Below are positions 1 through 64,000 of a stretch of DNA of 64,000 nucleotides, one piece after another (the first letter of the stretch is position 1; each line of letters begins with the position of its first letter). Below the pieces are notes generated by a model. That model was not told the origin of the DNA and searched no databases. It saw only the letters and a list, made by a program, of their open reading frames with translations. Origin of the DNA: Tribonema minus (lineage: Eukaryota > Sar > Xanthophyceae > Tribonematales > Tribonemataceae); the NCBI GenBank assembly GCA_017506865.1, contig JAFCMP010000003.1:310001-374000 (forward strand), read 5' to 3'. The position numbers and the translations under genes are program-made.

Positions 1-3000
1 AAGTATGTGGGACTCTACGTGCCCAGCGGCACAGGAGTCCAGAGTACCTGAGCCTCAATGCTCAGGCAATAACTTATTGAACTTCAATCCAACAGAAGTG
101 TGTGGCAGTACCTCAATCTGGAAGTGCAAGATTGTCGTAGGCATGTTACTGAGAGCATGAGCTGTCTTTCTTCCTGGAACTGGGGCTACCCAACAGCTGG
201 CTGACAGCAGAGCAGTAGCGTCAAGCTCCTAAACCTGCTGCTAACACTGATATGACAACATTTCTTTTAGTTGCATGTTGTGCCGCGCTGGCAGCCCGTC
301 ATACATGTAGATTCAAGTTGAATGCTCCCTACAGGTATATTCAAGTTGAATGCTCCCCCGCCTGTCACCATCTTCAACCCCAACGTCTCACCAGCCACAT
401 CAGTGCACAGCTTGGGCACACGGCCTTCAAAATACTCCTAAACAGTGTATGTACATACCTTGATGTGCCATCTCTTCAATATCAATGCAAGGGGAAGCGT
501 CACATGTGCCTCCTTACGCTGGCAAAGTGCTCGTTCCACAGCTGCACCCACAGCCACGAGCTTGTGAAGCTTCATTTTGCCGGAGTTGGTTGAATTTTCT
601 GCTTGTATGAAGCTGATTCCAGCTTCAAGAAACCTGTCATCATCGACATTCCCGTCACTGCCCTTGCCACAACGCTCCGGCCAAGGACGCCGTGTGCCAC
701 TTCTCCGCGGCCAGCAGGCCCTCATCACCCACAATCACCGCGAAATATGGTCTGCAATTGGTGCGAAAGTAGCTGACATTCTGATAATCGCCCCTGCCAC
801 AGCGCTCAGGCCAGGGAAGCCATGCGCAGCTTCTTCTGCCGGCAAGCCCGTCGTACTGGTTGTACCTTACGTAACTGCCACTGCCACGCCACAACTCTTA
901 CGGGTTGCAACTGACAAAACTGCTCCTGCCACAACGCTTACTGGTCGTAACTGACGTAACCGCCCCTGCCACAACGCTCAGGCCAAGGACGCCGTGCGCT
1001 ACCTCTTTGACGCGGGCAAGCCCTCATCACCACAATCACCGCGAAATGTGATTCGACAATTGCTGCAAAATGTAACTGACATTCCGATAACTGCCGCTGC
1101 CACAACGCTCAGGCCAAGGACGCCGTGCGCCACTTCTTCGACGCGGGCAAGCCCGTGGCGTCCATCTGCCACGGCCAGCAGCTGCTCGCTGCTGCGGGCG
1201 TCCTCAAGGGCCGAAGCGGCACCGGCTACCCCGCCATTCAGGCGCAGTGCACGCTCGGAGGCTGCGCGTGGGTGGCGCCCGACCCCATCACCATGGCGCA
1301 CACGGACGGCAGTTACGTGAGCGCTGCCGCGTGGCCCGCGCACCCGGCGCTCGTGGCGCAGTTCGTTGCAGCGCTCGGCGGCGCTGTGGAGCACAAGGGG
1401 GGGGCCAAGAAAATTCTCGCGCTGTGCGGGGATTTCATGGAGGACCTGGAGATCATGGTGCCGTTCCAGGCGAGTGTTTTGAAAACGGACCCTAGGGTTT
1501 GGGTCAGGGTTAGGGTCTTCATAGGGCCAGAGTTGGTGTCAGCACTCGGCGGCGCGGTGGAGCACAGGCGGGGGATATATGAGGGTATGTAATGTCACTG
1601 GGCTAGACTTCATGGAGGACCTGTGTAGAACGACTGTACTCTCCTAATGCGTATGTGGCACTGTGCAGTTTATGAAGTTCTGCACTGCTATGGTACTGCA
1701 GGGGCGCGCGTCTGACCAGTTCACCGCAAAGCACTGCCAATGATGCACAGTGCTCGGCATCAAGGATGCGACTCGACTCGCATGCTCACCACCGCAGGCT
1801 GTACAACTGACACCACTCGCTCACAACCATTGTGATCATGTTTGGTATAGAGATAGGCTTAAATCCACCATATGTATGCATCACGCAATTATGCAACTAC
1901 CGCGAGAGTGGACCTGACCCCCCCATCCATCCCCCCATACCCCATGTCCTTCATCAACCGCCGACCGATCGTCTCAGGGTCTGCTCGCGATGGGGCACTC
2001 CGTTGATGCCGTGTGCCCAGGGCGTGTCAAGGGCGAGAAGTGTGCGACTGCTGTGCACGACTTTGAGGGCGACCAGACGTACACAGAGAAGCCTGGCCAC
2101 AAGTTTGAGCTGACGGCGGGGTTTGATGACGCCGCCGCTGACGTGGAGTCATATGACGCGCTGCTGATACCAGGTCAGTAGTGCTTCATTGGTGTACTTC
2201 ATGTTGAAGTATGCGCATGCGTATTATGTATGACGATGCCGGCGCCGACGTGGAGTCGTATGACGCGCTGCTTGTACCAGGTCGGTGGCACCACCTGTTG
2301 AAGTATGGGTATATGTGTTGTATTGCGTTTGATCATGGTTCTTGTTGCGTGATTTGCGCGGCCATATTCAACTGCAGAACAGCGGAGTGCAACGACAGTG
2401 CTGCCGCGGACGTGGATTTGTATGACGCACTGCTCATACCGGATGAGAAGCTGCGCGTATGAATGCAGCTACTTCAAACATCAACACTGACCTACATGCT
2501 CCTCTCAAGCAAATGTGCTAATAGCGCCAGGAGCTGATGAACTCTGCAACAGGGGCAAATGGCTGTCCAAGCAGTGCACCCAGCGCACTGCATCAGCATT
2601 CCGCAATGCACCAGCTGCACCATTTGTCACAACGTACACCATTCATTGCACCACTCTAACCGTGTACCGTATGTGTACCGTTCCGGTACTGTTCCTTACG
2701 TGTACCGTTCCTGCACTGTTCCTGTACTGCGTGCAGGTGGCCGCGCCCCCGAGTACCTCTCCATGGACCCCAAGGTGCTGGCCATCGTCAAGCACTTCTT
2801 TGCCACAAACAAGCCCGTCGCCTCCATCTGCCACGGTCAGATCATACTCGCGGCGGCGGAGGTCCTCAACGGGCGCATGTGCACATGCTATCCTGCTGTG
2901 CAGCCGACGGTGGAGGCCGCTGGCGCAGAGTTCGTGGCTCCGGACCCCATTGATATGTGCGTGACGCAGGGGAATTTGGTCACGGGCGCCGCGTGGCCGG

Positions 3001-3059
3001 GTCACCCCCAGTTTCTGCAGCAGTTTGCGGCGCTGCTCGGCACCACCATCACCCCCTGA
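1..3059 (+). CDS. Double-domain DJ-1/PfpI family protein (plant DJ-1D-like), 5' end missing
   Basis: This is the 3' part of a protein with two tandem DJ-1/PfpI (class I glutamine amidotransferase-like) domains, the arrangement of plant DJ1D/YLS5-type glyoxalase/deglycase proteins. Secure exons are 1113-1469, 1978-2173 and 2737-3059 (stop TGA). Their phases (0, 1) join without a frame break. The first exon holds the end of domain 1, with nucleophile-elbow motif ICHGQ, and runs straight into domain 2 (start KKILALCGDFMEDLEIMVPFQ); the last carries the second ICHGQ and ends AALLGTTITP. Both catalytic Cys are therefore kept. A peptide RSPEYLSLNAQ at 33-65 looks like the preceding domain-1 exon, but its acceptor and phase are unclear; the start lies off the window. 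The intron after 1469 has a GC donor (gcgagt), because only that joins FQ to GLLAMG. Family members act on methylglyoxal or glycated products; the exact activity here is inferred. Introns are full of partial exon copies (see findings). Confidence 0.9.
661..1160 (+). repeat. Repeated exon heads with acceptor site, DJ-1 gene
   Basis: Three diverged copies of the block 'intron tail + AG + first 30-50 bases of the exon' precede the real exon start at 1113. The copies are at about 661-710, 790-850 and 962-1020, with shorter tails near 884 and 929. Each reads like CCTGCCACAACGCTCAGG followed by the codons for AKDAVR. A second shared stretch (CTCATCACC..AATCACCGCGAAAT) at 719-747 and 1023-1050 shows that the repeat unit continues beyond the exon part. 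Confidence 0.85.
2127..2444 (+). repeat. Repeated exon ends with donor site, DJ-1 gene
   Basis: The real exon end (2127-2173, coding ADVESYDALLIPG, donor gtcagt) is followed by two diverged copies at about 2222-2283 (donor-like gtcggt) and 2396-2444 (no donor), inside the following intron. The copies keep the ADV..YDALL reading frame, but the next real exon (2737) joins only the first. Confidence 0.85.
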
Positions 3060-3633
3060 AATTGGCCCTGAGGCTAGTGTTGAAGGGGGCAGGGTAGGGT
3101 GGCGTTGATATTTATTTGATTTGCGACGCTGGTGCGCATGCCAGAGCTGTGTTCACGTCCCTTATGCCTGAGGGGGAGGGTTCACTACAAACACACACAC
3201 ACACTGTGGTGGCATTGGACGCTGCGATCCATGTATGAGTCGAGTAGCATTTTTGTGGTGCATGCTGTGTCTCATGTAGGGTGAGACCAGGAGCAGCAGA
3301 GGTCATTCAAGTGGCAGGTCCTGGCCAGTGCTCTGTCAGTCATCATCTCACGGCTCGGCTTGGACGCCTGGCTGCAGTCAAGCTCATCAACGCCAGCGAT
3401 GTTCGAGGCGCTCACAAGAACAAGATGCTGAATCAGGCTGTCAACAAAACGCACATTTCTGGTACTCTCAAAGCTAATGCTGTTGGCGTCTTGCCCCCTG
3501 TTCACTTGCGTATCTCGCCGTTTCGTTTTTGCAACTGCACTCTGTACTTCAACGCCGAGCTTTGGCCGGCTGTTGAATTCAAATCGCTGGTCGCAGACTC
3601 AAACAAGAGAGTACTAAAGCAAGCGACACCACG

Positions 3634-6600
3634 ATGGCGACCACCGTGTGCGTCGATGGCATTGGCCTGGCCGCGTGCATCAATGAAAACCTTAACGCAG
3701 AGATGGGGCGACTGGACGACTTGGCCTGTGAGTTCCAGCTTGCAGATGCATTTTCGGTTTGAAGCTTGATCTGTGGCTCGGGAGTGCAGCAGCCGGTCTG
3801 TGTCTTTGCAGCCCCGCGGCCTGTAACGTATTTCATGCGCACCACCAGCTTACAGGGCAGCGCACCGCAGCTGCATCGCAATGCCTGACCATGTTCTTGC
3901 TTTGCCGTCGTGCCTCCGACAACTCCGTGTGTGTTGCAATCCTTGGCTTGCCATCATGCAGTGCGCACATGCTCTGCACCTCTCTGCGCGCTCTGCATGA
4001 TGCCGACACCAACTTCTGCAGCAGCGGCGCTGCAGCCGCTGGAGTGCTGCGCGATTGGCAAGACCACAATCCGGACACGACCAATGCTCACGAATGATGT
4101 CCACTGATGTGCTGCTGCCTGGTTCCTGCAGTGTCGGTGAACACCTTCTGGCTGCTGTTTGGTGCGGTCCTGGTGTTCTTCATGCAATCCGGCTTTGCCT
4201 TCTTGGAGGTCGGCTGCGTTCAACGGTGAGAGCCGCTGACTGGTTTGCAGTGATTTGTAATTAATGCATGCAAATGAGTCATTATTTGCATGAGTACATT
4301 GATATATTACAGCTGACCATGACCTTTGTATGCTTGACAAGGTAGCAAGTTGTTACGGTGGTGCTTGGTTTGTACACGTGATGATATCTAATCCTCCTGT
4401 GTGATTCCTTGATTGTCGGCTGCTTGCAGGAAAAACCAGAAGAACATCCTCATCAAGAATGTTTTCGATGCATCCATTGGCGCTCTGGCATGGTAAGTGT
4501 CTGAGCCAACTGGCTAATAATACAACAACAAGGTCTGGGATGTTCATATTAGGGCACCGCACTATACAGGCATTTATGGATACATTAGACCACTGACTGG
4601 AATTTCGTGCGAGAATTCCGCAAGCTTATTTTGCAGTACCAGTCTGTACAGTTTTTAGCATCAACCTGGAGGCTTGAGCTCTGTTGTTACATGCAAAGGG
4701 ATTTGCAAGCATGGCAGAGCTTAGATCTGCAGAATCGCAATGAATGGAAGCGGTAACCAGCAAGGCATTAGTCTCAACAAGTTTATTACCACGAGGGCCA
4801 CCAACGGCACTACTATGCACGAGACCAATTCGCCAAGAGAGAAGCCACATGTTCATTTACTTCGAGGTTTCGGCACAGCTGTTCAAAATCTACCAGTATG
4901 CCCGGGAGACCCCACATGTTTGTGTGATGACGAGTAGTGGTCTGTTTGTAGAAGTCAGGTGGCGCTGACCGCGCTGAACGGCGCCCTCATGTATATACAA
5001 AAGTCGTAACACATATCGTTGACATTGTAGTTAGCAGCGCCTAGGGTCATGCAGCCGTGCTGCAGAAAAGGAGTGGCAACAACGCCTTGTTTTCTATGCT
5101 ACAGACTGGAAAACGATGAAGTACGTGTCACGAGGCACCGGTTGCTAAACCGTGCAATGCGTTGCCGTCATTGCGGCCTGTATGGCATTGTTGAGGTGGC
5201 CCGCTTCATATGTTTAACTTCAACAGCTTCTTGCATTGTCCAGAGACAGCCTTCACAATCACCATGTTGTGGACAGAGGAAAGCGCACAACACCTGTGAT
5301 TGTCTACCGCTTGTAAGGGGTACTTGTTATACCTACCTTTGATACCTCCGTGCCTACCTGCCCTCTTGTGCAGGTACGTGGCGGGCTACGGCATCGCGTT
5401 CGGCTACGACTCGTACGTCAAGACCGGCGACACCAACGGCTTCATCGGCACCACCGGCTACTTCCTCGCGGGAAGCACGTTCCGTGGTGGCGATGTGAGC
5501 GATGAGGACTTGGGCTACACGTGGGCCAACTGGCTGTTCCAGTGGGCCTTTGCTGCAACGTGCGCGACCATTGTCTCCGGCGCCGTGATGGAGCGCATCT
5601 CGTTTGGCTGCTACCTCATCTACGCAGGTGCGTTGGCTGAGCGCTGAGCGCTGCTGACGTTGATACATAGTGCTGCGCAGTGCTCAGGCAGTGTTGCGGA
5701 AGTTGGCAGGTGTTTGCAGGCCTCTGGATGGTGATGGTGCTCATTAAGCTACATGTCAAGATGTGCACATGAAGTGGCTGTGTGGAGGTACTGCAGCTCA
5801 CTGCCCATGTGCGAACCCTTGCGCAGAACAGCACACGCACTCACCAACAACTGCCCCCCCCCCCCCCTTCTCCACCCCCCCAGTCACCCTAACGGGCTTC
5901 ATCTACCCCATCATGGTGCACATGACGTGGAGCGCGGGCGGGTGGATGAGCGCCTTCCGCGAGGACTTCCTGCTCTCGCGCTGCGGCGTCGTCGACTTTG
6001 CGGGCTCGGGCGTGGTGCACATGACGGGGGGTGTGGCAGCGCTCGTGGGCGCGGTTATGGTGGGGCCGCGCGCGGGGCGCTTTGGGCCCAGCGGGGAGGT
6101 GCGCGCGCTGCCGCAGCTGTCGTGGGTGTACCAGGCCATCGGCACGCTCTTCCTCTGGTGAGTCCGCGGTGTTTGGGGTACAGTGTACTCTGTGCTTGCT
6201 GTCAAAGTGTACTGGAAAGAAAACCAAGGCTAGCTAGCACACCGTACCAATGGCGCGAGCAAAGGCAACAGAGGCGCCACACAGTCCCTGTGTGACGAAA
6301 AGGGGAGATATTATATCGTAAGCATGAAAACCTGGACTGTGCCAGCTCAGCATCGCTGAGTCATCGCGCTCCAAGATCTCGAACAGATCTGGAACAAATC
6401 TCGAACAAAACCATAAGGGAAAATTGCAACTTCGAGTGCACAACTTGAAGTGCAACCTGACTGCAAACCAAAACAGTGCTCATGTCAACACTGTTGCCGA
6501 CCATCACGCATTGCGCACGACTGCAAGAGTGGGCAATTGAAACCTATCAGTACAAACGATTATCTGCTGTGGGGATGCTGCAAGTGTTGCAATGTTATTG

Positions 6601-8362
6601 ACGCTGCCTGCATGGCGTGAACACTGTGTATAAATACATGTTGACCTGAAGAGTAGCGAGCAGTTCATTCACTGACACAATAGCCATGACTGCGCCAGAT
6701 CACAAGCGCTGCGTGCGCTGCGCCATTTGTTTGGAGAGTCACACTTGAAGTACGCGCGTCACCTCACCGCCCCCCCCCCCCCCCCCACACCCAACAGGTT
6801 CGGATGGTACGGTTTCAACGGTGTGTCCACACTGCTCATCACCGGCAAGGGCCTGGTCGCTGCCAAGGTGATGATCAACTCCACCCTCTCCGGAGCCATC
6901 GGCGGACTGTCCTCGACGCTGGTGGCGCTGCTGATGAACGGCTACATTGACCCCGCCGCCGCCAACAACGGCATTCTGAGCGGGTTTGTGGCGATCACGG
7001 GGCCCAGTGGCGTGGTGCAGCCGGAGGGAGCGCTGCTGATTGGCTTCATCGCCGGCCTCATCTACCAGGGTGAGGCACTCACAGCGGAATGCCTGCTCCC
7101 CGCCTTGCATTTTCTCAATGTCGACCAGAGTGTGAAGAGTTTATGATGACTACTTGCGATGAGCGTCATTGTCACCTACATAAAGTTCATGACAGCACCT
7201 CTTGGTTTCAGCGCTGCTGCTGATTGGCTTCTTCGCTGGCTGCATCCACCAGGGTGAGGCACGCATGCCAATGCCCCCGAAACGTGCCTAACGTTCTGCG
7301 TCCTCACTCCTGTGGACATGTCACCCATTTGGCATGACGCAAAACCAGCATCACCTTCAACCCCTGCGTGACCAACTTGAAGACTCAGCTTCGTGACAAA
7401 GCAAACCTGTTGCGTTGTGTTGTGGCCCCATTGTGCCCGCTTTTGCATTTCTGACTCTGCGCGCGGCGCGTCACCCCCTTGCCTTTTCTGCACCCCTTGC
7501 CTCATCTGCACTTCGACAGTCACCCCCTTGCCTTTTTCTGCACCCCTTGCCTCACCTGCACTTCGACAGGCGCGTCCAACCTGCTCCTCAAGCTGCGCAT
7601 CGACGACGTGGTCAACGCCGCACCCGTGCACCTCTTCTGCGGCATGTGGGGCATGTTCGCAGTGGGGCTCCTGGCCGAGGAGCACAACTACGGGCGCGCG
7701 TACTACGAAGACCGCGCTGACATCTGCTGCGGAGCGTTCTACGGATGCGGCGGGAATCAGCTCGCGGCGCAGATTGTGTTCATCCTCGTCAATCTGGCAT
7801 GGACAGGTGCATTGCTGCTATCTTGAAGTTGAAGTAGGGCTGCGGCAAGAACCGGCTCGCGGCGCAGGTTGTGTGCATCAACGTTGACTTTACGCAGGCA
7901 GGCGAGCTTGTGACTCTCTAAAGCTTGAAGGTTGGTACATGCTCAGCACGTTATTAGAAACTGTGGTGTCAGTCATCTGTAGGTCATGGCTGCATCCCAT
8001 GCGTTTCAAACCAGAACCAGCTTGTTGGCAGGACATGCGCAAATCAGGCACGCAAGCCAATATGCCTCAGCAGCCCTTGCCATTGCCAGATCCCCCCCGT
8101 GCCCCCTCTAACTTCACACTTGCTCTCCATTGCCACCACAACCTCAACAGGGGTGACGTCGGCGATCATGTTCACGGTCGCCAAGTACACGGTGGGGCTG
8201 CGCGTGAGCAAGGAGGTGGAGGAGATGGGCATGGACTCCTCCAAGCACGGCGGCCTAGCGGACTACGCGCACACGGAGGGCAACAAGTCGCTCGACAACT
8301 CGCGCAACGGCCTCTTCCCCGTGGGCGCGGACGAGATCCACGTCGGCAGCGCCGTCGCATAA
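3634..8362 (+). CDS. AMT1-type ammonium transporter
   Basis: Complete gene of eight exons: 3634-3727, 4132-4225, 4430-4492, 5374-5627, 5884-6157, 6798-7069, 7570-7806 and 8151-8362. All junctions are GT-AG and the phases fit, giving 499 residues, the usual length for an AMT1 channel. It imports ammonium across the plasma membrane. Family marks seen are the membrane segment FGAVLVFFMQSGFAFLEVG near the N terminus, WLFQWAFAATCATIVSGAVMER, the pore-region signature GSGVVHMTGG, and the late segment MWGMFAVGLL. The hydrophilic C-terminal tail (from about KEVEEMGMDSSKHGG) is the expected cytosolic regulatory tail. The start ATG opens MATTVCVDGIGLA, before the first membrane span. Introns 6 and 7 hold copies of exon ends and a doubled acceptor region. 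Confidence 0.95.
5854..5883 (+). promoter_or_regulatory. Poly-C tract serving as polypyrimidine tract, AMT intron 4
   Basis: A near-unbroken C run (broken by TTCTCCA) ends directly in the CAG acceptor used by the exon at 5884. The same layout recurs at 6770-6797 before the exon at 6798. Confidence 0.6.
7070..7905 (+). repeat. Copies of exon ends and acceptor in AMT introns 6 and 7
   Basis: Three separate cases occur. (1) The end of exon 6 (about 7029-7075, ..GCTGCTGATTGGCTTC..CCAGGGTGAGG) reappears diverged at 7211-7259 with the same GTGAGG donor. (2) The last 50 bases of intron 6 are doubled (7473-7519 and 7520-7569), giving two CACTTCGACAG acceptors. (3) The end of exon 7 (7743-7806) is echoed at about 7841-7905 in intron 7, GGCTCGCGGCGCAG included. 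Confidence 0.85.
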
Positions 8363-10057
8363 AGCGACGGTTGTTGCGCCAGTGGCGTGGCAGTTACGGC
8401 AGTTACACCAGCGGCGTGTGGGCACCGCTGCGGGCGGAGCACCAGGGGCATCAACCTTGGCAAGCCGGCCACGAGCGGCAGCTGCACGGCTGGGGGGGAG
8501 GAAGGGAGGGGGGGGGGGGGGGGTCCGCCTGCTTCAGGTGGGAGGGGTGCCAGGGGGGGGGGCGGTGCCAGGTGGCATCCCCTTGATGCCTAGCAAAGCT
8601 GTCAGGGGCATATGCACCAGCTCGCAGCAAACATTTGTGCGTGTCATCAGAGGCTGCCGCCCGCTCGGAAAGCGGCGTTTTGCTCCATGCGCGACCAAGG
8701 GGCCGCACTCACTGCCTCCATCGCGCCGACGTCGACGGCACGAGACCAGACCCTGGAGGCGCTGCTTGACCTGACCAGCTCGCGTTCACAGCCGCGAGTG
8801 CGTACCTATGCGTAGGAGTCAGTGGGGCATCATCGCCTTTCACAGTGCGCGCCACGCTCATTAGACGGTCCGTCGTGCGCTTGGATAGCGTAGCCTGCGA
8901 TCAGAACGGCGGTGCCACCCCGCAAGTGTGTCTGGTAGAGCGCGTTGGGATCCCGATCACATTTCCCTTTTGTGCGTATAGATATTGATTCAGGTAGTGC
9001 GTAGACCAGCATGCCAGCCTTGCTACGCACATCCCCTTGTTAATGACAGGTCCCTGCTGCGCTATGTCCGTGTCCCTTTGTCAGCTGTTGTGGCATTTCT
9101 CAAATGAGCATGCACTTCGTGCGCCGGTCAAGTGACTGCAATGCCGTCAACCAAAGCCTTTGCATGCTTGTGGACATAGCAAGTTTTTTTTTTTTGCTGC
9201 GCGCAATGTTTTTAAAAGACAGGGAGTTGCGAGCAGCATAGCTGTAACTGCCATGCGTCCGTAAAGGCAAAGCATTGCCGCAGCAGAGCGCAAGTATGTT
9301 TTTGCTTGTGGAGCAAGCTTACATGCATAGAACTGATGTTGTGGAGCAAGCTCACTGCACAGAGGTCACGCTCGCGTTGAAGTTGAACTTGGCTGATGTG
9401 CGATGTGCAAACGTCCTGTGTCTTGAGTGCATCACACCTCCATGCGTGATGTGATCATGGGACATACATGCAGAATCCTCTTGTTCTCTTTTCAGATGCC
9501 TGTGTGCTCTGTGCATGGGGTTGTCGAACTTCAAAATCAGCGGCAGCCTGCCTTGTGCTCTGAGCACTTGCTCACTGCTGTTGTGCGTTGTACAGGAATT
9601 TCTGGTGCGCTTCTCGTACATGTTGGGTCGACTGTTGTGCACTTAAGTGACTTCACCACTGCCAGTGGTTTGAGAATTGGCGCTCATGAGAAGCAATTCC
9701 AAACAGGCACGAACATGGGACTCAAGGCAGGGCCTCAACAAGCCTGCAGACCAGCGGCTGTGCAACATCACAAAAAAGGTAGGATACAACGCGCTGCATC
9801 AAAACGTTCACTTCGTATATGTACGTGGGAGATATAGGCAATACACAATACAACCAAGGTAGGAAAGAGAGAACTATTCGCGCGAGGGACACCCGCCAAC
9901 AACAGCAACCGTTGAGGGACGCAGCAAACCTACAGTTACATGATATCCGGCGGCGAATGCACGCCAGAGCGCCTCGCGCCACGACAATACCGACCGCCTA
10001 CAGGGATTGCGCAGCTTTGTGATGATTCACCCATGTGTTCACGATCATGAATCGCAA
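8363..10057. other. Spacer, no gene seen
   Basis: Between two convergent genes (transporter + and TPR protein -). It holds G runs just after the stop (8504-8522, 8553-8562), a T run (9185-9196) and short TTGAAG-type motifs, for example near 9375. No open frame looks conserved. Confidence 0.5.
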
Positions 10058-11922
10058 TCAAGACTGTTTGAGCGGCCCAACGGGGCCAGCATTGGCGCGC
10101 GCGACCTGCACTTTAACGAGCCGGCACTTTGCGTCCTCATCCTTTGGATCGCATCGCAGGGCTTCGGTGTACTCCTGCTCTGCAAGTTCGAGGTTTCCGA
10201 GCTCCTTTTCTTGGAGGAAGGCCATGTTGTAGTGCGCGAGCAGGCTGTCCGGGTTGAACGCGATGGCGTTCTTGTAGCACTGCTCAGCGCCTGCGAGGGT
10301 ATGCAAGAAAGTGTAAGAAAGTGATGTCAGTATGGCATGCAGGTAAGAGCAGGGGACAGGGGCATCTGTTTTTGCAGAAAGGTGTGCACTTGAAGTACGG
10401 AGAAGTACTCTGGCCGTGTCATGACACACATGGCAGAATCCAGGGGGGGGGGCACATGGAGGAGGACGTAGGGGAGGACCCCGAGATGCCATTTGGCGGC
10501 GGCGGCGTTTGAGTGGTTGTCGTTGCGACACTTTCAGACTGTCATACGACATGTAGATTCCTTACAGCTAGATGCCAATCATCTGGGCTTTTTCGCGCCC
10601 TGAGCGAGAATTAATAAAAAGTACATGGAAGAGACTATGACCTGCCAGCCTTTGTTTGAGCGCAAATTACGTCGCGGCACAGGTTTTCTGGCTGAGTCGA
10701 CAAATGTATTGCATTTACTGGCCGAGTCCACAAATACGCTGCAGTGAGCACTCTGCACACCTGCCTGCAACCCACCTGCGAGCATACGCAGAATTGAGAA
10801 GGAGGTGCACATCCCACGGACACAAATGTGCTACCAGTGCTGCGCGCACAACTTGTACAGTAGCGTGGTCGGTGCGGTGCAAAAATACTTGTAGTACAAC
10901 CTCTTGTGTCCTAGTTGGCCTCAGAGACTACGCCTGCACACCAGCAGACACTACAAGCCACACTTGTAGCACCGACATTGTGAGCCTCAGCCTCGCTGTG
11001 TGCTGTGCGCGTGTAATGACTATGAGAGTGCTTGAGGCTTCCACACTGTTGAGCATCACCTCCTGCATAGTTCAGGCTACGTTGTTGGTGAAGCTCACGG
11101 CATACAAAGGTTTTCGCAGGTGCGGGTACTTACCACAGCAGCCACCGTACATAGTGAACGTATATAGGATACATATGGTAAATGAATAGGGTATGTATGG
11201 TATGGTAAGCGGTGAATACATACCTGCGGCGTCATGTCGTTCGTGCTGCAGCAGGTAGCCCAGGTTGCAGTGCGCGTCGCTGTTGGTGGGCTGTAACCGC
11301 ACCGCCTCCCGGTATGCGTTTTCAGCACCATCAATGTCCTTGCGGACATGCTGTAAATGACGAGGAGCAAAGTCGCAAAGCATGTCTCAGCACGCCTGCT
11401 GGCACATTGTGCAGCGACACCACATGCGTTGGCAACACTCATCGGGCTGCTCCAGCCCTAACCCTTACCCTAACCCTAACCCTAACCCTAACCCTAAGCA
11501 GCACGGGAGTACCATGGAATGCTTGATTCTAATGCTAGCAACATCCAACATGTCAAGGTGTAGTCCGGTGTACCTCGCCAGAGTACATCAACAGTGCAAC
11601 AAGAGCTGTATACCTCGCCAGAGTACAGCGAGTGAGCAACAAAAGTACAACAAGGATGCGACAACAACGCAAACACACTACACTTGAAGTGTACCTGCAG
11701 CAGGTGCCCCAGACTGTTCTGCGCGTAGTCAGCAGTGGGGTCGCACTGCAGCGCCAGGCGGTAGTGACGCTCCGCCCCCGCATAGTTGGAGCGCTTGTGC
11801 TGCAGGAAATGTCCATAGTTGTTGTGCGCCAGCGCGTCATTGGGGCTCGCCTGGAGAGCCAGAATGAACTTCTCCTCCTCCGCCTGCGCAAGTTCAACAG
11901 ATTTGTGCACAGCGATTAGCAT
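10058..11922 (-). CDS. Small tetratricopeptide-repeat (TPR) protein
   Basis: Minus strand, exons 11695-11922, 11224-11350 and 10058-10290 (stop at 10058-10060). Phases 0 and 1 fit and give 195 residues. Nearly the whole chain is TPR helices: GAEQCYKNAIAFNPDSLLAH, AENAYREAVRLQPTNSDAHCN and LAEQEYTEALRCDPKDEDAK show the W/L-G-Y-A-F-A-P spacing of four or more repeats. TPRs bind partner proteins; no partner is implied here. The start at 11922 (MLIAVHKSVELAQAEEEK) is the first Met that keeps the first helix whole; an additional upstream exon cannot be excluded. The first intron downstream of the start holds a telomeric tract (11456-11497), and the last intron contains one copy of the 131-bp dispersed repeat. 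The products of other TPR families are possible; no specific orthologue is recognised. Confidence 0.8.
10496..10626 (+). repeat. 131-bp dispersed structured repeat, copy 1
   Basis: Near-identical to 39568-39699: the two copies differ only in the length of an A run (5 versus 6). It starts with (GCG)n, ends AATTAATAAAAA then GTACAT, and can form three short hairpins (TGTCG-TTG-CGACA, AGATG-CCAAT-CATCT and GGGC..GCCC). It lies in the last intron of the TPR gene, antisense to it. Confidence 0.85.
11456..11497. repeat. Interstitial telomeric tract (CCCTAA)n
   Basis: About seven CCCTAA units, one of them altered, in an intron of the TPR gene. It is the longest clean telomeric-type array in the window. 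Confidence 0.9.
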
Positions 11923-12505
11923 TAAGTTGAAGCTGTCAGCGCAAGCTACGCGCCGTGCTGCGTGCGTGGTCCTGAATGTTGCAGTTGTGGAAGGTGCGCA
12001 AGAGTCTAGCAATGTCATTACAGGCCTGGATACTGCACTGGGGCACACAAGAGCATCTCTTACTTTGCTTGTAAGCTTAGGGTTAGGATCAGGCCTACTT
12101 AGGGTGAGGGGTCACATGTCAGCGCTCCACGTGTGGCCACATGCATCCATCGGGTGTTGAGGTGCAACATCACGTGTCTCATGCTGCTTTGCGCTGCTCA
12201 CTGGCGTGCTCAGTGTTGTGAGCCATGGCGTAGGTACGTAGCTCCGAATGCGCAACGTTTGTGTGCGGCAACCATATTGCAGGAGACAAGGCGCCCAAGT
12301 CACCGTTGTCCCGAGCCAACATACTTCTGCAAAATATCTTGAGGACATGAGCCGACAGTAAAAATTAAGTGCCTGGACTTATGAGGATTGCTACTTCTTT
12401 AGAGCAATGGTGGCGTATGCCGGTTCTGCAACAAGAGGAATGTTGCCACCCGCGCCGTATCGATTCCACCTCATTGCCATCAAAATTACTCCAGTTATGC
12501 TGTTA

Positions 12506-14575
12506 TTATGAGAGCGTTGGGCCCTGTTTGCACTGCGCCACCAACATCAACCAGGCGCAGCTTACAAATACGACAGGTAGCGCATCTAGTTGGGGGAGGG
12601 AAGCCATATGTCTGGATTGCACATATGATGCAGCAGTCAACCTCTGAAGAGGGTCTCCATTGCCAGCACTTGAGCCGGGACACTTTGTTCTACCAATTAC
12701 CACAGACAACACATACACAACATGCTCAGAACAACTCACCTGCATCGCCCGGCTTCGCCGCAGCTTGCGATGCCGCGTCCACATGACCCCCACTATCACC
12801 ACCGCCGCCACAAACACCCCCACTGCTGTCCCCACAGACCCCGCAAAAGCAGGTTTCGACACGGCTCCGCTGGTGGTCCCCGCAAGCGGCGTCGGCGCTG
12901 CCGTCGGCTCCTCGCTGCCATTTGTAACCGCCACCATGGACGTAACTGTAATGTCGGCGGCGTTTATGCCGGCGGTGGCCGCGGCGTCCGTGTAGGCCTG
13001 CAGCAGCGAGCCGTCGGAAGTGGCGGTCACGGCGGCGGCGAGCGCTGCTGCCGCGTCCTCAGCGCTCAGGAAGCCCGACAGCGCGCACACGACGAGCATG
13101 CCCGCTGCCGCCACCGCGCCCTGCAGCAGCGCTCTGCGCGCGCCGCCGCCGCCGCCGCTGCCGCTGCCCGCATAGTCGGCGACGCTCTCCACGGTCACGC
13201 GCGCGGGGTCGAGGCTGGTGACGTTGGCGAGCGCTGCTGCGAACGCGCTCTGCTCCGCCTGCGGAAACGTGTCTGCGCTCTCCCCCAGCAGCAGCGTCTG
13301 GCTCTCCACGCTATACGTTGTTGCGCTCGTGGGCTGCGGCGTGGTGGGTGCGGGGGTGGGGGGGACAGCGGGTTCGCGGTTGAAGTGCGCGCCCTTCCAC
13401 TTGAAGTTCGTGTTCGTCGCCGCAAAGGTCGTGTTCGTCGCCGCAAAGGTCGCGTAGACGTGCTCGTACGCCGCGTCAGCGATCAGCTGCCGCGGCCGGC
13501 TGCCCGTGACAAACCAGCCGTTGGCGTGCAGCGCATGCGTCGCAGCGTCGAACTGCAGCCACCCTATCTGCCCCCTGCTCTCGCCGAGCACGTACAGGTC
13601 CACGTCGTCGTCGCTCGCGAGCAGCAGCGGCGCGTCCGCGCGGCACGCCACCGCGGCGCCGTCGTCGTAGGCGACAGGGAACTTGCTGAGCACTGCCAGG
13701 GCGCCGTTGCCCACAGCCCTGCTCAGCACCGTGACCTGCCCCACCAGGGTCTCCAGCGCGAACGCGAAGGGGGCGCTGCTGGAGAAGGCCATGGATGACC
13801 AGTGGCCGATGCCGTCGGAACCCACCGCGTTAGGGTCCCCCTGCAGCGTGCTGGCAGGTGACTCTCCCACCAGCCCTGTCGCGGGGTCTCGAGCAAAGTT
13901 GAAGTTTTTGGCGCTGCTGGAGTCGTGCACGTAGACGTTCAGTCCGTCCGGGCTGATGGCGAGGGCGTCGGGAGAAGGGCCCTCGAGCGCTATGGCCTGC
14001 TGGACGGAGAATCCGTGGTCCGCGCTGCTGTAGCTCCAGAGTCGCAGCTCCATGTTCGTCTGATCGATGGTGTAGAAGTCCGTGGCAGAGCCGGGCGCAA
14101 ACAGTGCGTGTTGGATATCCGGTATTTCTTCCTGGTAGAGCAGCGAGGGTGTGCCATCCACGTCCAGAGAGAATATCCCCAAGGAGCCGTAAGGATCTGC
14201 TTTGTTTCCGCAGATGACCATGTACCCGTCGTCCTCGCTAATGGAAACGTGCTGCACTGCCTTGAGCGCCGTCGTGAAAGCGCTGGCGGGCCATCCCTGC
14301 TGGTACCTCAAGTCTCCCGTGGCGACGTCCCTCGTCAACCACGCCAGCCCTCCCTTGTCTCCTCCCACGTACACATTGCGGCCATCGCGAGAGACGGCAA
14401 TGGCAGAGGCAGCGCTGGTTTTTGAAAAGAATGGGTTGCTCGCTTCGGACAGCGACGTGAAGTCGAAGGCCACGGGAGTGGAAGCCTCGCTGAGTTCTCC
14501 GACTGCTGCTGCTTGGGCGAGAAGTCCACTGCTCCGCCAAATCACACACCATAGCACAGTCCGCAGCAGAAGCAT
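12506..14575 (-). CDS. Secreted or single-pass membrane protein with propeller-like repeats
   Basis: An open frame from ATG at 14575 begins with a signal peptide (MLLLRTVLWCVIWRSSGLLAQAAA). Residues of about 50-390 contain repeated AIAVSRDGRNVYVGGDKGG, VSISEDDGYMVICG and ALAISPDGLNVYVHD units, the pattern of lactonase/YncE-type beta-propellers. A Pro/Thr-rich linker (TPAPTTPQPTSA), a small alpha/beta domain (about 420-570, LANVTSLDPARVTVESV) and a transmembrane helix (VGTAVGVFVAAVVIVGVMW) with a basic stop-transfer stretch (RHRKLRRSRAMQ) follow. A strong donor (CAG|GTGAGT) at 12739/12740 right after RAMQ suggests that the frame down to 12506 is intron read-through. The real C terminus is then a short exon further left, with a TTTTGCAG acceptor near 12330 as one candidate. 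Probably an extracellular adhesion, sensing or lactonase-like protein; no exact function is claimed. Confidence 0.7.
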   Translation of the reverse strand: MLLLRTVLWCVIWRSSGLLAQAAAVGELSEASTPVAFDFTSLSEASNPFFSKTSAASAIAVSRDGRNVYVGGDKGGLAWLTRDVATGDLRYQQGWPASAFTTALKAVQHVSISEDDGYMVICGNKADPYGSLGIFSLDVDGTPSLLYQEEIPDIQHALFAPGSATDFYTIDQTNMELRLWSYSSADHGFSVQQAIALEGPSPDALAISPDGLNVYVHDSSSAKNFNFARDPATGLVGESPASTLQGDPNAVGSDGIGHWSSMAFSSSAPFAFALETLVGQVTVLSRAVGNGALAVLSKFPVAYDDGAAVACRADAPLLLASDDDVDLYVLGESRGQIGWLQFDAATHALHANGWFVTGSRPRQLIADAAYEHVYATFAATNTTFAATNTNFKWKGAHFNREPAVPPTPAPTTPQPTSATTYSVESQTLLLGESADTFPQAEQSAFAAALANVTSLDPARVTVESVADYAGSGSGGGGGARRALLQGAVAAAGMLVVCALSGFLSAEDAAAALAAAVTATSDGSLLQAYTDAAATAGINAADITVTSMVAVTNGSEEPTAAPTPLAGTTSGAVSKPAFAGSVGTAVGVFVAAVVIVGVMWTRHRKLRRSRAMQVSCSEHVVYVLSVVIGRTKCPGSSAGNGDPLQRLTAASYVQSRHMASLPQLDALPVVFVSCAWLMLVAQCKQGPTLS

Positions 14576-14754
14576 TCTAGCGAGACATGAGGGATCGCAT
14601 CAACTCCGCAATCCTCGTGGCGCCGCTGCTGGTCGCCGTGGCTTCATCTAGGCATATATGTACAGCCATTTCTTCGCGCACGGATTTGACAGTTACATTT
14701 CATCTTTAAGTTGCCACCGACTTCAACGAGGAGGAACCAAACACACACACACCA
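14576..14754. promoter_or_regulatory. Bidirectional promoter spacer (propeller protein / CABIN1-like)
   Basis: Only 179 bases separate two divergent start codons, so both promoters must lie here or inside the genes. No TATA box is obvious. Confidence 0.5.
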
Positions 14755-17013
14755 ATGATGATGAATGGGGAGCCTGTGCTGGCGGCATGGGCTCCCATCA
14801 GTCGCATCACCGCAGCAGCGGGGAGCTCAGGCAGCGGCGATGGGGCCACAGCCGTGCAGGCTGCAAAGTCAGGCGAGACCAAGGAGGCGATCGAGTCCCG
14901 GCTGCACAACCTGTTTCAGTCCGCTCTAGCACTACAGGCGCAAGCTGGGGTTTGTAAAGCGCCACCAGCTTGGGAAAGGGCCAGAGAGGCTTACACCGCG
15001 CTCCTGAAGGATCTGGATCTGGAGCCGCAGTCTCTCCTGCGCTTCCTTTCGCTGAAGAATGCAGCCATCGTGGAGGAGGCTATCGGCGATTTGCAGGCGC
15101 AGCAGAGGGCACTGCGGCTCTGCGTTCAGGCGACGGATATAGACGCCACTGATATCTCCCTGCTGCTGCAGACGGCCAGGCTGGCAGTCAGAACAGGGCG
15201 CTACCGCCTAGAGGCATACGCCATCGACAAGGTGCTGGAGTTGCGGCCAGATCACTTGCACGGGCTGCGGCTGCTGCGCGAGCACCTGCACAGGGTGGGC
15301 GATAGCGCTGCATGCGCAGCAGTGGCGGCGAAGATATCAGCGGTCAGTCCATGGTCGCCTGCCCAACCGCTGGGCATCGAGCCCCTTGCAGGCCCCATGA
15401 TAGGTGCGCATTCAGACAGCGGCGCGTTCGCTGTCCACCATGAAACAGCGGAGCTGGCACTCACCGTGCCCACGTGGTCGAGCCTTGGCCGCCTTCTGCT
15501 AGACACCTATACGGCGATGCGCTGGCCAAAACCTGGCAGCGGTGGCACGGCTGTCGGATCCATGTGCGCGCGCGTAACGGTGCGGCATGCACGGAGCACT
15601 GAGGAAGCGCGAGGGGCAGAACTCGCCAGGCGTCCTGAGCTGGCCATGCTGCTCACTTCTGCAGGTGCCGCCAACGGCGCCGACCCTGCCTCCGCGCCAG
15701 CTGCTGTCGCTGCTGCTGCTGCTAATGCTGCTGGTCAAGTGGGCCCTGCATCGCCTGCAGCAGCAGCAGCGGCGCAGCGCGGCGGCGGCGGCGCGGGCCG
15801 CGGCAAAGCGCAGCGCGCGCGCACGCGGCCTGACGGCGTCGAGCGCTCGTCGCTGCGCATACAGCGGCAGCGCGGCGACGACGACGGCGAGTCGCCGGCA
15901 ACCAGGAGCGACGCTCTGTGCGAGAAATTTATCACCGCGCTACGCCCTCCTCTGGCGGCCATCGTGCCGCCCACGGATGATGAGTGGTTTCCACTGCCCG
16001 CTGGCGACGTGCCTCAATGGGCGGGCGGCGCGCTGCAGGCGGCGCGCAGCGACGGCGGCGCGGCGGCAGCAGCGGCGGCCGCAGCGGCAGCAGCGGTGTG
16101 TGTGGAGGAGGTGCTGCCGCGGTGGCAGCTGGGGCACCGCTACGAGTGCGAGGCCTGCGGCGACGGCGGGACGCTGCTGTGCTGCGACTTCTGCCCGGCC
16201 GTGTACCACACCACGCCGCCGTGCCTGCCGCGCGGCACGGACCCCGACGCGCCGACCTTCGCGTGCCCGCGCTGCGCGGACGAAGCGGCGACGGCGGCGG
16301 ACGCCGGCGCGGCGGCGGAGCAGGCGCGGCTGCTCGACGCCGGCGCGCTGCCGCGGCTGGCAGCGCTGCTCACCGCGCTCAGCAGCGGCTGCACCATAGT
16401 GGACGCGCTGGGCCAGTACCTGGACGCGCTGGCGGCAGCGACGGCGCAGGAAATCGCGGCGTCGGAGCCGCGCGGCGTGGCAGCGCTCGTCCGCGTCGCG
16501 CTGGCCATCGACGGAGCGCTGTCGCGCTGCGTCCCCTGGACGCCTCGCGATGCGTGCAACTGCGTGGGCGGCGGCCGCGGCGGCGCGCGCTGCGCGCTTG
16601 CGCTGGCGGAGCTGCGGCTGTGGCGCGCCGCCGGCGGGCACGCGCTCAGCGAATCTGCCGGCGCCGAGCAGCTGCTGCTGCTAGAGACGAGTCTGGCGCA
16701 GGCGGAGCACGCGCTGCTGAAGCCACTGCAGGAGCTAGCGCTAGGGTTAGGAGGCAGCGATACGGGGGGAGGCGGCGGCGGCGGCAGCGGCGACGGTGAC
16801 GGCGGCGGCAGCGGCGGCGGCGGCGAGGCGCGGCAGCTGCGGGCGCGGCTGCTGTGGGCGCGCGCGCAGCACGCGCTGCTGCTGAGCCGTTGCGACCTCG
16901 CGCTGCACTTCCTGAGGCGCTGCCAGGCAGAGGTGGCAACGCTCAGCAGCGCCGTGCCTCTACCATTCAGTCACGGCACGTCCTTGAGTGCTGGTCGTGG
17001 CGGCGGCGGCAGC

Positions 17014-17044
<31 letters not shown>

Positions 17045-20000
17045 GCAGCAGCAGCAGCGGCAGCAGCGGCAGCAGCGGCGGCGGCAGCAGCGGCGGCGGC
17101 GGCAGCGGCGGAGCGGGCGCGGGCGCGGGCGCTTGCGCGGGCGCTGTGCGGAGGCTGGATGCGCAGTCGCTGCAATCGGCGGTGGCGCACGCGGAGGCAG
17201 CGCTCAACGGCGCACAGGCGCGGCGCACGTACGTGGCGGCGATGCACATGCTGCTGTACGAGCGGCCGGGCGCGCGCGGCGCGGTCATGGCGCGCGACGC
17301 GCTGCGCGGCGTGCTGCGTCAGCTGGAGCTGCACTTCTTCTCAGGTGACTCTCCCGCACGTAGGTTGCGCACTTGTGATTGAGCGCGTTATTATGTCACA
17401 CGGAACCAGAGTACAGAGTATTAGAGGTGGTGATGCGGCTTCTTGCCAGATTGATGCTCGCCCCAACCTGAACCTCTGCTGCATCTGCTCCTCACAGGCG
17501 GGCACCTCTCGTGTAGCTTGCGCATGTGATTGTGCACGTTGCCATGCCGCACGGAACCAAAGTACGGAACGACACAGGTGGTGATGCTCAGTTCTTCTTG
17601 CCACACCCTCACCCCAACTTCAACTTCTGCTGCATCATCTGCAGGAGGGCACCTCTCGGCGACTGCGGTGGAGGAAGTTGTCATGGACATGCTGCGGCGC
17701 GGTGTCAACGCTCAGCTGGCTGCGCGCTGGCGCAGGGGCAACGAGCAGCTGAGGCGTGAGGCAACAGCTGCTGCAGCGACTGCGGCGGCAGCGGCGGGGG
17801 ATGGGGGGGCGGGGGGAGCGGCAGCAGATGTGCCGCCGCTGCCTGACGATGACTCGCCTGGTGAGGGTATGTAGCGTATGTATGTATATGAATGCTTCAC
17901 AGTGCTTTACTGCGGTCAATGATGGTTATCCCAGCTGTGATAGATAATGCCATCAGGTCATCAAATATGAAGGAGTTGCTGGCTGACTGAATATTATCAG
18001 GGAATGAAATTTCCGCATGGGTACATACATTTGGTGTTCAGCGTTAAATCGAAGGTCATATTTGAAGGCGCAATGCAGCGCCCTAAAGAACTGGTACCAC
18101 ACAAACAGTTAAGGTTGTCATGCCACTACGTATGCCATTGTGAGTTGTGAATTGGGGCTTGTGGCCATGTACATTGACGTCTGATCAAGCCACTCTAATG
18201 AAAATTTGGCGTCTGCTGACTTGCTGACAATGCCGTGACATGGTGCATGGCATTTTATCCACAGTCTTGTGCATTGCACGCCATCATTGCGCAGTGCCAC
18301 CAGATCCCTGCGGCATCCTCACATACATACATCCACACAAAAGCAAGTCGCTTCACTTTTAGCCCCCGCCATGAAGACAGTACATCCGTGCATCACGAAA
18401 CAATGGCACTTCCGCACAGCAGAGCTTGAGATGGTGCGAAAATGCCCCCCCCCCTCCTGTGCAGCGCACCACTGCCACTGCAAACATGTGCTCATGCGCT
18501 GACACCAGCTCATAACACTGACCAATTCCCTCTGCGGCAACGCTCCGCTAACCCTAACCCTACCCCTAACCCTCACCGCTGCAGACGCGTCGCTGTGCGC
18601 CATGCTCGTGCGCCCCGCGCTGCTGCTCGGCGAGTGGCCCACGGCGCTGTCGGTTACGCTCTCCCTCACCGACCGCGTCACCGCCACCCGCGCCGGCGAC
18701 GGCCACCACGGCTGGCTCTCCCTCACGGCGCAGCTCGCAGAAGAGCAGCGCCCCGCACGCGCCGACGTGCTGCAGTTCTTCGCGGGGCTGCTGGTCGCTG
18801 CCCTCGAGGCAGCGCCCGCAGCAGCGCTCAGCAATCAGGTGAGGGAGCGCGCCGCCACGTGCCTGGCGCACGCCATCGGCTGCTCCGTCGACCCCCCAAA
18901 CACCCCCCTGCTGTCGCTGGCGCTGAGCGGAGCGCGTGCTCTGGGCGCTTTCGCGCCGAGCTTGGGAAACATGGAGGCGGACGGCGGCACGCCCGCAGCG
19001 GCAGCGGCGGCGGCGGCGGCGGAGGCGGCGGCGCGGCAGGTGTTCCTGGCGTGCTGCGGCGCCGGCGTGCAGGCGGCGGAGCGCGCGCGCGGCGACGGCA
19101 GGCGGCGCCGCGCGCTGCTGGAGTACACCGCCGTGGCGCTGCGGGCGGCGGCGCGGATCGCCGATGCGCATGCTGACAGCGTCAGTGGCGGCGGCGGTGG
19201 CAGCAGCAGCAGCGCGGAGCCGTGGCTGTCATGGGCGCAGGCAGAGGCGCTCACGCGCGCAGCGCTGCCGCCGCTGCGCGCGCCGGCGGTGGTGGTGCCG
19301 CCGGACCTGCGGCCCGCTGCCGTTCACGTGCTCACGGTAGTGGCGCTGAGCGTTTGCGTGGAAGGCGCTGCGGAGGTGGCAGCGGCGCAGCGCGTGGAGG
19401 CGGTGACAGCGCTCCACGGCGCGCTGGCGGCGGCGGAGGCGTGCAGGGAGGAGCCGTTTTTGCAGCGCGTCGCGGCGTACCTGGTGTCGCTGCAGCAGCA
19501 GCAGCGCTCAGGTGGCAGCAATCGGCAGTGCTCAGCGGGCAGCGCAGCGTCAAAGGCAGGCCGGCAGCGGGCTGCGGCGCTGTCGGATCGAGAGCGGGCG
19601 TCGCAGCGTGAAATGGCTATGGTCGTTGTCGATGGCGCTGCGGACGCGGGTGTATCCAGCAGCGGCGAGGACGACAGCTTGGAGGACTGCATCACAGAAG
19701 CCATTGCGCAATGCCACCGCTGCCTCTACAACGTCACGGTCTATCCAGACACTGTGGAGCATGCCACACGCAGCGGCGCCGCGTCGCCCGCTGCCGCCAC
19801 TGCCATCGCCACGTCCCGGCCCAAACCCGCACAGCTGTCATTGGGGACTGCTGCGGGTTTGTACCGGCAGTGGGAGCCGTACTTGGATGAAGCGAAGCGG
19901 TCAGATACGGTGCGCCTGCTGGAGCTAGTGAGCGCGTGCCGCGCGCTGCGGAACCCGCCGCCGACGGAGTACGGCCGCGCAATACGTACCTACCTGTTCA

Positions 20001-21836
20001 GCGCCTGCCGCGGCGACAGTTGCGGCGGCACAGGAAGTCGCGACGTCAGCGGCAGCGGCGCAGACAGCAGCAGCAGAGAGAGCGGCGGCGGCGGCAGCAG
20101 CGGCGCCCATGCACTCCCTGCCCATGTCACGTGCGCGATTTTCCCCGGCGGCAGCGGCGGCAGCGATCCGCTGCCGCCGCTCGCGCTGCCGCCGGAGCTG
20201 GCGCCGCACGCCGACATACTGGAGAGCCTCTACTGCAGGCTGGCGGAGGCGACAGCGGGGTCGCGCGCGGCGCGCGGCGCGGCACGGCGGCACGCGCCCG
20301 ACGCGGAGGCAGCGGCGGCGGAGCAGGAGCGGGCACTGGCGCAGGCAGCGCAGTACTGGCTGCACGCGCTGGCGTTTGCGCCGCGGCGTGCAGCAGCGCT
20401 CAGGGGCCTCGCGGACGCGCTCTCCGCTCTCACGCGCCTGTACATGGACCTGTTTCCTGAGGCGTGCCACGCGCTGCGCACTGGCCCTAGGCCTAGGGTA
20501 ACAGGGCCGGCGGCAGGGGCGGGGGCAGAAGGGGCGCTGGGGATGGAGATGTTTACTGCCGCTGCGGCTGCTGCCGCCGCCGGTGATGATGATTTCAGGA
20601 GGGGAGAGGGCGACGGCGCGCAACGCGGCAGCTGCATAGCGTCTCTTGGCGACGATCCGCTGCTGCGAGACCTGTCGCTGCTGCTGTCGCACTCCTTCGT
20701 GGCGTCCGCCAAGCGCAGCTCCGTGTTGAAGCCGGAGGTCGTATCCTACGTGAGCGCTCAAAAGCAGCAGCAGTCCTCTGCCGCCGCCGCAGCTGCGGCC
20801 TCTGCGGCTGCTGCTGGCGGGGACGCTGCTGCAGCGGTGCATGGCACCGCGATGAGCACTGCTGCTGCTGCTGCGGTTTCATTGCGGATGGAGGCCAATG
20901 CTGAGCCGTTGACAGAGCCAGAGTGGGGCGGCATACTGCAGCACGCAGTGGTCATGGGCCTGGTGCGCATTACGGAGCGCTGCCACCTGCTGCTGAACGC
21001 GGTTACGGCAGCAGCAGCGGCCGCAGCGCACGTGCCCGCCGCAGGCAGCGACAGTCAAGCGAGCAGCGGCAGCAGCAGCAGCGCTGCGCACGCTGACGCG
21101 GCCGATGCTCACGCACAGGCGCTGCTCTCGGAGGGCGTGTTTGAGTACATGGTCGCACGCGACGCGCTGCGCGGCAGCCCCGAAGACCGACGCATGCGCC
21201 ACTGCCGCGCGCAGCAGTGCCTCCAACAGGCACATCAGCTGCTGCGTGGGCATAGCGCCGGGCCTGGTGGTGACAGCGGCGGCGCCAGAAGTGGCAGCGG
21301 TGGTTGCAGTGGCGGCGGCGGCGGCGGCGGCGACGGCAGCAGCAGCAGCGGCAGCGGCGACGTGCCTTGGCACTTACCCTTTCTGCTTGGGAAACTGGGC
21401 TTGAAGCTGGGTGACCCCTTGCACAGCGTGCTTGCGCTGTTTTCGGAGGCGGTGGCGCTTACGGCAGGTGCGGACGCTGGCAGCGCAGCGGCGGCAGCGA
21501 CGCGCGCCGGCAGCACAGGCGGCGGCGGCGGCGCTTTCGATGATCAGCATCTGTTTGCGCTGCACAGGCTGCACGCCACGCGCGCAAAGGTGGTGCTGGG
21601 ATCCGCGTCGGTGGACGAGCAGCTGCTGACACTGCTGGAAACTCACACATGGGGCACAGGTCAGCAGCAAGGGCAGTTGGAGGCGGCGCTACCGCCGCAG
21701 CGGCAAGGGGTGCATGTGTCACAAATACCTTCTCCGCAGCAGCAGTTAGAGATGGAGCAACAGCAGCAGCAGCAGCAGCCAGCAGTTGAGCAACTGCCGC
21801 CCCCGCAGCAGCAGCAGCAGCAGCAGCAGCAGGAAA

Positions 21837-21867
<31 letters not shown>

Positions 21868-23851
21868 TGGAGTGCAGCAGCAGGGCCCCCAGCAGCAGGG
21901 CCCCCAGCAGCATGACCAGCAGCAGCAGGTTCACCAGCAGCAGCTGCAGCAGCAGCAGCTGCAGCAGCAGCAGGAGCAGCTGCAGCGAGAGCCTCCCGAG
22001 TCAGCCGGAATCGACCAGTTGCCTCCCCAGAGCCATGCTGATGAAGCCGCCAGCACGCACATCACCACCAGTGGCCTTGCTGCCAGCAGCACCAGCGCTG
22101 CCAGTGCCTCGACAGCCGCAATGGACGTTGACGATCCAGACGTAGTGGCGGCGGCAACTACACCAGCCGCCCGTGCCAACAACATCTTGAACGATTGCCT
22201 CGCGGCATTCGCGTACTGCACGCGCCAAAACAAGTGGTTCCAGCGAGCCCTCTACAGCAGGGCCGTCACCCTGCGCAGCATGGCTTATCGCCCAACAATC
22301 GCCGCCGAAGACCGCCGCGCAGCGCTCGAAGGCGCCGCCGCCGCCATCATGACGCTCTTTGAGAAGCGCGCGGAGCCGGTGGTCAACATCTGGCTGCCGG
22401 AGGGCGCGCGCGAGCCGTTCGCGGCGGCGCTCGAGGCGCGCGCGCGCAAGTACGAGGCGCAGCGGCAGCGCTGCGCGGTACTGTGTGCGGCGCTGCTCGT
22501 CGACACGCGCGACAAGGAGGCGGCGTGGCGGCTGCTCGGCTGGGCGCGCGCATCGCGCGAGGGCGGTGCCTTCCGCCCGTGGTTCATCCGCCTGTTTGTG
22601 CGCGCGCTCCTGCGCATCGCCGCGGCGCTCGCCGCGGACTGCGACGCCGTGTGCGCCGCCGCCGACGCCGCCGCCGCAGCGGCCGCAACTGCTGCGGCTG
22701 CTGCGTGGGCTGCAGATGGCGCCGCCGCGGGCGACGACGCCGCCGCTGCTGCTGCTGCCAAGAGCACTGCAGCTGCTGCTGCCGCTGCCGCCGCCTTGGC
22801 AGCATTGGCAGCAGCGGCGGACGCGGCACGGAGCGCCGCTACGCGCAGCCTTTCCGCTGCGTGGGACGCGTACCTCGGCGCGCTGAGTGCTGGCAGCGCG
22901 CTGCTGCAGCAGCAGGGCTGCGCCGACGTCGTGCCCACCGCCGAGCGCGCCCTAGTGACTGCGCACGCCCTCTACAACAGCGCCGTCGCAGCGGCCGCGG
23001 CGGCGGCGGCGGATCTGACGCAGACGCAGGGCGACGCGCCGCTCTCGCAGCAGCCGCTGCTGCTATCGCAGGCGGCGACGCTGTCGCAGGCGCTGGCCGA
23101 CAAGCCCGCGCTGCGCGCGGCGTGCGAGTGCTGCAACACGCTGTGGCCGAGCCGCCAGGGCAAGGGCAAGCAGGCCAAGTCGCGGCTGCAGCTCAAGAGG
23201 AAGCAGATCGGGTCGCCGCCGCTTCCCGCAGGCGGCAAAACGGTTGGCGGCATTGGCGGCAGCGGCGGCGGTGGCGGCAGCGGCAGCGGTGGCGGCAGCG
23301 GCAGCGGTGGCGGCAACAGCGGCGGCGGCAGCGGCGGCAGCGGCGGCGGTGGGGCTGATGTCGATGGCGCTAGTGACAGTGGGGGCGGCGGTGAAAGGAC
23401 GGGTGATGGGGATGGATCGTTGGCCAAGAAGGCCAGGGTGGCAGGCAACACGTCAGCGACCAAGCAGCCGCCGCTGCTCGCTGTGCTGCCCCAGGTTAGA
23501 CAGCCCGCACCCAGCGTGTTGCAGTCGGATGATGCTGTGCCGCTTGCAGGTCTCACCACGGCTCTGCCACACGCTCCTGTATGTATGCATGGTGCCACTG
23601 CTGCTCCTGCTGCTGCTGCAACGTACGGCAATGCGGAAGGACGCCCGCCGCCGGAGACTACCCTGAACGCATCTGCCGCCACCGCAATGGCAGTGGACCT
23701 GCAAGCAGACGTGCAACCATCCGCTGCCCCTGTCACAGTGGCCCCAGAGCTGCCGCAATCAGGCCCTGCGCCCCTTACTGACACAAATGGGCGTGTAGAG
23801 GGGCCTGGAGGAGAGCTGGCGGTGGGTGCATCAGCGGAGACACGGAGTTAG
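14755..23851 (+). CDS. CABIN1/HIR3-like histone H3.3 chaperone subunit with PHD finger
   Basis: Exons 14755-17344, 17645-17860 and 18585-23851 (stop TAG) join in phase 1 at both junctions to give about 2,690 residues. The N-terminal 40-200 (LFQSALALQAQAG.. to LRPDHLHGLRLLREHL) are TPR helices arranged as in CABIN1/Hir3, the scaffold of the HIRA complex that deposits histone H3.3 outside replication. Near 2130-2280 a second conserved block (QNKWFQRALYSRAV, LFEKRAEPVVNIWLPEG) fits the CABIN1 C-terminal repeat region. A PHD finger sits near 464-510 (CEACGDGGTLLCCDFC, YH, CPRC; the C4HC3 pattern is complete), which animal CABIN1 lacks. Between these are poly-Gly/Ser (about 745-785), a Gln-rich stretch (about 1985-2075), poly-Ala (about 2290-2360) and a basic, NLS-like stretch (KSRLQLKRKQIG, about 2465). 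Family assignment rests on the TPR pattern and the C-terminal block; the PHD function, reading methylated or unmodified H3, is inferred. Confidence 0.72.
17345..17644 (+). repeat. Doubled intron with copied exon head, CABIN1-like intron 1
   Basis: The intron is two diverged units of about 150 bases. The first ends TCCTCACAG followed by GCGGGCACCTCTCG (17498-17511), a copy of the head of the real exon (17645, GAGGGCACCTCTCG). The second ends CATCTGCAG at the real acceptor. Shared inner marks are CACGGAACCA.AGTAC, GGTGGTGATGC and CCCCAAC.T.AAC.TCTGCTGCATC. Confidence 0.9.
18548..18584 (+). repeat. Telomeric tract acting as polypyrimidine tract, CABIN1-like intron 2
   Basis: CTAACCCTAACCCTACCCC.. 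followed directly by CCGCTGCAG, the acceptor of the exon at 18585. The telomere-type repeat occupies the position of the branch site and pyrimidine tract. Confidence 0.75.
21730..21990 (+). repeat. CAG trinucleotide-rich coding repeat (poly-Gln)
   Basis: In-frame CAG runs of up to nine codons in the CABIN1-like gene, interrupted by GGCCCC, GAG and CTG codons. The same type of run occurs in the CLASP-like gene at 53550-53575, 53829-53855 and 54975-55000. Confidence 0.9.
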
Positions 23852-26234
23852 GGTTAGCATTGACGGGGTAGACGCAGCTGCTGCCTAGGCAGTTGAAGTG
23901 CGCGCCAGCTACGAGTGCCTGGAGGCACGTTTTTGCCCATGTTACAGGGAGGTGGGGGGAAGGGTGCTGCGGCCACCACCACAGAATCGGCTCAACCCAA
24001 CTTTTTGCACTATGCTGTTCCTGTGGGTGTTTCTGCGGTGTTTGCAAGTGCCGGCTTTGCATTGCAGGGCATGCATGCATATGCAAATGCATGTGCATAC
24101 ATGCGCGCGTAGCTTCGGACGTATTTATGGCCACGGGGCTGCAGCATATGCATGTGCCCCTGGTGCGACTGTACGCTGCAGTTGTCTTGCACGGCGTTGC
24201 ATAATGTCACATGATGCATGCACATCATCTCACAGGCGTGCTATCAAGAGGTGCTCAAGCAGTGTGTGTGGATGTACATGGTGACTTGAACTGCTTGATG
24301 TACGCCAGCGCTGCAGTTGATGACTGCATTTGTTCACAAACTGATTTGTTGCACTGCGATGCGACAGCAGATACCAGGTGCACACTCCTGATGTCAGTAC
24401 AGGAGCTTGTTCTGTTCGAACTCCTCCTCTCGGTTGCCAAAGGTATCACGACAGCTGGCATACGTACATACCTCCCCTCTCCTCCTCCCCCTCTCCTCCT
24501 CCTCTTTATTCCTAGCGTTTATTCTCGCAGGCGATTTGGGGGCGACGTCGTACGGCTGCACAGAGGGTGCATGTGGCAATAGAAGGTAAGGTGAACACCT
24601 TGGTGTTTGTCTGTCGCTTCTGCCGGACTTTACGTGATGACTGCTTCTTGCAGCGATGTGGTTGTAGGCAATGCGTAGGGGGAGTATCGCGTTGTCCTGG
24701 TGTCAGCTCGTCTCGCCCTTCACTCCAACGTTGTGAGTACTCGGTGGGAGCATTCGCTAGTGCCTGCGTCGCCCCTCAAGTCCTCGCTGACCGCCTGTGT
24801 GGAGGCGATGCGATTGCCTCGTAGCAACAGCAATTAAAGCCTCTCGTACGGTCTTCGCTTGCCTTGGCGACGGCGCAAACTGCTGCTGCACTGCAATTGG
24901 CAAATGAGATTACGATGCGTATATGCCTGCTAGGACAGAGAATGTGTTGCCCTCGGCTCTTGTCCAAAACGTTACCCATTTGAAATTCACAAGACTTCAG
25001 CCGCTTCTAGATGCGACATCAAGCAGCCTGCGTTTTTGCTGTTGCTTCATTTGCTTTGCTGTTCTGCACAGTATCCCTTGTTGGCAGCCCCTGTTACTAC
25101 TTGGAAGTACAGCATGTTCTTCTGATGCTGGTTTGGCCAAAGACGCTGTGCTGAACATGCAGGCCGGGTTTAATACTCCAAGCAAGGAAGTGGCACCGCC
25201 TACAATCGTTGCAAAGATGATCAGGAGCTTTCCTCTTCCAGAGTTGATGCATCGTGGTCAGCTTAGAGAGAGCTCGCATCCAGCACAGATTGCATGTATG
25301 TACTATGCGCACTGCGTTGTGACCACGCTCTGATTGGGAACATGCTGACATTGGGAGCACCTTTCAGCTCTCAACAGGTGTGCACCCATGTACTGACTGG
25401 TGCCATACCATCGTCTCAAGTAGTACATAAGTACATACTTCTGAAGTAGCATCTTCCCTTACGGCGGCCAAGTCTTGGAAAACCTGTACACAACTTTGAG
25501 CAAAGGTCAATCAGAGCTGTGCCCAAGTGTGGATGCAACTGAAGTGTGGTGCACTGTTGCTCCCATTTGGTGCATCGAAACCTGCCACGTGCCCGTTCAG
25601 GTTTTGAACGAGTTGCTGAAGCTGACAACACCATGGGACAGAGGAGTGAAGTGGGAGGTGAGCTGAATGTTGTTCAGCATAGACGGAGGCAAATGCTGTA
25701 TAGACTGGTATGACACAACACGTTTGTATGCACAAGGCAACAGTGTCAGCAGCAGCTACTGCTGCTGCTCTTGCTGCTGCTCTTGCAGGCAGAATGGGGA
25801 TCATACTTGACGGATCAAACCTCACAACGGGCCATCATGATATGCGGTGATCCTAAGTTTGATGCCACGCTCAGGCTGCGCTTGAATTCAATCCGTTTAA
25901 CGCATTGTGCGATGTTGAGCGCGCCATTGGCGGCAGCATTCCAGCATTAACATCATCAATGAAGGATGGGAGCGCTGCTTCTTGTGGGCCAGGATTGGGG
26001 TTAGCATTGCTGACCATCCTGCTCATGGCTGAAAAGTGCTGTTGACCTGCCTGTACCTACATCATCTATACACATGCCTGTGCTTCGCTGTAGTTCTGTC
26101 ACAACTACATTTAACCGCAAGCCGCGGTGCCATACCTTTGCACACCCACATCGACCCGCTACAGCTGAGAGCTGCCGACCCACTACCCTCACCCACGCAC
26201 AACAATCGCCCGTACTGCTGATCTGCTGTCACAG
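23852..26234. other. Spacer, no gene resolved
   Basis: Holds an alternating ATGCAT-rich stretch (24060-24110) and pyrimidine-rich TCCTCC runs (24475-24510). Some AG/GT-flanked pieces, such as 24532-24585, could be upstream exons of the Crinkler-like relic, but none gives a recognisable peptide. Confidence 0.4.
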
Positions 26235-27859
26235 GCTTCGGACTCCCCGTCCCGCCCGGTGGCTGGGGAGCACTGCTGCTCCGCACGCCACTCGACGATG
26301 CCGCGTTACCAACTGACATTGGAGCACTGAGACGCCTGCTGCTGGACAGAAGCGCCATGCGCATTCCGCTGACGTAGGCCGCGTATGCAGACGTGGTGTC
26401 GAATGAGGGTAGGTATGTAGCTGAGGAGCTGTTTGCGCCGGCTACGGAAAAGTCGCCGCTGCTCTCGGTGCTGGTCACGGAAACACCGGAGGTAAGTACT
26501 GTAGGTAGGAAGGTAGGGATGAAATCAATGTGTTCACTAGCCATGAGTAGCGTTTGGTGCATGGCTTGTCTACAAGAGTGTACTGCAGGTGTTTTTTGAC
26601 AAGGTTCGTCACTAGAAACACGGGGAGGTAGATATGAGACTAATGTCGTCCTAGGTCACGTACAGACTGAGATGCGCGCCTCTGATGTTGACAATCGTGT
26701 TATTGAAGTAAGAAGTATTTGAGGTACTCATGATGAGGTCATTGCAGCTGCAAGCTGCACAAGCCTATGATATTGCCGGCATGCATGTAATGAGCTGCAG
26801 CTGCTCATGCAAACCTTGGCATGTTGGGATTCGAGCATCACCACGAGGCTCATACATCATTGCTACTGTTGTGAGCTTGCACACCTGGCGACTCCGGGAA
26901 CAGACACGAGCTGGCCACAGACGGGGAAGGGCGGCCCCCTGATGATGTACTGGCGTTAATCTCAGTTCAACTTTGGCAAAACTGCCAGCGCAGCGTAATC
27001 GTATCATATCAAACTCCTGATGCACTCTTTGCACGTCCCATGACCTGCAGGGATTCGGGCCTAACACTGCAACGGACGCCGCCGCCCTAGTCACCAACTA
27101 CTTCCGGGCCGTCTTCGCGACCCTGTGTCACCATTCGCCGGTGCAAGTCGCCTATGACCTGAGTCACGAGTGGGAGTCTGACTCGGAGTCTGACTCGTCG
27201 AGCAGCGTCGCTGAGCGCTGCTACCCAGACCTCATCATCGCCGTCAAAGGCCGCACAGCGCTCGTGGGGGAGCACAAGGCGCCAGCTGATGTTATCGGCA
27301 CTGCGACAGACGTCATTAACTTAGTTCAAGACGTCAACATCAACTACTATGGCCCCGTGTGGTTCATCCTGTCCTACGTGGCATGCGGCGACAGGATCCA
27401 GTTCTTCGTGCTTGGGAAGGATGGCGACCGCTTGCAGGTGATAGTTGCTGCTGCTCTCAGTCTGCTGCAGTGCCCAGTTGCGGACTGCATTCAGACTCCT
27501 GCCAGGATTAGAATTTACAAATTTCCGTGTTGAGGTTGCCAAAGTGCCTCCATCGTGTACTAATAGTAGCACTACATTCCCATGCAGGAATGCGTACTAC
27601 TAGTAGTTGTTCAATGACGTCATGACATTTGACATCATGCGTAACCAACATCATACGTAACCACACTCATGCCCTCAGGCCGCAAAGGTGCCAAGCCAAC
27701 TGGCGGCCCTGTGCCCCTCGTCCTCTCTCAGTTCCTGCATAACGGCAGTGCAAGATCGCTCCTGCACTCTCCTTTTTGCCCCTGCAGATATTCCCATCAT
27801 GCATCAGGTATCATGCTCACCTGCTACCATACATACACGGCTGACTCAAAGGCGGCACG

Positions 27860-28230
27860 CGCTGATCCCCTTACCATGACATTGGCATTGTACATACTAT
27901 ACTGAATATTATATTGTACATACCTACGCGCCTGACTGTAAGGATGGCACACTGACTTTGCCCCCGCCGATCTGCTCTCCTTGCAACAGCGACACGAGAT
28001 CGGACCGGAATTCTCCTTCCTGCACCTGCGCAGCCGCGCCGAGATCCTTGCCATCTCACAGCTTTGTACATATTATATTGTGCATACCTACCCGCCTGAC
28101 TCAAAAGCAGCGCGCGCTGACTTTGCCCGCGCCGCTCCGCCCCCTCTTTGCAACAGCGACACGAGATTGGGCCGGAACTCTCCTTTCTGCACATGCGCAG
28201 CCGCGCCGAGATCATCTTCACCATTGCGCA
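27860..28230 (+). repeat. 167-bp tandem duplication carrying an exon head
   Basis: The block 'TTGTGCATACCTAC.CGCCTGACT.., CTTTGCAACAG + exon codons RHEIGPE.SFLH.RSRAEI' occurs with its acceptor at 27989 and again at 28156. The offset between exon heads is 167 bases. A third, shorter relic (GGCTGACTCAAAGGCGGC) is at 27839-27860. The second copy is the one that leads into a long open exon. Confidence 0.85.
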
Positions 28231-28563
28231 GGCGTACCGCCTGATACACCTCATGGCGCGCAGAGTACCCCCCGTGGCAGCTCGCATCCCCTTCCTGTGC
28301 GCCATCCAACGCGCCAGCGGCACTAACCTCAAGTTCAACGGCAGGGGCGTCATCAAGACGGTACCTCACTTCACAACGCGCTGCGCGATGCGCGGCACCT
28401 CTCTGGAGGCCGCCAGGGCAGCATACGCAGCTGCCAGTGCTGCCGGCGGCTGCCTCGTCACTGCGTTCAAGGGGCCCGACATGAATGATCGCGGGACGTA
28501 CGTGGTACACGCGGGCCCGCTTGGCTACATTCCGTACGCTGGTCCGGTGAGTTGATGAGTGGC

Positions 28564-28590
28564 GTTAGGGTTAGGATTAGGGTTAGGGTT
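28564..28590. repeat. Interstitial telomeric tract
   Basis: Four TTAGGG-type units, one of them TTAGGA, in the intron following the exon that ends at 28546. Confidence 0.85.
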
Positions 28591-29163
28591 GCAACCCCTC
28601 ATCTGTAACCTGTTATGTACCAACAGATGCTACATCGTCTCATCGAAGAGTCCGTACACTGATGGAATCTTTCTCACCATGGGTTCTCTCACCGTGCTTA
28701 AGGACCCTGGTTGATTCCTCTGCCCATGTGGAGCCTGACATTAGGTAGCGGCAGTCAATTGCATTGCCACATGGCTGTGGGACGCGTGCTCACCCTACAA
28801 CGCTCTTTCTAGGCATGCCATGTGGATACGCTGTCTGTAAGGCACGTATGGTCGTGCGACATTGTGTGATGGCAAGCGGCGCTGACGCACGCATGCATGG
28901 CACCTCTCGCCCCTGCAGAACCTCCGTGGCATCGCCTTCGCGTGCTGCAGAGCGGCAGCGGCGCTGCATCAAGCGGGTATCGTTCACCGCGCTTTCCGCA
29001 AGTCCAACGTGGTTGCTGTGGCAGATGGCCAAGTACGTGGTCATCAATCTGGAGCTCGCGGCATTTGCGGACCAGATCGTTCCGCCAGACTTCAACTTGA
29101 CTAGCTGGCATGAGGGGACGCTCGACACGCGTGCCGACGATCGCATATTCTCGTGCATGTCAG

Positions 29164-29226
29164 ACATGTATATGATCGGCTCGCTTGACGCCAGCTGCTG
29201 CAGCAGCGAGCCGATCATATACATGT
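29164..29226. repeat. Perfect 22-bp inverted repeat (hairpin)
   Basis: The arms 29164-29185 and 29205-29226 are exact reverse complements (ACATGTATATGATCGGCTCG + CT), separated by 19 bases. It falls at the 3' end of the Crinkler-like relic, past the kinase homology. Confidence 0.95.
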
Positions 29227-29285
29227 TTGACAAGACCGTATCGGCCACCGATGCCCTAGCCCTTCCATTCCTTGCCGGTGCATGA

Positions 29286-30744
29286 AGGACGCCACATGTC
29301 AATATGATGAGGTGCATCGCGATGATAATGACGGATCAATGATACGAGTTTGCATGTTCATTATGCCATGCACACGCTCTCTGGATCTGAATGTGCCAGT
29401 GTAGATCCTGGGATGATCGCCTCATAATTGCATCTGCGAACAAAACAATACGATGCCAAGTTTTCTGCATGCTGGCCTGAGTGACATTTCCAGCCAGTGT
29501 TTGCTAGTGCTTGCACACATACATCTTAAGATTATGTTCCCGTCCTAGGCGTGTCATTGTCCAGCGTATCCAGATAGTATCGAATCATGGTGCCTCCTTC
29601 GACTTGCAGCGAAGAGTGACTTTTGGCACCCCATTCCATCAGGCAAGCTTCAGACACATAAGGCAACATGTTTAAGCCAGCTTGATGGCTGTTACTTGCA
29701 TTTCACAAACATGCAGTGCTACCTAGAGGCACGGTGAAATGCTTGTCATAGTGGTCATAGTGCTGGCTTCTTCTGTTAGTCTGTGTTATGATTGACATGT
29801 TGAGTGCACATTAGTCTTCGATGCTCAGCAATCCATCAGCAAAGAAAGATGCGCTGATCCCACAAGGTAGGGTCAGGATCAGTCAGGGTCAGTCTTCCCA
29901 AAGAGGCCAGTTCCATCGCAAGCGAACTGCTGAGAGCCTACTTCTTGACAAACAGCTGCAAGCACACCTGCATGATGTTCATGTACATTTCAAGATGCAT
30001 CGCATTCTCAACTCACAAAGAGCAACACATGTCACGGTCATAGCACAACACAAATAATCCAGACAGGAAAAGCGGCACAGAGATGTACATGTACATGAAG
30101 TGCATTGCTTTCCGCGGTTTGCATGCAGCAACGCGACAGGGCGCCCACTGCAGGCTGGCGCCCTGCAGGAAGGTAGGTAGGTACATGTATGGGTATGTAT
30201 GTGATCTACAACCCTGTGTATGAAATGGAGCCAGGGGCCGAGGGACTTGACCCATCACGCCGACATCAGAGCGTCCGCACGAGCGGGTTCTTCTGCTACA
30301 GGTGATACGCGATATGCAAGGGTATAAACAGAAGATACAGCACTGAAGGCACACCCCCGACCTCCACTCTCCCCCACTCTACTGTCACTATAATCTGGCT
30401 GTTGCGCCTCGCTGCCCACAGCGCAGGCGCTCTTGTCTCCCCTTGCCCTTCCCTTAGGGTTTGAGTTAACCTCAACACCCCATGTGCAACTTCAAGTTGA
30501 AGACTGGCTTGCTGGCGCCCGCCCCCCAGATGCACCCCATCCAACGAAGCAATGTAATTTGCTGCTGTAGCGGCGCAGCTGCAGTTGTGAAGCTTCGCAG
30601 TGGCAGAGTAGAAACTACGCATGCTTTGATTATGCTTCGGTGGCAGCCCCCAATGTGCGGGAGAAATGCAAGCATCACTGCCAATTGCCCCCCCCCCCCC
30701 CCGTCCTTCAACGTCATGCTCTCTCTCCCGTTCAAAAGGCCTGC
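29286..30744. other. Spacer, no gene seen
   Basis: Between convergent genes. Contains a TTCAAGTTGAAG motif near 30491 and a C run near 30690 just beyond the stop of the minus-strand gene. Confidence 0.5.
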
Positions 30745-33700
30745 TTAGAGAGCAAAGCCCCCCTTGGTTTCTTCCTCCGTGTGTTCCTTGAGTGTCTGCA
30801 GTGCCTGCGTTGCCCCAGCGCTTCGCTCTTGCGCCTGCATCTTGATGTCTCCCATTACCGCCTGCATACCCAGTAGCAACAGGCAAAACAATCAGCATCA
30901 GTTCACGTTCACCAACAGGTTCCGTCTAATGCCGATGCAGATACCCTCATGATTCTTTGCTTTGGGGTAGCTCAGTGACAGGCTAGCTTTACTTCAAAAA
31001 GCAAAAGTCACAGGCATCAGCAAAACAGCAATAATAGTGTTGATATAACATGTAGAATGACATGTTATCTCCACAGGGCAAAGCAGGCAGCTGAAGCTCA
31101 ATGTGGCAGACAGATAATCCTCATGCTATTATAACCTATCATTCCATGGTTACGCCCTGCGATAATCGTGCATCACCACCGACTCAATGGCAGCTGCACG
31201 GTGATATCCACATTCTAGCAAGCATCGCGCTCCCATGTCAGCTGCAAGTGCACACTTCAACTTCAACATCAAGCTGCGCACCTGCACGATCGCCAGCGCC
31301 TGCTTGACGGGCCCGGACAGCTCCTGCCCCCTCTCGGCCCCCGCCACCTCCGCTTCTGCAGCGAACCCCTGGCCGTGGCGCGGAGCAATGCCCACAACGC
31401 CCTTGAACACGCCGAGCGCTGCCCTCGCAGGTGCAGAGGGGGTGCCGTCGCGAGGGGGGCCGTTGCCCACAAAGGCCTCCAGGAGGCCCAAAGCGAGCCC
31501 TTCTTCCAGGTCCTGGGGCGGTTGATGGTGGAGGGGAAGGGGGGGGGGGGGGGGGGGGGGGTTGTGAGATGGGGTGAATGGTTGCTAGCAGCTGGGCGGT
31601 GGTGCTGCTGATGGCTTCTGGTGTGTAGCTTTTGTGAATGATGGTGTTGTACTAATTCTTGACAAGTCCAGATGAGCTGTTGTTTCACATCCAATGCCTA
31701 CAATATGTGCAGTAGTGCGTACATACATACCTGCATATCGCTAACCCGGGGGCGTTCCATAGTCACCTCGAGCTTTATCAGAGCACAATGGCATAGGGCC
31801 AGGCACAACCCTGAACCAGCACGCACGCACAGTTTGTGCCCTGTTGCATACCCAATACCTACGGTATGTGCACAATTCGATACCTACAGTATGCGCAAAA
31901 CAAAGGCACACATACGTACCTGCACGTCCGCTCCGCGCTCCATAGCCACAACAGCCTCCGGAGCCTGTGACGCCATCTCCTACTGCAATACCTACAGTAT
32001 GTGCAGCAATCAATGCATACCTTACTGCATACCCAATACCTACAGTATCTGCACCAATCACGCATACATGTATGTGCACCAATCATGCATACATACATTC
32101 TGCACGTCTGCCCCAAGCGCTCCATGCCTCATCACAACACAATCACGCAGGCTCGGGCGCAACCCATCCGCTCGTTGTGTCCATTGCTACACACAGTACC
32201 TACGGTATGTGCATAATTGCACACATACCTGCACGTCTACCCCACGGTCCATGGCCCCCACGGCCTCTGGCGCCTGTGACGCCATCTCCGCGAGCCTCTT
32301 CTGCAGGTACTCCTCGTATGAGTTGACGCCGAACTTGCGCAAGTAGAACGCCTGCAGCGCGGGGCCGCGCTTGGACTCAATCTTCTCGTTCCACGTCTGG
32401 ATGCGCTGCGGCAGGGTGTTGTAGCACGGGCGGCAGCAGCTGCAGCAGGGGCCGCAGCAGACGCTGGGGTGGCAGCCGCGGGGGCCGCTCATGCAGCAAA
32501 AGAGGCCTCTGCAAGAAAAGAGAACAGAACGAACACACACATGAGGCTGTATGTATGCGCTGGGAGGGCATGTATGCCAAACTAGAAACAGTGTTGTAAC
32601 TATGCTTGTTGATGAGTGTGTGTGCTCGATGGGTATGTAGGCAGGAACGCTGGTGTGCCAGCTGCACGAGCCGCTCATGCAGGAGAAGAGGCCGCTGCGG
32701 GAAAAGAGATCAAACTGCGGCAAATGGAGCAAACGTCGTCAGGTTATGGCCATAGTGTATGTATGCTGCTGGGAGGCTATGTAGGAAGGCGGCTGGGGGC
32801 ACTTATGCTTCACACATATTGCACATGCACACGAAACCACTCTGGGAGGCAATGAACGGGGGTGAGAGTTGATGTTGGGGGCTGGTCTGAAGGAATTTCT
32901 GCTCCCTAGGGTTGAAGTTAGGTGAACCCTAGGGTTCGCTGAAGCGGCCTCACTGTGACGACATCAGATAAGGCACGCATGAGGGGTTGGCACAGACTTC
33001 AGCTGTAGAGTATCCTGCATTGCTGCCGATGCGGCATCACAGGTCCCTGTTCAGTCAGGCTGGGAAAAAGTGCTCAGGACCGGTTTGCTTACAGATGGTT
33101 ATCTGAGTAACTCAAGTCCACAGCATGCATATATCACGCCGCCATATGGTACTGCCAGTAGCCAGCCTTGCGATAGTTCTAATTAATGGGGCAAAAACAA
33201 CAACGCCAGTCACAGTTTCAAGGCTGTTTGTGTACCATTGACACCTCTACTTAGGGTTAGGGTAGCTGTTGGTTACTGTCACATGTGACATGGCACAAGC
33301 TTACAAATTGGAGCTTTCCGCGACAAATTCTAGCACCCATTCTGAGTATTCTTAGGTGGTGCACATTTACATTGTGCATCTTGCCCTACCTTTCACCCAC
33401 CCGCCTCATCACTGCTCTTGAAAGCCAGTCAGTGACCCATACCCTCCAGAATTGTACACTCCAAATCATCATAAACTTACATCAACTTCAAGAGGTTTAT
33501 TAGGGCGCGGTGCGCATTTGACGTAAAACAGGAAGCTGCACATTCCACAAGGCTCGTGGTCTCCGAGATGAGACGCTCCTCACCAGGGCTCCGCGTGTGT
33601 GGCATGGCATGCGAAGCACAAAGTCCGTATCAACATCAACTGTGCCAGCCTTCAACTTCAATGCAAAAAACGCTCCCGTGCACACTGACGTGACAAGCGC

Positions 33701-35719
33701 TCAAATGTGCTCCACGGGGTGCTCGGCCTGGCACGCAAAGCACAACTTCACAACCAACATCAACAACACCATTTTATAACTTCAACTACAATATCAAGAA
33801 CGTTCCAGTGCGCACTCACGTGACGAGGCGCTCGATGTGCTCCACGGGGTGCTTGGCCTGGCATGCGAAGCACAGGTTCTGGATAAGCCCACGCGGGCGA
33901 ATGGTGTCATCGGGATCCTCCGGCTTGATTCTCTCGCCAGCGGCGATAGGGGGGACGGGGCGGTCGAGGCGCACGTGCTTGCTGAGGGTGTGGCTCGGCT
34001 TGGAGGGGTGCGAGAGGTTGTGGCAGATGACGCCGGCGGCGGCAATGTAGGCGCTGCACGCGAGGCCGTGGAAGCCCATGTTGGCCAGCACGTTGGGGTC
34101 CTCTGGGGGGGGAGACGGGGGGGATGGCGGGGGTTAGTTACAGCGGTGGGTAAACGGGGGCAGGGGGGTATATGTGAGTGTGAATGTCAAGGCAATTTAT
34201 TCTGGGGGGCGGGTCACAAACGTCCCTGGCACACACTTGTGTACAGCTCAGGGCTGTTAATAATGGCATCGCCATGTGACCAACTCCCGGTCTCACTGCC
34301 AACTGTCACCTAAAAGCAAAGCACTGCTGTGACTTCTTGATTGACGACAAGCATCACCCGCATTCCTGGAAGCTGTAGGTTTCTATGGTGGAGAGTCATG
34401 CGGCTATGCAAAGCTGAGCACTGCCCCCCCCCCCCACACACACACACACACAAAAGCAGCGCTCACCTTGACGGCAGCAGCACTTGAAGATGGAGCCCCA
34501 GAACCCCGCCATGAACGCGTGCCACGAGATCCGCACCATGAACTCGACGAACGAGAACAGGTTCATGAACCACACGCACGTCAGCGAGCAGCAGCCCGGG
34601 GCGCGGTACTCGCGTGCCTCCTCCATGTCCATGGCCTTGACGACTTCGGACCAGATGAGCCAGCGGCGGCTGACGTCGGTGAGGCCGCGCGCCGATGCTG
34701 CGGCGATCTCATTGTTGACGAGGGTGTTGCAGGCGACGCTCCAGCCCCTGGGAACGCGGGGGTAGGTAGGTATGGGTATGTTGTTACATTGGTAGAAGAG
34801 GCGTGGGTTGGTGATGGTGGTCAATCAGACGATGCGCGCGGAAATATATTGTGAGAGAGGAGTACGGTGAGGCACATGTAGCTCAAGATGTGCGTGCTGC
34901 ATTGCGGTTGAGAAGATGTGGAGAGTCACTCCAGCCTCTGCAGGTTGCAAAGTTGAATGTGGTTGTCAATGTGAAGATCGGGTGTACATTGCACGGCATG
35001 TGTGGTGTGTCCGTTGCCCGATTGTTTAGATGGCAGACAGGCAAGCAGGAATTTGAAGTAAAGAAGCGCCTGGCATTACAGATTGGCGGGCCGGGGAAGC
35101 GATAACATGCACTGCTGGAGGTAAGAAGCAATTCTGACTGCATTGTTTTCCATGAGCCACAAGGCTGCATGCCATCCTGCAGCTAGCAGTTGCTGCATTG
35201 CTGTCACAGGGCCATCAAATTGCGATCCAGAGAGCACCGAGTGAGCTCTTTGGTGCAGCAGCTACACTGCTGGCGCCTCGCATCCAACAGCCTATTGGAA
35301 AGCACTCTGTTCGACATAGCACAGCCAATAGTGCAAGCTTGATCATGCCCTATCTTCTGCGAGCGATTTGTGTTCCGGGTCGTTTCTGGTGGTCGTCAGC
35401 GCTGTTCCTGATGCGCTTGGCATTATTCGACAGGGCGCACGTCAAGAGCGCGCGATGCAGACCACAGCAATCAGCGACGGCATGCAATCAGTGATCTGGT
35501 AACAAAACCAGGCGCGCTATCCTTTAGATGCATCGCTGCTAAATGCAAGAATGCCCTGCAACCTCGGTCCTCTGCAGCGATGGTGTCTAGAATACTGGCT
35601 TCACGCAGGTGCAGATCCACTCACCTGTCGATATCCAGCTTATTGGCGGCTATCTCGGCCCCGATGCGGCCAGTGTCGTAGTTTCTGTGCAGCAGCTTGT
35701 TAGCCTTGTTAGCATCCAT
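30745..35719 (-). CDS. Cys-rich multi-exon membrane protein, function unknown
   Basis: Six exons on the minus strand: 35625-35719 (start MDANKANKLLHRNYD), 34467-34747, 33820-34102, 32229-32508, 31282-31512 and 30745-30861 (stop TAA, ends TKGGFAL). All donors and acceptors are GT-AG and the phases fit, giving 428 residues. Hydrophobic stretches CSLTCVWFMNLFSFVEFMVR / ISWHAFMAGFWGSIFKC and MGFHGLACSAYIAAAGVICH suggest two or three membrane segments. Cys clusters flank them: CCCRQEDP, LCFACQAKHP and GLFCCMSGPRGCHPSVCC.., continuing as a run of CC pairs. This resembles the Cys-rich style of PLAC8-type proteins, but the diagnostic motif is not clear. The C terminus (RGQELSGPVKQALAIVQ, then KMQAQERSAGATQALQT) is helical and charged. 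The start is the first in-frame Met of the first recognised exon; an upstream exon is possible because an AG precedes it at 35738. No function is assigned. Confidence 0.82.
31539..31561 (-). promoter_or_regulatory. 23-base homopolymer (C on sense strand) upstream of an acceptor
   Basis: G run on the + strand, so C run on the sense strand of the Cys-rich gene, 27 bases before the acceptor of the exon ending at 31512. It probably acts as the pyrimidine tract. Shorter C runs sit at the acceptors near 34103 (same gene), 47937 and 49723 (kinase gene). Confidence 0.6.
31721..32290 (-). repeat. Repeated exon ends with donor, Cys-rich gene
   Basis: The end of the exon at 32229 (sense: ..GGGGTAGACGTGCAG|GTATGTGTG) has diverged copies further along the intron at 32090-32135, 31907-31980 and 31721-31767. 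All keep a GACGTGCAG-like end (the last is degraded), and two keep GTA(C)GTATG donors. A palindromic TACCTACAGTATG/TACCTACGGTATG element separates them at about 120-base spacing. Confidence 0.85.
32461..32710 (-). repeat. Repeated exon head with acceptor, Cys-rich gene
   Basis: The head of the exon ending at 32508 with its CTTTTCTTGCAG acceptor (32461-32520) has one diverged copy upstream in the intron at about 32649-32709. That copy keeps the Pu-rich acceptor context and the codons for MSG / CHTSV-like residues. Confidence 0.8.
33577..33890 (-). repeat. Repeated exon ends with donor, Cys-rich gene
   Basis: The real exon end (33820-33885, coding CFACQAKHPVEHIERLVT, donor GTGAGTGCGC) is followed downstream in the intron by diverged copies at about 33675-33760 and 33577-33640. 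The first copy keeps the whole block, including the TTCAACTTCAA motif just beyond the donor; in it the donor reads GTCAGTGTGC. Confidence 0.88.
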
Positions 35720-35737
35720 GATCGCCGCGTGTTCTGA

Positions 35738-36600
35738 CTGCAAAAGCAGGCAAGCTGGAGATCAGGAGGCCAGAGAGAAGGTGCGCAAGTACGCAGCTGA
35801 CCGCCAATCACAGCGCGGGGCAGTGCTAGCAGCAGCACGCGGTGCGGGTCGTATAGTGCTGGTCTGTGAGGCCCGGAATACAGATTTTCAGCTGTGCTGC
35901 AAAGTCGGAACCCCAACCCAACTTCAAGTTCAACTCTGCTTTTAAAAAACAAGAGACCTTTTTTTTGTAAACTCAGACGCCCTGCTTCTTGTCAGTGCAT
36001 AGTGCAATGAAGACTCCCGCCTTCATTCTGCGTGTGTGAACCAAATCAAGGTTGGGTCTGAGGCCAACCAAAATTCCATCCAAAAACGGTCGCCACGCAA
36101 TTTGTTACCAAAGCAAACACGCTTTGAATGGGTGCTGGGCGCCAGACCAGTGATGTTTGGCTGCCCCCACTGGCACGCACAGTAAGTGAGCACAGGTCAG
36201 AAATCGGGTTGTCAGGAGACGCGACTATGGCTGGCAACATTCGGTAACATTCGGTCCAAGACTCTACATCGCGAAAGTCGGCAATGCCTGGCCCCTTGCT
36301 GGCAGTGTGCAACAGAGAGACCAGAGGCTGAATAGCGCACATCTTGCAGGCAGACAAGGAGGCGGCAAATAACACTCAAACCCACAGTTCAACCCCCCTT
36401 CGTTCCATTATGTTTTTTGTTTTGTGAGATGGCACAAGGCCACGGGAAACATTGATTCAACAGATGCGCACACCGCGCGGTCCCCGGCCCCCATGCTGGC
36501 TTGGGTATGTAAGTAGCTACGGCTACAGTGAACCTCTCGCAACAGGCAGCACACACCAGCACGTAGAGAGCGAAGGTAGGTTACGAGCCAGTGGGATGGC
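35738..36600. other. Spacer, no gene seen
   Basis: Upstream of the Cys-rich gene and downstream of the SERF gene. It holds an AACTTCAAGTTCAAC palindrome-like motif at 35920-35935 and no convincing exon. Confidence 0.5.
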
Positions 36601-38736
36601 CTACTTGGCGGCATCGCCAGAGGCACCGGCGGCGGCCTGCTTCTTGGCAATCTTCTCTTGCAGAGCCTTGGCATCCCTGGTGAAGAAAATAGGGTAACGG
36701 CCAGCAGGAATATATGGTCAGACTGGAGCCTAAAAAGGGCGCTTGTTACAATAATGGCAATCTGACTGGCAGGAGGCTGTAAGGCTGAGACTTAGAACTG
36801 AGGTTGAGTAAAGCTGCAAGAATCACCGACACCTGGTTATCTGCCTGGACCAGAAGACATGGTTCAAACACGATGGTAAAGAGTGGACATTCCCTAACCT
36901 CAATCTAGACCTAGGGCAAGCGAGTCACCATTGCAAGGAATGTCACTGTCAAACTGTAAATGCCACGTAAGACGCAGAGTACTGCACAAGGGCTCGTCCC
37001 GGGACTCAACAATGATTACTCAGGCTGCGTGTTTGCAGTGTAGCTGTACTGGCATGCCGAGCAAATGCCGTTGTTTCTTATCATTAGCAAATGGCACATT
37101 CACATAAAGCGGGAAGGACTGTTCTCAGAGGAGAGCTTGTACTTGATAGACCTTCCAACTTCAGTGCCTAAGCATGGGCGACAGTAGGCGGAGACAACCC
37201 CTTTCGCTCTCTACCCGTATAGGTTCAGGGAACCACCACTGCACCCTTCGACGGGTCACAGGCTATGGCTCACGAGATGCGGTATACCATGTGAGTGCGG
37301 ATTGTGCTACGTGTAGCGTGCAGATGCAGGCACATGCGTTTGAGGCGCACTGAAATGTGTGCAATAAGCTGTCGCTCCTTACTTTCTTGTCCATGGAATC
37401 TCAACTACCCAACTATATCAAGTGAAAACATCAGCAAGTAAGCAGCGCGCTTGTCATTTGATGCAGTGCGACTCCAGTTCACAGCGGAGCACGCCTTCAC
37501 GTTGAACAAGAGCTTGCCACAAGCCGTATGCTTGTGAGCACATGGTTCCCGTTTGAGCAAGAGCTTGTTACAAACCACAGGCATGTAATTACAAACTTGT
37601 TAGAGCCCGTGCGTCATGCAGGGTTAGGGTTAGGTTTAGCCCTAACCCCTAGCCCTTAACCCTAACCCTAATCAGTGTGAAGCACCGCTTGCGTGTGTCA
37701 CTTGATGTGAGGAAAGCGGACTCTATGAATAACGCACATGAATCGCTGGGGGTACTGCGTACTGCAACTATCACCACCTCAAAATGAGCACCGATGGTTG
37801 CGGAAGCGTAGCATTGGTGCCAGTCGGCGTAATCCTGCCTACTGCAACGCATTGTGGGTTTGTAAAGATTAAAAGGGGTTCGGTTTAAAGTTAGTTTTCT
37901 GGGCACTGAGAGGCCCCCTGGTTGGCAGGCCACTGGTAGCGTGCGGTAGCCATGACTCAGGATGCAAACAAGGCCAGCAGTATTCACCAATGCTGGAATT
38001 TCAAACCACCGAACTGCACTTAACGTCTGAAGCTCGTTGCATTGAGCGTTCACAACGAAGTTGATAGATCAGCATATCATATAGTGTATAATGCTGGAAG
38101 CTGCTACTGAAACAACTCGCTGATGAACAACGTTGCACACGACCCTCAACGGTTGAGGTAGTCTATGCCTGAAACAGGCGCGCTGACTAGTGAGTATAAC
38201 TTTTAGACAACGAAAGCTTGTAGAAAGCCCAGCACAGGTGCGAGGCAGCTAAAATTCCCTACCCCGCCCGCCAGCTGTGCAAGAGCGCACCTGCCCCGGC
38301 CGACTTTCGGTCAAACAAAGCACAGGCGCTGGCTGTACCCGCCATGAATCAGTCGCTTATGAGCCAAAAGAAGCTTTTTATGCCGATAAAGCAACACTGA
38401 TCGGCGGACAGCTCGATGGCGGCTCGCTGTTGCTGGATGTTTACACACAGCGCACCCGGCAACACACAGAAAACTGCGACACAGCCAGGGAATGAAAGCG
38501 GGCGCTTTCGCGGGATGCACCACGTCTTCATTGTTCCTATGAGCCGCTTGAGGAACAAAGCACACACGATCAGGGACCACAGTCCGCTATTTGGCGCTGG
38601 CGCGTGGTGTCTTTGCGGGGTCTCACCTTTCTTTGCGAGCTAGAGGGTTCCCCTCCATGCCGTCCGCCTTGGCCTTGCGCTTAGAGCGGTTCTCAGCCCT
38701 TTTCCTGTCGATCTCCCTCTGGTTACCGCGCGCCAT
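36601..38736 (-). CDS. SERF/4F5 small EDRK-rich factor
   Basis: Two short exons, 38627-38736 and 36601-36676 (stop TAG at 36601-36603), join in phase 2 to encode 61 residues. The N-terminal MARGNQREIDRKRAENRSK is the family signature (MTRGNQRE in animals). The rest is Lys/Ala/Glu-rich (GNPLARKERDAKALQEKIAKKQ), and the size is typical. SERF proteins are small, disordered, positively charged proteins that bind RNA and speed amyloid nucleation in vitro; the cellular role is not settled. The 1,950-base intron is more than ten times the coding length and carries the head-to-head telomeric tract at 37621-37673. The coding exons are too short to stand out alone; the start is fixed by the conserved MARGNQRE. 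Confidence 0.93.
37621..37673. repeat. Head-to-head telomeric repeats
   Basis: GGGTTAGGGTTAGG then TTTAG CCCTAACCCC.. and AACCCTAACCCTAA: G-strand units run into C-strand units, as at a telomere-telomere junction. It lies in the SERF intron. Confidence 0.85.
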
Positions 38737-40170
38737 CTGCTCCAGGGCGAGCAAAGCAGGCAAATGCCTGTCAAAAAAATGGCAACAACCGCAACACACC
38801 GACGTTGTCCTTCGCACACACCTTTCACCGCAGCACCGACGGCCTCAGGGTGATTTATTGCTTGGGCGCTGTTACTCCGGTCAGCAGGTGTGCCTCTCGT
38901 GGCTTCTCCTTGTGAGTGTCAAGAAAAGCTTTCAGTTTTGCATCGCCCAATCTTGGTGGCGCGAGTCTGAGTCACACTCCTTGCTTACTTGCTCATTGGA
39001 GCACTCACTGATGGCATGTATGCTCCTGTAGCATCAGGCGAACTCATCAGCAGTGGTTGATCTGTATGTTACTGGCACATAATCACCTTGTGTGCTTCCA
39101 CATCTCAGACACACACTGCTTGTGTGGCCCCTTTGTCCTCACCAAGAAGGTGAGTTTGACTGCAGCATCGCCATGTGGTGGAGAGATGTCAAGATGTGAT
39201 ATGAGCATTACACTTCCACTGCGGCAAGATGTCATCGATGAGACGGACAACACCACACGACAGTACACTTCTGTTGAACGGTTTTTACTGTTTTTACTTG
39301 AACAGGGTCAAGCGCCAAACTGTCGCTAACTGTACAGACATGAGCCACATCACTAATTGCATCAATCGACGGCCAGCAGTTGGCGTAAACTATGCACTGA
39401 AGAGCACTGAGCAAAAGTCGCCAGCAGTATGGATCAGGACGGTGCCGCAATGACTGTACAGCAAGCAGTCAACTTGAAATGATGGCTTGTGATGTGTATG
39501 TAGGACTTGTCAACGAGCACGCGGTCAATGCACCATGCAGGTTCGCAGATCTTCAAAGATGTACATAGCGGCGGCGGCGTTTGAGTGGTTGTCGTTGCGA
39601 CACTTTCAGACTGTCATACGACATGTAGATTCCTTACAGCTAGATGCCAATCATCTGGGCTTTTTCGCGCCCTGAGCGAGAATTAATAAAAAAGTACATA
39701 GCTACAGTCGATCTGCAACTGAGGGTTGCAGGCATGCACAGATAAGCACCATGCAAGTGACGCGGCGCGGCAGCTCCACCAGATGCAGCAGCACACACAG
39801 ATGCGACAACGGTTCCGCTGTTGCATGTGGCGCATGGAGCGCACCGAGTCTACTTGCTCCCATCCCGCATATCTTGTGTGCGGTGCTTGTGTAGAAGTCC
39901 AGATGCAACAGCATGCGACTACAAAAGCTCTGCGTACGGCGAGGCAGTGCTACCATGATGATATGCACAACGACCTTGATCCAAGCATGCAACATGTCCC
40001 AAATACGCACGGTGCAGAGCAAACGCCAAGAGTTGCTGAGCCATTCAGATGATGAAGCAATCTCATTGTCATTGTGCCTGTGGCAGTGAGCCGACGCCAC
40101 AGATCAAGATTGCTGCATTGTGACAGCGCACTGCCTCCGTAGCAGACACAAAAACTGCGCGCGTACCTAT
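38737..40170. other. Spacer with one copy of the dispersed repeat
   Basis: No gene seen. Contains the 131-bp repeat (copy 2) and otherwise unremarkable AT-richer sequence between the SERF start and the bL21m stop. Confidence 0.5.
39568..39699 (+). repeat. 131-bp dispersed structured repeat, copy 2
   Basis: Same sequence as 10496-10626 with one more A in the tail. This copy is flanked by the direct repeat GTACATAGC (39561-39569 and 39694-39702), which looks like a target-site duplication around a body ending in A6. Confidence 0.85.
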
Positions 40171-40743
40171 TCATGCTGCGTCCAGGTCCTTGTGCTCAAT
40201 CTCCATGACCCTGAGCACTGTCACGTCTCGCCTGAAACCGCGCGTCCGCCGGCTGCTCTTGCGCCTGCGCATCTTGAATATGACCACTTTCTGGTCCTTG
40301 GTGTGCTCCTCTACCAGCATCTGCACCCTGGCGCCTGGTACCGTGGGCCGCCCCACCCACGTTCTCTCCTCAGTCCCCAGCAGCAAGACATCCTTTACGT
40401 CTATCAGCTCCCCTATGTCTGGGCCTTTGACCTTCTCTGCGGCGATGACATCGTCAACGGTGACCTTGTACTGGGTCCCTCCTAGCTTGATGACTGCAAA
40501 TCTGCCTGCGCAGCCTCTAGGAATGATGGGAGGTTTTGGGGCGCCAGCGGGACGTGCGTGCGTAACCATAGTCACAAGCGGCTGCTGTTGCTTCGGCTGC
40601 TGTGCCTTGACATGTTGTGAAGCGCCTGCTGGTAGTACTGCTTTAGCCGCCGCCGCTGGTGCGCTGCTCATGGCTCGCCATGCCTCCGCCAGAGGACGCT
40701 TAGGAGCCGCACCTAATCGCCGTGCAAGTGCTGCTGTGAACAT
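40171..40743 (-). CDS. mrpl21: Mitochondrial large-subunit ribosomal protein bL21m
   Basis: Single-exon gene of 190 residues. The C-terminal half is a full bL21 domain: FAVIKLGGTQYKVTVDDVI, then VLLLGTEERTWVGRPTVPGARV, KVVIFKMRRRKSSRRTRGFRRD and the RVMEIEH end, with the KMRRRK-RR-GFR rRNA-binding signature intact. The N terminus MFTAALARRLGAAPKRPLAEAWRAMSSAP is Arg/Ala/Ser-rich and free of acids until E21, like a mitochondrial presequence. This is why the ATG at 40743 is preferred over an open stretch extending further upstream. bL21 binds domain structures of 23S rRNA in the large subunit. A plastid location is less likely, because no signal peptide of the ThiD-ThiE type is present. Confidence 0.9.
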   Translation of the reverse strand: MFTAALARRLGAAPKRPLAEAWRAMSSAPAAAAKAVLPAGASQHVKAQQPKQQQPLVTMVTHARPAGAPKPPIIPRGCAGRFAVIKLGGTQYKVTVDDVIAAEKVKGPDIGELIDVKDVLLLGTEERTWVGRPTVPGARVQMLVEEHTKDQKVVIFKMRRRKSSRRTRGFRRDVTVLRVMEIEHKDLDAA

Positions 40744-40874
40744 GACAGTAGCGCGCTCGTTTGTCTGGTGCTGACTGCAGAGGGGAGCCCAAAAACCTCT
40801 TCTTCGGCTCCAGCGAAAACTTGAAGTGCAAGGAAGTTTGATGTGAAGTTTGTCCTCGTGATCCACTTCGGTAG
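40744..40874. promoter_or_regulatory. Bidirectional promoter spacer (bL21m / ThiD-ThiE)
   Basis: 131 bases between two divergent ATGs, the tightest spacer in the window. It includes an ACTTGAAGTGCAAGG motif and no clear TATA box. Confidence 0.55.
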
Positions 40875-43225
40875 ATGCATGGCATCAGCGCCTGTACGGC
40901 GCCAGCATTGCTGCTGTGGGCCTTGCTGACATTATGCAAAGCCGCTACTGCTAACGCATTCTCCACGATCCGGCCACGACCCATGCCAACTTCAACTCCA
41001 TCTGGAGCAGATCCTGAGCCAGCAATGTCTGCGCCGCCGGCGATAGCATGGACCATCGCAGGCAGCGACAGTGGAGGCGGTGCAGGCATACAGGCAGATC
41101 TGCTGGCGATGCATAACCTGGGCGCTCACGGCTGCAGCGTCATCACCGCGATGACCGCCCAGAACAGCAAGGGTGTCACCAAGGTTGAATACGCCAGCTG
41201 CGAGATGATCAAGGCATCTCTGGAGGCACTGGCGTGCGACCTGCCCGCAGGGGCCATAAAGCTGGGGATGCTGGGCACCGAGGAGGTGATGGCCGAGGTG
41301 GCCAGCTTCCTGGGCACGTACGAGGGCCCGGTGGTGTGCGATCCAGTCATGATCAGCACCAGCGGCAGCAGCCTGATGGACCCCGCTGCCAAGGCAAAGC
41401 TCACGGCAGCCATCTTCCCGCGCAGCACCATCATCACGCCCAACAAGCTGGAAGCGGAGGCGCTGCTGGGCCGCGAGCTGCGCAGCGCGCGCGACGTCGA
41501 GCGCGCGGCGCGCGACCTCCTGAGCACTGGCGTGCGCAGCGTCCTCATCAAGGGCGGCCACCATGACGAATCTGGCGCGCTCGCGCAGGACTTCTGGACG
41601 GACGGAGAGCGCGCGCTCTGGCTGTCGTCGCCGCGCGCGCGCCACGCCGACACGCACGGCACGGGCTGCACGCTGAGCGCGGCCATCGCGGCGTGCCTCG
41701 CGCAGGGCTACGACGCGTGCGACGCCGTCACCATTGGCAAGGCCTACGTAACCGCCGGCATCGGCGCGGCGCGGCGCCTCGGCGCAGGCCCGGGGCCCGT
41801 CGCGCACACGGGCTGGCCCGCGCAACACGCCGCCATGCCCTGGCTCACCGAAACTGCCGAGCAAGGCCACGACCGGCCGGAACTGCCGCCGTGCCACCGC
41901 GACTGGGGGCTGTACCCCGTGGTAGACTCCGCGGAGTGGGTGGGGCGGCTCGTGGGGATGGGGGTGAGGGATGTGCAGCTGCGCGTGAAGGGGATGTCGG
42001 GGGGGGCGCTGGAGGGGGAGATCGCGCGCGCGCAGGAGCTGAGCGCCGCTGCGGGAGCGCGCCTGTGGGTGAACGACTTCTGGCGCGAGGCCGTGGCGTG
42101 CGGCGCGTACGGCGTGCACATGGGGCAGGAGGACCTGCAGGTGAGCGGCGATGCGTTGGTCGCTGAGCACTGGCGTCGGACATGAAACAGACATGGTGTA
42201 CATAGCAGGGGGATGGAGAGTGTTGGCTCGGGACTGTACCTGTATGATTGCGCTGTTGAAGTGTGGGGCATGACCTGCACACACACACGCACACGCACAC
42301 CTGCTGCTGAATTTGACTTGAGACTCGAGTTGATGTTGGTGCGTGTTGAAGCCACTGTCAGCACACAACAGCATCAATGATGCTGGCAAAGCGTGCACTG
42401 CTGACTTGCACTGCGTATACCACGAATCTCCCATTTGTGCAGCGAAACCGCTGAGAACAGAGCCCTCGGATGTCAGCAGTGGCAACAGCAAGCATACGGC
42501 CATGACTTCAAAGTGCTGCAACCACTTGGAGCAAGCAATGCACATGATGATTGCCGATGTGCTCGCACTTGCAGGCTCATCGTTCAATGACACCCGCGCA
42601 CTGTGATGCGGCGCGTGCCTGTAGTCTACGCTGCTTGAACGCCACCTTTGACACAGCATGCTCAACATCTCGCACCTGCTCACAAGCAGCAAGGCGCCAC
42701 ACCTGCATCATTCATTCATTGCTCGCAACGGCAGGCCGACTCAATTCAGGCATGAAAGATCCCATGACCCAATGCATGAATGAAAAGCTCCCCGCGCATT
42801 TGAAACCCTCCAACACTCCACACCTTCACCTCCGCCCTCCTTCAAACTGCCAGGAACAAGGGCCCTTCGAAGTCGGTTTCGCGCTCGCCGCAGCGGGCAC
42901 GCGCCTCGGCATCAGCACGCACAGCTACGCAGAACTCGCGCGCGCCCTAGCCGTGCGCCCCTCCTACATATCGCTCGGGCCCGTATTCGCGACAGCGTCG
43001 AAAGACGTCCAATTTGCGCCGCGCGGCGCGGAGGAGGTGCGCCGGTGGCGGAACCTCATTCCGCCGCACGTGCCGCTTATCGCCATCGGCGGAATCACGC
43101 TGGAGCGCGCGCCGGGGGTTTTGGCGGCGGGGGCGGAGGGGATTGCGGTGATAGCGGCGGTTACGAAGGCGCCGGATGTGGCGAGCGCTGTGGCAGAGTG
43201 GGCAGCGCTCTGGGCAAAGCAATGA
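40875..43225 (+). CDS. Plastid-directed bifunctional HMP-P kinase / thiamin-phosphate synthase
   Basis: Exons 40875-42140 and 42854-43225 (phase 0) encode 545 residues. Residues of about 52-330 are ThiD, which phosphorylates hydroxymethylpyrimidine (phosphate): AIAWTIAGSDSGGGAGIQADL, then VCDPVMISTSG, ITPNKLEAEAL, VLIKGGHH and the anion-hole motif HGTGCTLSAAIA. Residues of about 345-545 are ThiE, which joins HMP-PP to the thiazole phosphate: LYPVVDS, VQLRVKG, WVNDFWREAVACGAYGVHMGQEDL, LGISTHSYAEL, YISLGPVFATASK and IAIGGI. The same order is found in plant TH1 and yeast THI6-related proteins. The N terminus has a hydrophobic signal peptide (LLLWALLTLCKA) then ATANAF with Phe29, the complex-plastid import mark. 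The thiazole enzyme is not in this window. The long 713-base intron splits ThiE. The ThiE metal site reads NDF instead of the usual ND(D/R). Confidence 0.93.
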
Positions 43226-44875
43226 TGGGGGGGGGGGGGGGGGGGGGAGGGGCGTCTCTGCAGCTACGGGGGGGGGGGCGCATGGCGTGCCGGCCAACCG
43301 CTTTATATCACACTGTTACAACGATGTTTTGTTTGCTAATGCGACGATGGTGTTGCGTTGTGAGCTTTGAGGATCTGAATGCCGTTGCGGGTGTCTCCAC
43401 TTGTTGTGATGCCTCGTACTGCTTCAAGTACGGAACACAGCAGAGAGCCCGGCCGAAGCTTGGGCTATGATTTGCACACAAGAAGCGTGCCTGGACGGTG
43501 GGCTGCGCTGTTCAGGATCAGGAGCTCACTCGACCGTGCCAGGAATTGCGATGGTGGGAGGCGGGGGGGCGGTAATGGCTTCACAAGCAGCATTCAGATC
43601 GCACTATCACACGTGCTTGTCATGATAATGATAATGCTACCACCGTCCTCGTCTGTGCATGAAACTCACTGCTGTGCGTTATTCATGTGCCAAGCTTGTC
43701 ATTGCGCAGCAGCGCACAGCACTGGCCCTATCTATGGTCACAACAACAGGTCCCCGGTACAATCTCTGCCGATCATGATTGAAATGGCAAAGATGTCACT
43801 AATGTGTCCGCGTATGCATTTTAGTTGTCAACAACACGTATGCGCTTTTCGCTCAGGTAACACGTGCTGTTTGACAGAACCGCCAGGGTACTGCTCATCT
43901 TCTACAGTGAAGCTTCATCACTTTTCCACATGCATCTCATGTGCATGAGATCTGACGCTTGCACGACACAACCTCAGGAAGTGCTAAAGAGCGCCCAAAG
44001 CGTCGCTTGACGCGCAAAGAAGCCCATGTTGATCAACACAACGGCATTTGTGTCTCAACATTGTGAACGCATCATGGTCTAAAGTGGCAACCTCAGCGCA
44101 AGCTGAATACTCATCAAATGTTTACCTGTCAAACACATTTTGTCAAGTGGTTCTTCTGCAATGACGGGCGTGCATCGCCTTGCCAGAGAATGGGCTAGGA
44201 CAGTGCGGCGGCACTGCTGCAGCAACTACTTGATGCGCTGATAGTTCGACAGCGGCAGCCGCGTGTGGCCGGCCATTTTGCTGCTGTGGCCTCTGAGCTC
44301 CGCCGCAGGAGGCACGGACAAGCATATGTAAGCATCTTGGTAGTAAATGATTGAACATACGTCTTGGCAGTAAAAACTTGAACACATGTACTTCATCATC
44401 ATGCGTTGCATGACGTGCTGTAACGCACCTCCAAATGGCTGCGGCATACAAGAGGGTTGGGGCAAACATGCAGTCGCAGATGAAAGTGACAAGGAGACAC
44501 ACCAGGATGTACAGTTTCCCGTGCATGCCTGCTAGCAAGTGACGGCGCACCGTGAGCGACATGCAGCATTCAATTCCGGAGCATGTCCATTTACCGCTGA
44601 CACCTTGCAAACTCTCGGGCGCGGAACGCTGTGATCACGCCCTCATGGCTAGCGCACGCAGGCAGTGCGACGCACGATGTACACCTCCACGAGCAGCGGT
44701 GCGCAGGCCGATACCGCGTATGTATGTATACACCCATCCAATCCCAGCGAGGGGCCGCGGCCCCACGCCCAAAACACGCACACACACTGCCAACGCAATA
44801 AAGAGGGCCGCGCGGCGACGAACATCAACTTCAACTTCAAGTTGGCGCGGGGGACGTGCCCGCTCCCTACAACAG
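43226..44875. other. Spacer, no gene seen
   Basis: Starts with a G-rich stretch immediately after the ThiE stop (43226-43250 and 43267-43278). Between convergent genes; no convincing coding exon. Confidence 0.5.
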
Positions 44876-47800
44876 CTATGCGTCGGCCTCCGCTGCCTGC
44901 GATGGAATGCCTTGCGGGCTGTCCATGCTGTTGCCCAGCTGCAGCGCGACCTTTGCGAGGAAGTCGTCGGAACGTTCTGGAAGGCGCAGCGGGTCCGGCG
45001 GTAGGAGGTCCAGGTGCCCGCATAGCATGGTGAAGAACGGCTCCTGCGTGTGGCGCGCAGTGACAGCGAGTTGAACTTAAAGCTTGGCATGGTGAAGTTT
45101 AAAATGGAAATGCGCCTCAGGCGTGCCGGAACATGATGCTGTGCAATTTACGTGCCATATAAAAAGGGTGTGTGGGTGGCACGAGGGTCCTGCGGTAGGA
45201 GGTCCAGGTGCCCGCATAGCATGGTGAAGAACGGCTCCTGCGTGTGTGTGGCGCGCAGTGACAGCGAGTTAAAGTTGAAGCTTATCATGGTGAAGTTAAA
45301 AGTGGACACGCGGCTAAAGCGTGCCGGAACATGATGCTGTACGACGTACGTGCAATGACATCCCTGTGGACTGTGCCGACCAAAACAACACGTCAAAGAG
45401 TAGATGGCATCAAATATGCATGCATACATACATACATACCTTGGTGCCGACGAGCGTGGTGAGCTTCTGCATGTAGCTGTGCAGCGCCTGCTGCAGCCGC
45501 GCCATCTGTGCTGCGTGGTCGATGCTGCCGAGTTTGAGCACTGACTGCGTTGGCCGCGTGGGCAGCGACGGCATAAGCTTGCTGTACTTGGTGTCCTTCA
45601 TGGCAGCCTTGACCTGCAGCACACAAATTGCAATTTGCAGTGAGCGATGGGCATGAAAACGCAACCTTGACCATAACTTAACCCAGCCTCCGCTGTCATT
45701 TTGCGTTGACTTACTTCAAGTACGAACTATGGAGCACCAGAGAAAGCAAGCCGTACATAGAGAGCGGTGCAGCCTGACACGTTCTCTGGTTCTTATCTTC
45801 CTTTCAATCCTAAGACAAACATAACAACTCGCATTGCGGTGCACCTCCTCAAGCCCTGGAAGCAGACGAAAGTGGACGCTTGCCAACCCTTGCCCCTGGC
45901 CCTAACCGTAGTCATACCACACTCCTACTGTGTAGGACACCTCCCTTTGCGGTGCAGAACATAGTCCGCCGCCCCTGAACCATGTCCTTAGAGATACTAT
46001 TGGAACAATGCAGCACACCTCACCGTGCTCCGAGTCCTGAAAGCGTACAAACATGGACGCGCTCACAAATCGCAACCCTCCCCCCCATTACATGGACGCG
46101 CTCACAAATCGCAACCCTCCCCCACATACACACCCATTATGCAGGCCACCTCACCTTGCGGTGCAACTCCTCAAAGCCCTGGAAGCGGAAGAACGTAGAC
46201 GCGCACACAAACCCCAATCCTAACCCTAACCTGCCTAGCCCCCCCCCCCCCCACACACACATATTATCATAAACTCAAGCCACCTCACCTTGCGGTGCAG
46301 CTCTTCAAAGTCTTGGAAGCGGAAGAACGTCGACGCGCGCAGGAAGCCTCACCCAATCCCCCCACACATATTTACAATCTCTTGATTCGTTTCCATAATA
46401 CTTCAAGACATCTCACCTTGCGGTGCAGCTCTTCAAAGTCCTGGAAGCGGAAGAACGTAGACGCGCGCAGAAAGCGCCAGCGTGAGTCGAGCCGGTACAC
46501 GAGCTCCGCGCCAAAGTTGAAGAAGCCCGACACGCGCACGACCAGGAGGCGCTCGATGACGCCCCGCGCCGCCATCTTCAACAGGCGACGCTCCGTCTTG
46601 GACTTGACGCCTATGAAGTTGAGGTCCTCGGAGTTGATGCCCATCTCCTGTATGAGGAGCATGTCGGTGTAGCCGGCTTGCTCGAAGGCGGGCGCGAGGT
46701 GCGTGAGGCCCACCGTTGCCAGCCACTGCTCCACCGTCTGCGCGCAGCGATCGGAGAGATGGAAGGAGTGAAGTCAGAGTTGAAGGTTGAGTTGAAGTTG
46801 GATTATGTCAATGCCTTACTCACGTTGTGAGGGCCTGCTCGAAGGCGAGCGCGAGGTGTGTGCACTGCTCCGCCGTTGGTCAGAGAACGGTCAAAGAGCG
46901 TCAGTTTTTGAAGTTGAAGTTGGGCTATTTTGGTGTGCCAGCCTGCTCAAAGGCGGGCACGGGATGCGGGTGGCGAACCGTGACCAGTCACTGCTCACCA
47001 TCTCCGTGGTGCAGCGGTCGGCACGTGGATCAAAGGGGGGGGCATATGTTGAAGTTGAGTAAGAAGGGTCGAGGATTGAAGTTCAATTGTCACTGCAGGT
47101 CAAAACAGTCAGCGTGCATGGCTCAAACAGTGCCAATCATTACCAGCCACTGTTGCGCCATATGCACGTGTACACAAACTCAAGCGGTGATACATGTCTC
47201 ACACCTGTGGTCCTTGCTGCTGAAGTTGAAACTTCAACGTCCATGCCCCTTCACCGACCGTTTTCAGATGTCGCACACACCACGCTACCGCGCACGGACA
47301 CACACCATCAACAGACATTTCAACCGACATTTTGTGCCCACGAAATTATACACTTGGACAGAACCACCTTCATGTATACCCATTCTCAACTCTCACTCCT
47401 GGCTCCAACGTCAAGCCTATTCATGCCGGTCCTAAACCTACCCCCAACCCGTCAACAACACGTTCATTCACGGCATAATACTGACTGGCTGCAATCCTTA
47501 ACCCAACCCTCGCCCTCACCCTAACCCTAAGATGCGGAATATGAGTATAACCGTTACACCAGCTTTGTTTGAGATAAATTTCAAAGTTCATGACTGTCGC
47601 CGCTATTGTTATCATGACATGTCTACACTTCCACTTTCGTAATCATTGCTAACAATATCAGTAGCGCGACGAGCGCTGACGCACCTGGTCAAGCACAAAC
47701 CCCTTGGGTATGATGGAGTTGAGCGAGATGCTCACTACGCGCTCCCCCCGCCCCCCCACCCCCCCCTCAACGCTCTCGCGCCTGCTAATGCCCGTCCCGG

Positions 47801-50800
47801 TGACGCTAGCTAGCGCATTTTCCAGTTTTGGAGGCAGCCCCTCCCCCGTGTCTGCTGCGTCCATGGCGTTCTGCAGGGCAGTGAGCCACTGCTCCATTTC
47901 GCCAGCGTCTTTCGCCGCCAACTCCCGGTTGTAGTCCTTGGGTGTTTGAGTTGGGGGAAAGGGGGGGGGGGGGGGGGGTAGGGTTGGGGTTAGGATGTTG
48001 CAAATACAAGTCAGCAATGCTCTAGGTACGCTGCCGGTCGCAGGTAGGGTGTTGGGTAGGGGCTAGGGTTAGGATTTAAGGTGGGGCTTGTGACCCCGTG
48101 CGGGCCATGCCTGTTGCGGAATGTTGAGACGTGGCGTGGTGCGTGGTTCTGAGAGTTGGCCTGCAATGCGTTGCGCAGGCGTGGTTGTAGAGGTAGGTAC
48201 ATGTAGACCTGCGTCTTGGGCCTCAGGTCAGGCGTCAAGTTGCAATGGCCTGCACACGGTGCTGATGCGCCCTTGCCCTAACCACAACTCAGGTTTGAAG
48301 TTAGGCTTGGAGCGCGCATGCGCCTCACACAGTACCCGGGTCATCCAGCAATCTACATCACCATCACGGCTGCACAGCAGTACATAGTGTACTCTGGCAG
48401 TTCACACGAGCATACAAGGCACACGCCGAGTGCACCAGTAGTACACGTGAGTACACAAGGCACACGCGGAAGCGGCCCGCCCTGCGCGACACCACTCATG
48501 CACACACGCGCGGATACCACTCATTGCATGCAGTGGGCGCACGCATGCAAGCACATCCACAGTGCTTCTTGCCACTTTACCTCGACTAGCACTACCACAA
48601 GCTAACTGCCCTCACCCCACCCTGGCGCACCTCAACACACAGATGCATACACACATACCTCCTGGTCCGCGGCGCCGTCCGCGTTGAGAATCTTCCAGCG
48701 GAAGAACAGTCCGCGCACGATGAAGCACCCCCTGAGCTCCAGGTACCCGCGCGGCTCCTTGGGGTAGTTCTTACTGTCCTTGTACCAGATGAGCTTGGTG
48801 CCCTCCAGCACGAACCAGCGCCGCTGCCAGTTCTTGAGCCCCGTCTTGCCCTTCTTATGGAGGTAGCCGCACTTGGTGATGGGCGCGTGCGTCGCGCCGC
48901 GCAGCGTGCCCGGCGACTGCGACCGCGACGACGACGAGGCGGCAGTGCTCAGCCCCCCCCCGCCCCCCCCCCCCACCCCCCCCTATGGCGCGCCCCCCCC
49001 CGTGCTCCCCCACGCCGCTCCCCCCCCCACGGGCGCCAGTGGCGTCACCGGCGGCCGCTTGGACACGGGCAGCGTGCTGCCGCCGCCGCCACCGCCGCCC
49101 GCCGCCGCGCTGCTGCTGATGGTGCTGCCGGCGGCGGTGGCGGCGGTGCCGACGCGCTTGCTGCCAAAGAGGCTCGCGGTGCGCGACTGCGGCAGCAGCT
49201 GCGAGGCGCCGAGCGCGCCGGCGCCGCCAGTGCCGCCGCCAGCGCCGGCGCCGTTGAACAGCTGTGACGACGGGCCCACGCACACGGCGGGCTCCGAGGC
49301 GAAGAGCGCCTCGTAGTCGATGGGCGCGAGCGCGTCGCGGCAGCAGCGCTCGCCGTCCGCGCCCGCCTCATCGCTCAGCTCGTTGTGCAGGTCCTCGAGC
49401 CACATGAAGGCGTCCTCCGCGGTCGGCCGCGCCCCCGGCTCGTACTCGCACAGCTGCGCCGCGAGCATGAGGAGCGAGGGGGGGGCGTCTTCGGGGGCCC
49501 CCGCGTTGAGAGCGTCGACGTCGAGGCGGAAGCGCTCAGCGGGGGTGCGCTCCGCGAACCCTGCGAAGCCGGCCTTGCGGCGGTAGATGGTCTCCCAGAG
49601 GACGATGCCGAAGGAGAACATGTCTGCGGAGGTGTCGTAGGGCTCATCGAACATGAGCTCCGGCGCCATGTACGCATCCGTGCCGACGATCGTCATGTTG
49701 GTGCCGATTTGCCGCGCCATGCCTGGGGGGGGGGGGGCGTGTTACGGGCAGGAGTGTCACCAGACTGAACATTGTGCGCACGGGGCGGCAGCACGTGCCA
49801 GGCAGGTGACGAGGTAAGCTGACAAGTGCGCATGTATTATTGGGCGGCCAAAGCGGTCATGAGTTGCGGCGGCAGCACGCAAGAGTGCTGCAGCACAGCG
49901 CCGATGGCAGGTCACGGCAGCAGGAGACACAAAGCAGCATTGGGACGCGCCGCCACGGCGGCAGCGGCGGTGGCGGCGGATGCTGCCCCTCAAAGGTATG
50001 GTGTTTGCGCAGTGGCAGCTTTACTGCGTGAGTGTTGGCTGATTGACGTGGTGTGCGGAGAAGGGTAGTAACGTGCTGCTGCAGTTGCCAGTGCAGGCAC
50101 TTGAAGTTGAAGTTACTGTCAGGCGCGCACGTCCCTCGCAGTGCTGACACAGATGAGTTGGCGACAATTACTGTTGAGTTGGAGAGCTGGCAGGATCAGC
50201 CCTGTGGGCTCACGGCCTGCTGTATGATATATATAGGGCGGTCTTGTGCAGCAAACACGTGATGCTGTTGAGGCATGCTGCCGATGCAAGACGAACAGGG
50301 CGTGGCGTAGACTGTGTCGTGGACGCGTTGGCGCGTAGCAGATACAGCTGCGATGCTAACCTTGAGCGTTGCCCTAATCACCAAATATCGCATGCCCAAA
50401 ACAGGCTTCCATGCTCTATCAAAAGTCACTTCTTGACCGCCACGCACGCCATATACATGTATTTACAGATGCATGCTTTGTTTCATGTGCGCACAGGTGA
50501 CTGTTCACCGCAGTCTCTCCTTCGTGCCTGTCTAACATCAAGCGATGACGCTCCGCCGTCAAGATAGACGTGGCAACAGCCCACACTTCAAGTTGATGTT
50601 GAAGAATAGGATGGAAGCTTGTCAGGCACTGCTCAAGCTGTAGGGGCGTGATACGAAAGCTGCACCAGCAGCAGTCAACCGATAAAAGACCGCCGCGCAT
50701 CGGAAGAAGCAGGCATACACAAGCGGCCACGCACCGAAGTCTGCAATCTTGCAGTTGAAGTTCAGGTCCAGCAGCATGTTGGGAGACTTGATGTCCCTGT

Positions 50801-51634
50801 GGATGAGGCTCTTGCTGTGCAAGAACTCGAGCGCGCGCGCTGCATCCAGCAGCATGCTGACTCTCAACTTCCAGCCCAAACTGTAATTTCCTAGCAGCAG
50901 CGCCAGCAGATCCCCGTGCTCCGCCAGCTCCGTCACAATGTAGATGGCACTCGCGCCGTCTATTCCCTCCCCTGGCACATCGCTGGCTCCGACTGGACAG
51001 CAGGCAGTGCAAGGGCACATGGTGAAGTTGGCATGTCAGCAAAACGTGGGCTTGCGGTGCGCACATGCACGCAGGGCCGGTCCCTGTCAGTGCCATAATC
51101 GACAGTATATGGTGTTTGTGCATGTGGTTAAGCGTACAGTTTCATCTGTGTGCTATATCAGCAGCAAAGGGAGGCACTGCTACTCTGCAGTGGGCAGTGC
51201 GGCTCCAGCTGTCGGCACTTACGCTGTTTACTCAAGCGCAGCAGGCGAAATAATCGATCGCAGCCCCGGGGATGACATGCTGCTGGACACAAACGCAATG
51301 AAAGCGTTTACTCACGGTAGCTCAGTAAGTTTGGGTGTTCGAAGTGCTTGAGCACCGCCAGCTCCCGCAGCAGGTAGGTCTCGAGGCCATCGTTGACGGC
51401 TCTTTTCTGCTTTTTGACCGCCACAAGCTCCCCCAAGTACTTTCCCACGTACACCTTGCTGAAAGCCCCTTGTCCTATCTGAGCTCCCAGCAGCACATCG
51501 TCCATGTTCAGGTAGAAGTCTGACTCCTCGAACGCCGGCAGGGAGCCTCGCGCATTGAGAGTCCCTGTCACAGACAAAGGGTCTCTCGGAGGGTGCTGTT
51601 GGCTGGACCCCGCCGAGAGGTTCATGGTGGACAT
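44876..51634 (-). CDS. TKL-family protein kinase with PH, SAM and PX domains
   Basis: Seven exons on the minus strand (51316-51634, 50735-50992, 48659-49722, 47685-47936, 46417-46737, 45440-45613, 44876-45043). All are GT-AG with matching phases, about 851 residues. Order: kinase (glycine loop GQGAFSKVYVG, VAVKK with K74, HRDIKSPNMLLD with D173, DFG 191-193, GTDAYMAPE), a Gly/Pro-rich linker, a PH domain split by an intron (CGYLHKKGKTGLKNWQRRWF.. to EMEQWLTALQNAMD), a SAM domain (TVEQWLATVGLTHLAPAFEQ, MGINSEDLNFIGVK), and a PX domain ending EPFFTMLCGHLDLLPPDP. HRDIKSPN and GTDAYMAPE are typical of tyrosine-kinase-like Ser/Thr kinases. PH and PX point to recruitment on phosphoinositide membranes. 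An in-frame TAG lies in the linker at 48983-48985 (about codon 439), between G/C homopolymers, with the frame intact on both sides; it may be an assembly error or a real end. The start ATG at 51634 has a GCCGCC context. Confidence 0.85.
44996..45345 (-). repeat. Tandem copy of last-exon head with acceptor, kinase gene
   Basis: The block covering the head of the last exon, its CACACGCAG acceptor and about 115 bases of intron (44996-45155) recurs diverged at 45183-45345. The copy keeps the acceptor and the codons EPFFTMLCGHLDLLP. A 186-base offset separates the two. Confidence 0.9.
45828..46475 (-). repeat. Five to six copies of an exon end with donor, kinase gene
   Basis: The real exon end (46410-46475; sense ..CTTCCGCTTCCAGGAC..CTGCACCGCAAG|GTGAGATG) has copies at 46279-46342, 46145-46207, 46011-46067 and 45828-45883, and a short trace at 45934-45965. 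Divergence grows with distance from the exon. The nearest two keep the full donor GTGAGGTGG. Confidence 0.92.
46680..47020 (-). repeat. Copies of the SAM exon head, kinase gene
   Basis: The head of the exon ending at 46737 (46676-46750) has diverged copies upstream in the intron at about 46824-46900 and 46930-47020. Both keep GCCTGCTC.AAGGCG.GC and CACTGCTC, and TTGAAGTTGAAG motifs separate them. Both borders of this one exon have thus been copied. Confidence 0.85.
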
Positions 51635-51851
51635 GGCGGCCCCGCCCGCTGCCAGAGCAGGAGAGCTCACCCCTTTGGGCCCACCGCTTCCCTCACAGTG
51701 CGGCTGTCTGTGTACTTCCCACTGTGTTTTCCAGCAAATCGAACGTTACCCATGGGGGCCTATTTTAGGGTTAGGGTTACCTTCAGCAAAAAACAGAAGA
51801 GTTCTAACTGTCAATATACTCAATCACGCAGCAAGGGCGGGGCAGGGAACA
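51635..51851. promoter_or_regulatory. Bidirectional promoter spacer (kinase / CLASP-like)
   Basis: 217 bases between divergent ATGs, with a short telomeric tract TTAGGGTTAGGG at 51766-51779. Confidence 0.5.
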
Positions 51852-53825
51852 ATGGAGGTCGATACGGCGTGGGCTGATGTGTTGGAAGCCAAGGACACTA
51901 TGACGCGGCTGCAGGGGCTGGAAGGGCTGTGCGAGGAGCTAAGGAAAGGGCAACTGCCAGATGCGTGGGCAGAGCTGATCGTGCCCCTGGGAGCTTGCCT
52001 CAGAGATAACAACCATAAGGTCTGCAAGATAGCGCTGGAGTGCGTGGGCTTTTTGATCGGCAGGCTGCAGGGCGCTATACAGCCTTTCGCAGCCAGCATG
52101 CTACCGGGAGTGACAGAATGTCTCGGGAATGGCAAGGCACCCGTGAGGCAGGAAGCAGTGGCGGTGCTGCTAGCGTTCAGCTCGCCGCGCGTGTGCGGCA
52201 CTGTCAGCATGCTGGACGCGATCGTCAGCCGCTTTCAGCAGAAGAACTGGCGCCTGAGGGAAGCTGTGCTGGAGTTCGTGGGGAGGGTGGCCACCGTAGA
52301 CCCGGGCGGATGGGCAGCCCGTCGCCAAGCCACCATCGCTGGTGTCTTGGCCCCAGCCTTCAGCGATTCATCCAGCGAGGTGCGCACGCAGGCGGCACAG
52401 ACAGGGCGACTGCTTCACAGCGTGCTCGGCGACGATCTGCTGCAGCAGCTCAGCGAGCACGGCGTCAGAAACATGCAGTGGGCCTCCGCCGCCGCCGCCG
52501 CCGCCAGCGACACCGCGTCCGTAACCTCGGGCTCGAGCGACGCGGGCGCGCCAACAGCGGCGCCGACAGCCGTTGCTGCAGCGCCAGCGCCGCGCTCTCA
52601 GCCCAAGGCGGCGCCGGCGAGCAGGCTGGCGCGCCGCGCCGCCGCGGAGGCAGCAGCAGCGGCGGCGGGCGGCACGCCTCAGGGCGCAACGGCGGCGGCG
52701 GCGGCGGCGGCGCAGTCCTACCAGCCCTTCGCCAAGCTGCCGCCGATCCAGCCGGTGCGCGTGTACACGGAGGGCGACGTGCAGCGCGAGATCGACGCGG
52801 TCGCGCGCGGCCTCCAGCGCGCGGACGACTGGGAGGCGTGGGTGGCCGCGCTGCAGCGGCTGGCGGGCGTCGCGCGCGGCGGCGCCGCCGACAGCGCCGC
52901 GCTGCTCGCCGCCTTCGTCGCGGCGGTGCGCGCCAGCGGCGTGGACGCGGCCGTCGCCAAGCACGTGTGCGACCTGCGCAGCGCCGTGCAGAAGGAGGCG
53001 TGCCGCGCTGCCGCCGCCGTCGTCACGGCGCTCGGCGCGGCGACGGCGCCGCTGGCGGAGGCGTGGCTGCCGGCGCTGCTGCGCAACGCGTCCAACGCCA
53101 AGGAGACCATCTCCGCGAGCGCGCACTGCGCCGCCGAGTCCATACTCACCGCGACGCCGGAGGGCTTCCCGAAGCTGCTGCCGCAGCTGCTGGTCGGCGC
53201 CGCCGCTAAGGCCGCGCCGGTCCGGCACCGTTCCATGGGCTACCTGTTCCTCGCAGTGAGCACGTGGGCGGAGGGGGGTGTCTGGGAGCGTTCGCTCGGG
53301 CCCATCGCCGACGCCGTGACGGTGGCCGTGGCGGACAAGGACGTGCAGTTCACGCGCGCGGCGGCGTGCCGCGTGTACTGCGCGCTGTCGCGGCGGTACC
53401 CGGCGCTCGCGGCGCGCGTCATGGGCGCCGTCGACCTGCGCGTGCAGCGGCGCCTGCGCGAGGAGGAGCAGGCGTACAAAGCGGCGATGGGCAGGAAGCC
53501 AGCGGCAGCAGTGCCAGTGTCAACGCCTGCGCCGCCGCAGGCGCCGCTACTGCAGCAGCAGCAGCAGCAGCAGCAGGTACACACCACGCACTACAGCTCT
53601 GCGGCGGCGGCGGGGAGCGGCGAGCGCGGCCAGCCGGCGGCGGTGCCGCTGACGGCCACGGCGCCTGTGCGCAGCACCGCAGCACGGCAGTCCATCATGC
53701 CGGGATACGGCAGCGGCGGCTTTGCGCGCCGCGCGCTGCAGCCGGCGCCAGCCGCGGATCAGCCGCTGGCGCCGGTGCCGTCTCCCGTCGCCAGAGCGTT
53801 GCTGGCGGAGCCGGTGCGCATCATC

Positions 53826-53856
<31 letters not shown>

Positions 53857-56198
53857 TGCGCGGCGCTGCGGACGCAGCGGGACGCGAAGTGGGAGGTGCG
53901 CTGACAGCAGGCGGCGGCGCTCTCTGCTTCCGCGTGCAGCGGCAGCAGGGCGATACGGCGCCGGCGCTCGCTGCCGCGCTGCCGGCGGCGGCGGTGCGCG
54001 TGGTGGCGGCGGCGGCGGCAGCAGACGGCGGCGGCGGCGAGGATGCGGAGGAGGCGCGCGGCGACCGGCGGCGCGCGGCGCAGCAGGCAGACGCGCTGCT
54101 GGAGGCGGTGCGCAGCGATGCGTGGGACAAGCGTGCGAGCGCATGGGACGGGCTGCGCGCACTGCTGTGCGAGGACGCCGCCTCGGCAGCAGCGCTCGCC
54201 GCGGTGCCGCCGCCGGCAGCAGCGCTCGGCGGCGGCGGCGCCGCGGCGAGCGCTGCCGCCGCCGCGCGGCCGCCACCGCTGCTGCAGTCCGCCGCGCGCG
54301 TGCGGCGCCTCGTGCAGCGCCTGTGCGACGGCGTCGGCGACGTGCACCATCGCGGCGCCGCCGCGGCGCTGGGCGCGCTGGCGGCGCTCGCAGCGATGCG
54401 CGCGGCGGCGGCGGCGCTGGCGCCGCACGTGGCGGAGCTCGTGCCGCGCGCGCTGCTGCGCTGCGGCGACGCGCACGAGGACGTGCGCGCGGCGGCGGCG
54501 CAGGCGCTCGAGTGCTGCGGGCGCGCCTTCAAGCCGGACAAGCTGTGCATGGCGCTGTGTCCGCACGTGGGCGACGCGATGCCAGAGCGCGCGCGCGCGA
54601 CGCTGCTGGAGCACGTCGCCGCGCTCGCGCCGGCCGCGCGCGCGTACTTCTGGGGCGGCACCGGGCAGCAGGGGCGCGCCTTTGTGCAGCGCTCAGCAGC
54701 GCTGCTCGCGGAGATGCCCAAGGCGCTCGATCGTAAGCTTCTCATAGAGGCGGTTGCTGCCGTGTACCGAACCGACGCGGCGGCGTTCGTCGTGGCGGCG
54801 CAGCGCCTGTCGCCGCCGCTGGCGGCGGCGCTGCGCGCGGCGCTGTCGAGCGTTGTGCCGGAGCTCGGCGCGCAGGCGGTGGCGGTGGCGGCGGCAGTGG
54901 CGGCGCGGGAGCAGCGCAATGGAGGCGCAAATGCGGCGGCGACAGCACGGCAGGCGCCATTGCTGCACCATCATCAGCAGCAGCAGCAGCAGCAGCAGCG
55001 CGCGGCCATGGCTGCGGAATATACAGAGGCACCCGCTGCAGAGCCGCAGCAAGTGATGCCCGCACAGGGACGCGGCGCAGCGCAGCTGCCGGTGCCGCTG
55101 CTGCCGCCACCTGTTGCTGATGTTGCGCCAAGCTCAAGCGACGAGTCAGGGCAGCAGCAGCATGCAGCGACGGTGACAGCGGCGGTGGTGGCGGCGGTGG
55201 ACCGGCCGGCGCCGCTGCAGCAGCGGCAGCGGCGCGTGCCGCCGTCGCAGGACCTCATCCCGGAGCTGCTGGTGAAGCTGGGGCCGTCATCAACTGCTCA
55301 GCAAAAACAGACCGCGCTCAAGGGCCTCAAGGTGCTCATAGACGACGCGGGGCCCGCCTTCTGGGCGCGGCACTTTGCGCAGGTGCTGACGCTGCTGCTG
55401 GAGGGGTGCGCGCCGCCGCCGCCGCCTGCCGCCGCGGCGCCGCCGTCGAGAACGCCCGCCGCCGCCCTAGACAAAGAGAACCGGCACCGCGCAGCGGCGG
55501 CGCCGCTGTCGAATGCGGACGCGGCAGCGGCGGCGGCAGAGCTCAAGGTAACAGTGCTCAGATGCAAGTACCTGCGCGCCATCGGCGCGCTCGTCGCGCG
55601 CGCGCCGGCGCAGTGCTGCGCCGCTGCCGCCGCCAGCGCTGCCGGCGGCGCGCTGCTGCCGCGCCTGCTGAGCTGCGGCGACGACCCCTGCGAGCTCGTG
55701 CGCGCCGCCGCCGCGACCGTGCTGCGGGACCTGTTTGCGGCGATGGCGCCGCCGCCGCACGCGCTGGCCTGCCTGGGCAGGGCCCTACCAGTCGGGTTGG
55801 GGGCGCGGCTGGAGGTGCTGCGCGTCGTGTGCGCGCTCGTGCCACGGCTCAGCGCGGCGCAGCTGCGCGAGGAGATGGGCGGCGGCGGCGGCAGCAGCGG
55901 CGGCGGCGGCGGTGGCGGCTGGCTGGCGCCGGCGCTGCTGGACGCGCTGGAGGCGCCGAGCGACGCCGCGCTGCGCAAGATGGCCGTCATGGCCGCCGTG
56001 GAGATGTACCAGGTGCTCGGCGCGGCGCTGCTGCCGCTGCTGCCGGGCGTGACGGCGGCGCGCCTCAGCGTCATCGCCGTGTACGCCGAGAAGCGCAGCG
56101 CGGCGGGGGGGCGCCCCGTGGCGCCGCCGCTGTGCGCTGCGTCCGCTGCCGCGTGCAGCGGCGGCGGCGGCGGACAAGTGCGGGGTCCGTGCGCTTAG
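51852..56198 (+). CDS. CLASP-like microtubule-associated TOG-array protein
   Basis: Single open frame of 1,448 residues from ATG 51852 (MEVDTAWADVLEAKDTMTRL) to TAG 56196-56198. Residues 1-215 form a TOG domain of HEAT repeats (NNHKVCKIALECVGFLIGRL, APVRQEAVAVLLAF, NWRLREAVLEFVGRVAT). A Ser/Ala-rich linker, a second TOG (about 300-550, VQREIDAVARGLQRADDWEAWVAAL..), Gln runs, a third HEAT array (about 750-960) and a C-terminal helical domain (about 1130-1440, DLIPELLVKLGPSS, CELVRAAAATVLRDLF, MAVMAAVEMYQVLG) follow. This layout matches CLASP/Orbit proteins, which stabilise growing microtubule ends in spindle and cortex. An XMAP215-type assignment is less likely because only three TOG units are visible. 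Codons upstream of 51852 stay open but run antisense through the neighbouring kinase's first exon, so they are rejected. No introns, unlike the neighbours. Confidence 0.85.
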
Positions 56199-58150
56199 GA
56201 TTCAAGTTGAAGTTCATGTGCGCGGCTTTCCGAGCTTGTATCACCACCGTCGTCGGCGGCTGTTCAAGAGGGGGGCTCCTCTGCTCGCGTACACAGCTGG
56301 CTCTGATGTAGGTATACAGTAGGTATGCCGGTGCGCGCGTCCCTGTCGTGCAGGGGAGGTCCCCCCTGCGTAAGCGTGTGATGTACATTAGATGCGCCAG
56401 GTGTCACCATTCGGCCCCATGATGAGACCGTCCATGGTTCCATTGTGACATTGTCCGCTCATTTACCTTCAATGCAGAAGTTTTGGCCGTCTCTCACTCC
56501 ATGACATGAAGTTCATGTACATACTTCAAAGCGTATGTTTGCTTCGCCGCTGCGCATTTACAATGCCACAGACTGCATTGCTCTATGCTGCGCAGTCGTT
56601 GGCCATGTTGTCTGTGTGCCAACATCAGCATGCTTGCCGAAGTCTTGGTCTCGGTAAGCCGGTCAGATCATGTTCTGGCGTTGGGTCAAGATTGCTGTGC
56701 ACGACAAATGACGGGAACTTTTCTGCATGATGAAAAAATTCTTGTTGTGAATTCAAGATTTTCATTCTTTTTTGTGTGCTGTGCAGTGCAGTAAACATCT
56801 ATCAGCAGGTACCTGAAGTAGCTGTTTTGAGCTCTGGTGCAAGCGCTGATTCTGGAGCAGTTTTTGACACACCGAACTCACCTCTGAAATGACATCGGCG
56901 ATGACTTCTGCATACGCAGAGAGTAGCGAGCAACAGAGCACTGTCCACGGCAAGGTCTTGCCGTACTTGCAAAGCTACCAATCAGCTGACTAGATCTCAA
57001 CACCAAACCGACCGCCTAGAAGGCAGAACCACACTGACAGAAAACAACTAGCCATACACAACAGACAATAATTGGCTCTAGACCATCTCTTGAGAGTTGG
57101 TCTGCCATAGGAACATAACATTCTTGCTGTACTGACATGTGTCCGACACTATGCACACATGCCTGATGCGGCATGCCTAACAGGGACATGATTCAGCTCA
57201 ACTGCAGTACCTGTGCTAGCAATCGCAGCACAAACGCCGAATGTAGCATGCAGTGAACATCAGGGAATCCTTGAAAAGAGCACTGCAAACAAGGCGCAAG
57301 CAATGACTGGAGGCATGCCAGCACGCAAAATGGCAAAGCGAATCACTCACAAGTGCCATTAACGACATGTGTCGAACAAACCCGCGCACCAATTGCTGCC
57401 TGCCGATGCTGCAGATATCAGCAATAGCTTTACATAACAGAAGTTGCATGGATCCTGTCAGCCGCCTTTGCCTTCTGTTGCGTGACATCGCTGGCAGCAG
57501 TGCACAGGCACCTCGCTTGCAATGGCACAACGCTGATCAATCAGTACCTGCGCATTTGGCCTGCGGAAATGTGCCAGAACACTGCTCCTCTTATGGCTCT
57601 GCGCCCAATGGCAACCGCAGCAGCAGCACTTGCAGCCTCCTCTCCAATATTTAACCTTCAAAGTGTCACAAACGCGGGCGACAGGCCCTACAACCCCCAA
57701 CCGCTGTCAGAGCCTGATCCCGGATACCTCTATGCTCCTCAATGGCAAGGTTGCATCGCTTCTTGCGGCCATTAGATCTTGATGTGGGCAATTTGCACTG
57801 AGCATGGAGCACTAACCCCCCTTCTTTGCCGCTGCAACACTTACGCTGATTCTGATATCTTGTTGTTGCGTCACAGCCTCCAACGGATTTGCTTCGGCTG
57901 GCTCTCACGTTCTGCACCGCATGGCTGCTGCTGCTACAGCCCCCCTCTCTGTTGTTCTCATCTGCACTTGTGCTCCCGTCACATCCAAACGCCTGGTCAT
58001 ATCCAACGGCCTGCTTTCTTCGCGCTGTATTCTGTCCCTGCTCCACCGACACTGCTGGCATGCTGCTGCTGCTGCTGCCGCCGCCGCAATGTGCCCGTCT
58101 GTCCAACGTATGCATGCATCACTGCACTCACGCGGAGCAACAGCCGTCAT
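56199..58150. other. Spacer, no gene seen
   Basis: Begins with a TTCAAGTTGAAGTTC motif just past the CLASP-like stop. Between convergent genes; no open frame looks conserved. Confidence 0.5.
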
Positions 58151-59503
58151 CTAGAAGTCAAATGGGTCAAAAGGGTCCTCCTCCACACGCTGCTTCCCCT
58201 GCAGCTCCAGCGACACCTTGATGCGCTTGTTGCCGCCGCCGCCGCCGCCGCCACCGCCACGTCCGCCGCCGCCGTCGCCCCCGCCTGGGCGGCGCCGCAT
58301 GTAGTCCTCGATAGACATGCCGTCGCCCTGCTCGCCGTCACTGCTGCCGCAGTCCACCTGAGCGCGCCGCATGCTGTACTGGCCCAGCGAGATCTCCAGC
58401 GAGTTGGAGCGCACCGGGGCGATGCTGCGCGCGCCCGCTTTCCTGCTGCCGCCACTGCCGCCGCCGCTGCCGCTGCCGCCGCCACCGCTGCCGCCGCCGC
58501 CGCCGTTGCGACGGTCGGCGCCTGTGGCGCGCTTGCGCGGCTGCTGCGGGCGGTGGCCTGCCGCGACGGTAAAGGCGTCATCGTCCGCATCCTCAAAGCC
58601 GTCTTGCACCGGCACCAGCATCTGCTGAGGCGAGCTGTGCTTGCCACGAGCGCGCGCGCGCGGCGGCGCCGGCAGCGGAAGCACCCTGTTGCCACTGACC
58701 GCGTTACCCGAGCGGCGGCTGAGGCGACGCTGCGGCGCTGACACGACTGCATCTTGGCGCACTGCCGGCGCCGGCACGATGGCCTGAGACTCGCTGATGC
58801 TGGCCGTGAGCTGGTGCGTCAGCGACTGCTGCCACTGCTGCAGCTGCTGCTGCCACTGCAGCTGCTGCTGTCGCCACTGCTGCTGCTGCGCCTCCGCCAG
58901 CGCCGCCACCTCCTTGGACACCGCCGTGGTGACGGACTTGCGGATGGAGCTGCTGATGTCTGTGGTCATCTGGTTGAGCCTGGCGTCCATCTTTGCGGTG
59001 AAGCTGGTGCTGAGGTCACGGAGGACGGCCGCTGCAGTCTCGTCCCCCCTGTCGATCAGGGAGGACAGCCGGCTCTCGGCCCCCTGAATGAGGGCGATGG
59101 CGCTCTCTTGCGCAGCCTTGATGGTGGTAATGGACCTCATCACCTCCTCGTGAGCCTTGGCCGTGATGGTGGCCTCGAAGCTCTTGGCCTCCGTGGATCC
59201 TTGCGAGGACAGAGGGTGGGCTCCGCTATCCGCGAAAGAGCTTCGTTGGCTGCCCCACTGCGCACCACCACCTCCCTGGCTCTGGTTCGGTCCCTGGCTG
59301 CATGATAAGTAACCTTGACTCTCGGCAGCATACACCGGCTGCGAGTCCCTGCCGCCTTGCGACCCGAAGAGATTGGATGCGTTGTGACGTGTGTGCCGGA
59401 GAGGATTGTCGTTCTGGATCTGCCTGAAACCGACAGCCCGCGCTGGCCTGGCAGTCAGCGTGCGGCGTCGCCTGTTCTCGCTAAATCCCTGCATGACATT
59501 CAT
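58151..59503 (-). CDS. SQ-rich coiled-coil protein, possibly a meiotic PAIR1/PRD3/Mer2-type factor
   Basis: Single open frame of 450 residues. The N terminus is basic (SENRRRRTLTARPARAVGFRQ), followed by a cluster of SQ dipeptides (SQGYLSCSQGPNQSQGG, GSQRSSF, LSSQGS), then a helical coiled coil of about 110-235 (EEVMRSITTIKAAQESAIAL, then the ALAEAQQQQWRQQQLQWQQQ run). A basic Gly/Arg-rich tail ends in an acidic-aromatic motif VEEDPFDPFDF. SQ cluster plus central coiled coil plus basic tail is how plant PAIR1/PRD3 (Mer2/IHO1-like DSB-forming factors) look, but such traits are not specific. SQ sites are ATM/ATR targets. The name is a suggestion only; an alternative start is at 59494. Confidence 0.5.
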   Translation of the reverse strand: MNVMQGFSENRRRRTLTARPARAVGFRQIQNDNPLRHTRHNASNLFGSQGGRDSQPVYAAESQGYLSCSQGPNQSQGGGGAQWGSQRSSFADSGAHPLSSQGSTEAKSFEATITAKAHEEVMRSITTIKAAQESAIALIQGAESRLSSLIDRGDETAAAVLRDLSTSFTAKMDARLNQMTTDISSSIRKSVTTAVSKEVAALAEAQQQQWRQQQLQWQQQLQQWQQSLTHQLTASISESQAIVPAPAVRQDAVVSAPQRRLSRRSGNAVSGNRVLPLPAPPRARARGKHSSPQQMLVPVQDGFEDADDDAFTVAAGHRPQQPRKRATGADRRNGGGGGSGGGGSGSGGGSGGSRKAGARSIAPVRSNSLEISLGQYSMRRAQVDCGSSDGEQGDGMSIEDYMRRRPGGGDGGGGRGGGGGGGGGNKRIKVSLELQGKQRVEEDPFDPFDF

Positions 59504-61149
59504 GATCGGACAAGATGCCTGCTCTGCTCTCCTCTTCTCTCTAGATCTTTGGGGGCTGGAGTTGATCTTGAAGATGGACGGACCTCAACCACTTTGGTGG
59601 TTGCCAACAAGACCCTGCAGGCGTCTTCCACCACCACGCCCTGGCTGCAGGAGACGCTTGGCGCCGCCACTTGCTGTCACTGTCACCCGTCTTTGTTGCA
59701 CTACCACAAAAGATCTTCTCCACGAGTACAACTTAAGAAGGCGAGTCACCGCATGGCGAGAAAAAAGAGAAGAGAGTACCACCTCAATTCTATGCCTACT
59801 AGTGCTTACGAGACCCAGCTTCCGCGCTGGTGTGTCTGTCGTACAGCTGAGCCAGTCTTCTACCCCACAAAAACATCATCACTGCTCGAGGATCACATGT
59901 CTGGAGGCTCTCCTCACATGAGCGCGGCGTGCGCTCTCAGGCCGCGAGTCACGTCAACGATTGCGGTGTGGGCGGAGCCCAGTCACGCGGGGCCGGCGCT
60001 GGAGCGCACTTTGGAGGCTGACTAGCCGTGCAGCCGCACAACCAGCCCCAGGCCTCGCGCTCTCATCTTGGAGTCGGTCTCCTCCACACCACAATCGTTG
60101 ACGTGCGTCGCATCCTGGGATGCACATGTCGCGCTCTCCCAGAAGAGTGTCCAGTCGTGGAGCAGCGCAGCATGTGTTCAGATCAGGGATCTGTGGCAGC
60201 TTTACTGGCGGACAGCACCAACGCAAGGCTCGGCCTGGTCAGCAGCGCCATCACAGATAGGCGGCGATCGCTGTCATGCCACTCGCGCACAGCTGAGACA
60301 GTCTCCTACCCCACGCACATGATTACTGCTCGATGATCACATGCCTGGACGCTCTCCTCACAGAGCGTGGCGTGCGCTCTCTGGACGCGTGCCGTGTCAA
60401 CGATTGCGGTGTGGGCGGAGCCCAGTCACGGTACGGCGCCGGCGCTGGAGCGCACTGAGCAGCTGACTAGCCGTGCAGCCGCACTGCCAGATCCGGGCCC
60501 CGCGCTTTCAACTTGGAGTCGGTCTCCTCCACACCAGAGTCGTTGACGTGACACGCGTCGGGGATGCACATGCCACGCTCTTCAAGAAGAGCGTCCAGCT
60601 GTGGAGCAGCGCAGCCATGTGTTAATGTGTGAATCAAGGATCTGTGTCGGCTTAACTGGCGGATAGCACCAGCGCAAGGCTCGGCTTGGTCAGCAGCGCC
60701 ATCACAAGATTGGCGGCGGTCGCTGTCTTGTCACATGGCGCCGCGTCCTCTGGTGCCCACAATTATGGCATCGCATCCTCTGTTGGGCACAGTCAAACTG
60801 CCAGGATTCCATAACAAAATGCCTGAAAGCATAAAAGTTGTGTTCTACTCAGTAGTGCTGTTCACATTGGTGCATCATTGCGATAACGACAGATGCCTCA
60901 ACGGGCGGTGTGAAACAGCTGAATTGAAACCACACTCATCTGCATATCTGAGCAAAGTGAATGAGAAACAGCTCAGACAAGAATTCACCAGATCGCAAGA
61001 ATCTAATCCACAGGAATGAATCTAATCCTCGTTCATGATGCAATGCACCACATGTACAACAGAATCCCCGCAATAGCAACCAACTGCTGCGAGTCACACT
61101 CAAAGGCAGGCTCATGATCTTGATCGGCCGCGCGACACACGAGCACAAA
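59504..61149. other. Spacer with large tandem duplication
   Basis: Contains the 445-bp tandem repeat (59848-60740) and no convincing coding exon. The divergence of the two units destroys every shared frame. Confidence 0.5.
59848..60740 (+). repeat. Two-unit tandem repeat, about 445 bp
   Basis: Unit 1 (59848-60291) and unit 2 (60292-60740) share long blocks, for example GTCAACGATTGCGGTGTGGG, CTGACTAGCCGTGCAGCCGC and GGAGTCGGTCTCCTCCACAC, in the same order. Point changes and small indels are spread throughout. Confidence 0.9.
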
Positions 61150-64000
61150 CTATAATGCCTCCGATGACAATGCAGCAGTGCCACCGCCGCCGTCGTCCGC
61201 AGCGTCAAGCGCAATCGCCTGCACCCCAGCTGCCAACTCATCGCCATCGCCACCTTCGCCATCGCCATCATCTGCCGCATTTGCCGCACTTGCGGCAGTC
61301 ATGCCCAACTGCTGCATCATCTCCTCATCCTCCTCCACCTCCCTCATGAAATCCTCGTACTGCGCCGCCTCCGCGTCACCCCCCGCATCATCCCCCCCCC
61401 TGCCCCCCTTCTTCCCCCCCCCTTCCCCCCCGTCCGCCGCCGGTGCGAGGCTGCGCACGCGCCGCTTGTGGTGCCGCCGCCCCTCCCTGTTGCGCGCCTT
61501 GCGCACGAGGACGACATCGGGGAGGTCGCCGCGAAGGCCGACGAGCGCTGCGTCGTTGAAGTTGGCGCCGCGCAGATCGTAGCCCATGACAGTGTCGCCC
61601 GCCTGCGCGCGCGCGTGCAGGTTGAGCACGCGTTGAGGGAACTTGACGGAATGTGCATGTGCATACCCGCGTGCAAGTGGAGCACGTGTGTTGAGGGAGG
61701 AATGGATTTTGTTCTTCTCACCATGTCGTTGTAGTCTACAACAGCAGTGTACGCCTCACCTTCACCACAACTTATACGAGCCTGACCGCTCTACATCTCG
61801 CCACAACCAAAATCAAAAATAATTGTCGCTTGCGCGTGCATGCGAGTAGCGCGTGCTGAGGACCGGACAGATGGGTTGGGGACATGAGTTCAAGTCGCGC
61901 GCAAAAAACAACACAAGCGTGGAGCCACGTGAAGATCGAAGAAGTGTAGGCTTAGTTGAAGGCGTGTTTCATGTGAAGATGCATTGCAAAAGACGCGTGC
62001 ACGTGGAAAAATGGAATCGTGGGTCACAGGTGAAGCCGCGTGCGCGCAAGATGAGCAGGCTGAGAGCTCCTTCACACTTTGCTGATCACGCCTAGAGCGA
62101 CGGGCTGCTGTTCAATACGCTCTCGCGGTGCAATCCAAAGAGTGCTATGATGAGCATCATCATTGGTGACGCGTGGTCGCAGCGGATCTTCCATCGACCC
62201 TGAGCACAAGAACCCGCAGATGATCTTACTGTCATTTGCGCAGCATCGGCTTGTACTGGCGCACATGCATGCTTGCGTGGCATTCGCTTGCACCGGCCCC
62301 CATAATGGTGAGTCAAACACGGAACTCGCACCACCACCCACAAGCTTGCACATAATCATAGTACATCAGAAGTGATCGTCAATGCACATTGACTGACTGT
62401 GGTATCATTGCCTGTTTCCTCTAGGGTTAGGGTTGAGCAGTGAAGTTGGAGTGTCACTGCATGCTTTTCACGCACATGGATCACACTCTTGCATGTATCT
62501 GGTGGTGTGTGGTGCACTGCTGCTTGCACAGCGCAGTTCTGCTTGCCCAGAGAAGCCTTGTTTCAAGTGCGCACTCAGGCATGCAGTGGCCACATGGTGC
62601 TCATGCGAGAAGTAGCCGCATTCAACGGCCTCGTCGCCTCATCGGCTAGCTGTCTGATCGCATGAGGTTCGCTGCGGTCCCTGGTCGTGATGGCATGCAT
62701 TGTTTATTGTGGAGGTGCACTCCCGAGGGATCTGTGGTACATTGACCTCACGGCGAGTACAACCCCACGGAGGACAATGCAGCTGCTCCTCCAGGGCTGC
62801 GGGCTCCGATGCCTATGCCAAGTGATAGTATCTGGTCAATCGGCAGCTCCGGCACATGCCAGTGGCCAAACAAACATGAGGTAGAATGGCTGCTCCTTGA
62901 TGCTGCCCTGATATGCGCCGCAAAGGCGTGCGTGGACAGCAGCCGATCGCAGCGAGGCCCTAGTGCAGCAGCACATGAGGAGGACACCCAACTGTGTGCC
63001 CTACACACGGGAAATGGAGGGGTGCCGGGGCGGAGCTGGGGTGCCCTCAATCAGGGTGCTTACCAAGGAAACGGCGCTCAACAGTTGGCAATATGCCGAC
63101 GCGGCACCCAAAGTGATCTGCAGAGGCACGCGTGCACACGCTCACCATCCGCTGCTCCCCGTCGTCCCTTATGTCTCTTGCGGCAACATCGTGGACGTTG
63201 AGGACATCTCACTTTGGGCGCCGCGTCGGCAGATCGCCGACTGTTGAGCGCCGAGCACCCTGATTGAGGGGACCCCTGATCCAACCCGGCACCCCTGCAT
63301 CTCCCATATGCATGGCACACTGTTGAGTGTCCTCCTGACGTACTGCTGGACTAAAGCCTCGCTAGGATCGGCTGCTGTTTGCGCACGCCGTTGCGGAGAA
63401 CTGCGCATATCAGCGCAGCATCAAGGAGCAGCCATTCTACCTCATGTTTGGCCATGGCGCCGGAGCTGCCAATCAACCAGATACTTGCACGAACGCGGCG
63501 CGCTTCAGGGCGGAGAGATTGGGGGGGGGGGGGGGGGGTTGACAGGCATTGAAACAGGTTGCTAGCGCAAGCGCGGGCGCTGGCGATGCGGCGCAAACAA
63601 CTACATGATGTCTTCCGGGTGCGTAGGTTTGGCGACTTGGAGCCATTACCGAAGTGGCATGGTTGGAGGCAGTTGGCCGACATGGGCCTCATGGATGTGA
63701 TCCAGGACTACGGTCGACAACTAACAACAAGTACTGTACTTCAAGAGTAGCAACAAACGTTGCAACTTGCAACAGTTCCTCACCTGCAGTAGGTGTCCGA
63801 GGTGCGTCGTAACGGTAAACGTGTCGTCATTCGCGCCCAAGTCAGCGCTCCGCGCAACCTCCGCCTCCGCCAGCACACACGCGCCCCCCGCCGCGGCAGC
63901 TGTTGCGGCAGTTACGCCAGCGCCGCGCACGGGTTCCACGTCCAGTACAGTGAACTCTATGAGGCTGGACGCGCTCGCGAGGGGGGTTAGGGGGCTGCGC
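61150..64000 (-). CDS. nmd3: 60S ribosomal export protein NMD3, C-terminal exons (5' end off window)
   Basis: Two exons on the minus strand: 63784 to beyond 64000, and 61150-61602 (stop TAG at 61150-61152). They join in phase 0 as THLGHLLQ|AGDTVMGYDLRGANFND, the expected continuous run in NMD3. The right exon reads SLIEFTVLDVEPV, then AEVARSADLGANDDTFTV. The last one goes on LPDVVLVRKARNREGRRHHKRR, then the acidic YEDFMREVEEDEEMMQQLGM stretch and a Gly/Asp/Ala tail ending AALSSEAL. NMD3 is the adaptor that carries pre-60S subunits to CRM1/exportin-1; the C-terminal part normally contains the Leu-rich export signal and basic import signal, and the KRRVRS stretch could serve the latter. The 2.2-kb intron contains the 0.66-kb inverted repeat. 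The N-terminal zinc ribbons lie outside the window. Confidence 0.9.
62422..62435. repeat. Short telomeric tract
   Basis: TAGGGTTAGGGTT in the NMD3 intron. Similar short tracts are at 1503-1518, 33251-33264, 46217-46232, 47497-47531, 48062-48074 and 51766-51779. Confidence 0.7.
62827..63485. repeat. Large imperfect inverted repeat
   Basis: The left arm 62827-63116 and right arm 63209-63485 are reverse complements with roughly one change in eight and a few indels; the spacer is 92 bases. Long exact shared blocks include CATGAGGTAGAATGGCTGCT, TGCTCCTTGATGCTGC and CCCTCAATCAGGGTGCT. It lies wholly in the NMD3 intron. Both arms can encode KHEVEWLLLDAALICA, so each may be a piece of a once-coding unit. 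Confidence 0.92.

Follow-up and report, generated by a model that had tools for sequence, protein, structure and literature searches.

Exon borders in this region of the Tribonema minus genome are repeatedly copied into the introns that adjoin them. Within the window, that is, the whole stretch of 64,000 nucleotides analysed here, 12 of 69 exon borders in the six genes named in a preliminary description have copies in the neighbouring intron, with one further marginal case, and the presence of these copies is confirmed. The best explanation, and probably the right one, is that short-range direct duplications have straddled splice junctions, the copies being neutral debris that lengthens existing introns.

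Exon-border copies in the window

The preliminary description reported border blocks repeated inside introns of six genes at at least eleven places. By gene, under the names CABIN1-like and Crinkler-like where that description gave them, copies are found at three borders in the DJ-1-like gene, two in AMT, one in the Crinkler-like gene, and three each in the Cys-rich protein and kinase-PX genes, while the CABIN1-like gene provides the marginal case. The features concerned, in window coordinates, are as follows.

645..1023, + strand: diverged array of copies of acceptor border 1113 in the upstream intron (DJ-1-like); self-BLAST aligns 653-851 to 955-1156 (81%) and 957-1023 to 1088-1154 (93%)
1098..1154, + strand: DJ-1-like acceptor 1113 and exon head, source of copies 967-1023, 795-851 and 665-721 (exonic identity 0.93, 0.83 and 0.83; AG kept in two, CG in one)
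1360..1403, + strand: DJ-1-like exon segment near donor 1469, copy 1531-1574, z=12.0; the junction itself is outside the aligned part
2121..2179, + strand: DJ-1-like exon end and donor, border 2173, copies 2228-2286 and 2400-2440, z=26.0
7032..7081, + strand: AMT exon 6 end and donor, border 7069, copy 7216-7265, z=11.0, GT kept
7470..7569, + strand: AMT intron 6, 3' end up to the acceptor, tandem pair of 50-bp units, 96% matches
7740..7784, + strand: AMT exon 7 near donor 7806, copy 7835-7879, z=18.1
17360..17658, + strand: CABIN1-like gene, intronic 153-bp tandem repeat, 17360-17511 to 17513-17658
27906..28213, + strand: 164-bp tandem pair across acceptor 28157 of the Crinkler-like gene, z=33.1
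31845..32289, - strand: Cys-rich protein gene, exon end and donor, border 32229, z=20.8; intronic copy 31911-31980, itself repeated at 32026-32134
32461..32712, - strand: Cys-rich protein gene, acceptor border 32506, copy 32647-32712, score 67, the copy's AG lost; border position fixed by transcript-derived protein P0121
33601..33874, - strand: Cys-rich protein gene, donor border 33820, copy within 33601-33744, z=24.7; the copy contains a stop and is missing from P0121
44991..45356, - strand: kinase-PX gene, acceptor border 45043, copy 45185-45356, z=47.6, exonic identity 0.98
45824..46475, - strand: kinase-PX gene, donor border 46417, intronic copies 46275-46347, 46147-46211 and 45824-45879, z=37.8; GT kept in two with a donor score equal to the real site, GC in one
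46666..47021, - strand: kinase-PX gene, acceptor border 46737, copies 46932-47021 and 46832-46862, z=21.5; position as in the gene model of this analysis, the annotated P0125 placing it at 46725

The CABIN1-like repeat is real but is classed as marginal because it covers only about 14 exonic bases, reaching into the exon at 17645 (exon-only z=2.8).

Each exon end was scored against its own intron, with 200 mixtures of other introns as the null. Two predicted mini-exons (31920-31955 and 46155-46178) were deleted by hand ahead of the count, as they are themselves copies, and 68 borders were scored with the first gene-finder model, which was kept because retraining drifted to false short introns. 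Sixteen of these borders exceed all nulls, and three do so when inverted. A separate group of ten lies at z 11-48 (1469D, 2173D, 7069D, 7806D, 28157A, 32229D, 33820D, 45043A, 46417D and 46737A), and the remaining six are weak (z 1.6-6.9). In direct orientation 10 of 68 borders thus stand at z>10, and none comes near z 10 when the same borders are scored against their own introns inverted. Addition of 1113A and 32506A to these ten gives the 12 of 69.

The nearest scored copy lies 95 to 309 bp away, a wider range than the 100-190 bases first described as frequent, and the median duplication offset is 171 bp (middle half 137-263). Up to five copies per site had been claimed, but the maximum in the window is three scored copies (1113A and 46417D); the highest number anywhere, four scored and a doubtful fifth, belongs to an AMT paralog on contig C75. 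The copies are diverged, as stated earlier, with exonic identities of 0.80-0.98 that are read as a range of ages. Their position, described as 'always' intron-side, is itself the pattern expected from any tolerated border duplication.

Probable origin of the copies by local duplication

Self-BLAST of the window gives 30 repeats in direct and 4 in inverted orientation, and 19 of the former have offsets of at most 400 bp. Across 17 sequences totalling 224 kb (24 sequences minus 7 near-duplicates), matches at offsets of at most 400 bp number 43 direct vs 4 inverted, and two sets of locally resampled sequence, used as the control, contain zero at such offsets. The original suggestion of local duplication of border segments is supported, the duplications being in direct orientation and apparently mostly tandem. 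Arrays abut or overlap at 33820, 46417 and 1113, and the pairs at 28157 and 45043 nearly abut, with spacers of 23 and 26 bp. Seven pairs have spacers of at least 48 bp. In four of these the homology of the spacer runs past the second copy (p 0.003-0.017; for 2173, p=0.003, and for 1469, p=0.017), and in a fifth, 32229, it continues only in the opposite direction (p 0.003). The two AMT pairs, at 7069 and 7806, have no residual spacer homology in the same test (p 0.63 and 0.45), and so are possibly non-tandem local copies.

Under the proposed mechanism, the non-coding DNA of host genes would acquire short nearby direct duplications, tandem where still visible. If such a duplication takes in a splice junction, the outer, original site would still be spliced, presumably with strict use, and the mRNA would be unchanged, while the inner copy of the exon end and splice site would be trapped in the intron and decay neutrally. 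Repeated rounds would give small diverged arrays and longer existing introns. At the DNA level, slippage, unequal exchange or templated repair could each be responsible.

Double-strand break repair that copies nearby DNA (synthesis-dependent strand annealing), instead of slippage or unequal exchange, is a possible though rather unlikely source of the duplications. PMC2671141 describes repair-mediated proximal duplications in primates that are of similar length (median 147 bp in human), local (under 5 kb from their source) and inclusive of splice sites, and the two AMT pairs that lack spacer homology would also fit. However, by that account pairs within 50 bp of each other were removed and 824 were found per whole human genome, whereas several of the present arrays abut in register and the copies are dense in one window. 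An assembly artefact is scarcely conceivable, as the copies differ by 2-20% with codon-position structure and repeats of like kind are present at other loci.

The motif TTGAAGTTG was considered as a cause, being 8.6 times over-represented and adjoining the copies of AMT exon 7. It was set aside because it is widespread, with 34 of its 41 occurrences in non-coding DNA, and is present in both orientations. Rfam gave no match at gathering scores.

Exon borders as possible duplication hotspots

In the window, 12 of 14 non-coding duplication clusters involve a border, vs a share of 0.28 simulated with detection bias (P 1.2e-5), but the window was chosen because border copies had already been seen in it. 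At 13 other loci, where gene models are unvalidated, the figure is 7 of 17 (P 0.11-0.17), and in one of these seven clusters, near 2219 in L034, both copies lie mostly in predicted coding sequence. Pooling gives 19 of 31 (P 1.1e-4). The clusters were assembled by hand. Excluded from the count at other loci were L009, which is the window, L039, whose discovery depended in part on the copies, L011 and L016, which overlap L039, the virus-like 10-kb loci, and L001-L008 (most of these are overlapping or virus-like, and L008 contains a single border-touching array).

Under a strict exon test, again with unvalidated gene models, the six other host-like loci together have one border with copies out of 50 (in L032) and the AMT paralog locus L039 has one out of 14, while the virus-like loci have none out of 54. 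The neutral duplication model does not account for the difference in density between the window (12/69) and the other host-like loci (1/50), nor for the excess of the window's border share over the simulated one, and both count against it. With a looser BLAST criterion, border-touching repeats also appear in L013, L014 and L034. The genome-wide occurrence originally proposed is weakly supported by these counts.

It is unlikely that exon borders are true hotspots of duplication, with nucleosome edges or breakage linked to transcription or splicing among the conceivable causes. The share of clusters at borders, in the window and pooled, points in this direction, as does the apparently independent amplification of one AMT border in two paralogs, but the tree for this independence is weakly supported, and neither the 13 other loci alone nor the strict test favours the idea. 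A fuller claim is quite doubtful, namely that short tandem duplication in Tribonema minus truly concentrates at exon-intron borders, with decoy splice sites at roughly one border in six in regions of this kind and introns that lengthen from their edges. Were it true, the spliceosome must reliably pick the outermost of several near-identical sites.

Divergence of the copies and a possible role in splicing

A frozen exon and a freely changing copy predict a ratio of 0.5 between exonic and intronic substitutions. Pooled over 11 window alignments (of 18 scored window copies) and one from C75, exonic K is 0.134 vs an intronic K of 0.245, so that exon-derived parts have diverged about half as fast as intron-derived parts; the ratio, 0.55, is near the predicted value and thus neutral-like. 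Single alignments range from about 1 (1113, 32229) down to about 0.1 (45043), which counts against the model. Gaps are ten times rarer in the exonic parts (0.009 vs 0.093 per column), fewer than neutrality predicts, and the choice of ends by local alignment may be the cause. In 23 copies, mismatches at codon positions 1, 2 and 3 number 45/402, 31/400 and 73/400. The resulting ratio of about 1:2 between positions 1-2 and position 3 would be expected if changes were tolerated throughout the copy but, in the exon, at position 3 alone. The corresponding figures for the constrained exons of the AMT paralogs are 38/400, 33/399 and 119/397.

A function for the copies in regulating splicing, as alternative or decoy exon ends, is very unlikely. 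Many were said to keep a usable GT or AG, and this is borne out: among 18 junction-reaching copies (window, L032 and L039), 15 retain GT or AG, one has GC and two have lost the site, and some have the motif score of a real site. The rarity of gaps in exonic parts also favours a function. Chance retention of two bases at about 88% identity, however, would itself give about 14 of 18, and the pooled codon-position and K patterns are neutral. Use of the 11 intact copy sites in the window is predicted to cause a frame shift in eight cases and, in the three that stay in frame, a stop, while two annotated proteins and one transcript-derived protein (P0001, P0121 and P0125) skip the copies. The suggestion that copies feed alternative or decoy splicing agrees with the frequent integrity of the sites, but their use, except perhaps at a low level, appears unlikely.

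Intron birth as a proposed explanation

The preliminary description took the copies as a sign that introns are still being born through tandem duplication of AG|GT-containing segments, a model that PMC3443670 presents as established elsewhere. Local duplication is clearly present in this DNA, but intron birth is not supported, and as an explanation of the copies it is highly improbable. The signature of the model is an intron 3' end resembling the upstream exon end, or an intron 5' end resembling the downstream exon start, and among 66 introns of eight host-like sequences none has it at either end. The copies consist instead of an exon end with its donor, or an acceptor with its exon head, inside a pre-existing intron.

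The AMT gene, for which the spliced protein is 100% identical to an annotated Tribonema minus protein, illustrates this. Its two copy-bearing introns sit at the same place in the C75 paralog, so that the paralogs have introns in common and differ in copy number: intron 7 has one copy in C3 and four in C75 (at the border matching 7806), and intron 6 has one in C3 and none detected in C75. In the C75 paralog, a 141-bp unit is repeated in register.

Comparison with known systems

A close parallel is a potato RdRp gene (PMC4974935), in which a short tandem duplication likewise crosses an intron-exon boundary; there it is described as yielding a new intron and an exon segment inserted into the mRNA, whereas in the present DNA the copy remains within the pre-existing intron, and new introns are not seen. 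Introners, as outlined in PMC9860276, also enlarge intron DNA by duplication, but are self-copying elements that insert into many genes. Among the 40 of 83 candidates scored, by contrast, matches to the AMT border copies are confined to the gene itself and the C75 paralog, and do not amount to whole introns built from numerous dispersed copies. Direct repeats at splice junctions are also the subject of PMC11782384, where those summarised are of 4-30 bp, lie within 80 bp of borders and are read as insertion scars; the present repeats are tens to hundreds of bp long and lie deeper in the intron. Among the matches listed, from a scope outside most subscription journals, titles and abstract beginnings do not describe exon-border copies in Tribonema or another alga, nor anything on the introns of Tribonema minus.

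Dating of copies by haplotypes was considered with two sets of collinear contigs at about 89-98% identity (C90/C179 and C144/C223/C278). These were not used as alleles, because their predicted proteins, as judged from protein starts, appear to resemble those encoded by an endogenous giant virus, and because divergence in predicted coding sequence equals or exceeds intergenic divergence in four of seven main alignments, and is less in three.

The window offers a dense natural set of decoy splice sites of various ages beside real ones, of use in studies of intron growth and of spliceosomal choice among near-identical sites. There is also a warning for annotation, in that the gene finder of this analysis predicted exons at two of the copies.

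Gene models

The window (C3:310001-374000) belongs to an assembly of 158 Mb in 554 contigs. Exon edges were predicted with a purpose-written gene finder, whose training set combined long open frames with the splice sites of AMT and four consensus donors. Two genes match named Tribonema proteins:

3634-8362, AMT, 8 exons; spliced product of 499 residues, matching 'ammonium transporter [Tribonema minus]' at 100% identity
44876-51634, kinase gene; 97% identical, over the part searched, to 'LISK family protein kinase [Tribonema minus]'

The names AMT, kinase, SAM and PH have database support, while DJ-1, CABIN1, Crinkler and PX are labels of the preliminary description. Most predicted edges agree with the annotated kinase protein (P0125) and the transcript-derived protein of the Cys-rich gene (P0121), the disagreements being acceptor 32506 (given as 32487), the final Cys-rich exon and some internal stretches of the kinase; for AMT the agreement is partly circular, its splice sites being in the training set. 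Eight residues of the predicted model, at the junction preceding the SAM exon (window ~46725-46737 and 47685), are missing from P0125, and similar residues occur there in the relative P0126; the gap is possibly an annotation error. Gene models beyond the window are unvalidated predictions.

Border copies as local, probably tandem duplications

An exon-derived match lies within the border's own intron, at z > 10, for 10 of 68 window borders; in inverted orientation none of the 68 reaches that score. With two more borders added, 12 of 69 carry copies and one further is marginal, which bears out the initial tally of eleven or more sites across six genes. Repeats at most 400 bp apart are likewise mostly direct rather than inverted (43 vs 4 in 224 kb), and resampled sequence yields none.

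At several borders the copies lie in genuine tandem arrays; in the AMT paralog on contig C75, the repeated 141-bp unit consists of the last 109 exon bases and ~32 intron bases. The median offset is 171 bp (31 host duplications, clustered by hand). Spacer homology was tested in nine copy pairs. Among the seven with spacers of at least 48 bp, it runs past the second copy in four (p 0.003-0.017), lies solely before the first copy at border 32229 (p 0.003) and was not found in the two AMT pairs. The two short-spacer pairs (23 and 26 bp) have none after the second copy, and one has it before the first (p 0.020).

Tandem duplication across an intron-exon boundary is described for potato RdRp (PMC4974935), as are repair duplications including splice sites in a primate study (PMC2671141). 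Direct repeats close to intron borders are the subject of PMC11782384. A word search of the introner paper PMC9860276 gives no mention of Tribonema. Each component is known singly; the new part is their density in these algal genes.

Other repeats occur in the window. A 446-bp tandem duplication (59840-60734, 84% identity) is intergenic by the gene model. AMT intron 5 holds a ~280-bp dispersed repeat (6214-6497), probably a small transposable element, found in at least 38 other places by our count at 72-89% identity. Seven interstitial CCCTAA units form a telomere-like repeat at 11456-11497. The 9-mer TTGAAGTTG is 8.6-fold over-represented in 294 kb, chiefly in non-coding DNA and in both orientations (window 7823, 46908, 46914, 44826 and others).

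Divergence and consequences of the copies

If the exon is under selection and the copy free, exonic divergence should be half the intronic, and third positions should carry roughly double the mismatches of first and second positions. Substitution divergence is 0.134 in exon-derived and 0.245 in intron-derived parts (ratio 0.55; 12 alignments, 11 in the window and one in C75), and mismatch rates by codon position in 23 copies are 0.112, 0.077 and 0.182, against 0.095, 0.083 and 0.300 in AMT paralog exons, which are constrained on both sides. Counter to neutrality, however, single-alignment ratios range from ~1 (borders 1113 and 32229) to ~0.1 (45043), and the exonic parts of the copies have few gaps.

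Ongoing intron birth by duplication of an AG|GT segment, the model of which is set out in PMC3443670, had been proposed for these copies. Its signature is found in 0 of 66 introns, and the copy-holding AMT introns are common to both paralogs, with differing copy number; the duplications therefore lengthen old introns. The C75 exon and its copies have one base in common that C3 lacks, which suggests that the AMT border was amplified separately after the paralog split, in a weakly supported tree.

As had been stated, many copies keep a usable GT or AG: the dinucleotide is intact in 15 of the 18 that extend to the junction, about the number predicted from copy identity. The suggestion that they feed alternative or decoy splicing fares less well. 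The annotated proteins of AMT and the kinase, together with the transcript-derived Cys-rich protein (assigned by sequence, with 97-100% identity to the window in exons that align cleanly), cross the real junctions directly, skipping the copies, and the 11 intact sites in the window, if used, would give a frameshift (8) or keep frame and meet a stop (3).

Distribution along and beyond the window

Exon borders may, with low probability, be duplication hotspots. In a simulation of uniform duplication with detection bias, borders take 28% of the visible non-coding clusters within the window and 22-25% across all sequences. The observed share is 12 of 14 in the window (P 1.2e-5), which was itself chosen for border copies; 13 other host-like loci have 7 border clusters (one doubtful), 7 intron-interior and 3 intergenic (P 0.11-0.17). 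The pooled 19 of 31 (P 1.1e-4) is driven by the window.

Border copies also occur outside the window, in loci positive by a strict or a looser criterion, but they are more frequent in the window than in the remaining sample, and the description 'genome-wide' is weakly supported. Under the strict test, the borders with copies number 1 of 50 in six further host-like loci, 1 of 14 at the AMT paralog locus and none of 54 at the virus-like loci; when it is enough that a BLAST repeat reaches a predicted border, L013, L014, L032 and L034 are also positive. Poor gene models may have caused cases elsewhere to be missed. By our reading of the host/viral split, local repeats in non-coding DNA number 40 direct and 3 inverted in 82.5 kb of host-like sequence (window included) vs 4 and 0 in 39.7 kb of virus-like sequence.

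Several stretches of L019-L031, L033, L040 and L041 (contigs C90, C179, C144, C223, C278, C112, C40 and C21) are mutually collinear. Their predicted proteins, read by eye, resemble those of endogenous giant viruses and include kinases and PCNA-like, histone-like and DNA methyltransferase-like proteins.
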